Of a DNA stretch of 56,533 bases, positions 1 through 56,533 are shown piece after piece. The stretch is from Candidatus Cloacimonadota bacterium. GTDB lineage: Bacteria; Cloacimonadota; Cloacimonadia; Cloacimonadales; TCS61. Where the stretch lies: positions 1 through 56,533 of the forward strand of contig JAIPGO010000014.1 of NCBI GenBank assembly GCA_021736135.1. Reading direction: 5' to 3'. A model generated the notes under the pieces. That model worked only from the letters and a program-made list of their open reading frames with translations, made no database searches and was not told where the DNA came from. The translations under genes were made by a program, and so were the position numbers. Within the stretch, counting starts at the first letter, position 1, and every line of letters begins with the position of its first letter.

Positions 1-90
1 TGGAGTGCATTAGCTCCCGCTAATGCAGGTTTGGAGTGCATTAGCTCCCGCTAATGCAGGTTTGGAGTGCATTAGCTCCCGCTAATGCAA
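1..90. repeat. three tandem copies of a 31-bp palindromic repeat
   Basis: Units start at 1, 32 and 63 (period 31). Each holds a perfect inverted repeat GCATTAGC-TCCC-GCTAATGC, and a second small hairpin (AGAGGC-GACA-GCCTCT) follows at 94-109. The same palindrome recurs in the opposite orientation at 190-255 and at 13403-13424, so this is a dispersed REP-like family. The array is cut by the window start, so the copy number is a minimum. Confidence 0.8.
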
Positions 91-175
91 GAGGCGACAG
101 CCTCTGATAAATTGACTAATAAATTTCGCAGAGATGTTCGGGTTTTGGGATTCAGGGCTGGGTGGTAAATTCCTC

Positions 176-256
176 TTGGGACTGCGTCCCAATGCATTAG
201 CAGGAGCGAATGCACTCCAAAAAAACGCATTAGCGGGAGCTAATGCACTCCAAAAG
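176..256. repeat. REP-like hairpin repeats, two inverted units
   Basis: A hairpin with a TGC loop (TTGGGAC-TGC-GTCCCAA) is followed by two copies of the GCATTAGC palindrome unit, in the orientation opposite to the array at 1-90. The first palindrome is slightly degenerate. The same TGC-loop hairpin plus palindrome recurs at 13384-13424 with a compensating stem change. No gene is apparent between 1 and 340. Confidence 0.65.
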
Positions 257-270
257 TGCTCCATATTATT

Positions 271-298
271 TTGCAATGGACTAAAAAATGCTTATATT
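271..298 (+). promoter_or_regulatory. putative sigma-70-type promoter of the ferredoxin operon
   Basis: TTGCAA (271-276) and TATATT (293-298) are 16 bp apart, about 45 bp before the first start codon of the seven-gene operon. The region is very AT-rich, so chance matches are likely. No terminator or other regulatory site is evident. Confidence 0.3.
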
Positions 299-340
299 AT
301 TTTTTGGGCATAATAAAATATAATGAAATGGAGGCATATA

Positions 341-865
341 ATGCAAAGGAATATCCTTAAGGGGATCATTGTCTTTATGTTACTGGCAGTTGGTGTTTTT
401 GCTGTATCTGCTGATGTGGAACAGACGACTTATGAAGGCAAACTAATGAAAGTCAGCAAGATATGGTTTATTCAAACCGCTGCTGCTATGTTTGGTCTGG
501 ATGTCACAGCGCTTTCGCAAACCTACGGTGATTCACTTGTTTTAGCAAATGGTGATCAGGTTAAAATCACCGGTGACATGATAGAAGACGTGATAAACGT
601 CACAACTCTGCAGCTGGGAGAAAAATTATATACTGCAAAAATTGAAGAAAGTCCAGCAGCAACCACTGAAATTAAAAGTTACCAGGTTAATCCAAAAAGA
701 TGTATATCCTGCAATCTATGCGTTAGCAACTGTCCCACAGGCGCTATATCAATGGTAAATGGCAAAGCAGTGATTGACGTGAGCAAGTGCATCCAGTGCG
801 GGATTTGTAAAAACGGAAACGGACAGAACTGGAAAGGCTGTCCGACTGGCGCGATAAATAATTAA
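341..865 (+). CDS. exported 2x[4Fe-4S] ferredoxin-like protein
   Basis: Predicted 174 aa. GGAGG at 330-334 supports the ATG at 341 over the in-frame ATG at 323. Residues 1-24 form a Sec-type signal peptide or anchor (hydrophobic, no twin arginine). Residues about 25-105 are an unrecognised domain. The C-terminal part has two cluster motifs: a canonical CxxCxxCxxxCP, and a second whose last spacing is stretched (CxxCxxC, ten residues, CP). It probably carries electrons outside the cytoplasm. It opens a run of seven same-strand genes with gaps of 6-14 bp, next to a NapH-type membrane protein that could donate electrons. The missing Tat signal is odd for an Fe-S protein. The fold is secure from the Cys motifs; the partner and location are inferred. 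Confidence 0.8.
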   Translation: MQRNILKGIIVFMLLAVGVFAVSADVEQTTYEGKLMKVSKIWFIQTAAAMFGLDVTALSQTYGDSLVLANGDQVKITGDMIEDVINVTTLQLGEKLYTAKIEESPAATTEIKSYQVNPKRCISCNLCVSNCPTGAISMVNGKAVIDVSKCIQCGICKNGNGQNWKGCPTGAINN

Positions 866-871
866 TGATTA

Positions 872-1651
872 ATGATGAAATACGATAAGAAGCGGAGACG
901 GCTGCAGCTTTATTTTTTGCTGCTTTGGGTTGTGATTCTGCTGCAACTGATCATCGGGGTTTCGGGGATTGCTCATAATTACTGTCCGCAGGCGGCTGTC
1001 TGCTTTGGTTGCCTTAATCTGGGGCAGAATCTGGGAAACTGGATGTATCCCGGAGCGATAATTCTGGGACTGGTAATTTTCGTTCTAACGATGTTTCTGG
1101 GCAGGCAATTTTGCGGAACGGTATGCCCCTTTGGCACTATGCAGGATTTGATCTTCAGTTTGAATAAGAAAGCTTCCAAAAGAAACTATAAAGCAATGAT
1201 CCCTGTCAAAACGCATAATGCATTGAAATATTTCAAATATCTGATCCTGCTCTGGGTAGCCGTCAGCGCCTGGCTGGGAATCAATTATATATATATGCAG
1301 GCCTGTCCAGTTCTGGCATTGGGGCATCCGCAGAACCTGACCGTTTTGGGCGCAACCTCCCTTTTTATCATTATCGTGATCGGCTATTTCATTGAACGTT
1401 TCTGGTGCCTTTACCTCTGCCCTTATGGAGCATTGTTAAATATCAGCCAGTTTATGGGTAGAATACTGCATATCCCTCGCAAAAAGGTTTTCTGGAACAA
1501 GGACTGCTGCATTGACTGCAATCTGTGCAACGATTATTGCCCGATGCGCATCGAAGTTTCCAAATCGGAAGCTGTGGTAGATGTGGAATGCATCCACTGC
1601 CAGAGGTGCACACTCTGCTGTCCTGTACTTAAGAAACAAAAAAATAAATAA
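872..1651 (+). CDS. NapH/YccM-type membrane-bound polyferredoxin
   Basis: About 259 aa; start ATG 872 or 875, neither with a clear Shine-Dalgarno site. Several transmembrane segments (roughly residues 12-35, 55-78, 120-142, 150-178) are interrupted by two CxxxCP motifs (CGTVCPFG and CLYLCPYG) typical of the NapH/MauN/CcoG group. The C-terminus has two ferredoxin motifs, CIDCNLCNDYCP and CIHCQRCTLCCP. Family members pass electrons from the quinol pool or a cytoplasmic donor across the inner membrane to periplasmic partners. It sits second in the operon between two exported ferredoxin-like proteins, which fits the role of inner-membrane donor. There is no NapG, NosR or cytochrome gene nearby, so it is not part of a standard nitrate or nitrous oxide system. 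Confidence 0.85.
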   Translation: MMKYDKKRRRLQLYFLLLWVVILLQLIIGVSGIAHNYCPQAAVCFGCLNLGQNLGNWMYPGAIILGLVIFVLTMFLGRQFCGTVCPFGTMQDLIFSLNKKASKRNYKAMIPVKTHNALKYFKYLILLWVAVSAWLGINYIYMQACPVLALGHPQNLTVLGATSLFIIIVIGYFIERFWCLYLCPYGALLNISQFMGRILHIPRKKVFWNKDCCIDCNLCNDYCPMRIEVSKSEAVVDVECIHCQRCTLCCPVLKKQKNK

Positions 1652-1663
1652 GGATTTTATACT

Positions 1664-4129
1664 ATGAGACTGGTAATCATAGCGGCTTTATTAATTATAC
1701 TTTCAGGTTGTACCGATGACCTGACAAAAACCAGTGAACAGGCTCTTTTCCCCCGCATTGAATATTCCAACTGCACTGCCTGTTATGAGTGCCTGGACGA
1801 ATTTCAATGCCCACGCGATGCTATTATTATCGATGAATTACACCAGACTGTGTATATCGACCAGGAGAAATGCATTCGCTGCCTGGACTGCGTAAATGAC
1901 TTTGAGTGTCAATATGATGCCATCAAGCTGAATAAAGATGTCACGGCACCGGCAGCCCCGCAGCAGTTCTCTGCTTTTTCAGACAGCATCGGGACGTTGA
2001 ATATAAGTTTCTTTGCACCTGGAGATGATTCGCTTACCGGATTTGCCTATCTTTATGAACTGGAGCTCAGAGAAATGTCCGGCAATATTCTGGAAACGAA
2101 TTTTATCCCTCCGATCCCGTCATATCCCGATTCACCAGAAAACTGGCAGATCGGAAATATGCCGGAAAACGAGACCATCAACGTAACCGTAAGAGTTTAT
2201 GATGAAATGGGACATTGCTCACAGCCTGCGGCAACAGCAGTAGAGATTATGGGAGAATATATCGATCTGGAAGCCCCGGCTGCCATAAATGACCTTAATT
2301 CATTTAGTGACGAATATGAGATCACTCTCACCTGGACTGCACCGGCAGATCCGGAACCGAGAGCCAATGTTGCGTCTTATGAGATCAGATCAGCAAATAT
2401 TAACATAACCGCGGTCAACTGGGATGCTGCTGATGAAATTGAACAGGATATCACACCTGCTGCTGCCGGAGAAACCGAAACACTGACCATTAGTTATGTT
2501 GAAGCAAGCGGATTACAATATTTTGCCATCCGTTCCCTTGATGCAGCAGGCAATATCAGCGAAATTTCCAATAATGCCAGCGGCAATGCCACCGGAGATA
2601 TCACTGCTCCGGCTCAGATCACCGATCTGTCAACAGGTTTGCCGGGTAATACATCTATACCCTTAAACTGGACTGCGGTTGGTGATAACGGCAATTCAGG
2701 ACAGGCAACGGCATACATTATCCGCTATCATCAATATGAAATCAATGAAGAAAACTGGGATGAAGCTACCGTTTTTCCTCAGAACATGATCCCTCATTTA
2801 CCAGGAATTACTGAACAGATCAATATTACCGGGCTGCTGCCGGAATCCGAATATTATTTCGCCGTGATAGCGCTGGACGAAGTGAACAATCCTTCTCCGA
2901 TTTCCAATAGGACAAACGCCACGACTACGGCCTTACCGGATACGGAAGCGCCTGCTCCCGTTACTGATCTGCAATCGGCAGTTAATGATCCTGAAATAAT
3001 CCTGAACTGGACAGCTCCCGGTGATGACGGAAATGAAGGCACAGCCAGCACTTATGAAATGCGCTATAGTGAAACTGAGATCACGGAAGCCAACTGGGAT
3101 ACTGCCACAATCCTGGAAAATCTGCCTAATCCTGCTCCGGCAGGTGCCCAGGAAACATTCATTATTGATTTTCTGGCACCGGGCATCAACTGGTATTTTG
3201 CCTTGATTGCCAGTGACGAGGAAAATAATGTTTCCGCACTTTCCAATAATGCCCAGGCACTCATTCCTCTCGATGAAACAGCTCCGGCTCCGGTTAATGA
3301 TCTTTCCGCCGAAACAACCGAAACAGATATCATTTTAACCTGGACTGCACCAGGTGATGACGGTGATCAGGGAACTGCCGCCAGCTATGATCTGCGCTGG
3401 TCTTTAGCAGAAATTACGGAACAGAACTGGCAGAACGCTGCTCAATTACTAACTCCCGCTCCGCAACCTGCCGGAACCGAGGAAACAATGACTCTCTCTG
3501 ATTTTGACTCCGGCATCACCTATTACTTCGCCCTGAAATCCGCAGACGAGGAAGACAATATTTCTCTGCTTTCCAATAACTGCGATGCCTATATCGAAAT
3601 CATTATTGATGAAACTCCCCCGGCAGCCATTACAGATCTTGCCGTAAATGCCGGTCAAGCCAGCTATGGCAACCGGATCACCATAACCTGGACTGCTCCG
3701 GGAGACGATGGCAACACCGGCACCTGCACGGCTTATGAAGTGCGCTACCGGCAATCACCGATCACAGCAGCGAACTGGGGAACATCCACAGTATTTAATT
3801 CTCCACCAATCCCCGATCCTGCCGGTTCTTCAGAAAGTGTTACTGTGACCGGACTTACTGAAGGAATTATCTATTACTTTGCCGTTATAGGCATTGATGA
3901 AGCCGGAAACCAGGGCAGCGTGTCTAATTCACCCGGAGGAAAATGCTGCTACCAGATATTGGCAGCGTCATGTTCTGACTGCAATAACTGCATAAACACC
4001 TGTGACGAGGATGCCATTTATGATGCCGGTTATTACAAAGCCATCAATCCCAATCTTTGTGTTGGCTGCGGTGACTGCGTAAGCCACTGCCCGCATAATG
4101 CCATCAGAAGATGGGTAATTGCCTATTAA
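1664..4129 (+). CDS. lipoprotein with ferredoxin domains flanking six FN3 domains
   Basis: 821 aa. A lipoprotein signal peptide ends at the lipobox LSGC (Cys16). An N-terminal ferredoxin-like domain has Cys37/40/43/49 and Cys70/73/76/82, with the last gap of each motif five residues instead of the usual three. Six FN3-like domains follow (about residues 95-195, 204-308, 311-418, 426-536, 541-650, 652-760), most with the insert APGDDGN. A C-terminal ferredoxin domain has two canonical CxxCxxCxxxC motifs (Cys770/773/776/780 and 799/802/805/809). The layout is two redox heads at the ends of a roughly 20-nm FN3 rod anchored by lipid. The likely place is the periplasm or outer membrane, bridging donor and acceptor, but this is inference. 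No described family with this layout comes to mind. Confidence 0.85.
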   Translation: MRLVIIAALLIILSGCTDDLTKTSEQALFPRIEYSNCTACYECLDEFQCPRDAIIIDELHQTVYIDQEKCIRCLDCVNDFECQYDAIKLNKDVTAPAAPQQFSAFSDSIGTLNISFFAPGDDSLTGFAYLYELELREMSGNILETNFIPPIPSYPDSPENWQIGNMPENETINVTVRVYDEMGHCSQPAATAVEIMGEYIDLEAPAAINDLNSFSDEYEITLTWTAPADPEPRANVASYEIRSANINITAVNWDAADEIEQDITPAAAGETETLTISYVEASGLQYFAIRSLDAAGNISEISNNASGNATGDITAPAQITDLSTGLPGNTSIPLNWTAVGDNGNSGQATAYIIRYHQYEINEENWDEATVFPQNMIPHLPGITEQINITGLLPESEYYFAVIALDEVNNPSPISNRTNATTTALPDTEAPAPVTDLQSAVNDPEIILNWTAPGDDGNEGTASTYEMRYSETEITEANWDTATILENLPNPAPAGAQETFIIDFLAPGINWYFALIASDEENNVSALSNNAQALIPLDETAPAPVNDLSAETTETDIILTWTAPGDDGDQGTAASYDLRWSLAEITEQNWQNAAQLLTPAPQPAGTEETMTLSDFDSGITYYFALKSADEEDNISLLSNNCDAYIEIIIDETPPAAITDLAVNAGQASYGNRITITWTAPGDDGNTGTCTAYEVRYRQSPITAANWGTSTVFNSPPIPDPAGSSESVTVTGLTEGIIYYFAVIGIDEAGNQGSVSNSPGGKCCYQILAASCSDCNNCINTCDEDAIYDAGYYKAINPNLCVGCGDCVSHCPHNAIRRWVIAY

Positions 4130-4143
4130 CGGAGAATATAATA

Positions 4144-4371
4144 ATGAAGAAAAAAATATTTATCCTCAGCTTCATCCTGTTATTACTGCTGCTGCTTGCC
4201 AGCCACAAACCTTACGTCTGGCAAGCGAACTGTGCCGGTTGCGGCGACTGCGTGAAAATGTGCCCAGTTAATGCTATCACTATCGTGGAAAATAAAGCCG
4301 TGATAGATCAGAATAAATGCATAGACTGCAAGCTCTGCATCAGCGCCTGCACTTATGATGCCATCAGATAG
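4144..4371 (+). CDS. small exported 2x[4Fe-4S] ferredoxin
   Basis: 75 aa from ATG 4144. GGAG at 4131-4134 supports this start over an upstream ATG at 4111 that would overlap the previous gene. A Leu-rich segment at residues 5-19 acts as signal peptide or anchor, with no lipobox Cys. Two canonical motifs follow, CAGCGDCVKMCP and CIDCKLCISACT (the last lacks the usual Pro). Size and spacing match bacterial 2[4Fe-4S] ferredoxins apart from the signal. It lies 14 bp after the FN3 lipoprotein gene and 10 bp before another small ferredoxin gene, so the three are likely co-translated. It is probably a mobile or membrane-tethered periplasmic carrier. Confidence 0.8.
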   Translation: MKKKIFILSFILLLLLLLASHKPYVWQANCAGCGDCVKMCPVNAITIVENKAVIDQNKCIDCKLCISACTYDAIR

Positions 4372-4381
4372 GGCGGGCAAT

Positions 4382-4627
4382 ATGAAAAAGATAAATCTCA
4401 TACTAAGTATTGCCCTTTTACTGCTGCTTCTGATTGCCGCCTGCCAGAAAGCTACGGCCTATTCCTATAAAATTGATTCCGATGGCTGCATCGCCTGCGG
4501 TAAATGTTTTGAAGCATGTCCGCATAATGCCATCATTTACCAGGGTGATAAAGCCTTCATTGTTCAAAGCAAATGCACTGCCTGCGGACAATGCGTCTCC
4601 GTCTGCCCGGAAAATTCCATACATTAG
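4382..4627 (+). CDS. small 2x[4Fe-4S] ferredoxin lipoprotein
   Basis: 81 aa from ATG 4382; an in-frame upstream ATG at 4355 would overlap the preceding gene by 17 bp. The signal peptide ends in LLIAAC, a good lipobox with Cys21 as lipidation site. Two canonical motifs follow (CIACGKCFEACP and CTACGQCVSVCP). It is a paralog of the preceding small ferredoxin, but lipidated. The pair could serve different membranes or sit in series in an electron-transfer chain. Only a weak Shine-Dalgarno site (GGGCGGG) precedes the start, so translation may be coupled to the upstream gene. Confidence 0.8.
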   Translation: MKKINLILSIALLLLLLIAACQKATAYSYKIDSDGCIACGKCFEACPHNAIIYQGDKAFIVQSKCTACGQCVSVCPENSIH

Positions 4628-4636
4628 GGAGAAGCT

Positions 4637-5791
4637 ATGAACAAAAAAACATTGATTCTCTCTCTCTGCCTCTGCTCTATTCTGATGCTTTCCGCGAATG
4701 GACAATTCTCTCTGGCTTTTGGCTCAGATTCCGCTGACGGTCTGGAAACACGCTTCTCCTCCTATCTGCTGCATTATTCCGGCAACTGGTCATTATTAAA
4801 TACCACGAAAATCAAGTATTCGGAATTTCAGGATAATATTGGCAGCTATTATCAGGAAAATTATATCCGTAACCTCCTTGCTGGCAGTTACACCCAGCAG
4901 AACTGGTCTTTGGATTTCTCATTTGGTCTCGGAATTTCACCGGATGAAAATCACCCGCTGCAGCCGGAAGGCGTTAACGGATTTATTGAACAGCAGTGCA
5001 GTTACAGTTTAGGCGGAGGCTTCAAATATGACAATGATAAGCTTTATTTTGAGCTGGATCTGGATTATTATGCTGCCAGATTCGATAAATATAATCTGGG
5101 TCTGAACAACAGTGAACCAATCTCAGAAAATGATCTGACGGCATCCCTGAAAAGCGGATATTATATTTTTCCCGATCTGCTTATCTATCTGGGAACTGAT
5201 CACTTCAATGATCTTAATGATAATGAAATTATGAACTATTCCGATTATCACCTTACCGGTGAATACACGAAACGCCTTAACTACATACATTTCCTGGATC
5301 AGGATATATCTCTGGGCTATAGTGATCTGGATGAAGTTATTCCCTATTACGTTCTCACGCGTACGCGTTTAAGCTCTCGCTTTACGCCTGACTGGACGCT
5401 CCTCAACGTTCTGGAATATCAGGGCTGGCTGGATGAACAGAATGAAATATATCTGGGCAATTCCTGGTTCAAAACAACTATCCGCCGCAACCTGGGTATT
5501 TCTGCCGGTAATGAGCTTTCTTATCTGCAGGCTGCTGCGCAATATGAACTTGATACTGAAATCGGATATGCCCAACTGTCGGGTCGTTATTATATGAATA
5601 GTCTGATGCTGGCTGCTTCCGGTAAAAACTATTTTGGAAATAACCGCTGGCTGGATCAGCAGCTCAATGCCGGACTCGCCTGGTCTTTCGTGGAATTGGA
5701 TCTCAGCTTGAACTATGCTTTTGAATTAACACTAGGTGCCGGAGAAGACGAAAGCACTCTGCATACTATTTATCTGGAATTCACTTTTTAG
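4637..5791 (+). CDS. outer-membrane beta-barrel protein, unknown family
   Basis: 384 aa. The signal peptide probably ends near residue 22 (LSANGQ). The remainder alternates short amphipathic strands rich in Tyr, Leu, Asn and Trp, and the chain ends in YLEFTF, whose terminal Phe is typical of BAM-assembled barrels. It has no ferredoxin motif. GGGAG lies upstream and the gap to the previous gene is 9 bp. In this operon it is the obvious candidate for the pore through which a ferredoxin lipoprotein could reach the surface, as MtrB/PioB-type porins do for multiheme cytochromes. No similarity to those families is visible, so the role is inferred from position only. Confidence 0.65.
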   Translation: MNKKTLILSLCLCSILMLSANGQFSLAFGSDSADGLETRFSSYLLHYSGNWSLLNTTKIKYSEFQDNIGSYYQENYIRNLLAGSYTQQNWSLDFSFGLGISPDENHPLQPEGVNGFIEQQCSYSLGGGFKYDNDKLYFELDLDYYAARFDKYNLGLNNSEPISENDLTASLKSGYYIFPDLLIYLGTDHFNDLNDNEIMNYSDYHLTGEYTKRLNYIHFLDQDISLGYSDLDEVIPYYVLTRTRLSSRFTPDWTLLNVLEYQGWLDEQNEIYLGNSWFKTTIRRNLGISAGNELSYLQAAAQYELDTEIGYAQLSGRYYMNSLMLAASGKNYFGNNRWLDQQLNAGLAWSFVELDLSLNYAFELTLGAGEDESTLHTIYLEFTF

Positions 5792-5800
5792 GAAAATTAT

Positions 5801-6781
5801 ATGATAAAAACTCTGCTGGAAGGTTTCTTCCTCGGTATCTCCACAGGCTCTCTCTGCCTGATGACCTGTTCGCCCATCTACCTGCCCTACATCATGACCA
5901 GTGACCGTAAACTTTCTAAAAGCCTGCTGGCTATCGGTGAAATTTCACTCGGCAGATTTGTTTCCTACCTGAGTTTCGGCGCACTTGCCGGTTTTGCCGG
6001 AGCTAATATCAATGCCATGAACCGCAATCTTTTCGGTGCCATCGCTAACATTCTGCTTTCCATTTACCTGGTTCTGACGGTAGTGCGCACACACCAGTCC
6101 GAAAAGAAATGCGCCGTTCCACGCCTGGCAGGCATCACGCGCAGCGGACTGCTTCTGGGTATTCTCACGGGAATTAACTTCTGCCCTGCTTTCCTGATAG
6201 CTCTTTCCGAAGCAGTTAATCTCGGTGGCGTTGTCGCCGGAATTCTCCTTTTCGGCGGATTTTTTATTGGCACAACGCTTTACTTGATACCCCTGGCTTT
6301 TGCCAGTTTACTGACCCAGATCAAAAAGATGAAATCCATTGCCAGAATACTTTCACTTATCGTAGCTGCCTGGTTCATCGGAAAAGGGGCTATCGGAATT
6401 TATGAACATTTTCAGCCGCAGGAAAATCCGGGAGGCAGAATGATCGACGTTATTGCTCCTAAGAATAAGATCGCCGTCATCTCTTCCGATGTGCATCTCC
6501 CTTATTTCAAATCATTAAGTGATTCTGTTGCCAGCAGAATTTTTAGGGATGTTCCGGTTTTTTTACAGGATCAGGAGCTGCCAGATTCATTGTTTGTATT
6601 GAATTACATGTTTTTGGTTGATGATACGATACTCCTGAACAAAGCTCTGGAAAAGAAGGATCACATCCTCATCGAACCGGATTATGACATCAGATTCATG
6701 CTCGACTGGTTACAGAAATACACTTTCCGAACAGAAGAAAATTTCTCATGGGAATTTAACACCAGAGAACATGAACATTAG
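5801..6781 (+). CDS. CcdA/DsbD-like (SafE-type) membrane protein with C-terminal extension
   Basis: 326 aa. About six transmembrane segments fill residues 1-205. Cys residues in the first helix (GSLCLMTCSPIYLPYI) and in a later helix (GINFCPAF) are each next to Pro, the pattern of CcdA/DsbD-type thiol-reductant transporters. Residues about 206-326 form a soluble, Cys-free tail that I do not recognise and that ends in a His-rich stretch. It is the last gene of the ferredoxin operon. Keeping the many ferredoxin cysteines reduced outside the cytoplasm, so that clusters can be assembled or retained, would be a sensible role. A SafE/HupE-like transporter is the alternative. Confidence 0.65.
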   Translation: MIKTLLEGFFLGISTGSLCLMTCSPIYLPYIMTSDRKLSKSLLAIGEISLGRFVSYLSFGALAGFAGANINAMNRNLFGAIANILLSIYLVLTVVRTHQSEKKCAVPRLAGITRSGLLLGILTGINFCPAFLIALSEAVNLGGVVAGILLFGGFFIGTTLYLIPLAFASLLTQIKKMKSIARILSLIVAAWFIGKGAIGIYEHFQPQENPGGRMIDVIAPKNKIAVISSDVHLPYFKSLSDSVASRIFRDVPVFLQDQELPDSLFVLNYMFLVDDTILLNKALEKKDHILIEPDYDIRFMLDWLQKYTFRTEENFSWEFNTREHEH

Positions 6782-6842
6782 AAGATCAGTGAACTGGGAA
6801 AGATGATCAGTTATGAGTATTCTCTCATTGTACCATAAAACA

Positions 6843-7305
6843 TATTATATCTGAAGTGGCTGAAGCCATTATTGCTATTTTTTAGTCATTGAACATTTCC
6901 CCCGATTGAAAAGGCTGTGCGAAAACTTTCTGTTTTGTTATCAATATAATAATTCCCGCTGAGAACAAGAGTTTTGAACGGTACTCCGGGCAAGACTTTT
7001 GGGCGACGAATACTCCCCAGGCATCGTTTATATAATTACCTGACAATATGTTAGTCGCTCAAAAGTCTTGTCCTGAGTACAGTCCAAAACTCTTGGCTTA
7101 AATTGGATGTCGGCATCTTAAATGGACAATTATTAATTCTCGCACAGCCTCTGAAATCGGGGGCTAATAAGAGAATATAAATACAAAACAATCAACATGT
7201 TACGCCATATCGCCCTATTTATGTCTTCTCTCATTAGCACCCAAATTCATTTGGGTGTTAAATCGGATAGCCACGATTTATTCAGTCGCTTCAGCGACTT
7301 CCGGA
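6843..7305. repeat. composite REP element 1, interrupted by a MITE
   Basis: Hairpin order is A (6855-6870, AGTGGCT-GA-AGCCATT), B (CCCCCGAT at 6899-6906 paired with ATCGGGGG at 7156-7163, split by the MITE), inverted B (7239-7256, ACCCAAAT-TC-ATTTGGGT) and inverted A (7284-7299, AGTCGCT-TC-AGCGACT). B units are followed by a conserved tail CTAATRAGAGA. A degenerate further inverted B lies near 7350-7390. With the MITE removed the element resembles the three copies downstream. The rest of 6782-7598 shows no gene. Confidence 0.8.
6911..7151 (+). mobile_element. 241-bp MITE, copy 1
   Basis: Terminal inverted repeats are (A/G)AGGCTGTGCG at both ends, and TGAA at 6907-6910 and 7152-7155 is a 4-bp target duplication. 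Removing the element restores an intact hairpin CCCCCGAT-TGAA-ATCGGGGG. It has no coding capacity. Inside, two roughly 40-bp arms (CAAGAGTTTTG... and its inverse) form a large imperfect palindrome. Copy 2 at 20099-20339 is the reverse complement with about four differences over the same 241 bp, so movement was recent. The transposase that moves it is not in this window. Confidence 0.85.
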
Positions 7306-7409
7306 TATTCACCACGATCCCATTTTATTCATCAGTTACGATGCAAAATATTCTCTCATTAGCAACCTAATTCTTTTATTTGGAATGAAAATAGCGCTTA
7401 AAAACATAT

Positions 7410-7625
7410 TGTATCGGAAGTGGCTGAAGCCACTATTGTTATTTTTAGCCATTGAACATTTCCCCCGATTGAAATCGGGGGCTAATAAGAGAATATAACT
7501 ACAACATAATCAACATATTATCTCTTATCAACCTGATTCATTGCTCTCTCTCATTAGCACTCAAATTCATTTGGGTGTTGAATTAGAACACCAACAAATC
7601 ATTCAGTCGCTTCAGCGACTTCCGG
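7410..7625. repeat. composite REP element 2
   Basis: Hairpins: A at 7419-7434, B at 7462-7481, inverted B at 7559-7576 (one mismatch) and inverted A at 7605-7620. The spacer between B and inverted B is shared with elements 3 and 4. The inverted A lies inside the 3' end of the transposase gene and encodes its last residues. Confidence 0.85.
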
Positions 7626-8069
7626 AACAACTTCCTGCACCCTAACCTTATTGAAATGTAATATATATTTCTCCCATTCTTCACTAAAGCTCATTTTGTG
7701 ATGATGCTCCTTCTGATTGTTGATATATTGCACTACGTCATCAATGTTTCCTGCCGAAACAGAAAATGCACCATAGCCCCTCTGCCACTCGAATTTACTT
7801 TTTGTTATCTCATTAAGTCTTTTAGATGATATACCTTTAAGAAGCTGAACTGTTTTACTAAGCGAGAATTCCGCTGCCAGGTCAATCAGCAGATGAATAT
7901 GTTCAGGATTTATATAAATAGTTTTCAAATATATATTATTTTCCTGGCAAATTTCCTTGATAATGTTGTAGCAATGTTCCCGAAGGTTTACCGATGAGAA
8001 GAAGTCAAACCGTTCTTTAGTAGCCCAGATCAAATGAATCCAGCAGATTTTCAAAGAATGTAATGGCAC
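7599..8069 (-). CDS. REP-associated Y1 transposase (RAYT, IS200/IS605 TnpA-like)
   Basis: 156 aa, GTG start with AAGGAGGT upstream at 8073-8080. The HUH motif is visible as PEHIHLLI (residues about 53-60). The likely nucleophile is the Tyr in VVQYINNQKEHH. Length and layout fit IS200-like single-strand DNA transposases, and the flanking palindromes point to the RAYT branch that acts on REP hairpins. Its last seven residues (EVAEATE) and TGA stop are encoded by the inverted A hairpin of element 2. It is flanked on both sides by composite REP elements, three of them within 1 kb. Both catalytic motifs are present, so it may be active. A remnant of a second copy's 5' end lies at 8262-8296. Confidence 0.85.
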   Translation of the reverse strand: MPLHSLKICWIHLIWATKERFDFFSSVNLREHCYNIIKEICQENNIYLKTIYINPEHIHLLIDLAAEFSLSKTVQLLKGISSKRLNEITKSKFEWQRGYGAFSVSAGNIDDVVQYINNQKEHHHKMSFSEEWEKYILHFNKVRVQEVVPEVAEATE

Positions 8070-8084
8070 TATTTACCTCCTTGT

Positions 8085-8262
8085 TGGTTTAGAAGTGGCT
8101 GAAGCCACTATTGTTATTCTTAGTCATTGAACATTTCCCCCGATTGAAATCGGGGGCTAATAAGAGAATATAACTACCATATAATCAACATATTATCTCT
8201 TATCAACCTAATTCATTGCTCTCTCTCATTAGCACCCAAATTCATTTGGGTGTTAAATCGGA
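8085..8262. repeat. composite REP element 3 (lacks inverted A)
   Basis: Hairpins: A at 8094-8109 (perfect, AGTGGCT-GA-AGCCACT), B at 8137-8156 and inverted B at 8234-8251. The inverted A expected next is replaced by the transposase 5' remnant at 8262. Confidence 0.8.
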
Positions 8263-8296
8263 TAGTAATGGCATTATTTACCTCCTTGTAGTTTTG
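8262..8296 (-). pseudogene. remnant of transposase 5' end (RBS and first codons)
   Basis: The segment repeats the sequence around the transposase start at 8060-8095: same Shine-Dalgarno stretch (ACCTCCTT on + strand), a start codon (here ATG, GTG in the intact gene) and codons for Met-Pro-Leu. The reading frame then runs into the neighbouring REP element and stops after about ten codons. It is best read as a deletion derivative of a duplicated transposase-plus-REP unit. Confidence 0.7.
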
Positions 8297-8505
8297 GAAG
8301 TGGCTGAAGCCATTATTGTTATTCTTAGCCATTGAACATTTCCCCCGATTGAAATCGGGGGCTAATAAGAGAATATAACTACCATATAATCAACATATTA
8401 TCTCTTATCAACCTGATTCATTGCTCTCTCTCATTAGCACCCAAATTCATTTGGGTGTTGAATTAGAACACCAACAAATCATTCAGTCGCTTTAGCGAAT
8501 TCCAG
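8290..8505. repeat. composite REP element 4
   Basis: Hairpins: A at 8299-8314 (one end mismatch), B at 8342-8361, inverted B at 8439-8456 and a decayed inverted A at 8485-8500 (AGTCGCT-TT-AGCGAAT). Nearly the same spacer sequence as elements 2 and 3 indicates tandem amplification. Confidence 0.8.
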
Positions 8506-8555
8506 CCCAATATTCTATCAAACCAAAGTCAGAATGCTCTGGTCTGATTTCATCT

Positions 8556-9812
8556 TTAATCTTTGACCTCTTCCCAAAACGTGAATTCTTCACTCACAAT
8601 TATGATCTTTCCGCCCAACTCTCTGGCAATATCGTTCATGTGCACACCATCGAGCGTGTAGCCTTCCGTGTTAAAGGTATTACTGCAAAAAACCGCGATC
8701 TCGTTTTCCTTTAACTGCAATTGGGCTTGGATATCCTGCCAGGTGATCAATCCCGTCACAGTCACCGTTTCACCCATAAAATAATTGCGTATCGTCTGCA
8801 ATCTTACTAATCCCGGTTCATTCTGATCAATGAAATCAATAATTTCTGACAGCACGGGCGCTGCTAAAACTCCTGAAATGAAAACGAACTTTTTCCCGGT
8901 CTCTTTTAAAAATGGTATGAACTCGGAATAGCTGTCCTGCCAGTTATCGATTAGCATTCGCATCATCCCGATCCCGTTTTCCAGTTGCGGATATTCCTCA
9001 TAAAATTCCTCATCCGGAAAATCTTCACCTGCTTTTAGATAAATTTCATCCGAACACCAGGTACGCTCATATTTTTCACCGGCGCGTAAAAGCATTATGG
9101 CTTCCTCTTCAGTCACCGTTCTCAGATCCGGCAAGCCCTGACGGTATTTCGTCAAACCCACCGGCACGATGCCGATACTCAGGCAACTTTCGCCTAGACT
9201 GTCCAGATCATGCAAAGTTCTATCCAGCTCTTCCCTATCATTATACCCGGGAACAATCACAATCTGCGTGTGAAATTCAATCTCATTTTCCTGCAGGTAC
9301 CGCAGCTTCTCCATAATATCAAAATCACGCTGATAACCCAGCATTTTCTTATGCAGCAACGGATTCGTGGTATGCACGGAAATATAGAGTGGAGAAAGCC
9401 GCTGCTCAATAATCTTCTCATAATCATGTATTGTCAGGTTCGTCATTGTAATAAAATTTCCAAAAATAAAGGAAAAACAGTAATCATCATCCTTAATATA
9501 AAGCGTATCCCGCTGCTGTGGAGGCATCTGGTCGATAAAACAAAAAATGCATTTGTTCGCACATTGACGGCAATTGTGGTCTTCCGGAATTATACCCAGA
9601 GGTGCAGACCAGTTATCATGGATCGTAAAAATCTTTTTCTCGCCATTTAAACGTTTGACATCAATTTTAAGTGCTTCATCTCCCCCATAATATTGCAGAT
9701 CCAGAAAATTCTCGATTCTATGCCCGTTGATGGCAGAAACCTGTTCACCTGGCAGCAGACCTAGTTTCTCAGCGCTGCTTCCTTCTTCTATTTCTTTGAC
9801 TCGTATCGACAT
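8556..9812 (-). CDS. DUF512 family radical-SAM-like Fe-S protein with PDZ domain
   Basis: 418 aa. The N-terminus is PDZ-like (residues 1-65, with GSSAEKLGLLPGEQVSAINGHR). A Cys cluster follows (CRQCANKCIFCFIDQMP, about residues 81-97) and the conserved stretch KDDDYCFSFIFGNF. The C-terminus matches DUF512. This architecture is widespread in clostridia and other anaerobes; the function is unknown, though the Cys motif suggests a radical-SAM-type [4Fe-4S] cluster. The start lies 3 bp after the stop of the upstream permease gene, so the two are probably co-transcribed. No function is assigned beyond family. Confidence 0.85.
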   Translation of the reverse strand: MSIRVKEIEEGSSAEKLGLLPGEQVSAINGHRIENFLDLQYYGGDEALKIDVKRLNGEKKIFTIHDNWSAPLGIIPEDHNCRQCANKCIFCFIDQMPPQQRDTLYIKDDDYCFSFIFGNFITMTNLTIHDYEKIIEQRLSPLYISVHTTNPLLHKKMLGYQRDFDIMEKLRYLQENEIEFHTQIVIVPGYNDREELDRTLHDLDSLGESCLSIGIVPVGLTKYRQGLPDLRTVTEEEAIMLLRAGEKYERTWCSDEIYLKAGEDFPDEEFYEEYPQLENGIGMMRMLIDNWQDSYSEFIPFLKETGKKFVFISGVLAAPVLSEIIDFIDQNEPGLVRLQTIRNYFMGETVTVTGLITWQDIQAQLQLKENEIAVFCSNTFNTEGYTLDGVHMNDIARELGGKIIIVSEEFTFWEEVKD

Positions 9813-9815
9813 CGT

Positions 9816-10892
9816 TTAATCCACATCATCTTTCAGACGTGGATGTCTACTACCTGTTGTTGTCCATAATGCGGTGATGACCTTCAACGAATCAAACTGC
9901 TTGAAAATTATATTTAACGTGGAAGTAATTGGCACGGCAAGCACCATACCTATCGGTCCCCAAACCCAGTACCAGAAAATAAGTGAAATCAGGATCACCA
10001 GCGGTGAAATATGCAATTGCGAGCCCATAAATCGTGGTTCAATTATGTTTCCAATCACCACCTGCGTCACGATCAGAAAGAAGGAAACCAGGATCAAAGT
10101 CCAGCCAAAACCATACTGCACCAGGCAGACCATGATCGGAAATGATGTTGCCACAATCGATCCGAAATTGGGAATGTAATTTAATATGAAGATCAGTAAA
10201 CCCGAAATAATGGCAAAATCAACCCGGAAAATACTCATCCAGAATATGGATATTAATCCCGTACCCAGACTGATGATAGTTTTATTGATAATATATTTCT
10301 TCACTGAAGTTTCAATATCCTTAAGTGTATCTCGATTACGCTTGATATCCCTCTCCGACAGCACATTCTGCAGGCGGTCTGTGAAACCATTCCGCTCAGC
10401 CAGTAAAAATAACAGAAAAATAGTTGTTAATAAAAGCTTGGTTATAAAATCAAAAAATGTACCCATAGAACTCGCAATCACTTTGGATAATGATAACCTG
10501 TCAAATATCTGAACCCAGTTTACCCGGTTCGCGATAAAGATCCGCACTTCCTCCATCGGTATCTCAAAGAGTAATATTGTCTTCTGAACCAGTTCCTGAA
10601 CTTTGACCTCATACTTCGGAAAGTCTTTTACGAAGGAATTCACACTGGCAAAGACGACTGAGCCCAATCCAAAAAACAAGCCCAGTACGATGATAACCAC
10701 AAGTACGTTGATCACCCAGACATGAATACCCCGCCTTCCAAGCCCTCTGTAAATAGGGACAAACATAAACTGCAGGAATCCCGCAAAAAATAAAGGTATA
10801 AAGATACCTTTCAAGACACGAAGTGTATAAACCACTATCGCCAGTACTATTATCAGAAGCGATATGTTGATTATCCGGTTATTATTCATCAT
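9816..10892 (-). CDS. AI-2E family transporter (YhhT/PerM-like permease)
   Basis: 358 aa; AAGGAG about 10 nt before a double ATG. Multiple transmembrane helices with the family's typical layout: two N-terminal helices (residues about 8-45), a helix near 65-85, a soluble stretch to about 150, then helices in the C-terminal half, with the conserved segment YIPNFGSIVATSFP. Members of PF01594 export small solutes or autoinducers, or act as Na+/H+ antiporters; the substrate here cannot be read from sequence. It precedes the DUF512 gene by 3 bp. Confidence 0.85.
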   Translation of the reverse strand: MMNNNRIINISLLIIVLAIVVYTLRVLKGIFIPLFFAGFLQFMFVPIYRGLGRRGIHVWVINVLVVIIVLGLFFGLGSVVFASVNSFVKDFPKYEVKVQELVQKTILLFEIPMEEVRIFIANRVNWVQIFDRLSLSKVIASSMGTFFDFITKLLLTTIFLLFLLAERNGFTDRLQNVLSERDIKRNRDTLKDIETSVKKYIINKTIISLGTGLISIFWMSIFRVDFAIISGLLIFILNYIPNFGSIVATSFPIMVCLVQYGFGWTLILVSFFLIVTQVVIGNIIEPRFMGSQLHISPLVILISLIFWYWVWGPIGMVLAVPITSTLNIIFKQFDSLKVITALWTTTGSRHPRLKDDVD

Positions 10893-11537
10893 TATTATCC
10901 TATTACTCCTTGCAACAAAATAAACTTAAATTCCTTATAGTCAAGTTATTCCTCATTTTTTTAAAACTTTTACTGAATTTATCTTTTCTATTTTTACTCC
11001 ATCCAAGACCTTACTAAGGGTCTTGACCTTCGTAATTGGCGACTAATGCTTCTCATTCAGAGATATGAACCGTGAATTAACAAGATAAAAAGTCTATCAT
11101 TGCCGAGGTTTGCGACCATCCGCAATGTTTACACCGAAAGCTGGCATCCCCCCGTTTTATTATTCAGGATATGGGGTAATTTCTTATTTAATAAAGTAAT
11201 ATTTAGGATTTATCTCTTAAAATTCCCGGTACGGGATATATTTGTATAGCGTAAGGTTGCACCGCAGGTGATACCTTATGTAAAAAAATACCCCCCCCCT
11301 CCCCATCGGCGCTGCGCGCCGATGGGGAGGGGGGGGATGCATCATTCATATGGTAGTCTCGGAGTACCGATCCAACCATACGCTATACTAATTTATCCCT
11401 TTCAGGGAAAAGAAACTCAACCGGAATTGATATTTTATTAAATTTCGAGGGGATACGAGTGTTTACACCGAAAGATGTTGACAATAAAACACCTTGACCG
11501 AATATTTTACCAGAATATTCGATATTCGGGAGATTTT
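10893..11537. other. intergenic region with dispersed hairpin repeats
   Basis: No gene is evident between the divergent permease and TetR genes. It contains a hairpin CAAGACC...GGTCTTG (11004-11025); a segment at 11101-11140 resembling 20755-20817; GTTTACACCGAAAG at 11127-11140 and again at 11461-11474; a segment at 11141-11175 resembling 55908-55938; a GTA-loop hairpin (CCCG-GTA-CGGG, 11224-11234) followed by ATATATTTGTA; and a stem-loop at 11253-11279 (CACC-GCA-GGTG with outer AAGGT/ACCTT). It seems to be a landing site for several repeat families. Confidence 0.6.
11292..11336. repeat. GC-rich perfect hairpin with TGC loop
   Basis: A 21-bp perfect stem around a TGC loop at 11313-11315, with core CGGCGC-TGC-GCGCCG. 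The copy at 56181-56227 has the same core but different, compensating outer pairs. The stem includes a run of nine C and is followed by no clear T-tract, so a terminator role is doubtful. Confidence 0.75.
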
Positions 11538-12113
11538 GTGGAAGATAAAAGGACAATGATCATCGCTGCTGCGCGGGAACTGATCATGCATTACGGCATC
11601 AGGAAGACCAGCATTGAAGATATTGCGGAAGCCTGCGGACTGGCTAAAGCAACTCTTTATCATTATTTTCGTGGTAAAGATGAAATCTGTGCAGAGGTTA
11701 TTTTCACTGAAAATCAGCTACTGCAGCAGGACATCATCAAAACCGTGAACGCCCAGACATCTGTAACAGACAAGCTGGTGGTTTATATATGTAACCGGAT
11801 GAAGCACTTTTGGGAATTACGTTCCCGCTATAAATATTTCTTTAAGGAATATTACAGTATGCGGAGTGGAATAAATCGCATTCGAGAGAGTTTCTATGAG
11901 TTTGAAGAAAGCATAGTGGGAGAGATAATTTCCGACCTGCCCGTTAAGGCAGGAGCGATGAATCTGCTGATCCAGACTCTGATACTTGGTTATGAGCTGC
12001 AGATAGTGCAAGGCACATCCTGGGAGGAACTGGAGACTTCCATACCGGACAGTATTGAACTTATTCTGCATTTTGATCTTGGTAAAACAATTCAGGAGGA
12101 CTTAAATGGATAA
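11538..12113 (+). CDS. TetR/AcrR family transcriptional regulator
   Basis: About 191 aa from GTG 11538, preceded by GGGAG at 11528-11532. A longer form from ATG 11475 exists, but that ATG directly follows a copy of the dispersed repeat GTTTACACCGAAAG and has no Shine-Dalgarno site. The N-terminal helix-turn-helix is clear (KTSIEDIAEACGLAKATLYHYFRGKDEI). The C-terminal half is helical, a ligand and dimer domain without recognised subfamily. Its stop overlaps the start of the flavoprotein gene by 8 bp, so it probably controls its own operon in response to a substrate of that enzyme or a lipid-like ligand. Confidence 0.8.
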   Translation: MEDKRTMIIAAARELIMHYGIRKTSIEDIAEACGLAKATLYHYFRGKDEICAEVIFTENQLLQQDIIKTVNAQTSVTDKLVVYICNRMKHFWELRSRYKYFFKEYYSMRSGINRIRESFYEFEESIVGEIISDLPVKAGAMNLLIQTLILGYELQIVQGTSWEELETSIPDSIELILHFDLGKTIQEDLNG

Positions 12114-13209
12114 GACGAAAGGATTTCGTATCGGGAATCTGGAAATAAACCTGCCCATCGTGCAGGGTGGAATGGGTGTGGGCATATCTTTATCAGGGCT
12201 GGCAGCATCGGTAGCAGATGCCGGAGGTTTGGGCGTTATTTCCTCAGTTGGGCTCGGCATGCTGGATAAATATGGCGGAAAAGGGGGCAGTATAGCCAAT
12301 ATAGAAGGATTGAGAGCAGAGATCAGAAAAGCGCGGGAGCTTACCTCAGGAGTGCTGGGTGTGAATATTATGACTGCCTTGAATGATTTTGGTGCGATGC
12401 TGAAAACAGCTATTCAGGAACAGATAGACATTGTTTTCATCGGAGCCGGGCTGATCACCAAACTTCCTGAAGGCGTTGATCTGAACATGCTGACAACGAC
12501 AAAAACGAAATTTGCTCCTATTGTATCTTCACCCAGGGCAGCAGACCTGATCTTCCGTTACTGGGATAAGCATTATCATCACATACCTGATGCCATTGTT
12601 ATTGAAGGACCTCTGGCAGGTGGACATCTGGGCTTTAAGAGAGATACACTTGATGAGCCGGTGAATACTCTGGAAGAGATATTAAAAGGAGTTAAAAGCG
12701 TACTGAGTTTCTTTGAGGAAAAATATAAGCAGATCATACCGGTAATCGCCGGAGGTGGCGTTTTTGACGGAATGGATATTGCCTCGCTCCTGCATAAAGG
12801 TGCCGACGCCGTTCAGATGGGCACACGTTTTGTGGCGACTGAGGAATGCGATGCTTCTGACGAATTTAAACAATCCTACATAAGCTCAAAAAAAGAAGAC
12901 ATTGTGATCATCAACAGCCCCGTGGGTTTACCCGGAAGAGCGGTGAACTGCCAGTATCTGGAAGAAGTGAGAAATGGCGAACGCAAACCTATTAACTGCC
13001 TCTGGAAATGCCTTAAAACCTGCGATTTTCATCAGGCCCCCTATTGCATTGCCCGTGCGCTGACCAACGCCCAGCAAGGAAATCTCAAAGAAGGTTTTGC
13101 CTTTTGCGGAGCTAATGCCTATAAAATTGACGGCATCGTGAAGGTGAAAGAACTCATCGAATCACTGAAACAGGAATTGAACACCGCCTGGGAAAAACTG
13201 CAGAAATAA
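12106..13209 (+). CDS. nitronate monooxygenase / FabK-like flavoprotein
   Basis: 367 aa, TIM-barrel of the 2-nitropropane dioxygenase family. Visible signatures are PIVQGGMGVGIS at the N-terminus, the catalytic-His segment EGPLAGGHLGF (about residues 167-177), and the phosphate-binding IPVIAGGGVFDG with MGTRF near residues 223-248. FMN is the expected cofactor. The C-terminus holds several Cys (about residues 299-330), a feature of an anaerobe subgroup that may bind metal. The reaction could be nitronate oxidation or enoyl-ACP reduction (FabK); the sequence alone does not decide. The GGAGG lies inside the upstream TetR gene, showing translational coupling. Confidence 0.85.
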   Translation: MDKTKGFRIGNLEINLPIVQGGMGVGISLSGLAASVADAGGLGVISSVGLGMLDKYGGKGGSIANIEGLRAEIRKARELTSGVLGVNIMTALNDFGAMLKTAIQEQIDIVFIGAGLITKLPEGVDLNMLTTTKTKFAPIVSSPRAADLIFRYWDKHYHHIPDAIVIEGPLAGGHLGFKRDTLDEPVNTLEEILKGVKSVLSFFEEKYKQIIPVIAGGGVFDGMDIASLLHKGADAVQMGTRFVATEECDASDEFKQSYISSKKEDIVIINSPVGLPGRAVNCQYLEEVRNGERKPINCLWKCLKTCDFHQAPYCIARALTNAQQGNLKEGFAFCGANAYKIDGIVKVKELIESLKQELNTAWEKLQK

Positions 13210-13377
13210 ACTACAAACAAAATTAAGCCAAGTGGATGTTCACCAATACGCAGTATGGTGAATGAACACGGATATCGAATTATGATGGGTGGATATACTA
13301 TATTATCTTCTTCTCTTCTTTCGCGTACTTTCGTGCCTTTCGCGGTTGATAAAATCTTCTCTTCTTTCCGGGTTTCA

Positions 13378-13431
13378 AAACTGTTGGAACTGCGTTCCAA
13401 TGCATTAGCGGGAGCTAATGCACTCCAAAGT
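13378..13431. repeat. REP-like hairpin pair (TGC-loop hairpin and GCATTAGC palindrome)
   Basis: TTGGAAC-TGC-GTTCCAA followed by GCATTAGC-GGGA-GCTAATGC. Compared with 176-210 the stem shows one compensating pair change (A-T for G-C) with the loop kept. The segment just upstream (13321-13365) resembles 20822-20866, a stretch that reads as Arg/Lys/Glu-rich on the minus strand. Confidence 0.75.
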
Positions 13432-13486
13432 TTGACATATTTTACAGATGAGTAATAATTGACAAAATGAAAAAGAGGAATTAATC

Positions 13487-14071
13487 ATGTTACATCAGAT
13501 ACTGGCAGATAAACAGGTTGTGCTGGCTTCGGCATCACCGCGGCGGAAGATCATTTTTGAACTATTAGGCATCAAAGCTTTGGTTTTGCCTTCCGAAGTG
13601 GAGGAAAATGAGGAACACAGCAGTCCGCAGATCCTGGTGCAGCGGCATGCCTATATCAAGGCGGAACATATTGCCGGCATTATGCCAGCCGATACGGTGG
13701 TCGTGGGTTCTGATACCATTGTTTATCATAATAAGGAAGTGCTGGGCAAGCCGGCAGACAAATATGTTGCCTATGAATATCTGCAGCGTCTATCCGGTCA
13801 GAAGCATTACGTTTATTCCGGAGTGGCAGTTAGTTACAAGCATAAGATATATACATCATACACGCGCACGGCAGTTGAATTCAACGAACTCAGCCGTGCA
13901 GAGATCGAGGCCTATATCGAAACCGGAGAGCCCATGGATAAAGCGGGAGCTTACGGGATACAGGGTTATGGAGCGCAATTCATTAAGAAGATCAACGGCT
14001 GTTATTTCACAGTTATGGGATTTCCGATCACAGCTTTTTATGAACTGGTAAATAAACACATTCGAACCTGA
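13487..14071 (+). CDS. maf: Maf family nucleoside triphosphate pyrophosphatase
   Basis: 194 aa, normal length for Maf/YhdE/YceF. Family motifs in order: LASASPRRKIIFELLGI at residues 11-27, GSDTIVY near 77, GKPAD near 87 and DKAGAYGIQG near 150. These proteins hydrolyse dTTP, UTP or modified NTPs to the monophosphate, as house-cleaning enzymes. AGAGGAA precedes the ATG. It starts a four-gene run with amidohydrolase, SbcD and SbcC on the same strand. Confidence 0.9.
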   Translation: MLHQILADKQVVLASASPRRKIIFELLGIKALVLPSEVEENEEHSSPQILVQRHAYIKAEHIAGIMPADTVVVGSDTIVYHNKEVLGKPADKYVAYEYLQRLSGQKHYVYSGVAVSYKHKIYTSYTRTAVEFNELSRAEIEAYIETGEPMDKAGAYGIQGYGAQFIKKINGCYFTVMGFPITAFYELVNKHIRT

Positions 14072-14081
14072 GGAGAATAAT

Positions 14082-15554
14082 ATGCGAGTATTTTACAATT
14101 GCCGGATTGAGCCAATGACAGGGCAAAAGAGCGATTATACGGCATTAGCCGTTGATGACGGGAAAATAGTTGTTTTGTTCAGGACGAAACCTTCCATGGG
14201 TGGAGAATATAAAGATATGAGGGGCGCTTATATTTTTCCCGGATTCATTGATACCCATACACATAGCATCAGTGGCGGAATATACAGTCTGGGAGTAAGC
14301 CTGGAAGGTTGCCGTAATCTCTGGGAATTAAGTGAGCGACTTTCCGCAGGTAAATTAATGGGAAATAAGCTTTTCTGCTGGCATCTGGATGAGACGGAAT
14401 TACTGGAGCAACGTTTTCCGACGGCGGAAGAACTGGACAGGATCTATCCCGAGACGGCTGTATTGATCCGGCGAGTTGATGGGCATTCCTGTGTGATAAA
14501 CAGTTATGCAGCCGAACAAATCACGGCAATTCAACCTTTACCTGCGGATTTTAACGGAACATTTCGCGGCCGGCTCAATGACGTGGTGGTGAACTGGTTT
14601 CACAGCAGTCTGGATGAAGAAAGCATTTTAAAAGCTTATGACCGGGCAGCCGCCCACGCCTTAAAATACGGACACACAACGATCCACACGATGGTCGGAG
14701 ACGGCTATAACAGTCTGGAGCACTATTCATTGCTGGAAGCAAATTTAGACCGATTTCCGGTAGAATATATTTTATATGCGCAATGTTTTAACCTGGAAGC
14801 AGCATTGGAAGCAGGAGCCAAACGATTAGGAGGCTGCATCTTAGCCGATGGATCATTTGGGTCGCATACGGCAGCGCTTTTTGAACCTTATGCTGATCAG
14901 CCGGAAAATTACGGCAGGTTATATCATGATGATGCCCACTGGCAGAATATAATATCAAAAGCGCATGCAGCAGGACTGCAGTTTGCCGTGCACTGCATCG
15001 GTGACCGGGCGATCAGTCAGATTTTGAAATTTTATGGCGAAGTCCAGGAACAAGACCCGCAAGACCTGCGTCATATACTAATACATAATGAACTGACCAG
15101 TGATGAAATGATCGGGAAAATGAGCAGACATAACATCGTGGCAGCAATGCAGCCGATGTTTGACCGGTTATGGGCAGGCGAAGGCGGACTTTATCAGCGG
15201 GTATTGGGCAAAGAACGCACATTGCGCACGAACCGTTTGCGGACTTTGAGAGATAGCGGCGTAATCATTGGTGGCGGTTCCGACTGGTACGTTACGGAAA
15301 TGGATGCTTTGGCAGGGATCGATGCGGCAACGCGGATGCATAATCCGCTGGAAAGTCTGACCGCTTATGAAGCAGTGGAATTATATACTTCCAAGGCAGC
15401 CTATCTATCGCATGACGAGAACCGTCTGGGACAATTGAAAGCAGGTTATCAGGCAGATTTCGTAGTATTGGCGGAAAATCCCCTGGAATCGAACAACATC
15501 AAGGATATCAGGATTAAGGCAGTTTATAAACGTGGTGAAAGGTTTAATCTTTGA
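14082..15554 (+). CDS. amidohydrolase family protein (YtcJ-like)
   Basis: 490 aa. The metal-binding motif is in FPGFIDTHTHS (about residues 51-61). Later motifs are DGSFGSHTAAL, AVHCIGDRAI (His ligand) and GGGSDWYVTEMD (catalytic Asp), as in the Amidohydro_3/YtcJ group. It hydrolyses an amide or cyclic C-N bond; the substrate is unknown. GAGGAG lies before ATG 14082, 10 bp after maf. Its TGA overlaps the TTG start of sbcD by four bases. Confidence 0.85.
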   Translation: MRVFYNCRIEPMTGQKSDYTALAVDDGKIVVLFRTKPSMGGEYKDMRGAYIFPGFIDTHTHSISGGIYSLGVSLEGCRNLWELSERLSAGKLMGNKLFCWHLDETELLEQRFPTAEELDRIYPETAVLIRRVDGHSCVINSYAAEQITAIQPLPADFNGTFRGRLNDVVVNWFHSSLDEESILKAYDRAAAHALKYGHTTIHTMVGDGYNSLEHYSLLEANLDRFPVEYILYAQCFNLEAALEAGAKRLGGCILADGSFGSHTAALFEPYADQPENYGRLYHDDAHWQNIISKAHAAGLQFAVHCIGDRAISQILKFYGEVQEQDPQDLRHILIHNELTSDEMIGKMSRHNIVAAMQPMFDRLWAGEGGLYQRVLGKERTLRTNRLRTLRDSGVIIGGGSDWYVTEMDALAGIDAATRMHNPLESLTAYEAVELYTSKAAYLSHDENRLGQLKAGYQADFVVLAENPLESNNIKDIRIKAVYKRGERFNL

Positions 15555-16771
15555 AAGTATTACATACATCAGACTGGCACCTGGGACGGGCACTTTATGG
15601 TCGCAAGCGTTATGAGGAATTTGAGTTATTCCTGAGCTGGTTAGCGGAAACCATAAGACGTGAATCGGTCGATATTCTGCTGCTATCCGGGGACGTGTTT
15701 GACAGCAGCCTGCCGAGTAACAGGGCGCAGGAGTTATATTACCGGTTTTTGAGTACGGCAACTTCCACGGGCTGTCGCCACATAGTCATCATTGCCGGCA
15801 ATCACGATTCGCCGACTTTTTTAAATGCCCCGGGAGAGTTATTGAAAGCTTTGAATATCCATGTGGTAAGCGGGATAAGTGATGATCCGGAAGATGAGAT
15901 CAAGCTTCTCAAAGATGCGCAAGGTAAGCCGGAAGCGGTGGTTTGTGCAGTACCATTTTTACGGGACAGTGACATCCGCAAAGTGGAAACAGGCGAAAGC
16001 GTGGAAGATAAGCAGACGCGGCTTCTGGAAGGAATTGCCGGACATTATGAGGAAGTTGGGAAAATAGCTAAAAAATTGCAGCAGGCTGAAATACCAGTTA
16101 TAGGCATGGGGCATTTATTTACAGCAGGTGGAAAAACATTAGCCGATGACGGAGTGCGTGAACTTTACGTGGGCAGTCTGGCGCATGTGAACAGTAATAT
16201 TTTTCCAAAGTGTTTTAATTACGTTGCGCTGGGACATCTGCACGTACCGCAACAGGTGGCGGGAAATGATTATATCCGCTATTCAGGATCACCTTTGCCG
16301 ATTGGTTTCGGAGAAGCGGAACAACAGAAACAGGTTGTAATGATCGAATTCGAGCAGCGGGAAACCCGAATCAGTGAGATAGCCGTGCCCTGTTTTCAGA
16401 AACTGCAGCGGATCAAGGGAGATATGGAAAAGATCATAGCTGAACTTGAGATGCTGAAGGCAAAGGAAAGCAATGCCTGGCTGGAAATTGAATACACAGG
16501 CAGCAGAATTGCCGAAAATCTGCGCCAGGCGGTGGAAGAAGCAACGGCAGATTCTAACCTGGAAGTACTCAGAATAATCAATAAACCATTAATCGACAGC
16601 GTAATCAGCAGCAGTAATGAAGATGAAACGCTCGATGATCTGGAAACTGAGGACGTTTTTATCCGCTGCTTAGATGCTCATGATATCGGACAGGAAGAAC
16701 GTGAGGAACTTCTGAAATCATATAGAGAGATTGTGTCAGGATTGCAGGAAGAAGATATCAATGCGGAATAA
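15551..16771 (+). CDS. sbcD: exonuclease subunit SbcD (Mre11-like)
   Basis: 406 aa with a TTG start that overlaps the upstream stop (TTGA). The phosphoesterase motifs are complete: HTSDWHLGR (residues 5-13), LSGDVFDSS, IAGNHDSP, GMGHLF and ALGHLHVPQ, which bind two Mn2+. With SbcC it forms the nuclease that opens and trims hairpins and protein-blocked DNA ends. Such an enzyme matters in this genome because long palindromes are abundant in the window and SbcCD cleaves extruded hairpins. Confidence 0.92.
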   Translation: MKVLHTSDWHLGRALYGRKRYEEFELFLSWLAETIRRESVDILLLSGDVFDSSLPSNRAQELYYRFLSTATSTGCRHIVIIAGNHDSPTFLNAPGELLKALNIHVVSGISDDPEDEIKLLKDAQGKPEAVVCAVPFLRDSDIRKVETGESVEDKQTRLLEGIAGHYEEVGKIAKKLQQAEIPVIGMGHLFTAGGKTLADDGVRELYVGSLAHVNSNIFPKCFNYVALGHLHVPQQVAGNDYIRYSGSPLPIGFGEAEQQKQVVMIEFEQRETRISEIAVPCFQKLQRIKGDMEKIIAELEMLKAKESNAWLEIEYTGSRIAENLRQAVEEATADSNLEVLRIINKPLIDSVISSSNEDETLDDLETEDVFIRCLDAHDIGQEEREELLKSYREIVSGLQEEDINAE

Positions 16772-16777
16772 AAATAA

Positions 16778-19700
16778 ATGAAAATTCTCACGATCAGATT
16801 TAAGAACTTGAATTCATTATATGGCGAATGGTCGATCGATCTCAGTTCGCCGGAATTTTCAACCAACGGGATATTTGCCATAACCGGACCAACGGGAGCG
16901 GGCAAATCGACGATTCTGGATGCGATCTGTCTGGCGTTATATGGTAGAACCCCGCGGCTGAAATCAGTAAATAAAAGTGGAAATGAGCTGATGTCACGCC
17001 AGACGGGTGAATGTTTTGCGGAAGTGACATTTGCCACGCAGACGGGAACATATCGTGCACACTGGAGCCAGCACCGGGCAAGGAAAAAACCTGATGGCAA
17101 TCTTGCAGAAGCGAAACATGAGCTTTCCGACGTGACCAGCGGAAAAGTTCTGGAAACCAGCAAACGTAATGTGGCAGAAGCGATTATAGAAAAAACAGGC
17201 ATGGATTATGAGCGTTTTACACGCTCCATATTATTAGCGCAGGGTGGATTTGCCGTATTTCTGGAAGCAGATGCCAGTGAACGTGCCCCGATACTGGAAC
17301 AGATAACCGGAACAGAAATTTATAGTATTATTTCACAGAGAGTGCATGAGCGCCAGCGTCTTGAGCAGGACAAGCTGCAGCGCTTGCAGGAAAGAACGCA
17401 GGGCTATCAGGTATTAAGCCCGGAAGAAGAAGAGCAGTTGATCATAGAATTGAACAGCAGGCGTGAAAAAGAAAAGGAACTTGCCGCCAGGCTGGCTGAA
17501 ACAAGTAAAGCAGTGATCTGGCGCAGCGGCATCGAAGCACTGCAGCAGGAATTAGCATCAATGGAACAGGAAGAAGAAATCCTGAAGCAAGAAATAGAAG
17601 AATTTGAGCCGGCAGGAGAGATTTTGAAAAAAGGATTAAAAGCCGCCGAATTAGAAGGAGAATTTGCCGCATTAACCACGGAAAGAAATCAGCAGAGGCA
17701 GGATGAAACAGACCGGAAGAAATACCAGGAACAATTCCCTTTACTCGAAAAAGAATTGTTAGCGAAACAGGCCTTGCACCTGCAGGCAGAAAGAGACCTG
17801 AAAAAAGTAAAAATTGAACAAAAAACGGGTCTGGAGTTAATCAAAAAAGTTAGGGAACTTGATTACAAATTGAAAGAATTAAAAAATACCATTGCCAACT
17901 CGGAGAAAGAGGAAAAGCAGTTAGAGAAACAACTGGAAGAAAAAAGTAAACTGCAATTGGAAAAATCAAAAGGAATTACGGAAATTCAAGAAATTCTTGC
18001 CAGCTCGGAAAAATATCTGCTTGCTCATAAAGAAGATGAAGACTTGCAGACCGGTCTTGGGATCATTACCGGTTCGCTCAATAACCTGAAAAAGGCAGAA
18101 AATGAGCTAAAGGTCAAAAAAAACCTCTTCTTGCAACAGGCAAAACTTATTGAGCAAAAGCGGAAAGAACTTGCAGAGAAAGAGCAGAATTGTGAGAAAC
18201 AGGAAAAAAGCAGAATTGAACTGGCAAAACTGCTGGAAACAAAAAAGGCTGAGATAGCACACATTCTCAAAGAAAAGCATTTACGTGAATATCGTGCAGA
18301 ACAGGAATCCTTGCTGAGAGAATTGGCATACCTGAAGAAAATTGCCAGTCTGGAAGAAGAAAGAACGCAGCTTGCCGACGGGAAACCATGTCCCTTATGC
18401 GGATCGGAAAACCATCCTTATGCGGAAGGGAATATTCCGGAAGCCGGGGATATTGAAAAGAAATTACAAAAACTCGGAACATTGATCAGCCAAGCGGAAA
18501 ACCTGGAAAACGATGTTTTAAAGCTGGATGCCGAATCGGCAAAGATAGCAGCAAAATGGAATGAAGCAGTACGGCAGCGTGACCTTTTTCAATGGCAGCT
18601 AGAGCAGGCACAAAAGGAATCTGCCCGTCAAAAAGGTGAAATCGATTCAGGTGAGATGATTTATGGCAAACTTAAAGATGAAATCACCGCGCTGACCAGG
18701 AAATTTGGGATCACGGAAGAAACGGATTCCATAACAACACAGTTAAGCGGAAGACTGGCAAAGTGGCAGGAAATTTCCCGGGCAAAAGTTGATAATGAAA
18801 GAAAACTTGTTGAATTAAGTGCTTTAACAGCAAACCTGACGGAAAATATTGATACATTGAGAGAAAACCTGAAAGAAAAGATATTAATCAAAACTGCTCA
18901 ACAGAAAGAGCTGATCAAAGAAAACGCTGAAAGACAAAAAATATTTGGCGATAAGCTGACCGATAAAGTGGAACTGGAATTGGAAAATGCCGTCCTCAAA
19001 GCGGAAACCAGTGAGAAGATCACACGCCAGGAAACTGATCAATTCCGGCAAAAACTGCAGGACATCAATACCCGTCTGGCAACCCTGAATGAAAATATTG
19101 AAAAGAGAAAAGTGAAACTGCAAAACCTGAATAATTCTTTCCTGCATTCCTGTTTAAAGGCTGATTTCAGTGATGAAACCAGTTTTATGGAAGCAAGATT
19201 GACACCTGAAGAGCGCGCTTCCCTGAAAGCAAGAGACCAGCAGCTTTCAGCCAGACGGAATGATCTTACGAGCAGGAAAAAAGACCGTACGGAAAAGCTG
19301 AAAACAGCTATAGCTTTGAAAATCAGCGAAATTCCGCTGGCGGAACTAAAGGAAACACAAAAATCTCTTGCTGCTGAAACAGGGGATATTCGAGAAGAGA
19401 TGGGTGCTTTGAAACAGAAAAACGAGGACAATCTGGCTGCGAAAGCAAAAATTCAGGAACAGCAGGCATTAATTGAAATCCAGAAAAAGGAATGCGTACG
19501 CTGGGATAAACTGCATTTTCTGATCGGTTCTGCCGACGGCAAGAAATACCGTAATTTCGCTCAGGGTCTCACCTTTGAAATGATGGTTATGCACGCTAAC
19601 AGACAATTAGCAGAAATGAGCGACCGTTATCTGCTGGTGCGCAGTGTTGACCAGCCACTAGAGCTGGATGTGATAGATAATTACCAGGGGGGGGAAATTC

Positions 19701-20011
19701 GTTCGACACGTAATCTGTCAGGTGGAGAAAGCTTCATCGTGAGTCTTTCTCTGGCGCTTGGGCTATCACGGATGGCAAGCCACAAAGTCAGGGTAGATTC
19801 CCTTTTTCTTGATGAAGGCTTCGGTACACTGGATGAAGATGCTCTGGATACAGCCCTAAACACATTATCCGGCATACAGCAAAGCGGTAAACTGATTGGT
19901 ATAATTTCTCACGTGGCAGCCTTGAAAGACCGGATTGGAACCAGGATCAGCGTAACGCCGGTTTCCGGTGGTAAAAGCATAATCAATGGACCGGGTTGCC
20001 AACAGCTTTAA
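16778..20011 (+). CDS. sbcC: exonuclease subunit SbcC (Rad50-like ATPase)
   Basis: 1077 aa. Walker A is GPTGAGKSTILDAI (about residues 38-51). Long coiled coils (about 185-520 and 555-890) flank the zinc hook KPCPLCG near residue 537. The ABC signature NLSGGES and Walker B SLFLDEGFGTLDEDALD are near the C-terminus. It dimerises through the hook and drives SbcD. The gap to sbcD is 6 bp. The last codons and stop (19998-20011) lie in ACAGCTTTAAAAGATAT, a 17-bp sequence repeated at 20615-20631, so the extreme 3' end may have been replaced by a repeat. Confidence 0.92.
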   Translation: MKILTIRFKNLNSLYGEWSIDLSSPEFSTNGIFAITGPTGAGKSTILDAICLALYGRTPRLKSVNKSGNELMSRQTGECFAEVTFATQTGTYRAHWSQHRARKKPDGNLAEAKHELSDVTSGKVLETSKRNVAEAIIEKTGMDYERFTRSILLAQGGFAVFLEADASERAPILEQITGTEIYSIISQRVHERQRLEQDKLQRLQERTQGYQVLSPEEEEQLIIELNSRREKEKELAARLAETSKAVIWRSGIEALQQELASMEQEEEILKQEIEEFEPAGEILKKGLKAAELEGEFAALTTERNQQRQDETDRKKYQEQFPLLEKELLAKQALHLQAERDLKKVKIEQKTGLELIKKVRELDYKLKELKNTIANSEKEEKQLEKQLEEKSKLQLEKSKGITEIQEILASSEKYLLAHKEDEDLQTGLGIITGSLNNLKKAENELKVKKNLFLQQAKLIEQKRKELAEKEQNCEKQEKSRIELAKLLETKKAEIAHILKEKHLREYRAEQESLLRELAYLKKIASLEEERTQLADGKPCPLCGSENHPYAEGNIPEAGDIEKKLQKLGTLISQAENLENDVLKLDAESAKIAAKWNEAVRQRDLFQWQLEQAQKESARQKGEIDSGEMIYGKLKDEITALTRKFGITEETDSITTQLSGRLAKWQEISRAKVDNERKLVELSALTANLTENIDTLRENLKEKILIKTAQQKELIKENAERQKIFGDKLTDKVELELENAVLKAETSEKITRQETDQFRQKLQDINTRLATLNENIEKRKVKLQNLNNSFLHSCLKADFSDETSFMEARLTPEERASLKARDQQLSARRNDLTSRKKDRTEKLKTAIALKISEIPLAELKETQKSLAAETGDIREEMGALKQKNEDNLAAKAKIQEQQALIEIQKKECVRWDKLHFLIGSADGKKYRNFAQGLTFEMMVMHANRQLAEMSDRYLLVRSVDQPLELDVIDNYQGGEIRSTRNLSGGESFIVSLSLALGLSRMASHKVRVDSLFLDEGFGTLDEDALDTALNTLSGIQQSGKLIGIISHVAALKDRIGTRISVTPVSGGKSIINGPGCQQL

Positions 20012-20098
20012 AAGATATCTGGCATCCCCCCCGGAAATTCTATTGGAATGGGTCTTCTCCCGATTTAAAAAAGACTCTCTTCTTAGCCCCTATTTTTA

Positions 20099-20339
20099 GA
20101 GGCTGTGCGAGAATTAATAATTGTCCATTTAAGATGCCGACATCCAATTTAAGCCAAGAGTTTTGGACTGTACTCAGGACAAGACTTTTGAGCGACTAAC
20201 ATATTGTCAAGTAATTATATAAATGATGCCTGGGGAGTATTCGTCGCCCAAGAGTCTTGCCCGGAGTACCGTTCAAAACTCTTGTTCTCAGCGGGAATTA
20301 TTATATTGATCACAAAACAGAAAGTTTTCGCACAGCCTC
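20099..20339 (-). mobile_element. 241-bp MITE, copy 2
   Basis: Terminal repeats GAGGCTGTGCG at both ends, flanked by TTTA at 20095-20098 and 20340-20343 (4-bp target duplication). Same length as copy 1 and nearly identical in the opposite orientation. Removing it leaves AGCCCCTATT-TTTA-AATGGGG, which on the minus strand is a B-type REP hairpin (CCCC...GGGG) followed by CTAAGAAGAGA. So both copies sit at the apex of a REP hairpin. Confidence 0.85.
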
Positions 20340-20375
20340 TTTAAATGGGGGGATTCAATATTTTAAAAATTGTTC

Positions 20376-20520
20376 AATCGCTTCAGCGACTTCTGCATAT
20401 TTAATAATAGAATAAAATAATCATTATATATCTTGTTATGCTGATTTAGAAGTGGCTGAAGCCACTGGACATCACTTTTTTTGATATAAGAACACCCGGA
20501 TAAATCCGGGTGCTAATATA
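20376..20520. repeat. REP hairpins (inverted A, A and B) downstream of sbcC
   Basis: Inverted A at 20376-20391 (AATCGCT-TC-AGCGACT), A at 20451-20466 (perfect) and B at 20493-20512 (CACCCGGAT-AA-ATCCGGGTG) followed by CTAATATAAGAA. The B stem differs from the copies near 7462 and 7239, but both halves changed together. There is no transposase gene nearby. Confidence 0.75.
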
Positions 20521-21241
20521 AGAATATTAAGAAAAAATTACGAATATATCATAATGCTATATTCATATATATCATTGAAATTCAATTATCTTCAATAGAT
20601 TAAACGGGGGGATGACAGCTTTAAAAGATATAATCCCACATTGTGAGATATTATCTTTCCAGTATTATTCTGTCACCTTTTAGGTAGAATATTTTGCTGA
20701 AACCTGACATAAGGTCGCCAGACCTCCGCAATGACTAAGAGAATCCAGATCTATAATGAGACGACCATTGCGGAGATTTGCAACCATTCGCAAGGTCTCA
20801 CCCGCAAATAAGTTACATTTCTTCTTTTCGTTTATTTCGCGCCTTTCGCGGTTGATAATCTTCTTTTCACTGGTTACGGTTATCCGAGTCAGGATTTCAT
20901 AAATGCCAATATTTTCCGACATAGTGAAAGTTGCAAAATGAGCATAAATATCATAAATATTCAGTTATAATTTTCTAACTTCATTGCACTCAGAACCCTG
21001 CGACTCTGTGCAAAAGCCTATCTCCGGTACTCATGACCTTAAAGATTTTAAAATGTACCTGATTTTGCAATAAGCCTAAACTCAAATTTTCCAAAGACTG
21101 CTATTTTTTAAAAAATTAAAATAATGGGTATGTATTTGCAAAATATCGAAAAAACGTGATATTTTCGTGTATAGCTATGATATTAAATGAAATAGGCGGT
21201 CACTTTATGGTCACATTTAATTACAGAACTGTATAGTTATA
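20521..21241. other. intergenic, no gene recognised
   Basis: AT-rich sequence. It holds repeat fragments: AAACGGGGGGATG next to ACAGCTTTAAAAGATAT (20604-20631), the segment 20755-20817 similar to 11101-11140, and 20822-20866 similar to 13321-13365. I see no convincing coding sequence or RNA. Confidence 0.5.
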
Positions 21242-21290
21242 GTGAATAGTGAATTGTGAATGGTGAATAGTGAATGGTGAATAGTGAATG
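21242..21290. repeat. seven tandem copies of GTGAATR
   Basis: A 7-bp unit (GTGAATA/T/G) repeated exactly seven times. A related heptamer GTGAGAA occurs three times at 54382-54402. It is non-coding, lying downstream of the scaffoldin gene terminator. Confidence 0.8.
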
Positions 21291-21369
21291 GGCTGCCGCG
21301 TCAAGCTAAGCAAGGTGATCAAATAGAGGGCGAACACACAGTTACGAAATCAAATAACCAGGGTTCGTA

Positions 21370-21393
21370 TGGGCAGACCCGTGTGTCTGCCCA
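21370..21393. repeat. hairpin TGGGCAGAC / GTCTGCCCA
   Basis: A 9-bp perfect stem with a six-base loop (CCGTGT). There is no T-tract on either side. Possibly another dispersed palindrome; only one copy occurs in the window. Confidence 0.5.
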
Positions 21394-21404
21394 AAACGGG
21401 ATAA

Positions 21405-21445
21405 TTGAGAAAAAGAAAACGCCCCTCAGAAAACTGAGGGGCGTT
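21405..21445 (-). terminator. rho-independent terminator of the scaffoldin gene
   Basis: The stem AACGCCCCTCAG / CTGAGGGGCGTT (21418-21445) has an AAAA loop (TTTT on the minus strand) and is followed on the minus strand by TTTCTTTTTCT. It lies 18 bp after the stop of the 2334-residue gene and ends the five-gene secretion cluster. Confidence 0.85.
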
Positions 21446-21462
21446 AGTTTTATTTAACAGGT

Positions 21463-24400
21463 TTATTTCATTAAGATCATTTTCTTGGTGCTGGAATAAC
21501 GATCTGACTTCATGTTGTAGAAGTAAACACCACTGGCTACATTCTGACCATGATCATTAGTTCCATTCCAAACGATATTGTGGAAGCCGGCATCCATATA
21601 CTCATTGACGAGTGTCCGCACGATCTGGCCACGCATATTGAAGATATTGATCTCCACGTTTGCATCTTCGGCGAGAGAAAGCTTTATAGCCGTCTCAGGA
21701 TTGAACGGGTTGGGGTAATTACCCTGCAGTGCCGTTACAGTGGGCAGAAGGTTATCATCATTATCAACCAGCCACGCATTTTCTATATCTGATTCTCCAT
21801 CATTATAAACAGCAGCAACACCATAGTGATGGTCACCGGTCATGTTCATGAAGATGTATGAAGTTTCATCTATATCAAGCATTTCATCATCATAAAGGAT
21901 GTCATCCAGATAAACGTAGAATCCAAGAAGGAATGAGCGTTCGTCACGGGTTGTAATGGCTGGTGCTCCCAGATTACCACAGGCGAATATATTATCTTCA
22001 GAAGTGAAGAAACTGGTTACTTCCGGAGTCTGAGGAGCTGAAGCAAGCGGCAATGCGCGAGCAGCGCCAGCAACCCAGGCTTGAATGTTCCAGTTGTAAT
22101 CAAGCCCAAATCCACTAAGAGGATCCCATGAAACACCGCCATTCTGAGATATCATATCACCAAATCCGGCAATGGCAGGACCTGCATCACAACCGGCAGG
22201 ATATTCTCCAGCAGGCTGGGCATCGCAAGTGTAGCCAACCCAGAGTTCCAGTGAGGAATCTATAGTATATGGCGTTGTGTAATATATCTCATTCCAGGTC
22301 TCAGAAGTATAGTCAGTAATATTCTGACTAACCACTACGTTGGCAGCGTTTGCACCGGTCCAGATCTTGGCAACATGACCTGTAGTAATTCCACGTGGGA
22401 AGAAATTCATCTTTGTGATCTGCATTCCGTCATAATCATCAAGATCACCGGCAGCCCAACGGGCAGCAACAACAAATGAACCACCACTTGTGAGTCCTAT
22501 ACCGTCATCATTCATACCACTGTCATAATGAACCCATTCACCGGTTTCACCACCTATTTCAGGAGCTTCCCAGGTGAGTTGAACGAAAGCAGGATTAGTA
22601 AGATGAACAGCTTCTACATTGCCTGGTTCATCCTGCTGGACAGTGATGACAACAACATCAGAATCTGTATACTCACCGTCACTGACCTGCAGTGTAAATG
22701 AGTAATCCGTTTCATTAGTTATTTCCGGAGCAGTGAAAGTAGGCATGGCAACAGTTGTACTGCTTAATGTGATTCCTGCAGGAGCTGTCCAGAGATACGT
22801 AATCGGATCACCATCGGGATCGAAGGATGCAGAACCATTGAGAGTAACCTGCATTCCGTCACGCACGGTCTGATCGTTTCCGGCATCAGCAACAGGAGCC
22901 TGATTAGCAATATATGTGAAATCAAGGGTAACCATAGGAGAGAATCCTTCGTCATATACAGCAACCACTCCGGCTTCATAATCATTACCATCAATCAGAT
23001 CTTCGAACAGGAATTCTGTAACGGCAGCAGTAGTAGAACCAACCATTAATCCATCAAGATATACGTTGTAACCCGCAAGTTCACGGGAAGCACCCAGAGT
23101 TGGTGTGATAGTTACATCATCCAGATCCAGGTAGAACATATCAGTGCAGTTGAAATGACGGAAAGCAATGTAGCAAGCTCCACTGTAACCATCTATATCA
23201 ACAGTTCTTTCATACCAGGCGCCCTGAACGCGGGTTCCCTTGGGTATAATTCTTTCCACGCGACCGGTGCTACGAGCTGTCATCGTTTCTTCAAAGAGAA
23301 GATCGAAATCATCAGGATCAGTTCCAGAATCCGAGATATAAACGCCGTAATGTTCACCAGCCCAGGCTGCATCTTGAGCACAAACGAAATAGTTAACCGA
23401 ACCAGAGCCACTGAAAGTAACTGCTGGTGAAATCAGCCAGTTATCAGGATTAAGAGCTCCGATATCGTTAATATAAGAAGCGGAATAAGCCAGTCCGTCA
23501 CCCGTATGAGCATCAAGACCAAGTTCACCGCCGTCATCCCAGCCATAAGAATCGCCATCATCATCGACGAATACCCAGCCGGCAGGGGGCCATACTTCAA
23601 ATCCTTCTTCCAGAACGTCGCCACCGGCGGGAGAATTCCAGGTGAAGAGTGCCTCACCGTCATCCATGTTTTCCACTGCCAGGTTTGAAGGTGGATTGAG
23701 AGGAATTGTCACGTTCATAACAGTAATGGTCAAGTTATCAGTACCATTAAGGAAACCATCATTAACCGTGAGAGTCACGGTGTAATCAGTATCATCATTA
23801 ACATTCGGAAGGGTAACTACTGGAGTTGCTGAAGTTGGGTCATCAAAGGTAAGACCTGCACCCGTCCACATATAAGTGATCGGATCGCCATCCGGATCAT
23901 AGGAACCAGTTCCATCCAGAGTTACTGTCAGATTTTCCCACCAGCTTACGTCGTCACCGGCCATAGCAACAGGCGGCATATTGGGAGGAATAACCGTAAC
24001 AACAACTTCATCGGGATCAGAAGCGCCATCATTATCTGTAACTACCAGACTGAATGTATAATCCACCACCATTGTATTTTCAGGTGCTGTGAAAGTTGGC
24101 ATTATGACAGTTGTGCTGCTGAGAGTGATTCCAGCAGGAGCTGTCCAGGCATAAGTGAGAGCATCACCATTCATATCAAAGGAACCACTGCCATCGAGAG
24201 TCACAAAGTCACCACCAATTACGGATTGATCTTCACCGGCATCAGCAATCGGAACATACTGAATACCAACGTCATTGATCATTATCACTCCGTCATGCTG
24301 ATTTTCAGGCAGCATAAATGTGCTGTTATATTTGAATGCCCAGATATGGATATTGGTTTCGCCAATACCATGAGCCGTGAAGTTCAAGTAACAAATAGGA

Positions 24401-27400
24401 CCTTCGCCATCAAGTGGCTGATAGTGCATATATGCTATATTAACGAAACCTGGTTGGATTTCATTACCAAGAACCGTACCGGGGGCAAAAGTATTTTCAA
24501 CTGTGACATCGTTCCAGGAAAGGTAATTAGTGTCATAACTAAGGCTGCACTGGTAGGCAATTACATTCCAGGAAGGATCGACAACTGAAGAAGAGATGGC
24601 AACATCAAAATCCATACCATCATCTACAGTAAGACTTTCCACTGTTAATACCGAATTAAGAAAATCTACAACACTGACCATTACGTCATCGGAAGCAGAA
24701 ATTTCAGTATTACTAACTGTAAAGGTCATATTTTCCGACCCAATCCAGGTTGTACTGTTGAAAGTAACTTCAAAGCCGTCAATAATAACACCAATATTAC
24801 TGTTTCCCGTAACTTCAAGAGTTAAGGAAGCAGGATCAAGATTAGCATACAAAATATATTCTTCAAAGTCGATCATAACGGAAGATTCCGTTACCAGACT
24901 AAGCGTTTCCGGTAAATCAAATTCCAGAATCGGATCCGGCAACGTAACCACGATATCCACATCATCGAACGCCACATCGCGGGAATAGCCATCATCAACT
25001 GAGAAAGTTAAAGTTTCGGAACCAGTCCAGTCTGCAGGTGCACTAAATTCAACCATCAGATCAGTTATAGTTACCATTATATCTGTATTACCTGAGTAAT
25101 CAAGGACAAGATCATCTCCATCTACATCGTCAACATACATACTGAAATCAACTGTTAATGTTTCATTGGTGACAAAGTAGAAAGAATCCGGTAACTCGAT
25201 AGTGGGAGTATGATTGGGTAAGGGCTCTACATTAACCAGACCATCAACAAGGTTAGTCATATAGGTCTGATTATATTTAAATTCATAAATATCGAGAACA
25301 GTTGAGCCACCCATGCCGATAGCCTGGAATTCCAGGTTACAGAGTGTTCCAACTCCGGAAAGATTCAAATAATGAGCATAAGCCACACGAACATGACCAG
25401 GTGTTAGTTCATTGGCAATTATTGAACCACCATTAGGAACTTCACCCATGCTGAAGCCTTCGTAGGAAATTACTGCCGGATCAAAATCAAGATCGAACTG
25501 GAAAGCAATTACATTCCAGGATTCATCAATTGGTGATGTAGATACTGAAATCTCAAATTCTTCCAGTTCTATAACATCATCACTGCTGACAATGATCATG
25601 CTTTCTTCAAAAGTCCAGATATTCATGACGGTAACAACTACTTCATCGACCAGAGAATTCAGTTCTCCATCGTTAACCACGAGTGTGAAAGTGTATTCCA
25701 TGTCCATATCAACATCTGGAGCTGTGAAAGTAGGCATTACTGCTGTAGCATCATCAAGAGTAATTCCTGCTGGTGCAGTCCACAGATAAGTGAGAGGCAT
25801 CATTTCCGGATCGCTGGAAGCGCTGCCGTCAAGAGTTACCAGATCACCCTCATATACTGACTGGTCAACACCGGCATTCGCGCTGGGAGGAAGGTTGCCA
25901 CCGGTTTCCACGTGGAATTCAAAAGGAGTCAAGCCGTTTCCGATTACCATATCAGCAACAAAGTCCATAGTCTCGGTAACATCAAAGATCAAGTCCTGAC
26001 TGGCGTCATAATACTGGAAGGTAAGAGTTTCACCACTTGTTACGTTGCTAAAAATCATCGGCATAAAGGCGATGTGACCAAAAGGAATGGTGTAATCAAT
26101 TACACTGCCTTCGTCATAATTGGCAACACCACGGCATTCGCCATCAACGAAAGCACCCAGCCAGTCATTTACATCATTACAAGGAATGCCATTAATGGCA
26201 ACTGTTCCCCAGATAGAGCCATTATACTCATAATCATAGGGATTAACAGTCCATTCAGGAACTCGGTCGCGAGACTGTGTAGAAACACCTAAATCATTAT
26301 TAACCGGAGTTACGTTATTCACTACGGTACGGGCTGTAACGTCCGGAGCAGGATAATTAAACTGAGTAGGAATGCTCATATCCAGCATATAACCAGCCAG
26401 TGGAACCATATTATTCAGAGTACCAAACCAGCCCATCCCGGCATAGTAAGTAGAATATTGCGTCTGGCTCTTAATATAAGAACCGGCTCCATTCAAACCT
26501 TCAAGGGCATAAGAAGTGGCTTCCGGGACCTGTGGGGCATAAGAAATCCAGTTCCAGCCTGAAGAAAGGTTATAAATTGTATCATTAAGATCCACGGGAA
26601 TACCTGTATATTCAAAGGTAGTATTGTTTGATACGTCAAGTTTATAGAAAGTTGTATTATTGATAGTATTCAATGTACCAAACCAGCCCATACCGGCATA
26701 ATATGTGGCATACTGAGTCTGGCTTTTAATATAAGAAGCATCTCCGCCAACAGATGTAAGAACGCTGTTCACACTCATATCGTCACCAATAACATTCAAA
26801 GAAAGCCAGTTCCAGCCAGGAACCATGTTCTTGGTTACATCTACAGTATTAATCGTTGATGCATGGAATACAAAGGGATTCATACCGTTACCAACAACCA
26901 TGTCCGCAATAAATTCCATCGATTCTGCTACATTATATATAGCTTCTGTTTCAGCGTCAAAATAGTAGAAATCAAGCATTTCACCACTAGTAACATCACT
27001 GAAAATCATCGGCATAAATGCCACGTGTCCGAAGGGTGTAGTATAATCAATGATACTGCCGTTTGCCAGACTGGCAACACCGCGGCATTCATCGTCCACA
27101 AAGCAACCCAGCATACCGCTTGTTACTGTAACAGGAACATCATCGAGCTCTACGCGACCCCAGATTGAACCGTTATACTCGAAGGCATTGGGATTAACAG
27201 TCCAGTCAGGATACTGTACAGATGAGATCATTATACTGCCATCAATCAGGTTATTTAGATAGCTGGAATTATATTTGAAAAGGCTAAGTTCCAAAGCTGA
27301 ACTACCGGCAACATCTGCAATAAACGTGAGGTAACACAGATTGCCTTCTCCTGTAATGGGCATAACGTTTGCATAAGCAACTGAGATGACTCCTGGAGCA

Positions 27401-28467
27401 GATTCGTTAGCAATCAGGTTTCCCGGTCCTGGCACTTCACCAAGAGAGAAACTGTCGAAACTTAAAAGAGAATTATCAAATGTCAGGTTGAATTGGAATG
27501 ATATAGCACCCATTTCAGTAGTCAACAATGTTGTACTGACTGGAATTTCTACTCCTGCTCCAATAGCTGCATTAGCAGAACCGGCTGTGATGACTACATC
27601 TTCATAAGGATTATATGCAGCTACTTCCACATTTCCATTTACCAGGTTGTAAAGATATGTGGAATTATATTTAAATTCATTAAGATCAAGAACAGTGGTG
27701 CCGACACCAGCTCCACTGAAGGTGATATTGCAGAGTGTTCCTTCACCTGAGATAGGCATTACGTTGGCATAAGCAACAGATACTACACCAGGAGAGGATT
27801 CATTAGCTATCAGATTACCCGGATTAGGTACTGTTCCCATTGAAAAACTTTCATAAGAAAGCACTTCATCATCAAAAACCAGGTCAAACTGGAAGGAGAT
27901 TGCTCCCATATCCGTCGTTAACATTGTTGTTGTTATCGGAATAACAATATTGTTTCCGATAGTAGTGCTCCCAGATCCGGCTGTTATCACAACATCCTGA
28001 AATGGATTATAGACCGTAACCATTACATTGCCATCAATGAGATTGGCATTAGCCAGGTAAGTAGCATTATACTTGAATTGATTAAGATCAAGTACTGTGT
28101 TACCTTCATCGATAGCATTAAAATTAAGCGTGATAAGATCACCAATACCACTAATAGGCTGATAGTGGGCAAATGCCACTATTATATGACCTGGAGTGGG
28201 CTGATTAGCCAGCAGGCTTCCACTACCGGCTACAACTTCTCCGGCAATAAAGCCACTGTAACTAATGATCGTGGGATCAAAATCAAGATTAAACTGAAAG
28301 GCTGTGATATTCCAATCTTCTTCCAGTTCGGTCGTACTGATGGAAATTGCAAAATCATCTCCTGTATTCACAGCAGCGCTGGAACATGTGATGATTGAAT
28401 TTTCAAACTGACCGAAAAGTAGAGTTGCTATCAAAGCCAGGAAGACTGTTAATACAACTTTTTTCAT
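21463..28467 (-). CDS. scaffoldin-like protein with five cohesin-like modules, PKD and FlgD-like C-terminal sorting domain
   Basis: 2334 aa with signal peptide (residues 1-20). Cohesin-like modules lie at about 22-152, 156-285, 288-416, 954-1082 and 1270-1398. Each shows the pattern W/GxIxFQFxLxFD...ISY.GF..GEV, then ANE..PG...VAYA and a final F/L-FKYN. Other parts are a duplicated domain around GSIWG...ECRGVA (421-537 and 738-853), two repeats with SYIKSQTQY, four PKD domains (about 858-948, 1404-1490, 1492-1580, 1852-1940), a cleaved-adhesin-like region as in gingipain haemagglutinins, and a FlgD-like C-terminus with NYPNPFNPETAI (from about 2245). It has no dockerin of its own. It probably serves as the surface scaffold for the dockerin proteins encoded just upstream. 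AAGGAG lies 11 nt before the ATG. Confidence 0.75.
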   Translation of the reverse strand: MKKVVLTVFLALIATLLFGQFENSIITCSSAAVNTGDDFAISISTTELEEDWNITAFQFNLDFDPTIISYSGFIAGEVVAGSGSLLANQPTPGHIIVAFAHYQPISGIGDLITLNFNAIDEGNTVLDLNQFKYNATYLANANLIDGNVMVTVYNPFQDVVITAGSGSTTIGNNIVIPITTTMLTTDMGAISFQFDLVFDDEVLSYESFSMGTVPNPGNLIANESSPGVVSVAYANVMPISGEGTLCNITFSGAGVGTTVLDLNEFKYNSTYLYNLVNGNVEVAAYNPYEDVVITAGSANAAIGAGVEIPVSTTLLTTEMGAISFQFNLTFDNSLLSFDSFSLGEVPGPGNLIANESAPGVISVAYANVMPITGEGNLCYLTFIADVAGSSALELSLFKYNSSYLNNLIDGSIMISSVQYPDWTVNPNAFEYNGSIWGRVELDDVPVTVTSGMLGCFVDDECRGVASLANGSIIDYTTPFGHVAFMPMIFSDVTSGEMLDFYYFDAETEAIYNVAESMEFIADMVVGNGMNPFVFHASTINTVDVTKNMVPGWNWLSLNVIGDDMSVNSVLTSVGGDASYIKSQTQYATYYAGMGWFGTLNTINNTTFYKLDVSNNTTFEYTGIPVDLNDTIYNLSSGWNWISYAPQVPEATSYALEGLNGAGSYIKSQTQYSTYYAGMGWFGTLNNMVPLAGYMLDMSIPTQFNYPAPDVTARTVVNNVTPVNNDLGVSTQSRDRVPEWTVNPYDYEYNGSIWGTVAINGIPCNDVNDWLGAFVDGECRGVANYDEGSVIDYTIPFGHIAFMPMIFSNVTSGETLTFQYYDASQDLIFDVTETMDFVADMVIGNGLTPFEFHVETGGNLPPSANAGVDQSVYEGDLVTLDGSASSDPEMMPLTYLWTAPAGITLDDATAVMPTFTAPDVDMDMEYTFTLVVNDGELNSLVDEVVVTVMNIWTFEESMIIVSSDDVIELEEFEISVSTSPIDESWNVIAFQFDLDFDPAVISYEGFSMGEVPNGGSIIANELTPGHVRVAYAHYLNLSGVGTLCNLEFQAIGMGGSTVLDIYEFKYNQTYMTNLVDGLVNVEPLPNHTPTIELPDSFYFVTNETLTVDFSMYVDDVDGDDLVLDYSGNTDIMVTITDLMVEFSAPADWTGSETLTFSVDDGYSRDVAFDDVDIVVTLPDPILEFDLPETLSLVTESSVMIDFEEYILYANLDPASLTLEVTGNSNIGVIIDGFEVTFNSTTWIGSENMTFTVSNTEISASDDVMVSVVDFLNSVLTVESLTVDDGMDFDVAISSSVVDPSWNVIAYQCSLSYDTNYLSWNDVTVENTFAPGTVLGNEIQPGFVNIAYMHYQPLDGEGPICYLNFTAHGIGETNIHIWAFKYNSTFMLPENQHDGVIMINDVGIQYVPIADAGEDQSVIGGDFVTLDGSGSFDMNGDALTYAWTAPAGITLSSTTVIMPTFTAPENTMVVDYTFSLVVTDNDGASDPDEVVVTVIPPNMPPVAMAGDDVSWWENLTVTLDGTGSYDPDGDPITYMWTGAGLTFDDPTSATPVVTLPNVNDDTDYTVTLTVNDGFLNGTDNLTITVMNVTIPLNPPSNLAVENMDDGEALFTWNSPAGGDVLEEGFEVWPPAGWVFVDDDGDSYGWDDGGELGLDAHTGDGLAYSASYINDIGALNPDNWLISPAVTFSGSGSVNYFVCAQDAAWAGEHYGVYISDSGTDPDDFDLLFEETMTARSTGRVERIIPKGTRVQGAWYERTVDIDGYSGACYIAFRHFNCTDMFYLDLDDVTITPTLGASRELAGYNVYLDGLMVGSTTAAVTEFLFEDLIDGNDYEAGVVAVYDEGFSPMVTLDFTYIANQAPVADAGNDQTVRDGMQVTLNGSASFDPDGDPITYLWTAPAGITLSSTTVAMPTFTAPEITNETDYSFTLQVSDGEYTDSDVVVITVQQDEPGNVEAVHLTNPAFVQLTWEAPEIGGETGEWVHYDSGMNDDGIGLTSGGSFVVAARWAAGDLDDYDGMQITKMNFFPRGITTGHVAKIWTGANAANVVVSQNITDYTSETWNEIYYTTPYTIDSSLELWVGYTCDAQPAGEYPAGCDAGPAIAGFGDMISQNGGVSWDPLSGFGLDYNWNIQAWVAGAARALPLASAPQTPEVTSFFTSEDNIFACGNLGAPAITTRDERSFLLGFYVYLDDILYDDEMLDIDETSYIFMNMTGDHHYGVAAVYNDGESDIENAWLVDNDDNLLPTVTALQGNYPNPFNPETAIKLSLAEDANVEINIFNMRGQIVRTLVNEYMDAGFHNIVWNGTNDHGQNVASGVYFYNMKSDRYSSTKKMILMK

Positions 28468-28527
28468 AGATTAATACTCCTTCTTCTTACAAAATTTCTT
28501 TTTTTATTATTCATTATTTATTATTTA

Positions 28528-28560
28528 TGGCAGGAACAGAACGTAATCCTGTTCCTGCCA
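28528..28560 (-). terminator. hairpin between lamin-tail protein and scaffoldin genes
   Basis: A 12-bp perfect stem TGGCAGGAACAG / CTGTTCCTGCCA, 10 bp after the stop of the upstream gene. The sequence after it on the minus strand is AT-rich but has no U-run, so it may only attenuate or protect the transcript and give the scaffoldin gene a separate level. Confidence 0.45.
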
Positions 28561-28570
28561 GATATTAATT

Positions 28571-31500
28571 CTATTTCAACATCAGCATTTTATTCATGCT
28601 GTTCAATTCACCGATCTGTGCCCGGTAGAAATAAACACCACTGCCGACAGAAGAACCTCTATTATCTGAACCATTCCATAGCAGGTTGTGATTTCCATAA
28701 TCCAGATCGCCATCAAACAGAGTTTTTACTAACTGGCCTTTGATGTTATATATATCAACCTTAACGCTGGTGGCATCATTAGCAACTGCCAGTCTGATAT
28801 TGGTGACAGGATTGAATGGATTCGGGTAATTCCCCAGAACCGCATTAGCTGTAATAACATTATTTATTTCCAGATCCTGCATATTGATTTCTTTTTCGCT
28901 GCTAACACCATTTATTGTTAATTCCACTACGAATGAACCTTCAACTGCCATTGCTTCGTAAGGTAAGCTGACTATTTCACCACTTAACTGATATGCGCTG
29001 GCTAAAGCTAAAGCAAACCCGTCCGGATTTACTGAACTCGTTGCATCTTTATTGACCACTGGAGTTCCGATATTGATCAGATCACTATTAATTTTGATTA
29101 CGGCACTATATAATTCGCCATCAGCCTGGAAGTTCAAGGTATTTCCAATAACTTTCACCTTAAGATCTGCTACGGGATTAGAGGTCCTGAGCAATTCTAC
29201 CGGGAATACATCTATCAGATCAACGCTATACTGCAGGACAAGGGCAGCGTCATAAGCTTCCACAAATAGATTTCCATCAACGTCTCCAGCTATTAACTGC
29301 CAGGTCCAGGGTAAAGGTGCTCCTATTGGATTAAGCTGAACAGCAAACTGCAGCATATTGGCTGCATCAAAAGCATCCACTGACCAGTCACCTGTTACAT
29401 CACCATAAAGCCAGTCTGGACCTGTCACCAGGTCTTCAGCAAAACGTGGTGTTAATTCAAACAGATTATAACTGTAATTAACAACTCCAGTCACTGAAAC
29501 AAATTCATCTCCAACTAAAGCGTCAACATGATAGATGGAATCATCTGCCTGACATTCGCCAGTGCCGTCATCCAGATACCATTCACCATAACTATTGGTT
29601 TCCTGAGTAACAATTACATCCTGAACCTGTACCAGTACGCTTTCCCAGGCTTCTTCAGAACTCAACTGAAGAGTTGTGATTACGGTTGGCGCTGGTATCG
29701 GATTACCGCTGCTTACTACTACAAAACCTGTGATCTCGTAAATCTCTGTAAGACCATAATATTCGGAAATAAGTCCCGTAATTATAATCTCGTCTCCCAT
29801 GACTGGGGTGTGATCAGGATCATATGCGTAAAGCCCGTTGAAAGCGCCACCTTCCGGTGTGCTGATCCAGTATTTATTCGATCCGGTTGCTGTTACTATT
29901 CCCTGAGTACTCACTATCTGACCAGCATAAGGAGATATATCTGTCTCATCAATGGGAGTCTGAATTTCCGGAATTGTAACCATTATCAGATCATTCCAGT
30001 AAATTTCAGGAAGTATTTGTGTCATACCTGCATCATCAATGGTGAACACACGGTTATCAACACTTTCCCATACCCAATCACTTGCACCATCGGCAAGCAT
30101 GGCAAATTTATATTCCACTTCCAGAATTGAACCTTCCGGGAATAGGAGATCAATGGAATAAGTGTCACGCATAGGAACCAGAAGATTTACTCCGGGATCC
30201 CAGCTTAAGGGAGCTACACTTCCCTGAATGGAGATTCCTCCAGCAAATAATGCCGGATCAACATATTCCATATTCAATATAAATGTAACCGTAACATCCT
30301 GGGTAGTAAACTCAGGAGGTTCCTGATCATTGAACCAGCAGTCAAAAACGTTTTCACCATCGAAAACCGTATAAGTTCTGTTATCGCCACCAGGAAATTC
30401 TGCCAGATCCCAGTTCCCGTCAATGCGGAACTTGAATTCGCAGCCATATCCCAGAGGTAACATCGTTGTCATTGTATAAATCCCGTCTTCATCAAGGTCA
30501 TCGCCAATTATTGGCACGGCACCCCATTCGTTGAAATTAGCCCCTAGATCCACAAAATTTACTCCGGGAACAAAAGCACCCAGGGTTATCTGATAATTCA
30601 TATTTACGTTAAATGTAACTTCAAATTCAGGAGCTTCACCATGGTAGCCCAGATATTCAAAAGTATTCTGCGGATATACTTCCCATTCACCGTCATCTGC
30701 ATTGGTTCCTGCTGCAGCCAGCCAGTCAGTATTTCCGGCTGTTACAAATCCTTTCCGAACCAGAGTATGATCTTTTGTTGCGGTAGTAACACCAGCTACA
30801 TCCCAGCCGTCTCCGGGATCATTATTCGGGTCACCAATAATATCTATCAATACCCAGTTCTCTCCATCAAGAGAATATTCCAATCCACGGGCGTCATCAC
30901 CATTATGATGAACCACGCTCGGATATGATAAAAATTCATCTGCATTTAAGGGATCAAAGAAATCAGGACTTGTTCCATCATTTAATATAACCCAGACGTC
31001 TCCATCTTCCAGCATAGCGCCTTCCGGGAAGATGTGCCAATATGCCCAGCCACCACCATTTACGGCCTGCGCTATACGGTAATGAGCAAGATCAACGGTC
31101 TCACCTGTGCCATTGTATATTTCCATAGCCTTGTTATTTGAAGAACCTTCAATATATTCACTGAAGATCATTCCACTCTGAACCGGGAACCAGTCATTAA
31201 AGAGAACAGTTGGTAATACTGTATCCACATCAGGAACTGTCAAAGTGCGGTTAGTCCATTCATCATTGCCCCAGGCATTACCATTTACGTATTTATATTC
31301 ATGATATGCACCAGATAGTAAAACTAATGTAACCGTATAAATCCCGTCCAAATCATCATCAAACATTTCCGTTGCTGCCGGATCCCAGCCCTGGAAACTA
31401 CCGGCGATATGCACGCCATCGGGTGAAACTACTTGATATTGCATATCTACTGCAAAGGTGATATTGACATCCTCTGGAGGTGCAGCATTAACCGTTAAAT

Positions 31501-33250
31501 TACCGATTGTGTCTGCATAATACCACAAATCATCACCTTCATAAATATAACGGTAAGTATAATCATATAGCCCTTCAATCATACCATACATATTCCCCAT
31601 ATATTCGTCATTTGCACCAGCATCAACATTAAACTCGGTATCAAACCAGGTCCAGTCATCACCAGGTGTACTGCCATCAGCACCATAACCCACCTGAGCT
31701 GTGATTCCTAAGCCCTGACCTGCTAAATTAGTTACACCATCCATCCAAACCTGACCATAGATAGTTTCAGTGGTATCACCTACTGTCATCATTGTATTGA
31801 ATGGCCATTGCAGATTACCCCAGCCAATTGATGAAGTAGGAACGGAATTAACAGCTCCTGGTGTTCCAAAATCAGCATAACTTGCCTGCCAGTTTGCTGC
31901 CAGAGTATTATCCAGTTCCGGAGAAATCAATTCCAGGGAAGGTCCAAAACCATCTGGTTCTGTTACCCATTCTCCACCATCATCATAATCCACATAGTCG
32001 ATCCAGGTGCTGTCTGCTGTTACCAGAAGAACATCTTCACCACTATTTCCCAGTCCACCCGCAAATACACCATAAGCTGTAACTCCGAATGCACCAAATA
32101 AACTGTCAGCATTTATTGCCAGAACTATATAAGCTCCGGCATCAATCATTGCACCAGCTTCAAAAGCATAATCGATACCTTCCGAAAAATAGCAGCCGGT
32201 CATATCGGCAGCTTCTGTTCCGGGATTATATAATTCCAGATATTCATAATAAGCATCATCACCTAAATCTATTGATGGATTATACATTATCTCCGTTATA
32301 ACGATCTCAGGTATTTCCATTACGTCGGTAATTGTAAAGAAACCGTCACTCATATCCATCGGATCGGCATCAACGGCATCTTCAACTACCATTAATATTT
32401 CCGAACTGATTGGTACGTCAGTCGGGATCAGCCATTCATAAGAACCGGTATTTATAATATCAGTAGCAATATCAAAACGTACGGGCAGCTGCAGATAAAT
32501 ATCCACATTGCCGTCAAACATTGTGTTGTTCCAGGTTATCATATAAGTGGAACCAACAATCCAGGTTTCACCACCATTAGGGCTGGTAACTTCTATAGCA
32601 GGTTCTTCAACAACGTTTATATGCCAGCCAATGTAATCAAATGTATCTATATCATATACTATCCACTGGCTGTCATCGGCATTGGTTCCGGCAGCCAGAG
32701 GCCATTCGTCATTACCATGAATTCCTTCATAAACGTCTGATTTGCGAACCAGAGTGTGATTTACGGTAGCATCAGCAATACCAGCTATTGCCCAGGAACT
32801 GCCTGGATCTTCCGGATAAGTTCCGATCATATCAACTATACTGATCATAACGGGATCTCCCGTGGGACCTGTTGTCGGATATATTCCTTCAGCATCGATC
32901 TTACCCAGACCACGGAAATCATCTCCATTAAAATTAGCAATATAGTTATCGATAAAATCAGCCTGATCAAGAATAACCTGAGTGGCGGACCCATGTGCGA
33001 ATACAAATACATCTTCATTTGCCAGTGTGCCGCTCATCCAGTAGTAATACTCGTCGTAGTTCCCACCATTGGCTGCCTGCAAAAGTACATAATCACTCAA
33101 ATCAACTTCAGCACCAGTACCATTATAGATCTCAAGCGCTTTGTTGTAACTTGAACCTTCGATGTACTCTGAAATAATCAGATCATTGAATTGGGCAAAG
33201 GCAAACGTACTTAAAACAAGTACAGCAACTAATAATACAGTCTTTTTCAT
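28571..33250 (-). CDS. secreted lamin-tail/CBM-like/OB-fold protein with dockerin and FlgD-like C-terminus
   Basis: 1559 aa; AGGAGGG precedes the ATG and residues 1-19 are a signal peptide. Three lamin-tail domains (LIISEYIEGSSYNKALEIYN near 24; ITEIMYNP near 320; MIFSEYIEGSSNNKAMEIYN near 700) alternate with a Ser/Thr-protein-like Ig domain (TSPNGGETW) and three CBM20/48-like beta-sandwiches (such as VHIAGSFQGWDP). An OB-fold region like those of secreted nucleases follows (about 1090-1270), without a nuclease domain. A two-repeat dockerin (about 1281-1353; GDVTGDWSVDAFDAANMLQF and GDVDGNLFVEAYDAALVLQY) and the PNPFNP sorting domain close the chain. It probably supplies glycan or nucleic-acid binding to the cohesin scaffold. 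There is no catalytic motif that I can name. Confidence 0.7.
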   Translation of the reverse strand: MKKTVLLVAVLVLSTFAFAQFNDLIISEYIEGSSYNKALEIYNGTGAEVDLSDYVLLQAANGGNYDEYYYWMSGTLANEDVFVFAHGSATQVILDQADFIDNYIANFNGDDFRGLGKIDAEGIYPTTGPTGDPVMISIVDMIGTYPEDPGSSWAIAGIADATVNHTLVRKSDVYEGIHGNDEWPLAAGTNADDSQWIVYDIDTFDYIGWHINVVEEPAIEVTSPNGGETWIVGSTYMITWNNTMFDGNVDIYLQLPVRFDIATDIINTGSYEWLIPTDVPISSEILMVVEDAVDADPMDMSDGFFTITDVMEIPEIVITEIMYNPSIDLGDDAYYEYLELYNPGTEAADMTGCYFSEGIDYAFEAGAMIDAGAYIVLAINADSLFGAFGVTAYGVFAGGLGNSGEDVLLVTADSTWIDYVDYDDGGEWVTEPDGFGPSLELISPELDNTLAANWQASYADFGTPGAVNSVPTSSIGWGNLQWPFNTMMTVGDTTETIYGQVWMDGVTNLAGQGLGITAQVGYGADGSTPGDDWTWFDTEFNVDAGANDEYMGNMYGMIEGLYDYTYRYIYEGDDLWYYADTIGNLTVNAAPPEDVNITFAVDMQYQVVSPDGVHIAGSFQGWDPAATEMFDDDLDGIYTVTLVLLSGAYHEYKYVNGNAWGNDEWTNRTLTVPDVDTVLPTVLFNDWFPVQSGMIFSEYIEGSSNNKAMEIYNGTGETVDLAHYRIAQAVNGGGWAYWHIFPEGAMLEDGDVWVILNDGTSPDFFDPLNADEFLSYPSVVHHNGDDARGLEYSLDGENWVLIDIIGDPNNDPGDGWDVAGVTTATKDHTLVRKGFVTAGNTDWLAAAGTNADDGEWEVYPQNTFEYLGYHGEAPEFEVTFNVNMNYQITLGAFVPGVNFVDLGANFNEWGAVPIIGDDLDEDGIYTMTTMLPLGYGCEFKFRIDGNWDLAEFPGGDNRTYTVFDGENVFDCWFNDQEPPEFTTQDVTVTFILNMEYVDPALFAGGISIQGSVAPLSWDPGVNLLVPMRDTYSIDLLFPEGSILEVEYKFAMLADGASDWVWESVDNRVFTIDDAGMTQILPEIYWNDLIMVTIPEIQTPIDETDISPYAGQIVSTQGIVTATGSNKYWISTPEGGAFNGLYAYDPDHTPVMGDEIIITGLISEYYGLTEIYEITGFVVVSSGNPIPAPTVITTLQLSSEEAWESVLVQVQDVIVTQETNSYGEWYLDDGTGECQADDSIYHVDALVGDEFVSVTGVVNYSYNLFELTPRFAEDLVTGPDWLYGDVTGDWSVDAFDAANMLQFAVQLNPIGAPLPWTWQLIAGDVDGNLFVEAYDAALVLQYSVDLIDVFPVELLRTSNPVADLKVKVIGNTLNFQADGELYSAVIKINSDLINIGTPVVNKDATSSVNPDGFALALASAYQLSGEIVSLPYEAMAVEGSFVVELTINGVSSEKEINMQDLEINNVITANAVLGNYPNPFNPVTNIRLAVANDATSVKVDIYNIKGQLVKTLFDGDLDYGNHNLLWNGSDNRGSSVGSGVYFYRAQIGELNSMNKMLMLK

Positions 33251-33362
33251 AAAAAAACCCTCCTGTTAATATTTCTTACTTTACAATTATCGCTTCTCAC
33301 TGGTAATATTCCTTTCCAAGAAGCTCGGAGCCAAAACTCCGAAAGTAAACTTTCATCTTTCA

Positions 33363-36300
33363 TCATTTTTTGTAAAGAACATTTTGAGTCTTCTTTGACC
33401 CAGATGATTTATCTTTGTTATCTGCGTTACTGGAAGCCCTGATACCAGTCATTTCCCGCATATTAATCTCTACAGGGAATACATTAATGATTCCAACATA
33501 ATATTGCAGGATCAATGATGCATCATAAGATTCAATCGCTCCATTTCCATCAACGTCCGCTGCCAGAATTCGTAATGGCTCCCAGGGTATGGGATCAATT
33601 GCCGGAATGGGATCCATGCCCACAAAATACTGCAGGCTGATCGAGGCGTCATAAGCTTCCACATAACCATTGCTGTCCACATCACCATAATTCACGACGA
33701 CACTACCCACACTCAGTTCAACTGGTATTATCAGATCTGATAAATTGGGATCATTGGTCGTTAGATGAAGATGGCAGAGATAATCTCCTAACTCAAGCTC
33801 AGAGGTTTCAACGGTTATAGTGATCTGCTGATTTTCTCCACTAGTCACGATGCCCGAAGCCTGTGATATCTGCAGCCAGTCAATTATCTGATAAAACTCA
33901 ATTGCCATATCTTCATGCAGATAATCGCTGTTAAAACACACCTGCAAACCATTGGTCCCGCCTGCATCCTGGATACCGATCGTATTCGTGTCAATATCGC
34001 CGGATAGTGAATGATACTGATATTTGATGCTTCCTTCACTGTTGATTATTACTTCAAAATCATAAGTTCCGTTATTCACACCGGCATAGTGTTCCACCTG
34101 GTCAAACATTACGATTAGTTCTGTGCCGGTGCTAAAATAATAAACGTTACCTCCGCCGTTGCCATCGATTTCAGGATATAGATCATCCCAGAAAGGTAAT
34201 AATGCCGGACAGGGAGCATTCGGATTGGGAATCGCTTCGTTTGACCATTCCGAATTATCGGAACCAAAACCTATCCAGCCATTAGGATTGATGCGGAACT
34301 GCGTATAATCTTCTTCATAAAAATTGAAAGAAAATCCTATATCAAAAAAACCTGTTCCTGTATCATTACCTGTAAAACTAACCTGGGTACCGGTAGTGCT
34401 GATATCTACCCAGTTATATACCGGTCCGCCCGGCTCGTCACTATCATACCACATATAGCCATAGGCATCAGGTCCACCCATATCTCTGCTCTGGTAATCC
34501 TTGCTGATATTATATACCAGATTGGCTTCCCCGTCATTACCTATTTCCAGTATATTCGAGCCTGTCTCTCCGGGCTCCAGTTGAAAGGAAAATTCCTCCA
34601 CGTTAAGTAATGCTGACGGTGGTTCCAGAACCTCTGGAGTATTGGTTGTAAACAATATCGCCATATTATCTTCCAGTGGTTTGCAGGCTGCGGGATAAGC
34701 ATTATTAAATGTATATTGCAAACCTGTCTGTGAATCTTCGTTCTCCAGTCCCAGAGTACAGTACTGCCCATGATTGCTCGGATATGAACCCGCATTATTG
34801 TTGGTTACATCCATATACTGCATTTTGATCTCACTGTCCCCGGTATTGGTCGGGTAATAAATGGGATCATATAAAATTATCTGGAAAGTTTCTCCTGCTC
34901 CGGTATCACCATTGGTTATTCTTGACCACTCCACAACATAATAATGAAGATCTTCATCGAAATACCTGAGTACGTCTCCGGAACCAATATTCAGATCATC
35001 CCAGAAGGCTGCTATCATAGGACTCGGGCCCTGAGGTCCGGGTATTTGATAGTTCATAAAATTCGCAGTTTCATGATAACCGGGTGCAATCCAGCCATTA
35101 GTACAAACGCAGATCTGATGATATTCTATTCCGTAAAATACAAATGTGAAATCTCCCGGCAACATTATATTGGCAAAGTTTCCGGTTCCACCACCTGTTC
35201 CGGTAGCGGTTCCTCCTGCCCAGCTTATAGATGTACCGGCTCCGCCATAATCGTGGTCTATTTCTATCCAGTCATAAGCCGGACATAAATTATAATATAC
35301 ATCTCCATCATCATAACACATATATCCATGATCATCCGGTCCATAAGGATCACTTAAAACAGCCTCACCTATCGGCACACTTATATTCACGAAACTGTCA
35401 TATCCGGCAAGACTGGTCAAATGGATGCTGAAGGGAATATAAGTACCCGGCACAATAGCTGCTCCGGCAGTTATTGTGTAACGATCCAAAGAATTGTTGC
35501 TTGAACTTCCGGCTGCGATCGTCCCAAAGCTGCCATTGTCATCAACAATTATTATCCTGTTATCTCCGCAGGTTAACTGACCCGTAACCCCTGCTGCCGG
35601 AAGTTCTCCGTTATTTTCTATTGTGAAGTATAAATCTGCTGTTTCACCCGGGACAATCACTCCGTCTCCTGCAATAGTATAATCGCTGGCATAAAGACTC
35701 GGTCCATAAACTCGCACCATAAAACAGGTTTCCCAGATGTTGTGTCCTGATCCCGAGATAATGGCATTCATAACTATTTCCACTCCTCCCTGAATCGCAT
35801 CGTCAAACTCTATCTCAAATCCGCTCACAGCAGTGGAACTGCCTCCCGCCGGTATTTCACCAAAAGCAATGTTGTTTGTCAATATAGTCAGGTATTCATT
35901 ATCACAATTAAGAGTTACGGTTACATCACTCACTGCCATCGTCCCGCTGTTCTCCAATGTCAGCATTACTTCCACTGTTTCTCCCGGATTGACTTGACCA
36001 TTACCATTGCCGGCAGAATCGTCATAAACTACGTCCTCAATATCCACGAACTGTTCCACCTGTTCGATAGTAATTTCTTCTACAACAGGAATATGATCGT
36101 GCTTGCTGATTACCAGTGTATAATCACCTTCATCGGCTCCATCCAGATCAAGAATTATCTCTCCGTTCGCGTCACAGTATCCGGTTATTGAAAAATCAGT
36201 ATCATCACCGGTCAAAGTTACCCAGGCACCTTCGGCTGCATTACCAATTGAATCCATCACAGATACCAGGTAATAACTGCTTCCGAAAGGAATTGTTTCA

Positions 36301-38030
36301 ATATAAGAAGCTGTTAATGTTTGCGGTACACGCGTCCATAATTCAAGGGATCCGTCTCCCATCAGAGTATTCCAGTGCGAAAAATTATAAACATAATTAC
36401 TCGGATTCTGAGGGAACGTCAACCAGAGATAATATTTTCCCTGTAATACTGCACCACCCATACTAAAGATATCATCTCTGAAAATACCTCCCCATATCCC
36501 CAATGCAAGGGCATTGTTAAAGGGTGTATGGGTTCCCGTTGTGGTTGTTCCCAGCGCTCCAATACCGCCGTCTGCCAGAGTTGTTGTCCCGTCGAGGTAA
36601 AATCCTTCTGCATTTCCTGTCCCGCTTGCCCAGTTGTTGGAAGCGCAGGTAGGTATTACGGCAAAGGGCATCATATAGCCGTTAGACGTATTTCCGTAAT
36701 ACCAGCCGGAAGTTCCCATATATCCACGATAACTATAATAACTCACTCCCAGGTTGATCGCGGCATTCATTTGAGTAGCAAAGGGACTGGTATAAACTTC
36801 CACAAAATTATCATCATCCCAGAAATTTCCCTCATAATCGAGCATTAGTTCCTTCACTGCTTTACATACTGTTATGGTGGAATATCCTGAAGAGCTTGGA
36901 TCACCGGTTAATAATGCCCGGCTATACCAGGCTGTATTTCCCGTATAGGGTGTCTTTTCATAAGCCAGAACCTTCGAGATTACAGTCTGTAGTGAGGTGA
37001 TCGAAGAAAAAGTCATTCTTCCCATAATTACATCACCCAGAACATCATCTCCTTCCAATTGGCTATAGGGATGATCACCTTCACCGGAAGAATACCAGGT
37101 CGGTATTGTGTAGGTTCCACCACCATCACCCATAATATTTACATACTCGGGCGGATTCTCCCAGTTATCATAGGCATCTTGTATATACGCTTTGATAGAT
37201 GTATTAGTTGATCCTGTCTCTGATGTGGTTGCCACGACAACGTTAAATCCTTTCTGACGTTTCCAGTCTGCGAGATATGCCAGGTTGTTCACAACATTCG
37301 CATCGTTATTACAAATAAAAATTATGGTTGGCACCTGATATTCATCACGCAGGCTAAGCTGGTCATAATTCAGTGTATTTGCCTGGTAAATCCCTTCAAA
37401 AGCACGGGAACGCTTTCTCTCTGCATATTTGGCATTGATGCCGTCCCTCCCGCTTACTGTTATCTCTACTCTGATATTAGTATATATGGTCAATGTTCGT
37501 TGTGCCGGATCATACTGGAAAGGACAAAAACTTACCGGTACTACTCTGAAATCACGCATGATAGCCGGAGTCCCTGTCCAGGCTATTTCTTCAGGATATA
37601 TGCTGCTCCCTCTGTAAAATTCCCGGTTAATAGTAAATCTGTCCCTGGGAGCCTCATTGTCGTGCTGCATCTCTTCTTCTGGATATACAAGCACATCTGA
37701 TATTACTTTCTGCTCATAACTTACTACCTTTAGCATGACTTCACCCTGGTCAGGTATTATGAGCGCTTTAGCAAATACGGGAACATCCGGCATCCCCTCG
37801 TTCAACAGGTCTCCTGCCTCAGGATGACTGATCGCAGTATAAACTTCTCCGGCATATTCTTTGCTTTCCAGCTCATAGCCATCTAAATTGAAATCAACTT
37901 GTGATATACTGTCCGTCTGCTGTTCACATTGGAATAAATCCGGAATCCCTGTCTTTCCCGTGTCAATCCATCTGCCTAAAAGGGGCAGACTGATTACTAA
38001 TAAAATAATGAATATGATTCTTAATTTCAT
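33363..38030 (-). CDS. C25 (gingipain) family protein, His-to-Tyr variant, C-terminal dockerin
   Basis: 1555 aa from ATG 38030, where AGGTGAG is well placed; a GTG at 38039 is less likely. Signal peptide, then a pro-domain (to about 230) and a C25-like domain (about 235-600). The position of the gingipain His reads YRGYMGTSGW (Tyr437), while the Cys is kept (TCASNN, Cys462). Ig-like domains and two beta-rich modules with PMIAAFWDDL and LLPFWDDLYP follow. A dockerin (about 1448-1520) has two Ca2+ loops (DVDSNGYVEAYD and DVDGNGAIESYD), followed by a basic tail and no FlgD-like sorting domain. A tandem paralog lies 12 bp upstream. It is either a pseudo-peptidase or a peptidase with another His. 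Confidence 0.75.
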   Translation of the reverse strand: MKLRIIFIILLVISLPLLGRWIDTGKTGIPDLFQCEQQTDSISQVDFNLDGYELESKEYAGEVYTAISHPEAGDLLNEGMPDVPVFAKALIIPDQGEVMLKVVSYEQKVISDVLVYPEEEMQHDNEAPRDRFTINREFYRGSSIYPEEIAWTGTPAIMRDFRVVPVSFCPFQYDPAQRTLTIYTNIRVEITVSGRDGINAKYAERKRSRAFEGIYQANTLNYDQLSLRDEYQVPTIIFICNNDANVVNNLAYLADWKRQKGFNVVVATTSETGSTNTSIKAYIQDAYDNWENPPEYVNIMGDGGGTYTIPTWYSSGEGDHPYSQLEGDDVLGDVIMGRMTFSSITSLQTVISKVLAYEKTPYTGNTAWYSRALLTGDPSSSGYSTITVCKAVKELMLDYEGNFWDDDNFVEVYTSPFATQMNAAINLGVSYYSYRGYMGTSGWYYGNTSNGYMMPFAVIPTCASNNWASGTGNAEGFYLDGTTTLADGGIGALGTTTTGTHTPFNNALALGIWGGIFRDDIFSMGGAVLQGKYYLWLTFPQNPSNYVYNFSHWNTLMGDGSLELWTRVPQTLTASYIETIPFGSSYYLVSVMDSIGNAAEGAWVTLTGDDTDFSITGYCDANGEIILDLDGADEGDYTLVISKHDHIPVVEEITIEQVEQFVDIEDVVYDDSAGNGNGQVNPGETVEVMLTLENSGTMAVSDVTVTLNCDNEYLTILTNNIAFGEIPAGGSSTAVSGFEIEFDDAIQGGVEIVMNAIISGSGHNIWETCFMVRVYGPSLYASDYTIAGDGVIVPGETADLYFTIENNGELPAAGVTGQLTCGDNRIIIVDDNGSFGTIAAGSSSNNSLDRYTITAGAAIVPGTYIPFSIHLTSLAGYDSFVNISVPIGEAVLSDPYGPDDHGYMCYDDGDVYYNLCPAYDWIEIDHDYGGAGTSISWAGGTATGTGGGTGNFANIMLPGDFTFVFYGIEYHQICVCTNGWIAPGYHETANFMNYQIPGPQGPSPMIAAFWDDLNIGSGDVLRYFDEDLHYYVVEWSRITNGDTGAGETFQIILYDPIYYPTNTGDSEIKMQYMDVTNNNAGSYPSNHGQYCTLGLENEDSQTGLQYTFNNAYPAACKPLEDNMAILFTTNTPEVLEPPSALLNVEEFSFQLEPGETGSNILEIGNDGEANLVYNISKDYQSRDMGGPDAYGYMWYDSDEPGGPVYNWVDISTTGTQVSFTGNDTGTGFFDIGFSFNFYEEDYTQFRINPNGWIGFGSDNSEWSNEAIPNPNAPCPALLPFWDDLYPEIDGNGGGNVYYFSTGTELIVMFDQVEHYAGVNNGTYDFEVIINSEGSIKYQYHSLSGDIDTNTIGIQDAGGTNGLQVCFNSDYLHEDMAIEFYQIIDWLQISQASGIVTSGENQQITITVETSELELGDYLCHLHLTTNDPNLSDLIIPVELSVGSVVVNYGDVDSNGYVEAYDASISLQYFVGMDPIPAIDPIPWEPLRILAADVDGNGAIESYDASLILQYYVGIINVFPVEINMREMTGIRASSNADNKDKSSGSKKTQNVLYKK

Positions 38031-38042
38031 ATAGCTCACCTT

Positions 38043-41000
38043 TTATGGAGTTTTCTTATCAGGAATACTTTTTCTTTGATCTGTTTCTTCTGTTTTCAGC
38101 CTGTTATTAATGGAACGGGAGGAGCTGTTACCCCCTGTTCGACGCATACTATTCTCTACAGGGAACACATCTATTATTCCCACAAAGTATTGCAATATCA
38201 AAGAGGCATCATAAGATTCCACTGCCCCGTTACCATCCACATCTGCTGCCATTATTCTGATCAATTCCCAGGGTATGGGATCGATTAATGGAATTGGATC
38301 CATGCCCACAAAATACTGCAGACATATTGAGGCGTCATAAGCTTCCACTGCTCCATTACTGTCCACATCACCATAATTAACCACCTGACCTCCGACATTC
38401 AGATCAACCGGTATGATTAAACTCGACATATTGGGATCATTCGTCGTCAAAAGAAGATTGCATATATATGCTCCCAAAATAAGATCTGAAGTATCTACGG
38501 TCAAGGTGATCTGCTGGTTTTCTCCACTTCCCACAAGTCCCGCTGTCTGTGAAATATCAAGCCAGTCAATAATTCGCATAAATTCTATTGCCATATCTTC
38601 ATGCAGATAATAACCATTATATGAAACCATCAAGGCAATAACCCCATTCTCATCTTGAATACCAATAGTATTGGTGTCAATATCGCCGGCAAGAGTATGA
38701 TACTGAAATTTTATGCCGCCAGTATTGTTGATTATCATTTCAAAATCATAAGTACCATTGTATTGTCCGGCATAATGCTCCACTTGATGGAACATTACAA
38801 TCAATTCTGTTCCATCACTGTAGTAATAAACCTCTCCACCACCGTTACCACCAATCTCCGGATGCAGATCATCCCAGAAAGGGAACAATGCCGGTTTGGG
38901 AGAATCAGGATTTGGCAGACTCGTGTTTGCCCATCCCGGATTATCTGCCCCAAATCCTATCCAGCCGTTAGGATTGATAAGGAATTGTGTATATTCCTCC
39001 CCATAAAAATTGAAGGAAAATCCTATATCCATCAATTCAGTCCCGGTATCGTTGCCTGAAAAACTAACCTGCGAACCATAACTGCTGATATCTATCCAGT
39101 TATATTCAGGTCCTCCCGGTTCATCGCTGTCGCTCCAAAGATAGCCATACCCATCCGGTCCCCCGCTTTCCCGGCTGCTTTGATAATCTTTGCTGAGATT
39201 AAATACCAGACTGGATTCTCCGGAATTGCCTATTTCCAGAAAATCGTAACTCACTTCACCGGGTTGCAGTATAAACTGGAATTCCTCCGTATTCAGCACG
39301 GCAGCAGGTGGCTCAAGTATTGCAGGAGAATTCGTTGTGATCAATAATGCCATCCCATCTTCCAGAGATCTGGCAGCGTCCGGATATGTATTATTGTAGG
39401 TATATTCCAGCCCTATCTCTCCTGTATGATCCTCAATCCCAACCGTGCAGTACTGACCATGATCTGCTCTGTAATAACCACTGTTTACATTATTTATATC
39501 ATTATACATTATCAGGATGTCACTGTCACCTGTCTGGCTCGGATAGAATACAGGATTCCTGATTATCATCTGGAAGGTTTCCAGAGCATTATTATATTCA
39601 TTCTGCAATCTTGACCATTCGATGATATATTGATGATTAGCGCTGTCATTATAATAACAGATATTGCCAGAAGTACATTTTAAATCATCCCAGAACGCTG
39701 CTATCATTGGTGAAGGACCTCCGGGTCCCGGAACATGCCAGTTCATAAAACCTGTCTGTTCTGTCACTCCCGGTGCTGCCCAGCCATTAGTACATATTGT
39801 TATCTGATTATAATCCACACCATAAAACTGCATAATAAATGGTAAATTGAGGGTGGTGATAGCACCAGTGTCTCCCGGCTCGTAAAGTCCGGTATCTGTC
39901 CCCGGACCACCATAGGCAGGATCTATTTCAAGCCAGTTGTAACTCGGAACTAAGCTATATTCATCGTCTTCGTCATCATATATATAATATCCATAAGCGT
40001 CTGCTCCCAGTGGATCTGTTTCGTTCACAACTCCTATAGAAATTAAAAAACTTGTACTCGTGCTGTAACCGTCTGCTGTAATTTGCAGCATCACGGGTAT
40101 CTGGCTACCCGGCAATATCTGGCTGTCAGCAGATAATTCAAACCTATTGCCGTTATTATTACCGGTTCCTCCCATTACTATATTACCAAAACTTCCCAAT
40201 CCATCAATGACCGTCAGACGGTTGTCGTTACAGGTCAATTCCGCCATTACACTGTAAGCTGGCAGATCGCCAAGATTATTCAAGGTTATATAAACCTGAG
40301 CTGTTTCTCCCGGATCAAGTATTGCATTACCACCAGATACTGTATAATGGTCATAATCAAGCATTGGCCCGCTTATCTCCAGCTCAAGGGCGTCAATCCA
40401 ACCATCTCCCGTCGCTGAAATATCCATAGAACATAATATGCCTATTCCTCCAGGAGTATTCTCTGCAATTTCAACGATATACGCAGAAGGAGCTTCTACA
40501 GTCTCTCCCGCATTGATTGTGCCAAAATTTACTGATGAACTGGTTATCAAGATATAGGGAGAGGATGATCTCATGATCATATTTACATTGTTTTGAGTAG
40601 TTGTTCCATAATTATGCATATTAATCCATAATTCCACCGTTTCTCCCGGATTACATATTTCATCTCCATTCCCGTTGGAATTACCAAAATTGTCATCATC
40701 AATTTCCATAGATTCCACCGTAACCAAACTCACTGTATTTCCTATCGTCAATATTCCCTGGTAGGGCAGGCAATCATGGCCAGTTACCGTTACCGTTACT
40801 TCACCCGCTATTAATTCATTCAAAGCAACAAAAACGCTGCCATTGGCATCTGTAAAACCATAAGAACTATGAGTGCTTTGCAATAGAGATACACAGGCGC
40901 CTGGAACCCCTTGACCAGATATCAGACTCACGTTTACTTCCAGAAAATCAAGCCCGGTATTTACTTCTTCCTCATAATTAACCTCGATTGCCCGCGGTAT

Positions 41001-42701
41001 ATCTGTATATAACTCCAGCCCCGGATCTCCCATCAGGTTGTTCCAGTGAGAAAATATATTGACTGCATTGCTCGGATTCTGAGGATAATTCATATATAGA
41101 TTTAATTTTCCCCTTACCAGTGCTCCGCCCATACTGAAAATATCGTCGTTGAATATTCCGTGAAAGATCCCGATCGTGACGCAATTATTAAAACAGGTGT
41201 GTGTTCCCGATGTGGCAGTGCCTATAGCGCCTATTGCGCCTTTCGGAGTGGTTGCTGTTCCTGCTTTGGCAAAATATTCACTCCGGCAGTTTGTTCCGGA
41301 AAATCCTCCTGTTCCGCAGGTTAATATCGAAGCAAATGGCAGCATAAAACCATTGTTCAATGAGTTGATATCTGTTGTGTCCCAACCGCTCATGCCAATA
41401 TAACCTCGATAACACATAAAGCCCACGCCGGCATTGATCCCGGCATTCATCAATCCGTCATAATCACCACTGTAAACTTCGTTGAATTGAAAACTCGCAT
41501 CATAATCTAATATAGTTTCTTTTACTGCTTTACAAGTGTTTATTGTGGACTGACCTGATGAGGAAGGATCCCCTACCAGTAACGCCCGACGATACCAGGT
41601 CGTATTTGACATTAAAGGTGTTGATTCATATCCTATTATCTTGGAGATCAAGGTCTGAAGCTCAGATGTATTATTAAATGAAAGACGGCCAATCATAACA
41701 TCAGCCAGCACGTCGGTCCCATCCAGTTGCGAATAAGGATGATCACCTTCTCCATTGTAACCCGACCAGTTCTCAAACCAGGTTGGTATTGCATAGGTTC
41801 CATTAGCATCACCAACCAGGCAAACGTAATCAGGCGGATTTTCCCATGTATTATAGGCAGATTGAATATAATTCTTGATTGATGTGGTACTTGTGCCTGT
41901 ATGTGAGGTGTTGACGCTGTGTACCTCAAAACCTTTCTCCTCTTTCCAGTCTGTTAAATAAGTCAGGTAACTCGCTACTGTTGTATTATTCGGCGCTATA
42001 AAAAGATAACAGGACTGCTGGTATTCGGGATCACGTTCCCTGATCTGATCATAGTTAATGATCACAGACCGGTAGATCGGCTCAAATGCTTTGGATAACT
42101 TTCTGTCCCCTCTGGAGTTGAAACCGCCTTCTGCGCTCAGGTTCACCCGCAGGGAAGTTATAATTCGTAACTCACGGCTACCGGGATTATACTGAAAGGG
42201 CTGAACTGTAAAGTTTACCACATGAAAATCACGTAAAACTGCTTCTTCCCCGATCATAACCAGGCTGCCGGGAAATTCCACATCAGAATTATAAAAATCC
42301 TCATCTATAATAAATGACTCACCACCACCCTCATTATCACTTAGTAATTCACCCTGAGGATATAGCAATATATCAGTGATCACTATTTCTTCATATTCAA
42401 TAATATTCCATTTAACATCACTTTCTGCCGGTATTGCCACTAATCTGGAAAATAGCGGAATATCCGGCTTGCCGGGGACCATTAATTCTCCACCTGTCGG
42501 ATGTGTTAATAACTGCCATTTTATACCATCCCGATCAATTGATTCCAGATCATAGCCATCAAGAGTGAATTCGATCTCTGTTGTTGTCAGATTAGAATTC
42601 AAACTCTGTAATAATTCATCCGTTGTATCCCCTGTCTTTACCCATGCTGCTGATAATCCATATAATGAAATTAAAATCAAAACCACCAAAAATCTCTTCA
42701 C
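38043..42701 (-). CDS. C25 (gingipain) family protein, His-to-Tyr variant, C-terminal dockerin (paralog)
   Basis: 1552 aa with a GTG start; GGGAGG lies 4 nt upstream. Same architecture as its downstream neighbour: signal peptide (1-18), pro-domain, C25-like domain, Ig-like domains, two WDDL modules, dockerin (about 1443-1515; DVDSNGAVEAYD and DVDGNGAVESYD) and a charged tail without sorting domain. The expected catalytic His reads YRGYIGMSGW (Tyr434); Cys462 is kept (LTCGTGG). Both paralogs share a conserved GTHT-FNN segment about 40 residues after the Cys, with a His that could substitute. The C-terminal third is the most similar part of the pair, which points to tandem duplication. Confidence 0.75.
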   Translation of the reverse strand: MKRFLVVLILISLYGLSAAWVKTGDTTDELLQSLNSNLTTTEIEFTLDGYDLESIDRDGIKWQLLTHPTGGELMVPGKPDIPLFSRLVAIPAESDVKWNIIEYEEIVITDILLYPQGELLSDNEGGGESFIIDEDFYNSDVEFPGSLVMIGEEAVLRDFHVVNFTVQPFQYNPGSRELRIITSLRVNLSAEGGFNSRGDRKLSKAFEPIYRSVIINYDQIRERDPEYQQSCYLFIAPNNTTVASYLTYLTDWKEEKGFEVHSVNTSHTGTSTTSIKNYIQSAYNTWENPPDYVCLVGDANGTYAIPTWFENWSGYNGEGDHPYSQLDGTDVLADVMIGRLSFNNTSELQTLISKIIGYESTPLMSNTTWYRRALLVGDPSSSGQSTINTCKAVKETILDYDASFQFNEVYSGDYDGLMNAGINAGVGFMCYRGYIGMSGWDTTDINSLNNGFMLPFASILTCGTGGFSGTNCRSEYFAKAGTATTPKGAIGAIGTATSGTHTCFNNCVTIGIFHGIFNDDIFSMGGALVRGKLNLYMNYPQNPSNAVNIFSHWNNLMGDPGLELYTDIPRAIEVNYEEEVNTGLDFLEVNVSLISGQGVPGACVSLLQSTHSSYGFTDANGSVFVALNELIAGEVTVTVTGHDCLPYQGILTIGNTVSLVTVESMEIDDDNFGNSNGNGDEICNPGETVELWINMHNYGTTTQNNVNMIMRSSSPYILITSSSVNFGTINAGETVEAPSAYIVEIAENTPGGIGILCSMDISATGDGWIDALELEISGPMLDYDHYTVSGGNAILDPGETAQVYITLNNLGDLPAYSVMAELTCNDNRLTVIDGLGSFGNIVMGGTGNNNGNRFELSADSQILPGSQIPVMLQITADGYSTSTSFLISIGVVNETDPLGADAYGYYIYDDEDDEYSLVPSYNWLEIDPAYGGPGTDTGLYEPGDTGAITTLNLPFIMQFYGVDYNQITICTNGWAAPGVTEQTGFMNWHVPGPGGPSPMIAAFWDDLKCTSGNICYYNDSANHQYIIEWSRLQNEYNNALETFQMIIRNPVFYPSQTGDSDILIMYNDINNVNSGYYRADHGQYCTVGIEDHTGEIGLEYTYNNTYPDAARSLEDGMALLITTNSPAILEPPAAVLNTEEFQFILQPGEVSYDFLEIGNSGESSLVFNLSKDYQSSRESGGPDGYGYLWSDSDEPGGPEYNWIDISSYGSQVSFSGNDTGTELMDIGFSFNFYGEEYTQFLINPNGWIGFGADNPGWANTSLPNPDSPKPALFPFWDDLHPEIGGNGGGEVYYYSDGTELIVMFHQVEHYAGQYNGTYDFEMIINNTGGIKFQYHTLAGDIDTNTIGIQDENGVIALMVSYNGYYLHEDMAIEFMRIIDWLDISQTAGLVGSGENQQITLTVDTSDLILGAYICNLLLTTNDPNMSSLIIPVDLNVGGQVVNYGDVDSNGAVEAYDASICLQYFVGMDPIPLIDPIPWELIRIMAADVDGNGAVESYDASLILQYFVGIIDVFPVENSMRRTGGNSSSRSINNRLKTEETDQRKSIPDKKTP

Positions 42702-42750
42702 AAAGCCTCCCTGACTGCGGGACTGGTTGTTACCAGCCCCGCTGAATTTT

Positions 42751-45700
42751 TTATTTTATAAGCACTAATTTATGACTCTCAGTACTGCCTTTTGTTCGCA
42801 TCAGACAGATATAAGTTCCGCTGGCAGCTATTTCTCCCGCTTCATCACAGCCATTCCAGGCTAATTTATGATAGCCCTCCGTTTGTGTGCCGTTAAATAG
42901 CTGAGTGATCTTCTGCCCCCGTAAATTATATATGGCTATCTCTACTTCTCCTGCTTCGGCCAGAGTGTATTCAATCGTTGTGGCAGGATTGAAAGGATTA
43001 GGATAATTGCCGGTTATTAATGATTTTGCCGGCACTGCCGGGTAACTGTCACCCAATAATATGGTCTTCCGGTCTTCTCTGTCATTGATCCTGATATATA
43101 CATCCACCTCGCATCTGCCGGTTATTCCCTCAATTGGGATTCGCATAAAAGCCGCACCTGTTTCCAGGGGCTCTGCACTCGCTGCCGCATACCGGTAGAT
43201 GTTGTTATTATTATTCCAGGCAAAAAGTGCCCCTTCGATTACTGCCGGTTCTCCAGGAATAATATCTGTGCTGCGGATCATTAATTCAACTCCAAATATC
43301 TCACCCTGAGCAAATAGTTCCAGCCAGTTCTCGCCGTCTATGATACTTGCTCTCAAATCCACATCTCCGACTGGCACTTCAGATATTCTGCCCGTCTCGG
43401 CAGGGAATTCTGTGATCAAGCCAACCACATATTGCAGGATCAATCCGGCATCATATGCCTCCACGCTGCCATTCCCATCCACATCTGCCCTGAGTATCCG
43501 CCATTCTTCCCAGGGTAATGGTGCCCCCTGAGGGTCTAATCCTACTGCATACTGCAGCAGTATCGAACTGTCAAAAGACTCCACATATCCATTATCATCT
43601 ATATCTCCATATACTATTGTATTCATTCCCACATAAAGAGTCACAGGGATAACCAGTGAATAGTTACCACCTATTACCGAAATATCTGCGCTAAAGATAC
43701 CTGCGGCCAGACCGCTCGTATCAAAGCTCAATGCATGAATTGCTGTATCTCCTCCAGTCAAAGTTCCGCTTGATTCTTCAATGCTGATCCAGGTTAAAGG
43801 ATTACCATTGCTGCTGATATTGATCGTCCCGGCTACTGTATGAGGAGCGTTACCATAATCATCTCCCGTCAGCTCCCAGTTTAGTTCCACATCACCTATG
43901 AAACCGGTCATAATACTCACATTCACCGTTGCCGTAGCCGTCTCCCCATTCTGCAGATACCCCCAGCCACTGGAAGTTTCCCCATGCCAGTTGCCGGCTG
44001 CACCATTTCCCGTCTCTCCCAGAAACTCCAGTTCATCGCTTCCTCCAATGAAATCCGTTGCACTGTTTACAATGATCCCTTCCGGAAAATCAATTACTAT
44101 ATCCTTTATCCATTCCAAGTCCACGCTGTTATTAGTGCAGGAAAATGTCCAGTCAACGGTCTCTCCCGCCGTGAAACTCAAAGCATCACAAGTCACGGTT
44201 GATCCTGCGATGCTGCGTTCTCCTGTTGTGTCCGTGATGAATATTGTATAATCTATTTCACCGGTATAATTGTTGTTTTTTATTTCAAACTCACTGCTGC
44301 CTGTCGTCTCTGGATCAAGAGAAAGTTCCACTTCCTCAGTCAGACTTGTCAATCCTGCTTCTGCAACCCCAAACTCGCCTACTGTAAAATTCCAGATCTC
44401 TTCTCCCGCTGTTGCCGTGATCATAAAGGTTAAGGGAACACCATTCAGCATATCATCAGTCAGTAAAAAGCTGAAGCAGTTATCCAGGGTTGCATTTCCC
44501 CCTGCCGGGATACCAGCTCTAATTTCGCTGCCGTCGCTTATTTCTACAAATTCACTGTCACAGATCAATTCCAGAACCAGTTCTTCCGAGGCTTCTGTAC
44601 CTACATTAAAAAGTGTAATTCCCATACTGGCAAATTCACCCGCTTCCAGTATATCGTCATTGCCCGATAATATCTCATAACCCAGCATCTGGATAAATGC
44701 TCCGCCATCAAGCACTAATTCCACCTCTTCAATTTCAGTTATTTTATTATATCCCGTAATTGTCAGGGTCAAAGTTGTTGGTTCTTCAGGTAATGCTCCG
44801 AGAAAAAGAGTTGCTATGCCATCTATTCCACTGTATGCCTGTGAGATCAGTTCTCCCTCGAGACTCAGGCAAACCTGAGCTCCTGCAAAACCAGTGTCCA
44901 CAGTGTAACTCTCCTGCATATTCATTAAAGTCGGGCTAAAGATTGCCTCTATCGCCTCAGGTGTCATTGTCCGCACCTGTAATGATGGATCCCCAAATAT
45001 ATGCCAGGTGCGGGCCATGGCAGTATCATTACTCTCATCGATCATATATGATACGCCATTGAACCATAATCCGCCTATCGTATTTAACTCATCAGCACAC
45101 ATCAAATCTATTGTTTCATCCTGAGCATACATCGGAGGTGCCCAGCTTTGATTGATCGAGGAGGCAAACATCGCTATTGCTCCCGTGGGTGCATCTCCAT
45201 TCGTTGCCCTAAGCCACGCTTCCGCAAAACAGGTTGTGTTCGTGAAATTGCCATTGACGCAGGCTATCGATTGAATAAAGGGCAGCATATAATCATTAGT
45301 TAAAGCATTTACGTATGTATTATTGAAGCCTGTTGTGCTCCAGGATGTATTACTTCCATGTCCGCAGTAATTGATGATTCCTCTGCCCTCATTGAGTGCA
45401 TTAGCCACCATCGTGGCATTACCGCCATTAGTGTCATATATCTCATCAACAAGCAGATATCCGTAATCCAGAAGATCATCCCGTATATAGCCCATGTGCA
45501 CATAATCTGCTTCACCGTAATGCCCTTGACCATTTCCCTGCGATGAGGCTATGCCAATGCCTTTCTGCATCCAGTCTCCATCTGTTATATCACGCTCGTA
45601 ATATACTGAACGCTCAGCCTGCGTTGCCGCCTGTTCACCTGTTACTGCGGAGAATCTGCCTATAAATATTTCCGAATAATAATCCCCACCTTCCAGATAT

Positions 45701-46650
45701 GTATATTGCGGGTCACCTCCCGCTCCTGAATAAAGCTCACTTGCCACCTGCGCATTATCTCCAACCAGAAGAACCCAGACCAGCCCGTCTCCGGCATTAT
45801 ACTCTGAAAAAATATAATTCTGGATACTCGTGGAATTATTTCCTATCGTTGACACATCAACTATCGTGGTCTCTATCCCTTTCTGGTTTTTCCAGTCTAC
45901 AAAAGGCTGCATCTCATCCATAAAATCACCATAACTGATGATCAGCATCCTGCCTGCTTCTTCTTCAATGGTGTCATAACGATTGAGCTCAAAATTTAAA
46001 AAATGCTTCGCATATATATCGGTAAAATTCCGGTTTATTCCCTCTGTTGTGCGTTCTTTTACGTTAGTTGTCGAAATTCCGGTTTCACTCACCACTATTG
46101 TCATATTTGTATAAAAACGTAACACTCCTGTTACAGCATTATAACAAAAAGGATTGATCCGGATGTTCACACCACGGTAGTCACGTAGAATATAAGGTTC
46201 GCTTAATTCCGCCCTCTGTTCCGGCCAGTTTTTATCCTGCTCATAGATGTCTCCAAAAATATAAGGCACTTCTTCCGGATTGATCTCGCGAGACAATATC
46301 CCTTTAGAGGGGGCAACTGCTATCTCAAATTCCACATATTCACTTGCCGTTACTTCTACCGTCACGCTGCTTCTATCCGCTATGATCAGAGATCTGTGGA
46401 TTACGGGCAGAGATGCAAATCCTTGCTCACGCACCTCCGATTCACCTTCTATATATACTTTTTGCCAAATATCCCCATCAATTTCTGTTTCCTGAATTTC
46501 AAAACTTCCTGCCTCATAATTCAGATAGATTTCTCCTTCCTGTTCTCCCGTCACTTCCACTTTCAGCGCCTGCTCATTTGCAGAAATCGTTAATGCCGTA
46601 AGACTCGTCAGCATGATTAATGCCAACAGTGTAAAACCCATTTTTCTCAT
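42751..46650 (-). CDS. gingipain-like C25 cysteine peptidase with dockerin and FlgD-like C-terminus
   Basis: 1299 aa from ATG 46650 (GGAGG just upstream); a TTG at 46662 overlaps that ribosome site. A signal peptide and pro-domain come first, then the C25 domain with NYCGHGSNTSWSTT (His431) and SIACVNGNF (Cys464). The 33-residue spacing equals that of RgpB (His211/Cys244), so it should be active. Ig-like domains follow, then a dockerin (about 1014-1085; DIDDNGYVESFD and DVDGNGSVEAYD), another beta domain and the sorting domain with NYPNPFNPATTIEYTL. It is the first gene of the minus-strand secretion cluster. It probably degrades extracellular protein, as expected for amino-acid-fermenting relatives. 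Whether it cuts at Arg or Lys cannot be told. Confidence 0.85.
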   Translation of the reverse strand: MRKMGFTLLALIMLTSLTALTISANEQALKVEVTGEQEGEIYLNYEAGSFEIQETEIDGDIWQKVYIEGESEVREQGFASLPVIHRSLIIADRSSVTVEVTASEYVEFEIAVAPSKGILSREINPEEVPYIFGDIYEQDKNWPEQRAELSEPYILRDYRGVNIRINPFCYNAVTGVLRFYTNMTIVVSETGISTTNVKERTTEGINRNFTDIYAKHFLNFELNRYDTIEEEAGRMLIISYGDFMDEMQPFVDWKNQKGIETTIVDVSTIGNNSTSIQNYIFSEYNAGDGLVWVLLVGDNAQVASELYSGAGGDPQYTYLEGGDYYSEIFIGRFSAVTGEQAATQAERSVYYERDITDGDWMQKGIGIASSQGNGQGHYGEADYVHMGYIRDDLLDYGYLLVDEIYDTNGGNATMVANALNEGRGIINYCGHGSNTSWSTTGFNNTYVNALTNDYMLPFIQSIACVNGNFTNTTCFAEAWLRATNGDAPTGAIAMFASSINQSWAPPMYAQDETIDLMCADELNTIGGLWFNGVSYMIDESNDTAMARTWHIFGDPSLQVRTMTPEAIEAIFSPTLMNMQESYTVDTGFAGAQVCLSLEGELISQAYSGIDGIATLFLGALPEEPTTLTLTITGYNKITEIEEVELVLDGGAFIQMLGYEILSGNDDILEAGEFASMGITLFNVGTEASEELVLELICDSEFVEISDGSEIRAGIPAGGNATLDNCFSFLLTDDMLNGVPLTFMITATAGEEIWNFTVGEFGVAEAGLTSLTEEVELSLDPETTGSSEFEIKNNNYTGEIDYTIFITDTTGERSIAGSTVTCDALSFTAGETVDWTFSCTNNSVDLEWIKDIVIDFPEGIIVNSATDFIGGSDELEFLGETGNGAAGNWHGETSSGWGYLQNGETATATVNVSIMTGFIGDVELNWELTGDDYGNAPHTVAGTINISSNGNPLTWISIEESSGTLTGGDTAIHALSFDTSGLAAGIFSADISVIGGNYSLVIPVTLYVGMNTIVYGDIDDNGYVESFDSSILLQYAVGLDPQGAPLPWEEWRILRADVDGNGSVEAYDAGLILQYVVGLITEFPAETGRISEVPVGDVDLRASIIDGENWLELFAQGEIFGVELMIRSTDIIPGEPAVIEGALFAWNNNNNIYRYAAASAEPLETGAAFMRIPIEGITGRCEVDVYIRINDREDRKTILLGDSYPAVPAKSLITGNYPNPFNPATTIEYTLAEAGEVEIAIYNLRGQKITQLFNGTQTEGYHKLAWNGCDEAGEIAASGTYICLMRTKGSTESHKLVLIK

Positions 46651-46992
46651 TATATCCTCCAAACTTTACTTTTTCTTATAATTCATATTTATATAAGCAA
46701 TTTTTATTCCTATTTCTGCCAAACCTCTCGTTTTTTCAGTATTTCCCTCGCCTTTTTTACTAACTATTCCGCTCCTCTTAGTTTAAATCCCGCTATTTCT
46801 TCTTCCTGTTTTTTGAAATCCTTTTCCTATGCTGCTTTTCAAGCATAATGCCCCTTTTCGTCACAGTAACTCTGCCCATAAAATGGTCAATATTCTTTTT
46901 CAGTGAAAAATCCTTTGACAGTTTTCTTCTCACATTACTTATTCCGGTCAGTAGCTGATTTGACTACAAAATCAAAAGCCGGAAGGTAAATA
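46651..46992. other. divergent intergenic region (C25 operon / ppx)
   Basis: AT-rich, pyrimidine-rich on the plus strand. TTGACA at 46915-46920 could be the -35 of the rightward ppx gene, but the expected -10 (46938-46943) is poor. The leftward promoter of the secretion cluster should lie here; AT-rich stretches at 46670-46710 would fit but I cannot single one out. No gene is evident. Confidence 0.4.
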
Positions 46993-47925
46993 ATGTCAGA
47001 TATTAAGCATGCACGTATTTCGCAAAGGCTTGCCGTTCTGGAGATCGGCACAAATTCCCTCAAGTTCCTGATTGCTGATTGCCAAAAAGATTCAGTTAAT
47101 GTTATTCTCGATATCAGCAATATAAGCCGTTTGGGAGAAGGATTACAGAAAACAGGACTGATCTCAGAAATTGCTGCCCAAAGAAATCTCCAGGTTATTC
47201 GCGGTTTTCTACTCACTGCCCATCAGTATAGTGTACACAAAATTTATGCCATCGGCACTATGTGTTTACGTTCTGCTCGAAACTCTCCTGCTTTCATCAA
47301 TCTCATCAAAGAAAATACCGGCGTCAATATCCTCGTTCTCTCCGGTGATGAAGAAGCACATCTCACCCGCCTTGCCATAACCGATTCATTGAAATGTAAT
47401 GCGGATGAATTGCTCCTCATCGATACTGGTGGCGGCAGTACCGAATTCATCTTTACAAAGGCTCAAAAAATCACCCAGCAATTAAGCATCGACCTGGGCG
47501 CCATTCAACCCACCGAAAAATTCTTCCATCATGACCCCATAACGCTCTCAGAATTCGCTTCGGCAAGAAACTATATCATAGAATTACTCCAAAAAAAAGG
47601 AATAAAACAATCTTCCGCCAAGTTATACGGTAGCGGTGGAACCATCACCACTATGGCTGCCATGCATATAAAGCTTAAGGAATATGACCCAAAAAAAATT
47701 CATGGCTGCGAACTTTACAGAACCGAAATTGAACAGATCATCGAATGCCTTCAACGCCTCACGCTTGAACAAAAAAAGAGTTTACCGGGTTTACAGCCCC
47801 AGAGAGCAGATGTCATTCTTGCCGGCTGCCTCATTGTGCACAGCATCCTCAAAGTTACCAATATCGAGCAGCTTACCGTCTCCACCCACGGCATAAGACA
47901 CGCCTTCATCAAATCTCTCTCCTGA
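46993..47925 (+). CDS. Ppx/GppA family phosphatase
   Basis: 310 aa, the short form without an HD domain. The actin-like ATPase fold motifs are visible: LEIGTNSLKFLIAD (residues 15-28), GTMCLRSARN, LSGDEEAHL and LLIDTGGGSTEF (about 139-150), then YGSGGTITTMAA. Members hydrolyse polyphosphate or pppGpp; which one is not decided by sequence. It stands alone, with AAGGT before the ATG. The downstream gene is convergent. Confidence 0.85.
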   Translation: MSDIKHARISQRLAVLEIGTNSLKFLIADCQKDSVNVILDISNISRLGEGLQKTGLISEIAAQRNLQVIRGFLLTAHQYSVHKIYAIGTMCLRSARNSPAFINLIKENTGVNILVLSGDEEAHLTRLAITDSLKCNADELLLIDTGGGSTEFIFTKAQKITQQLSIDLGAIQPTEKFFHHDPITLSEFASARNYIIELLQKKGIKQSSAKLYGSGGTITTMAAMHIKLKEYDPKKIHGCELYRTEIEQIIECLQRLTLEQKKSLPGLQPQRADVILAGCLIVHSILKVTNIEQLTVSTHGIRHAFIKSLS

Positions 47926-48369
47926 ATAATTCTGCTCCCCTCCTAATCTCCCCCCTTGTCCTTTTAGTCCGCTAAGTCCATTCAGTCTCCTCCGTCCCAA
48001 ATGTTCCTCTCTTTATGCTACGATAGTATATATTTATATCTTTTAGACAGCTATAAGGAGGACACCCATAACAACAAAATGTTATCCGTGTCCGCCTTAT
48101 AGTGGTATATTAGATATAATTTGCCTAATGGATAGCTGAGTAATGGTTTATCTGTGTTTCATCAGTAAATATACTACTTTTGTATAAGCATGTTTCTCTG
48201 ATATGAAAATTATGATTTTTACCTGTCTAATTTTCTCTTTTTTTAGTTTAAAAAAATAAGCTTTTGGACAGATATGGTTCGGGGTTTTTGATAATTTATA
48301 AGGGATTCCGTAAAGACATAAATTTTATTTTTCCTGTTTTTTCCAAAAAGTCAGTATTGGTCGGAAATG
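47926..48369. other. convergent intergenic region
   Basis: Non-coding space between ppx and the histidine kinase gene. Apart from the long hairpin at 48051-48102 I see only AT-rich sequence and no clear T-tract terminator for either gene. Confidence 0.5.
48051..48102. repeat. 52-bp imperfect inverted repeat
   Basis: Arms of 23 nt begin CTATAAGG and end ATAACA, with three mismatches, around the loop ACAAAA. It sits midway between two convergent genes and could stop transcription from both sides or be another palindromic repeat. No second copy was seen in the window. Confidence 0.7.
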
Positions 48370-49662
48370 TTAGTCAGTGAAATGGATATAAAATTTCACC
48401 ATTCCGGTTTCCGTATTCTGCAGTCCGAAATCGAAGCCATGGTTGCGCAGAATTTCGGCAGCGAGGGTCAATCCGATGCCCTGCCCGTTCTTTTTGGTAC
48501 TATAGAAGGGCGAGAAGAGTTTTTTTTCGACTTCACCGGAGAGGGACTGTCCATCATTAAATATATGAAGTCCTCTTTGTGGGGAAAGCTCCGTTTTGAT
48601 AATGATCATACCCTTTTTATTTAAAGCTTCGACGGCATTTTTGAGAATATTCAATAGCACCTGTTCCATCTGGCTCACATCAATATGAATAAGCACTGGT
48701 TTTTCGGAAAGTTGCCATTGCCAGTCGATCATTTTTTTACTGCTGCCTGCCAGCAGGGGCTGCACGGCTTTTAACAACTGATTCAGGTCAGCTTCCTGTT
48801 TCTGAGGAGCATCCAGCCGGAAGACCCTTACAAAATTGGACATGAAATGCAGGAGGTGTTCATTTCTGTGCATGGCAATTTCCAGGGTTCTGATCATTTC
48901 CTCCTTTTCCCCGGAAAGCATACCCAGATGGCTTTGCAGAATGGAATTAACCGCACCGATGGAATTATTGATCTCGTGAGAAATAGTGCGGATCACTTTT
49001 TCATTTGCCTCACGTTCCGCCTGCAGTATCTCTTTGGTCAGTTCCACGATCTGCACGAAATAACGGTGAAATCCGCGGTCAATGAACCCGGCTTTCTGGA
49101 TACGGAAAGCCTGGCGGTTGTGAATATTAACGATCTCCGAACTGCCATCCTGCAGACAGGCAATTGCCTGTGGTAGCTGACCCGGAAATTTTGATAGATT
49201 AAGCTCCGGCAAGCCGTCTTCGGTAATATTCAGATAGCGTCGGGCAGCCGGGTTTAACGAAAATACTGTTTCATCGAGATTTAAAATTATTATTCCGGTA
49301 GGTGAAGAATTGACCAGTCTCTCCAGGAAGAAATGCTGCTCTTCCTGTCGCAGCCGTTCCTCCCGCAGACGCTCTATCATTTCATTATAAACTTCGATCA
49401 GTTCATCAAGTTCAAACTGTCCCACTTTCACGAATTTCATGGTGAAATCCTTATCTTTGATAGATTCCACACCGGCAGAGATCAGGTTCAGTGGCTGCAC
49501 AAATTGTTTATAGATGGATATTGAAAGGAAAATGCTGATAATTATAACAACTTCCGCCAGCAGGAAATACCAGACGGAATATTTTAGAAGCTGCAGGGAC
49601 AGTCCTAAAAAGATGAGATGCAAAAGCGAGATGAGAGCAATGAATTTATGCTTTATTCTCAT
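48370..49662 (-). CDS. membrane sensor histidine kinase (NtrB-like)
   Basis: 430 aa. Two transmembrane segments near the N-terminus (about residues 7-25 and 30-50) enclose almost no periplasmic loop, so it probably senses at the membrane or inside. A HAMP segment (about 52-110), a PAS domain (about 112-205), the H-box ISHEINNSIGAV (His about 229), N-box ILKNAVEAL and G-boxes FNDGQSL and GQGIGLTL follow. It should phosphorylate the sigma-54 regulator encoded upstream; the two genes overlap by 17 bp. Confidence 0.9.
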   Translation of the reverse strand: MRIKHKFIALISLLHLIFLGLSLQLLKYSVWYFLLAEVVIIISIFLSISIYKQFVQPLNLISAGVESIKDKDFTMKFVKVGQFELDELIEVYNEMIERLREERLRQEEQHFFLERLVNSSPTGIIILNLDETVFSLNPAARRYLNITEDGLPELNLSKFPGQLPQAIACLQDGSSEIVNIHNRQAFRIQKAGFIDRGFHRYFVQIVELTKEILQAEREANEKVIRTISHEINNSIGAVNSILQSHLGMLSGEKEEMIRTLEIAMHRNEHLLHFMSNFVRVFRLDAPQKQEADLNQLLKAVQPLLAGSSKKMIDWQWQLSEKPVLIHIDVSQMEQVLLNILKNAVEALNKKGMIIIKTELSPQRGLHIFNDGQSLSGEVEKKLFSPFYSTKKNGQGIGLTLAAEILRNHGFDFGLQNTETGMVKFYIHFTD

Positions 49663-51025
49663 ATTCGATCTTGTATTTGTCCAGTCTGCGGTAAAGCGCT
49701 GCTCTGCTCATACCCAGGGAATGTGCCGCTTTGCTGATGTTATTATGATGGTGCTGTAGTGCTTTTTTGATCATGGAAATCTCGATCTGCTCCATGGTCA
49801 TGCTGCCCACTGGGGGCAGTTCATCACCCGTATTGCGTCTGGCTGTTTCCCGGTGCTGCCGGAAATCCTCAATGCCCAGTTCTGTGTGTCCACTGACCAG
49901 TGCCACACGTTCCAGCAGGTTTTTTAGTTCGCGGATGTTACCTGGGAAATCCTGTGACTGCAGCCATTTGACGGCATCTTGTGTAATAGTTAAAATTTCC
50001 CATTTATATTTTTGACGGATTGTTTCCAGAAAGTTTTTTATCAGTTCCCTGATATCCTGTCGTCTTTCCCTGAGTGACGGCAGATGAAGTCTGATCAGGT
50101 TCAATCTGTAATAGAGATCTTCCCGAAATTCCCCTTTTTCCACCATTTCCGCCAGGTCTTTATTAGTTGCCGAAATAACCCTTACGTCCACTCTTCTGGT
50201 CTGGTTGGAGCCTAAAACCTCAAAAGTGAATTCCTGCAGAACGCGCAGCAGTTTTACCTGGCAGCTCATATCCAATTCACCGATCTCATCCAGAAAAATA
50301 GTGCCGCCATTTGCCATTTCAAAACGCCCTTTTCTTGCATGCTTGGCATCGGTGAAAGCGCCCTGCACATGCCCGAACATCTCACTTTCAAAAAGAGCAG
50401 GTGGAATGCCGCCCAGATTAACTTTCACAAAAGGCTGCCCTTTACGGTTGCTGTTTTGATGAATTGCTTCTGCAATTAGTTCCTTACCGGTGCCGCTTTC
50501 GCCTTCAATCAATACGGTGGCATCGGTTTTAGCGATTCTGCCGGCAGTTTCCAGCACTTCCAGAAAGCGGCTGTCTCTACCCTTCAGTTCACCAAGATCA
50601 TAAAGCCGGTCCAGCGCTTCGCGGCTCAAGGCGGACTGTGAAACCGGTTCCCGCAACATAAGGGCAGTTTTAATGGAACGCAGCAGGTGATGATTATCCC
50701 AGGGTTTATTGATAAAATCCGCAGCACCCAGTTTCATTCCGGCAACGGCAAGCTGTATCGAACCCCAGGCTGTGATCAGAATCACCGGGATCTCCGGCTG
50801 CAATTTCCTGATCATGCTCAGGAGTTGCAGTCCTTCTTCACCGGAAGTATCCCGGCTGTAATTCATATCAAGCACGATCAGCTTAATTGCTTCCGTTTCC
50901 AGAATTTTCAAGCCGGCAGCAGGTTCCTCGGTACAGAATACCTTGTAACCGGCGTTGGCTAAAAGTAATTCCAGCGAAGAACGCACCGCATAATCATCAT
51001 CTAAGACCAGTATTTTTATTTCCAT
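49646..51025 (-). CDS. NtrC-family sigma-54-dependent response regulator
   Basis: 459 aa. Receiver domain (1-120; acidic pocket DDD at 9-11 and phospho-acceptor Asp53). AAA+ domain with Walker A GESGTGKE (about residue 173), the sigma-54 contact loop GAFTDA (GAFTGA in classical members, but the Asp variant is common) and Walker B GTIFLDEIGEL, plus the R-finger region. The C-terminal Fis-type helix-turn-helix is NNISKAAHSLGMSRAALYRRL. The likely target is the ABC exporter operon 200 bp upstream on the same strand, whose promoter matches the sigma-54 consensus. Confidence 0.92.
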   Translation of the reverse strand: MEIKILVLDDDYAVRSSLELLLANAGYKVFCTEEPAAGLKILETEAIKLIVLDMNYSRDTSGEEGLQLLSMIRKLQPEIPVILITAWGSIQLAVAGMKLGAADFINKPWDNHHLLRSIKTALMLREPVSQSALSREALDRLYDLGELKGRDSRFLEVLETAGRIAKTDATVLIEGESGTGKELIAEAIHQNSNRKGQPFVKVNLGGIPPALFESEMFGHVQGAFTDAKHARKGRFEMANGGTIFLDEIGELDMSCQVKLLRVLQEFTFEVLGSNQTRRVDVRVISATNKDLAEMVEKGEFREDLYYRLNLIRLHLPSLRERRQDIRELIKNFLETIRQKYKWEILTITQDAVKWLQSQDFPGNIRELKNLLERVALVSGHTELGIEDFRQHRETARRNTGDELPPVGSMTMEQIEISMIKKALQHHHNNISKAAHSLGMSRAALYRRLDKYKIEYENKA

Positions 51026-51040
51026 ATCACCTTCGACAAA

Positions 51041-51068
51041 ATTCTATATTATCCTGCTGAACTGTCAA
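51041..51068 (-). promoter_or_regulatory. putative sigma-70-type promoter of the two-component genes
   Basis: TTGACA (51063-51068) and TAGAAT (51041-51046) lie 16 bp apart on the minus strand, 16 bp before the regulator start. This suggests the regulator pair is transcribed independently of the exporter genes, at a basal level. Confidence 0.5.
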
Positions 51069-51098
51069 GAAATCCGAACAAATACCTCCCAGTTGAGC

Positions 51099-51206
51099 CA
51101 AGAGTTTTGGACTGTACCCGGGACAAGACTTTTGAGCGATCAGTATAGTTTCCCAGCCCTGCCCGGATCCCAAAAGTCTTGCCCGGAGTACCGTTCAAAA
51201 CTCTTG
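51099..51206. repeat. palindromic core related to the 241-bp MITE
   Basis: Two arms of about 40 bp (CAAGAGTTTTG...CAAGACTTTTG and its inverse) match the internal arms of the MITE, but the outer MITE ends are absent and the middle differs. It may be an older, independent element from which the MITE was built. It separates the exporter genes from the regulator genes. Confidence 0.75.
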
Positions 51207-51224
51207 TGATCCTTCACTTCTCAC

Positions 51225-52421
51225 TTATTCATAGTGCAGTGCTTCTGCGGGTTCGATATTTATCGCCTGTCTGCTCGGGTAGAGAGCGCAGAAAAAGGTG
51301 ATGCCATAAATGATCACTATTGCCAGCGCCAGAGCTTGCATATAGGTGATCAATTCCACCGACGGAAATACGTGCAACAGAGGGAACTGCACGGCAAACA
51401 AAATTCCCCACAGGATAGAAAAAGTGGTCAGCACAATTGCTTCACCGATTATCTGCAGGTAAATCTGTTTTTTAGGAGCTCCTAAAGCCCTGCGCAGTCC
51501 CACTTCAGATTTGCGGCGTTCCGTTTGATACCAGATCACGCCAAACAAGCCAAGACCTACGTTGACCAGCATAAAAATGCTTACTATGCCCAATATGATA
51601 GGCAAAAGCAAAGTTATCATGGTGGCATTATTTTTGAGAGCATTCAGTTCCCGCACGTCAAAAGTCCAGCCCGGAGCGATTTTATTCAGTTTTTTAAGCA
51701 GAGCCATTTCACTGGCGGCATTGAATTGTCCCGGTATTTTGAGTAATATCCTCTGCCCCATTGATTCTCTGAAATCTGTGAAGTTTTCGGCATTATGATA
51801 GGTTTGACGGAAAAAAACGCGACGGGAATCACTAAAACGGCTGGCATTGCGGAATTCAGGAACAATTCCAATAATCCGGTAAGGATCATCACCTCTCATT
51901 ATAGTTTTGCCGATACCTTCACCGTCAGGGAAAAATTCATCAATCAGTTTTTGCGAAACCACAATGCTTTCTTCCTCTGTATCCGGTAGATCACTTTCAT
52001 CAAACCAACGCCCTTCAATTACAGGTATTTTTAAAACATCTGCCGTTTCCCTGTCTCCCCAGGCGATATGGCAGCTCAATTCTTTTTCATTGTATTCCAG
52101 ATTAGTGGCTGACATTACCCAGGGTGAATAAATATACGTTCTGGCATAAGAATAGTTCTCAATTTCGGCATCTCCGGCCACCAGATTGTTTATTTGCAAA
52201 AAGGTTTCTTGTATTTCACTTTGCTCTGCATCTTTCCAATCAAAAGTTATAAACCAGATCTTATCGGTATTAAAGCCTTGAGTTTTAAAGTAATTGCCAG
52301 CGCTTTTAACAATGATGGTCAAAACCAGGAACAGCACCAGGAACGAGATGATTATGCCCAGCGAAGTCATCAAGTTACGTTTGCGGCGATTCCAGATAAA
52401 TTTCATTAAATGATTGAACAT
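51225..52421 (-). CDS. FtsX/MacB-like ABC transporter permease (second)
   Basis: 398 aa: an N-terminal helix (about residues 20-40), a large MacB-type periplasmic core domain to about 270, then three helices and the C-terminal EPAEALHYE typical of the family. GGAGG lies upstream, and the start overlaps the previous stop (TAATG). Paired with the preceding permease it would form a heterodimeric MacB-like exporter. Confidence 0.85.
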   Translation of the reverse strand: MFNHLMKFIWNRRKRNLMTSLGIIISFLVLFLVLTIIVKSAGNYFKTQGFNTDKIWFITFDWKDAEQSEIQETFLQINNLVAGDAEIENYSYARTYIYSPWVMSATNLEYNEKELSCHIAWGDRETADVLKIPVIEGRWFDESDLPDTEEESIVVSQKLIDEFFPDGEGIGKTIMRGDDPYRIIGIVPEFRNASRFSDSRRVFFRQTYHNAENFTDFRESMGQRILLKIPGQFNAASEMALLKKLNKIAPGWTFDVRELNALKNNATMITLLLPIILGIVSIFMLVNVGLGLFGVIWYQTERRKSEVGLRRALGAPKKQIYLQIIGEAIVLTTFSILWGILFAVQFPLLHVFPSVELITYMQALALAIVIIYGITFFCALYPSRQAINIEPAEALHYE

Positions 52422-53665
52422 TATTCACCTCCTTCCATTGCCTGCACGGGTTCCAGACGTGACATTTTCCAGGCGGGATAAACTCCCGACAATATACCAA
52501 AAAACAAGGCGAAGCCCATACTGACTAAGAATACGCGGTAGTTAATACTGAAAATGGTATCAGCCAGGATGCCGCTGCTATTAAAAACTGCGAGAATGAT
52601 CACTGCCAGGATAACGCTTAAAATTCCTCCCAGCAGAGTGATGATGATATTTTCCACCAGAAATTGACCTGTGAGAACGATTGAGGAAGCGCCATAAGCC
52701 TTTCTGATGCCGATCTCGGAAGAACGCTCATAGATGCGACTCATATTTATATTTACCAGATTAATCGCCGGCAGCAGCATGAAGATGGTCGCTACTCCCA
52801 GTAATATCATCATGAAAGGCAGAATATTGCCATCCTGACGCCGGAACATCTGTCTCGCCAGTGCTTCCTGATAACTGGAAGCAGCCGTTAAAATACTGTT
52901 AAAATGGCCTTCCGGAAATTCTATATGCTCCATCTGCTGCTGAAATTCTGCCTTGATGGCGGGAATATCGCGTTTATCCTTTGCCAGCAGCGAAGCATAC
53001 CAGCCGGGAAAACCTCCGATCAGAGTCGGCTTATCCAGGTCTATTTCGGCATGACCCATGGGTAACCAGATATCGGAATAGGGCATTATCCTGATGATAG
53101 AAACGTTTTCCACCACACCCTTCACCAGGAAGCGTTTATCTTTATATTCAAATATCTTGCCAACTGCACTTTCTCCATCGAAGTATTCATTCTGCATGCG
53201 CTGGTTGATCACAGCCACCTGAGCCGTTGCGGCTACTTCTTCTCCTGTATAGGGAACTCCCTCCAGAAAATTAAAGTCACATATCTCCCAGAATTCTGCA
53301 TCGGTATATTTTATCCCCAGTTTGATCTTCTTATTTCCGTGATAGATCACATCAGGACTATAGTAGGATGAAATAGATATTTTTTCGGGAATAGTCATCG
53401 GTTTGGCATATTTTCGGAAAAACCAGGGGCTGAAAAGCGGTCCCATCGTATTGCCACCTCTTTCCGTGCCCAGCGCACCCATAGTTATGGAAAGAGTACG
53501 CTCGAGTTTCGACTCCGGCTTCACTGGTCCAAAACCATAGTCGATAACAGATGAAAGTAAAATGAGAAACAGTAGTGTAAAGCAGATGCCGAATAAGCTG
53601 ATGAAAGTAAACAGCTTATTCCTCAGCATTACTTTAAAGGCAATTTTTATGTAATTTTTCAGCAT
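52421..53665 (-). CDS. FtsX/MacB-like ABC transporter permease (first)
   Basis: 414 aa; AAGGAGG precedes the ATG. N-terminal helix (about 18-40), periplasmic core domain, three C-terminal helices with SEIGIRKAYGAS after the second helix (the conserved cytoplasmic coupling segment) and the end SRLEPVQAMEG. Partner of the downstream permease, the ATPase encoded 10 bp upstream and the adaptor. Substrates of MacAB-like systems are peptides, toxins or lipoproteins; nothing here decides. Confidence 0.85.
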   Translation of the reverse strand: MLKNYIKIAFKVMLRNKLFTFISLFGICFTLLFLILLSSVIDYGFGPVKPESKLERTLSITMGALGTERGGNTMGPLFSPWFFRKYAKPMTIPEKISISSYYSPDVIYHGNKKIKLGIKYTDAEFWEICDFNFLEGVPYTGEEVAATAQVAVINQRMQNEYFDGESAVGKIFEYKDKRFLVKGVVENVSIIRIMPYSDIWLPMGHAEIDLDKPTLIGGFPGWYASLLAKDKRDIPAIKAEFQQQMEHIEFPEGHFNSILTAASSYQEALARQMFRRQDGNILPFMMILLGVATIFMLLPAINLVNINMSRIYERSSEIGIRKAYGASSIVLTGQFLVENIIITLLGGILSVILAVIILAVFNSSGILADTIFSINYRVFLVSMGFALFFGILSGVYPAWKMSRLEPVQAMEGGE

Positions 53666-53675
53666 AAAAACCTCC

Positions 53676-54341
53676 TTAACTTACCTGGGCGCCATCAAAT
53701 AAACGGATTATCCGCTGCGTCTGTTTTGCCAGATGCTCATCATGCGTTACCATTATGATGGTTGCTTTGTCATCACGGTTAAGTCCCAGCAATATTTCCA
53801 TGATCTCAGCGCCCATCAGGCTATCCAGATTTCCTGTAGGTTCATCTGCCAGAATTATTTCCGGTCTGCCTACAATGGCTCGAGCTATTGCCACGCGCTG
53901 CCTTTGACCGCCGGATAACTGGTTGGGGAAATGCTTTGTGCGCGTGGAAAGACCAACTCTTTCCAGGGCTTCCAGCGCCAGGTGACGACGCTTTTGCCCG
54001 CTCATCAGACGATAGATCAAAGGCAATTCCACGTTATCGACCACGGAAAGGTCATTGATCAGGTGAAAACTTTGAAAGATGAATCCTATCTTGCGGTTAC
54101 GCAATGCCGCCAGCCTGATGTCACCAAACTGATCAACTTTTTTGCCTTCGATGAGCACATTGCCGCCGGAGGGCTTGTCCAGAAGCCCCATAATGTTCAG
54201 CAGCGTGCTTTTACCGCAGCCGGAAGGTCCCATAACCGAGAGCATTTCACCTTTCTCAATTTCAATGTTGATGCCGCGCAGGGCAGTGGTTTCGATCTTG
54301 TCGGTGCGATATACTTTTGCAATGTTTTCCAAACAGATCAT
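53676..54341 (-). CDS. ABC transporter ATPase (LolD/MacB-like)
   Basis: 221 aa from ATG 54339-54341, supported by AAGGAG; a longer frame to 54431 has no ribosome site and runs through a GTGAGAA repeat. Walker A GPSGCGKSTLL (about residues 40-50), Q-loop FIFQSFHL, signature LSGGQRQRVAIARA, Walker B IILADEPTGNLD and the H-loop VTHDEH are all present. It powers the two FtsX-type permeases. Confidence 0.92.
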   Translation of the reverse strand: MICLENIAKVYRTDKIETTALRGINIEIEKGEMLSVMGPSGCGKSTLLNIMGLLDKPSGGNVLIEGKKVDQFGDIRLAALRNRKIGFIFQSFHLINDLSVVDNVELPLIYRLMSGQKRRHLALEALERVGLSTRTKHFPNQLSGGQRQRVAIARAIVGRPEIILADEPTGNLDSLMGAEIMEILLGLNRDDKATIIMVTHDEHLAKQTQRIIRLFDGAQVS

Positions 54342-54381
54342 CTTAAACTCCTTTTTTCTGTTATTTCCCCGAAACATATCA

Positions 54382-54402
54382 GTGAGAAGTGAGAAGTGAG
54401 AA
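54382..54402. repeat. three tandem copies of GTGAGAA
   Basis: An exact 7-bp repeat in the gap before the ATPase gene. Next to it (54457-54485) TTTACAT also repeats. Similar to the GTGAATR array at 21242. Confidence 0.7.
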
Positions 54403-54498
54403 GAAATTATAAAAACCGGTTTCAGTCTCACTGCTCATTATTTTCTCTTCAAAATTTTACATTTTACATTTTCAATTTTACATTACTTTTGCCCCGTC

Positions 54499-55746
54499 TC
54501 ACTCAATAATTTTTATCTTCTTAAGACTCTCATAGTCTTCCATACGAGAGATTATCACTCTTTCGCCGAATGTTATGCCACTGACTATTTCCGCAAAATC
54601 AAGATTAGTCTCTCCCACACGCACCATTCGCTTTTCTGCCCAGTTGCCATGGTCAATAAAGAGAGGCATCAATCCCTTTCCGTTGATGGCAGGTCCGTTC
54701 TTTATCCGCACAACTCCGGATTTTGTTGTCGTTATGATGCTGATATCCACGCGCATATTGGAGCGCAGAAGCAGATTGTTTTTCTCATAAAGTTCTGCAT
54801 AAAAGGTGATTATGTTGTTGCGGACTGTGGGCTCAATACTGGTGATCAGTCCGTCCAGCCGGTTGCCACTGATGCTCAGATATACGGGATTACCAGTCGT
54901 TAATTTATCTGCATAATAATCACTTACTGCCCCTTTGATCTTAAAGGAAGTCAGATCTGCAATACGTGCCAGTGCTTCACCCTTATTTACGGAAATACCC
55001 GGAGTATCATTGATCCAGGTAACAACACCCTGGAATTCGGCACCCATATCAGCCAGTTTCAGTTCCTGCTCAAGTTGTAAAATTTCGTTGCGCTTGATAC
55101 TCATCCGCAGTTCAAGCCCGGTTAACTCGACTTCCAGCATCTGTTCTTCATTTAATATACGTGCTTCCAATTGCCCCAGTTCCAGCCTGCCGATGTCCAG
55201 ATTCAATTGTGCTCTATCCACACTCGACTGCATCCCGCCACCTAATTCATATAAACGCTGCTGAATAGCCAGCTCATTTTCAAAGGTTGCTACCTGCAGT
55301 TCCTTGATCTGACGCTCTGTATCCAGTTCCAGCGACTTCTGGGCTTTTTGTAACTGCCTTTGCAGCATCTCATTCTGCATCAGTTCATACTCATCCTGTG
55401 CCTTTTCATGCTGTAATTCCATATAATCAATATTCAGTTTCAGAAGCCGGTCACCTTTTTTGACCTCATCTCCCGCCTGCCGGTAAACACTATCTATTCT
55501 GCTGATAAAGGGCGAACTCAAAGTCTGCTCATAAGCCGGGACAACTGCGCCACTGGCAGTGATAGTTCCTTCGATCACTCCCGGCTCGGCAACTGATATA
55601 ACCAGTCTGCTCCGCTCAATGCGGCGTCCCAGCAACTGTCTGATTCCGAACAGCAGCAATACAACCACAAAAATAATCACACAACCTGTTATAATCCGTT
55701 TCCAACGCAGTCTGCGCAGTTCTTCAGCATTCAATTCTCTATCCAT
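54499..55746 (-). CDS. MacA/HlyD-like periplasmic adaptor (membrane fusion protein)
   Basis: 415 aa. One N-terminal helix (about residues 15-38), a lipoyl-like segment (RIDSVYRQAGDEVKKGDRLLKL, about 83-104), a long coiled-coil hairpin (about 110-235), the second lipoyl half and beta-barrel (FQGVVTWINDTPGISVNKGEALARI), then the membrane-proximal domain. It connects the MacB-like permeases to an outer-membrane channel that is not in the window. First gene of the exporter operon, behind a sigma-54 site. Confidence 0.88.
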   Translation of the reverse strand: MDRELNAEELRRLRWKRIITGCVIIFVVVLLLFGIRQLLGRRIERSRLVISVAEPGVIEGTITASGAVVPAYEQTLSSPFISRIDSVYRQAGDEVKKGDRLLKLNIDYMELQHEKAQDEYELMQNEMLQRQLQKAQKSLELDTERQIKELQVATFENELAIQQRLYELGGGMQSSVDRAQLNLDIGRLELGQLEARILNEEQMLEVELTGLELRMSIKRNEILQLEQELKLADMGAEFQGVVTWINDTPGISVNKGEALARIADLTSFKIKGAVSDYYADKLTTGNPVYLSISGNRLDGLITSIEPTVRNNIITFYAELYEKNNLLLRSNMRVDISIITTTKSGVVRIKNGPAINGKGLMPLFIDHGNWAEKRMVRVGETNLDFAEIVSGITFGERVIISRMEDYESLKKIKIIE

Positions 55747-55772
55747 ATCACCTCACTTCCTGTTATCTGTTG

Positions 55773-55788
55773 TGCAATTGCCGTACCA
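55773..55788 (-). promoter_or_regulatory. sigma-54 (-24/-12) promoter of the exporter operon
   Basis: Minus-strand sequence TGGTACG-GCAA-TTGCA matches the consensus TGGCACG-N4-TTGCA at every position but one, with GG and GC correctly spaced. The predicted start point near 55761 leaves a short leader before GGAAGTGAGGTGAT-ATG. The NtrC-type activator in the same cluster makes the match meaningful. Confidence 0.75.
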
Positions 55789-56180
55789 CTACCCTATTTC
55801 ACCCAAAATCAATACTTTAACCTTTTTCAGCATCAAATTTTACTGTCCGCATCCGAACACTATGTCCGTCTTTGCTGCCATCTCCCATATCCCGATTCAT
55901 TAAAAAACTGGCATCCCCTGTTTCATTATTCAAGGTATGAGTTAAATCATTAATGAATAAAGGATTACATCATAAGTATATCCGGATTAAATAAATTAAT
56001 AAAGATGCCTAGCCTCCGGTTAAGCTACTATAGTTTAAATTAAAAACAATTTTATTTTTTTTAGCATACACAACCATAGTATCCAAAAACCGCTTCATTT
56101 CCCCAATAAATTGGCAAACTTGGGTGATAAATAAAAGTTGTTTCATAGGAGGTACTCCGGAGGAATAAAAATAATGATAT

Positions 56181-56227
56181 CCTTCCCCGCCCCCAACGGC
56201 GCTGCGCGCCGTTGGGGGCGGGGGAGG
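56181..56227. repeat. GC-rich hairpin with TGC loop, second copy
   Basis: A 22-bp stem with one mismatch around the TGC loop at 56203-56205. The core CGGCGC-TGC-GCGCCG is the same as at 11292-11336, but the outer pairs differ and compensate. Flanks are weakly similar (GGTACTCCG on one side in both copies). Confidence 0.75.
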
Positions 56228-56299
56228 TTACTAAAAAAATGCCCTAAGAGAAACAGCTTATAAATATTTATGAGTAACTAAATCCAGTTTAGATTCCCG

Positions 56300-56385
56300 A
56301 CTTCTTGAAAGCTAAGTTGTTTGAGAGTGCAGCATGAAACCGAACTGTCTCAAACGGGGATACTGTTCAGTGTAACTCTTTATAT
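56300..56385 (+). ncRNA. possible structured RNA, unidentified
   Basis: GTTTGAGA (56319-56326) pairs with TCTCAAAC (56348-56355), flanked by GAAAGCTAAG and GGGGATACTGTTCAGTG. Such purine-rich loops and short GC helices resemble parts of group II intron RNA, but no intron boundary or reverse transcriptase is seen before the window ends. Strand and extent are guesses. Confidence 0.2.
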
Positions 56386-56492
56386 AATTACCAAAATTCT
56401 TAAAAAGAAGATGAAATGTGCACATCTGCTACGCTTTAGGCAGGATTATTGTAATTGACAAAACTAAATTTCCTGAGAAAGTTCAGGGAATG

Positions 56493-56522
56493 TTAATTAG
56501 TCCGTAGGACTTATCTATTTGT
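56493..56522. repeat. GTA-loop hairpin repeat
   Basis: TAGTCC-GTA-GGACTTA followed by CTATTTGTAGA. The copy at 11222-11245 has a different stem (CCCG/CGGG) but the same loop and a similar tail (ATATATTTGTA). Confidence 0.55.
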
Positions 56523-56533
56523 AGAATATAATA

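Follow-up and report, generated by a model that had tools for sequence, protein, structure and literature searches.

A seven-gene operon of Cloacimonadota with predicted exported ferredoxins and a two-headed FN3 lipoprotein: a candidate cytochrome-free electron path across the cell envelope

Gene content of the operon

The window, the whole stretch of DNA that was analysed, is one whole contig of 56 533 nucleotides from a 4.1 Mb Candidatus Cloacimonadota genome (GenBank JAIPGO010000014.1). It carries an operon of seven genes, all on the forward (+) strand and separated by gaps of 6–14 nt. The first gene (323..865) encodes a predicted exported dicluster ferredoxin of 180 amino acids (Fer4, E = 1.3e-12; alignment of 11 sequences), which has a Sec-type signal, no twin-arginine motif and an N-terminal domain of ∼90 residues without a recognised fold. 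In its homologues at loci L048, L049, L051, L056, L067 and L068 the second cluster motif reads CxxDxxC...C and not CxxCxxC...C, a motif like that of the Asp-ligated cluster of Pyrococcus ferredoxin.

The second gene (872..1651) encodes a NapH/NosR-like inner-membrane Fe-S protein of 259 amino acids (Fer4_5, E = 3.9e-18; TIGR02163, E = 1.4e-15, below the cut-off). This protein shares four transmembrane segments and two CX3CP motifs with NapH, NosR and RdhC (PceC), and a C-terminal 4Fe-4S pair with NapH and NosR. From topology and conservation in nine homologues, and by the distribution of positive charges, the two CX3CP motifs and the C-terminal dicluster domain were placed on the cytoplasmic side. 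It differs from NapH in its score (57.6 bits against a cut-off of 213.05) and in an outer face with His35, Cys38, Cys44 and Cys145, all invariant in the nine homologues, so that conserved cysteines lie on both membrane faces in the predicted topology. For RdhC, NosR and NapH, this membrane module has been connected with the passage of electrons to enzymes on the periplasmic or exocytoplasmic side (PMC5928378).

The third gene (1664..4129) encodes the rod protein described below and is followed by two genes for small dicluster ferredoxins. Small ferredoxin A (4144..4371, 75 amino acids; Fer4, E = 3.8e-14; 23 sequences of this type) has an N-terminal signal or anchor and no lipobox; small ferredoxin B (4379..4627, 82 amino acids; Fer4, E = 2.6e-17; 31 sequences of this type) is a predicted lipoprotein with the lipobox IAAC. 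The sixth gene (4637..5791) encodes a probable outer-membrane beta-barrel of 384 amino acids from an unnamed family. The last gene (5801..6781) encodes a CcdA/DsbD_2-type thiol-disulfide transporter of 326 amino acids (DsbD_2, E = 1.6e-16), in which the membrane domain and the cysteine motifs are those of the known family; unlike that family, it has an extra C-terminal domain and ferredoxins rather than cytochromes as neighbours. The motif C[LF]x[TS]CxPxYLP was found in all 29 relatives of this protein. Searches of Pfam and NCBIfam detected no cytochrome family in the operon.

A lipoprotein with a ferredoxin head at each end of an FN3 rod

A preliminary description of the third gene had proposed a lipoprotein with ferredoxin heads at both ends of a rod of six FN3 domains, and this was correct in all details checked by ORF, motif, Pfam and own-repeat profile. 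The product has 821 amino acids (ATG to TAA) and a lipobox (LSGC-TDD), the Cys16 codon of which lies at 1709..1711. The N-head (1772..1909) carries CX2CX2CX5C twice, with cysteines at 37/40/43/49 and 70/73/76/82, and the C-head (3971..4090) carries CX2CX2CX3C twice, with cysteines at 770/773/776/780 and 799/802/805/809. The difference in spacing reported earlier, five residues ahead of each last cysteine in the N-head and three in the C-head, is borne out by these positions; the earlier description took it as a sign that the two heads may differ in potential. The C-head thus fits the standard pair of motifs for a dicluster [4Fe-4S] ferredoxin and the N-head departs from it in its X5 spacing; the clusters are predicted in both.

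Pfam detected both domain types in one chain (fn3, E = 1.3e-29; Fer4_6, 2.5e-12; Fer4_9, 2.8e-10). A profile built from the repeats of the window itself located six FN3 copies between residues 95 and 758 (1946..3937), at 95–188, 204–307, 315–419, 429–532, 540–641 and 652–758. The AlphaFold2 model contained FN3 sandwiches over residues ∼203–760, with a block pLDDT mostly between 50 and 86, the heads and first FN3 domain being unresolved, and the top Foldseek matches to this model were multi-FN3 receptors such as gp130-type chains and LAR FN1-4. The rod is therefore a tandem FN3 repeat protein by all four methods. No family in Pfam or NCBIfam spans the full protein, no PDB match joined FN3 to ferredoxin, and a well-described family with this exact layout was found in none of the three.

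One FN3 domain is ∼3.5 nm long and six would measure about 20 nm, which upholds the earlier statement that the two heads lie beyond electron tunnelling distance. The heads were also compared with profiles of either type. The N-head of the window reached 109 bits with the profile of its own type and 22 with that of the C-heads, and the C-head reached 92 bits with its own type and 22 with that of the N-heads; by these scores the two heads are clearly distinct ferredoxin lineages.

All eight N-head cysteines are invariant across 18 homologues from different genomes, a conservation that chance does not explain. About 22 complete homologues have this layout with a differing number of FN3 domains (4, 5, 6, 8 or 12, corresponding to about 14–40 nm). 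The layout is not universal, as the protein at L060 has the N-head only and those at L061 and L062 are without an N-head. The proposal that the two ends work with different partners gains indirect support, from the distinct lineages and from the fact that either head can be missing alone. The second motif of the C-head is shortened to CX2CX2CX1-2C in many relatives.

Three further observations were made among these relatives. C-heads with an unusually spaced second motif, CxxCxxCxCP, were seen at L042, L045, L048, L051–L054, L056, L058, L059, L067 and L068. The 12-FN3 rod of L066 (genome G115), just upstream of position 7624, has an in-frame TAA right where the N-head starts, which may reflect a pseudogene, recoding or an assembly error. 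At L047 the gene at 5545–6153, directly upstream of a five-FN3 rod, encodes an exported protein of 202 residues that has four 4Fe-4S motifs.

Conservation and linkage within the phylum

The gene set around the rod is alike in about 25 genomes, and the nearest named relative, with 59% identity in the rod, is a Candidatus Cloacimonadota MAG. The N-terminal part of the rod was present in 28 of 125 Cloacimonadota genomes and the barrel family in 44; 24 genomes had both, a co-occurrence with a Fisher p of 5e-10 in a test that ignores genome kinship. The four rods without a barrel were all on contigs that end early. Profiles of rod and barrel were run against 387 genomes, of which about 260 came from outside the phylum set, with few candidates scored per genome; neither protein was found beyond the Cloacimonadota set. 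A plasmid search with the rod gave no match.

A dicluster ferredoxin gene lay directly upstream of the barrel gene in all 39 loci compared, and a CcdA-like gene directly downstream in 26 of the 39. Many genomes, however, have this core ferredoxin-barrel unit without an adjoining NapH-like protein or rod. In family f10 the core is kept without the rod, and the rod is thus not part of the minimal unit or essential to it. No reductase or transporter gene was kept in the operon across the loci compared. The parts of the operon and their conserved linkage can be assigned with high confidence from these comparisons. In two family-f10 genomes (L073 and L085), as read from the sequence, a ferredoxin-barrel unit with a ferredoxin of the 323–865 type adjoins genes that look like those of a xanthine-dehydrogenase-like molybdoenzyme and of a large Fe-S protein.

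A probable outer-membrane beta-barrel

No credible family match to the 384-residue protein (4637..5791) was found in Pfam or NCBIfam, and a PDB search returned only weak matches, all of them to OmpG (E = 0.06). The protein has a signal peptide and ends in phenylalanine. The C-terminal residue is aromatic in 31 of 33 family members and phenylalanine in 26, compared with phenylalanine in 12 of 183 control proteins. Amphipathic strands were denser than in the controls (4.8 against 2.9 per 100 residues; p = 1e-17, a value made conservative by a few family members among the controls and less so by relatedness). An AlphaFold2 run from two sequences, those of the window and of L037, gave a pLDDT of 28 and no usable fold. 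These data point indirectly, and with moderate confidence, to an outer-membrane beta-barrel. At about 380–440 residues the barrel may be too small to hold a ferredoxin inside.

Export and surface location

Sequence features make the export of the operon's ferredoxins highly probable. Two other arrangements were considered and rejected: membrane-anchored ferredoxins facing the cytoplasm, by the lipoboxes, FN3 domains, type IX secretion (T9SS) tails and N-terminal positive charges; and export by the Tat system, by a twin-arginine motif in none of 95 exported-looking Fe-S ORFs and by a search for TatC that found none in 20 genomes.

In three relatives (genomes G017, G002 and G035) the search did not detect a two-headed rod, and the operon encodes a ferredoxin of 178–179 residues with a type IX sorting domain (TIGR04183, E = 9e-11 and 5.7e-13 in two; Pfam Por_Secre_tail, 4.5e-7 in the third). 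Two of the three also have, in the place of the rod, a short lipoprotein whose only head is C-terminal. The tailed ferredoxins scored best with the C-head profile in two cases and gave a near tie in the third. The tail makes them resemble type IX cargo; such ferredoxins occur only in the relatives, whereas the operon of the window is without one and its rod has a lipobox. The T9SS translocon SprA was found in 20 of 20 genomes. We know of no described ferredoxin that is exported via type IX secretion. These data suggest that some C-head-like ferredoxins probably reach the cell surface.

An acidic residue stands at +3 after the lipobox cysteine in 23 of 24 rods and in none of 20 small ferredoxin lipoproteins. 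The C-T-D-D of the window fits a polar residue followed by an acidic pair and resembles the S-D-D signal by which Bacteroidota export lipoproteins to the surface (PMC5080379); many rods have a single acid, and the consensus is that of Bacteroidota and may not be that of this phylum.

Gene families not found in 20 Cloacimonadota genomes

Gene absence was assessed in 20 Cloacimonadota genomes, 19 of which had a completeness of 90% or more and a contamination of 5% or less. The cytochrome c assembly protein PF01578 was found in none of the 20 (controls 9 of 14). Neither of two menaquinone markers was found in the 20 genomes, namely PF02621 of the futalosine pathway (controls 4 of 14) and MenD (controls 14 of 14, seven above the cut-off); the oxidation of quinol by the NapH-like protein is therefore doubtful. 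TatC was also found in none of the 20 genomes (controls 11 of 14). Exported Fe-S proteins usually cross the membrane folded via Tat (see also PMC3623810). As this usual route was not found, the clusters, if the ferredoxins hold any, should be built outside the cytoplasm.

A proposed electron path and its alternatives

We give even chances to the reading that the operon encodes an electron path across the cell envelope, free of cytochromes and built from iron-sulfur proteins only. Electrons would pass from a cytoplasmic ferredoxin to the inner-side clusters of the NapH-like protein, on to its outer-side Cys/His site, and from there to exported ferredoxins in the periplasm, the 323–865 ferredoxin being the candidate acceptor. 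From the periplasmic ferredoxins they would move to the outer-membrane barrel, which would form the pore of the conduit with the small ferredoxins, and then to ferredoxins at the surface. The path may serve electron export or uptake, in either direction. Sec would export the proteins in the unfolded state, and the clusters would be inserted once they are outside the cytoplasm. CcdA keeps thiols reduced for cytochrome c, and the CcdA-like protein may do the same for the thiols of the exported ferredoxins.

The rod would be a lipid-anchored protein of the surface (or of the outer membrane) and the outermost part of this route. Its N-head would sit at the membrane beside the pore and its C-head about 15–40 nm away on a flexible FN3 arm. 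A swinging head, as in a redox polymer, is favoured because 20 nm of FN3 bars exchange between the heads and because any number of FN3 domains would be tolerated; no electrons would flow along the FN3 chain, and tethered heads, whether on one rod or on neighbouring rods, would meet by swinging. The outer heads may then exchange electrons with partners outside the cell, such as minerals, humics or methanogens. The complete form of this proposal, a ferredoxin conduit solely of Sec-exported [4Fe-4S] proteins with clusters built outside the cytoplasm and flexible two-headed FN3 arms at the surface exchanging electrons with the outside, is put forward tentatively, as a possibility that falls short of being likely.

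The same genes could instead provide a redox supply that stays in the periplasm and does not cross the outer membrane. In this case the ferredoxins would supply electrons to a reductase or for the reduction of a nutrient (ferric iron, cobalamin or disulfides), and the barrel would be the entry pore for the substrate. The many genomes in which the core unit stands without a NapH-like protein or rod agree with this, as does the CcdA-like neighbour, which suits a supply of thiols or redox equivalents. Against this, the operon has no conserved gene for a reductase or transporter, and the T9SS-tailed ferredoxins of the three relatives point to the outside, so that we regard a purely periplasmic role as rather unlikely.

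The position of the rod is open to a second interpretation, in which it spans the periplasm with its N-head at the outer membrane and its C-head at the NapH-like protein, small ferredoxins shuttling between partners. Six FN3 domains come near to the width of the periplasm, and the operon encodes a donor in the inner membrane as well as a protein of outer-membrane type. The number of FN3 domains, however, ranges between 4 and 12 while the partners stay the same, and so varies too much to match a constant distance between two membranes, and the relatives that have a tailed, C-head-like ferredoxin instead of the rod also argue against this arrangement, which we judge improbable. The sorting tails, the presence of SprA, the likeness of the tailed ferredoxins to the C-head, the acid at +3 and the range of FN3 numbers make a surface rod likelier than one spanning the periplasm, and given a trans-envelope path its location on the cell surface is somewhat favoured.

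FusA imports plant ferredoxin, and a role in iron or Fe-S handling, with the exported ferredoxins as iron stores or re-imported through the barrel in a FusA-like manner, could account for a ferredoxin and a barrel-like protein always being encoded together (39 of 39 loci), but is very improbable as the barrel has no TonB-dependent receptor match in Pfam and is about half as large as these receptors usually are, and the NapH-like and CcdA-like genes indicate redox functions and not import.

Comparison with known electron conduits

Well-described outer-membrane electron conduits use c-type cytochromes. Like the porin-cytochrome conduits (MtrCAB of Shewanella, PioAB and the Geobacter clusters), the operon has adjoining genes for a barrel-like outer-membrane protein, periplasmic redox carriers, a redox lipoprotein of surface type and a donor in the inner membrane. 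It differs in having [4Fe-4S] ferredoxins where those conduits have multiheme c-type cytochromes, in a barrel that is unrelated by family search and in that no cytochrome c assembly genes were found in the 20 genomes. The layout works like that of a porin-cytochrome conduit, but the operon is not a member of that group because the defining cytochromes are absent.

We found no description of such a system in the open-access literature, outside which most subscription journals lie; the search covered ferredoxins that are exported or sit in the outer membrane, and extracellular electron transfer without cytochromes. Such a route for electrons through the cell envelope may not have been described before. 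Cloacimonadota, a group of anaerobic bacteria, occur commonly in digesters and sediments, and it is suspected that they exchange electrons directly with methanogens. The operon is a concrete and testable candidate for such exchange in genomes without cytochrome c assembly; if the proposal is true, it would add a heme-independent chemistry for extracellular electron transfer and Fe-S maturation without Tat. It also raises a second question, that of how clusters are acquired outside the cytoplasm in cells without detectable Tat. Published work on the phylum has suggested direct interspecies electron transfer, with pili the only carrier named (PMC13082233, PMC7382037).

Elsewhere in the window

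A separate gene set lies on the reverse strand (21463–46662, −). It encodes a T9SS-tailed protein of 2334 residues with cohesin domains in three stretches, as detected by Pfam. Its neighbours are three gingipain-like C25 peptidases, which bear type I dockerin domains, and a lamin-tail protein in which the dockerin match stayed under the cut-off. From these domains the set is a possible cellulosome-like scaffold for proteases.

Follow-up and report, generated by a model that had tools for sequence, protein, structure and literature searches.

A T9SS-tailed cohesin scaffold and four adjoining dockerin genes in a Cloacimonadota genome: a probable branch of a genome-wide surface cohesin-dockerin system

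The window analysed (the whole 56,533-nucleotide stretch of contig JAIPGO010000014.1, from a Candidatus Cloacimonadota bacterium) contains a cluster of five genes, all on the minus strand, as are all the features given below, and presumably co-transcribed: that of a scaffold, P0001, and four upstream genes, P0002–P0005, encoding proteins with two-repeat dockerins. P0001 (21463..28467; 2334 aa) bears a signal peptide-like N-terminus, five cohesins, PKD domains, a Cleaved_Adhesin domain and, at 21466..21720, a T9SS type A sorting domain (CTD; a Por_Secre_tail/FlgD_ig match). The cohesins lie at 28018..28395 (aa 25–150), 27622..27990 (aa 160–282), 27226..27594 (aa 292–414), 25228..25596 (aa 958–1080) and 24277..24651 (aa 1273–1397). 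All were recognised by a local profile and, except for the fourth (23.0 bits, slightly below the cut-off), by PF00963 as well. The first-pass annotation had described a 2334-residue protein with five cohesin-like modules, and its coordinates and count were right: PF00963 matched P0001 over five stretches (E = 2.6e-30, 105.9 bits; gathering score 24.1). The iterated local profile, seeded from P0001 and run over the retrieved ORFs, returned the same five modules with E ≤ 3e-42, a value that is circular since these modules are its seeds. When a profile of six local cohesins (the five of P0001 plus one from another contig) was searched against the PDB, solved cellulosomal cohesins were matched, the best being 6kgc (E = 2.4e-4); the profile was needed, single-sequence PDB searches with three local cohesins having rendered zero matches. 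A terminator-like stem-loop of 12 pairs with a T-rich tail (21418..21445) lies immediately past the P0001 stop codon. A scan for sigma-70-like promoters upstream of P0005 found none; the organism may use other promoters.

P0002 (28571..33250; 1559 aa) carries lamin-tail domains and a CBM20-like match, and the domain scan found no peptidase domain in it; it ends in a dockerin (29213–29407), a cohesin-like module here called X (28832–29212) and a CTD (28574–28831). P0003 (33363..38039, likely start 38030; 1558 aa) and P0004 (38043..42701; 1552 aa) each have a C25 propeptide, a C25 domain (36339–37304 and 41010–42008, respectively) and a dockerin (33486–33689 and 38172–38375), with no CTD. P0005 (42751..46662, likely start 46650; 1303 aa) combines a gingipain R-like C25 domain (44977–45948) with a dockerin (43414–43611), an X module (43009–43413) and a CTD (42754–43008). 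The dockerins that had been called on all four upstream proteins were borne out by PF00404 (Dockerin_1), with E-values of 9e-7 for P0003, 4.2e-8 for P0004, 1.8e-5 for P0005 and 4e-4 for P0002; the last, at 21.0 bits in the protein scan, fell slightly below the 22.9-bit cut-off, which it cleared in the genome search (25.5 bits). The dockerins of P0004 and P0005 also matched the solved cellulosomal scaffoldin-adaptor dockerins 4uyp/4uyq. The complete calcium loops attributed to all four hold for P0003–P0005, the first loop of P0002 being less canonical (DVTGDWSVDAFD). Similarly, the assignment of three proteins to the gingipain family stands insofar as P0003, P0004 and P0005 all match Peptidase_C25 and Propeptide_C25, but the His/Cys pair is found only in P0005, whose His435 and Cys468 align with the catalytic pair of RgpB. 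Judging from its sequence, P0005, which has a CTD of its own, is likely to be active as an Arg-gingipain-type protease. In P0003 and P0004 the Cys is retained and the catalytic His column holds Tyr; they would thus be C25-like members of a His-less subfamily, whose catalysis is doubtful.

The search for further dockerin proteins that had been suggested earlier, made over the retrieved stretches of the genome, brought the total to 54 dockerin ORFs, 50 of them, of the same type, outside the P0001 locus; 27 have a CTD and 27 do not. Their calcium loops are nearly invariant (Asp at positions 1 and 12 of repeat 1 in 54/54 each; in repeat 2, at position 1 in 53/54 and position 12 in 54/54), the recognition dyads are near-uniform ([AS][YF] in both repeats), and an LPWEEWR-like linker is common to most. 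Fourteen carry a peptidase family (C25 in ten, S8 in two, M14 in two), to which a PPAD homologue and a C10 peptidase bearing two cohesins can be added. The clear glycoside hydrolases are two, a GH18 and a GH57, the system also contains a nuclease, and the scan of 50 of the 54 dockerin proteins returned no cellulase or hemicellulase. On the cohesin side, the local profile recognised about 36 modules. Eight belong to a second scaffold on another contig (L110), which also ends in a CTD, as did all the inspected complete ORFs with at least two cohesins. A PPAD mini-locus was found in which the gene for the CTD-less PPAD-dockerin protein adjoins two cohesin genes, one for a mono-cohesin protein and one for a cohesin-CTD protein. 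The T9SS translocon gene sprA is present in the genome (466.7 bits; cut-off 200), as are PorV-family genes, so that both the type A CTD and the SprA translocon expected of a T9SS cargo such as P0001 were found. Across 59 related genomes, cohesin and dockerin counts were correlated (Spearman 0.72), although the p-value is not independent evidence since these genomes share kinship; one relative (G002) has 21 dockerins versus 2–3 cohesins.

The order P0005-P0004-P0002-scaffold was kept in G019, at 60–75% identity, and, to the contig limits, in G004 and Ca. S. frigidus; the gene order of Candidatus Stygibacter matches that of the locus except for one C25 gene. What differs among relatives is the tail of several enzymes. 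Homologues of P0004 end in a dockerin in G000, G004, G019 and G026; those of the 11 other Cloacimonadales genomes inspected, and of one Neomarinimicrobiota, all have a CTD there. The M14 enzyme has a dockerin in all four of the former genomes; elsewhere, 14 homologues have a CTD and five have neither tail. The PPAD homologue also has a dockerin in these four and a CTD in about 19 cases elsewhere, the exceptions being G002 (dockerin only) and G038 (both tails). In relatives with few cohesins, these C25-like, M14 and PPAD-like enzymes mostly have a CTD as their tail. In the tree of the His-less C25 proteins, the dockerin state needs at least three changes on well-supported branches, and within this genome P0003 (dockerin) shares 69% identity over about 1180 residues with a paralogue that has a CTD. 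Several secreted enzymes thus appear, from these comparisons, to have swapped their own secretion/anchoring tail for a dockerin. For the PPAD homologue, a duplication with a later change of tail would be a better fit than a swap within a strict orthologue. The M14 and PPAD differences may each represent a single event, since the dockerin-tailed genomes (genus label g1 for this genome, g5 for three genomes of its family, G026 among them) are closely related. No earlier description of this tail difference was found in the literature searched. A frameshift or assembly fault as the cause of the absent CTD was judged unlikely since the same dockerin end recurs in several genomes. Chance similarity was ruled out by the E-values, the conserved gene order and the co-occurrence of cohesins and dockerins.

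These results are consistent with the idea, which we consider likely, that the locus belongs, as one branch, to a genome-wide surface cohesin-dockerin system with a T9SS-attached scaffold and anchoring in trans. P0001 would probably be exported and attached by the T9SS via its CTD, and its five cohesins would probably bind and capture dockerin proteins at the surface by recognising a single, widely shared dockerin type in a Ca-dependent manner. Since the dockerin stands where homologues have their T9SS CTD, cohesin carriers with a CTD probably provide the dockerin-tailed enzymes with anchoring in trans. From the presumed activities of its enzymes, the system as a whole would probably break down particulate protein along with chitin, alpha-glucan and nucleic acid. 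Some observations count against the model: dockerins exceed cohesins in the genome (54 versus 36), as they do in G002, and the 27 dockerin proteins with their own CTD imply that anchoring in trans is not the dockerins' sole role. We know of no T9SS route through the outer membrane for CTD-less enzymes. A stronger version, that docking replaces the in-cis T9SS signal and CTD-less enzymes are exported, or at a minimum attached, only via CTD-bearing cohesin proteins, is put forward tentatively, as rather improbable; if true, one sorting signal would serve several enzymes, making for a modular, shared-signal handling of T9SS cargo. The homologue tail difference provides defined protein pairs with which to ask whether a T9SS-anchored scaffold can carry enzymes lacking a T9SS signal, and the inventory of this peptidase-weighted system in Cloacimonadota is annotated and testable.

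The first-pass annotation had proposed a proteolytic complex at this locus, of which there stands a CTD-bearing scaffold beside dockerin-C25 genes within a peptidase-weighted system. That the locus alone makes a dedicated complex of the scaffold and three active gingipain-like peptidases is highly improbable. The scaffold and C25-dockerin genes do adjoin, run in the same direction and keep their order in Stygibacter, but P0002 is not a peptidase, two of the C25 proteins lack the catalytic His, and the other dockerin ORFs and the eight-cohesin scaffold lie elsewhere. The P0003/P0004 subfamily might still be enzymatic if the catalytic His had been relocated, Cys462 then acting with the near-invariant His501, which we regard as unlikely. 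Among 29 RGY-type C25 proteins, Cys462, Arg432, Asn505 and Asn506 never vary and 28 retain His501 (the same position is Trp in P0005); a conserved Cys alone, however, is no proof of catalysis, and the AlphaFold model of the propeptide-C25 part of P0004 (7 sequences), whose pLDDT falls below 50 near the active site, is silent on such a relocation.

Two further readings concern the dockerins with and without a CTD. In the CTD-bearing proteins (P0002, P0005 and 25 others) the dockerin might pack on the X module of its own chain and not on a scaffold, making a stalk, stabilised by Ca, ahead of the CTD, so that only C-terminal dockerins would join the scaffolded complex. All 27 share the order dockerin, spacer (about 110–140 aa in nearly all), CTD; one (L115) has a Pfam-level cohesin at the X position, and most relatives have just 0–3 dockerins and few cohesins. 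The top Foldseek match of a modelled dockerin-X-CTD piece was the cohesin-FnIII construct 2w1n (E = 1.9e-8), and the cohesin-like module 2jh2 matched it too (TM 0.56 to target). X aligned in register with the local cohesin profile (E = 7e-4; two controls gave probabilities below 1%), albeit with a weak HHalign probability of 27%. The AlphaFold model is of low confidence, with a mean pLDDT of 57 and values below 50 in the dockerin, which leaves the X fold usable and the dockerin-X contact unreadable, and the dockerin sequences are alike in both architectures, the recognition residues giving no sign of difference; on this evidence, such packing seems rather unlikely. Somewhat less improbable, and a possibility to be kept in mind, is that the dockerin-only enzymes leave the periplasm by a type II-like system and join the scaffold once they are outside, instead of crossing via the T9SS while docked to a cohesin protein that has a CTD. 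The genome has a secretin resembling GspD (C72, E = 1.1e-52) and an ATPase resembling GspE (C72, 581 bits), and 51 of the 54 dockerin ORFs passed a crude check for a hydrophobic N-terminus. Both matches, however, lie below the curated cut-offs and may belong to type IV pili, and the secretin is shared by 56 of the 59 relatives, among them those with CTD-retaining homologues.

The surface cohesin-dockerin system preferred here is not the first of its kind: a cellulosome-like complex with dockerin-bearing C25, S8, GH18 and GH57 proteins was proposed for Ca. Stygibacter in 2021 (Williams et al., PMC8542988). As far as the available part of that account goes, the two share the phylum, C-terminal dockerins on GH18, GH57, S8 and C25 proteins, a large cohesin scaffold with a CTD and an inferred breakdown of protein and polysaccharide; the counterparts here are L073 (GH18), L071 (GH57), L076 (S8), P0003/P0004 (C25) and L110 (scaffold). 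The same part of the account has no description of the P0001 locus and its gene order, of the C25 subfamily without the His, of proteins built as dockerin-X-CTD, of PPAD, M14 and C10 components or of the CTD-dockerin tail difference. A planctosome, a peptide-degrading cohesin-dockerin complex, has been proposed in Planctomycetes (Andrei et al. 2019, PMC6461901); in the portion of the paper available it includes M14 carboxypeptidases and a lamin-tail protein, as here, with another anchor and adaptor and no description of C25 or a T9SS CTD. Like the clostridial cellulosome, the present system has two-repeat F-hand dockerins on diverse enzymes and multi-cohesin scaffolds, P0001 (five) and L110 (eight), each with a putative surface anchor; in contrast to it, that anchor would be a T9SS CTD and the cargo is weighted to peptidases. 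Porphyromonas gingivalis T9SS cargo shares the CTD-type sorting domains, and P0005 aligns with RgpB (4ief, E = 4.9e-92), L070 with PPAD (6i0x, E = 2.2e-125); L085 aligns with basic-residue carboxypeptidases (1h8l, E = 5.5e-48). Unlike that cargo, the PPAD and M14 homologues here end in a dockerin without a CTD, and P0005 has both. PPAD-type deiminases were found to be widespread in Cloacimonadales.

The locus lies on C123, one of the 148 contigs that make up a genome of 4.14 Mb with a completeness of 98%. Five open reading frames (ORFs) on the reverse strand (21463-46662), separated by gaps of 103, 112, 3 and 49 bases, form an array with a stem-loop of 12 pairs and a T-rich tail directly at its 3′ side, and a divergent Ppx/GppA-type gene at its 5′ side. 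The scaffold P0001 combines five cohesins with PKD domains, a Cleaved_Adhesin domain and a C-terminal sorting domain (CTD) of the type IX secretion system (T9SS); a dockerin is present in each of P0002, P0003, P0004 and P0005, and a C25 (gingipain-type) domain in all of these except P0002. The first-pass annotation, which had described a five-cohesin protein with four dockerin neighbours, three of them C25 proteins, was therefore correct. The closest named match was Candidatus Stygibacter frigidus (67% identity), of a genus assigned by NCBI to Cloacimonadota, Cloacimonadales. A complex of the same kind was proposed earlier for Ca. Stygibacter (PMC8542988, excerpt); the planctosome (PMC6461901, excerpt) and the clostridial cellulosomes are further relatives as a kind. 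Also in the window, at 1664-4129 (forward strand), an 821-residue ORF has fibronectin type III domains flanked by 4Fe-4S binding matches close to either end, an unusual combination.

P0005 aligned with RgpB across the catalytic domain (E = 4.9e-92), with His and Cys both kept. The alignment retains the GESD/GEAD segment, which in RgpB contains S1 Asp163, so specificity for Arg is predicted. In P0003 and P0004 the catalytic His is replaced by Tyr, a trait of their whole subfamily (RGY-type); in 29 aligned sequences of this type Cys, Arg432 and two Asn never vary, and His501 hardly does. These proteins may be inactive, or enzymes with an altered catalytic site. Matches to P0004 were found in 59/59 genomes searched. 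Elsewhere in the window's genome (L096:2100-12480, contig C78), two C25-dockerin genes stand side by side like the P0005/P0004 pair, the His-containing product having a CTD and the His-less one lacking it.

Pfam models (E ≤ 0.001) detected 26 cohesins and 47 dockerins in this genome, and local profiles 36 cohesins and 54 dockerin ORFs, of which one half (27) have a CTD and the other half lack it; judged by sequence, the dockerins seem to belong to a single recognition type. A further scaffold, L110, carries eight cohesins and a CTD. Beyond the window there are 50 dockerin ORFs, of which the Pfam scan took in 46, all but L091 (a fragment), L092, L097 and L100. Together with those of the window, these comprise ten C25 proteins, two S8, two M14, one homologue of peptidylarginine deiminase (PPAD), GH18, GH57, endonuclease I and CotH, most of the others having a non-catalytic architecture such as beta-helix or PKD, or giving no informative Pfam match. 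A C10 streptopain/interpain-like peptidase (L112:3595-7356, contig C7) bears two cohesins and a CTD; by domain content it is enzyme and small scaffold at once. From this inventory, the system is peptidase-weighted but mixed.

Dockerin and CTD tails alternate among homologues. P0004 homologues end in a dockerin in the window's genome (G000, genus label g1) and in G004, G019 and G026, which share label g5 within the same family, and in a CTD in 11 further genomes of Cloacimonadales plus one of Neomarinimicrobiota. The M14 enzyme ends in a dockerin in 4/4 of those genomes (elsewhere, 14 CTD ends and five with neither), as does the PPAD homologue (elsewhere, ∼19 CTD ends, one dockerin-only protein in G002 and one with both in G038). 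Well-supported branches of the His-less C25 tree force at least three changes of tail, and the PPAD tree places a dockerin clade next to a CTD clade whose members come from those genomes too; these trees show that the two states interchange. P0003 and a CTD-tailed paralogue on contig C69 share 69% identity over ∼1180 residues and diverge beyond. We infer that the CTD was the ancestral tail, because that state is more widely spread. No description of this tail difference was found in the literature searched, an absence that is no proof of novelty.

The window's genome encodes SprA and PorV-family genes, making T9SS a plausible export route for CTD-tailed scaffolds; passage of the CTD-less enzymes across the outer membrane by a type II-like route is conceivable, if somewhat improbable. 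In dockerin proteins that themselves bear a CTD, a module of ∼125 residues (X) lies between dockerin and CTD (in one protein, a 483-residue spacer). Sequence likeness of X to cohesin is weak, but a fold search ranked a cohesin-containing structure first and also matched a cohesin-like module at TM 0.56. For these proteins an intramolecular dockerin-X pair is a serious, if less probable, rival to scaffold docking. The clearest argument for a putative in-trans anchoring comes from the PPAD homologue (L070:3522-5147, contig C56; 6i0x, E = 2.2e-125), whose CTD-less PPAD-dockerin gene adjoins one gene for a mono-cohesin protein and another for a cohesin-PKD-CTD protein. In G019, G004 and G026 the dockerin match likewise adjoins two cohesin matches.

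Discussion of PPAD has usually centred on Porphyromonas; PPAD-like matches (E ≤ 1e-30) occurred in 51/59 related genomes. G002 (same family, genus label g3; 96% complete) has 21 dockerins, the dockerin-only PPAD homologue among them, but only 2-3 cohesins.
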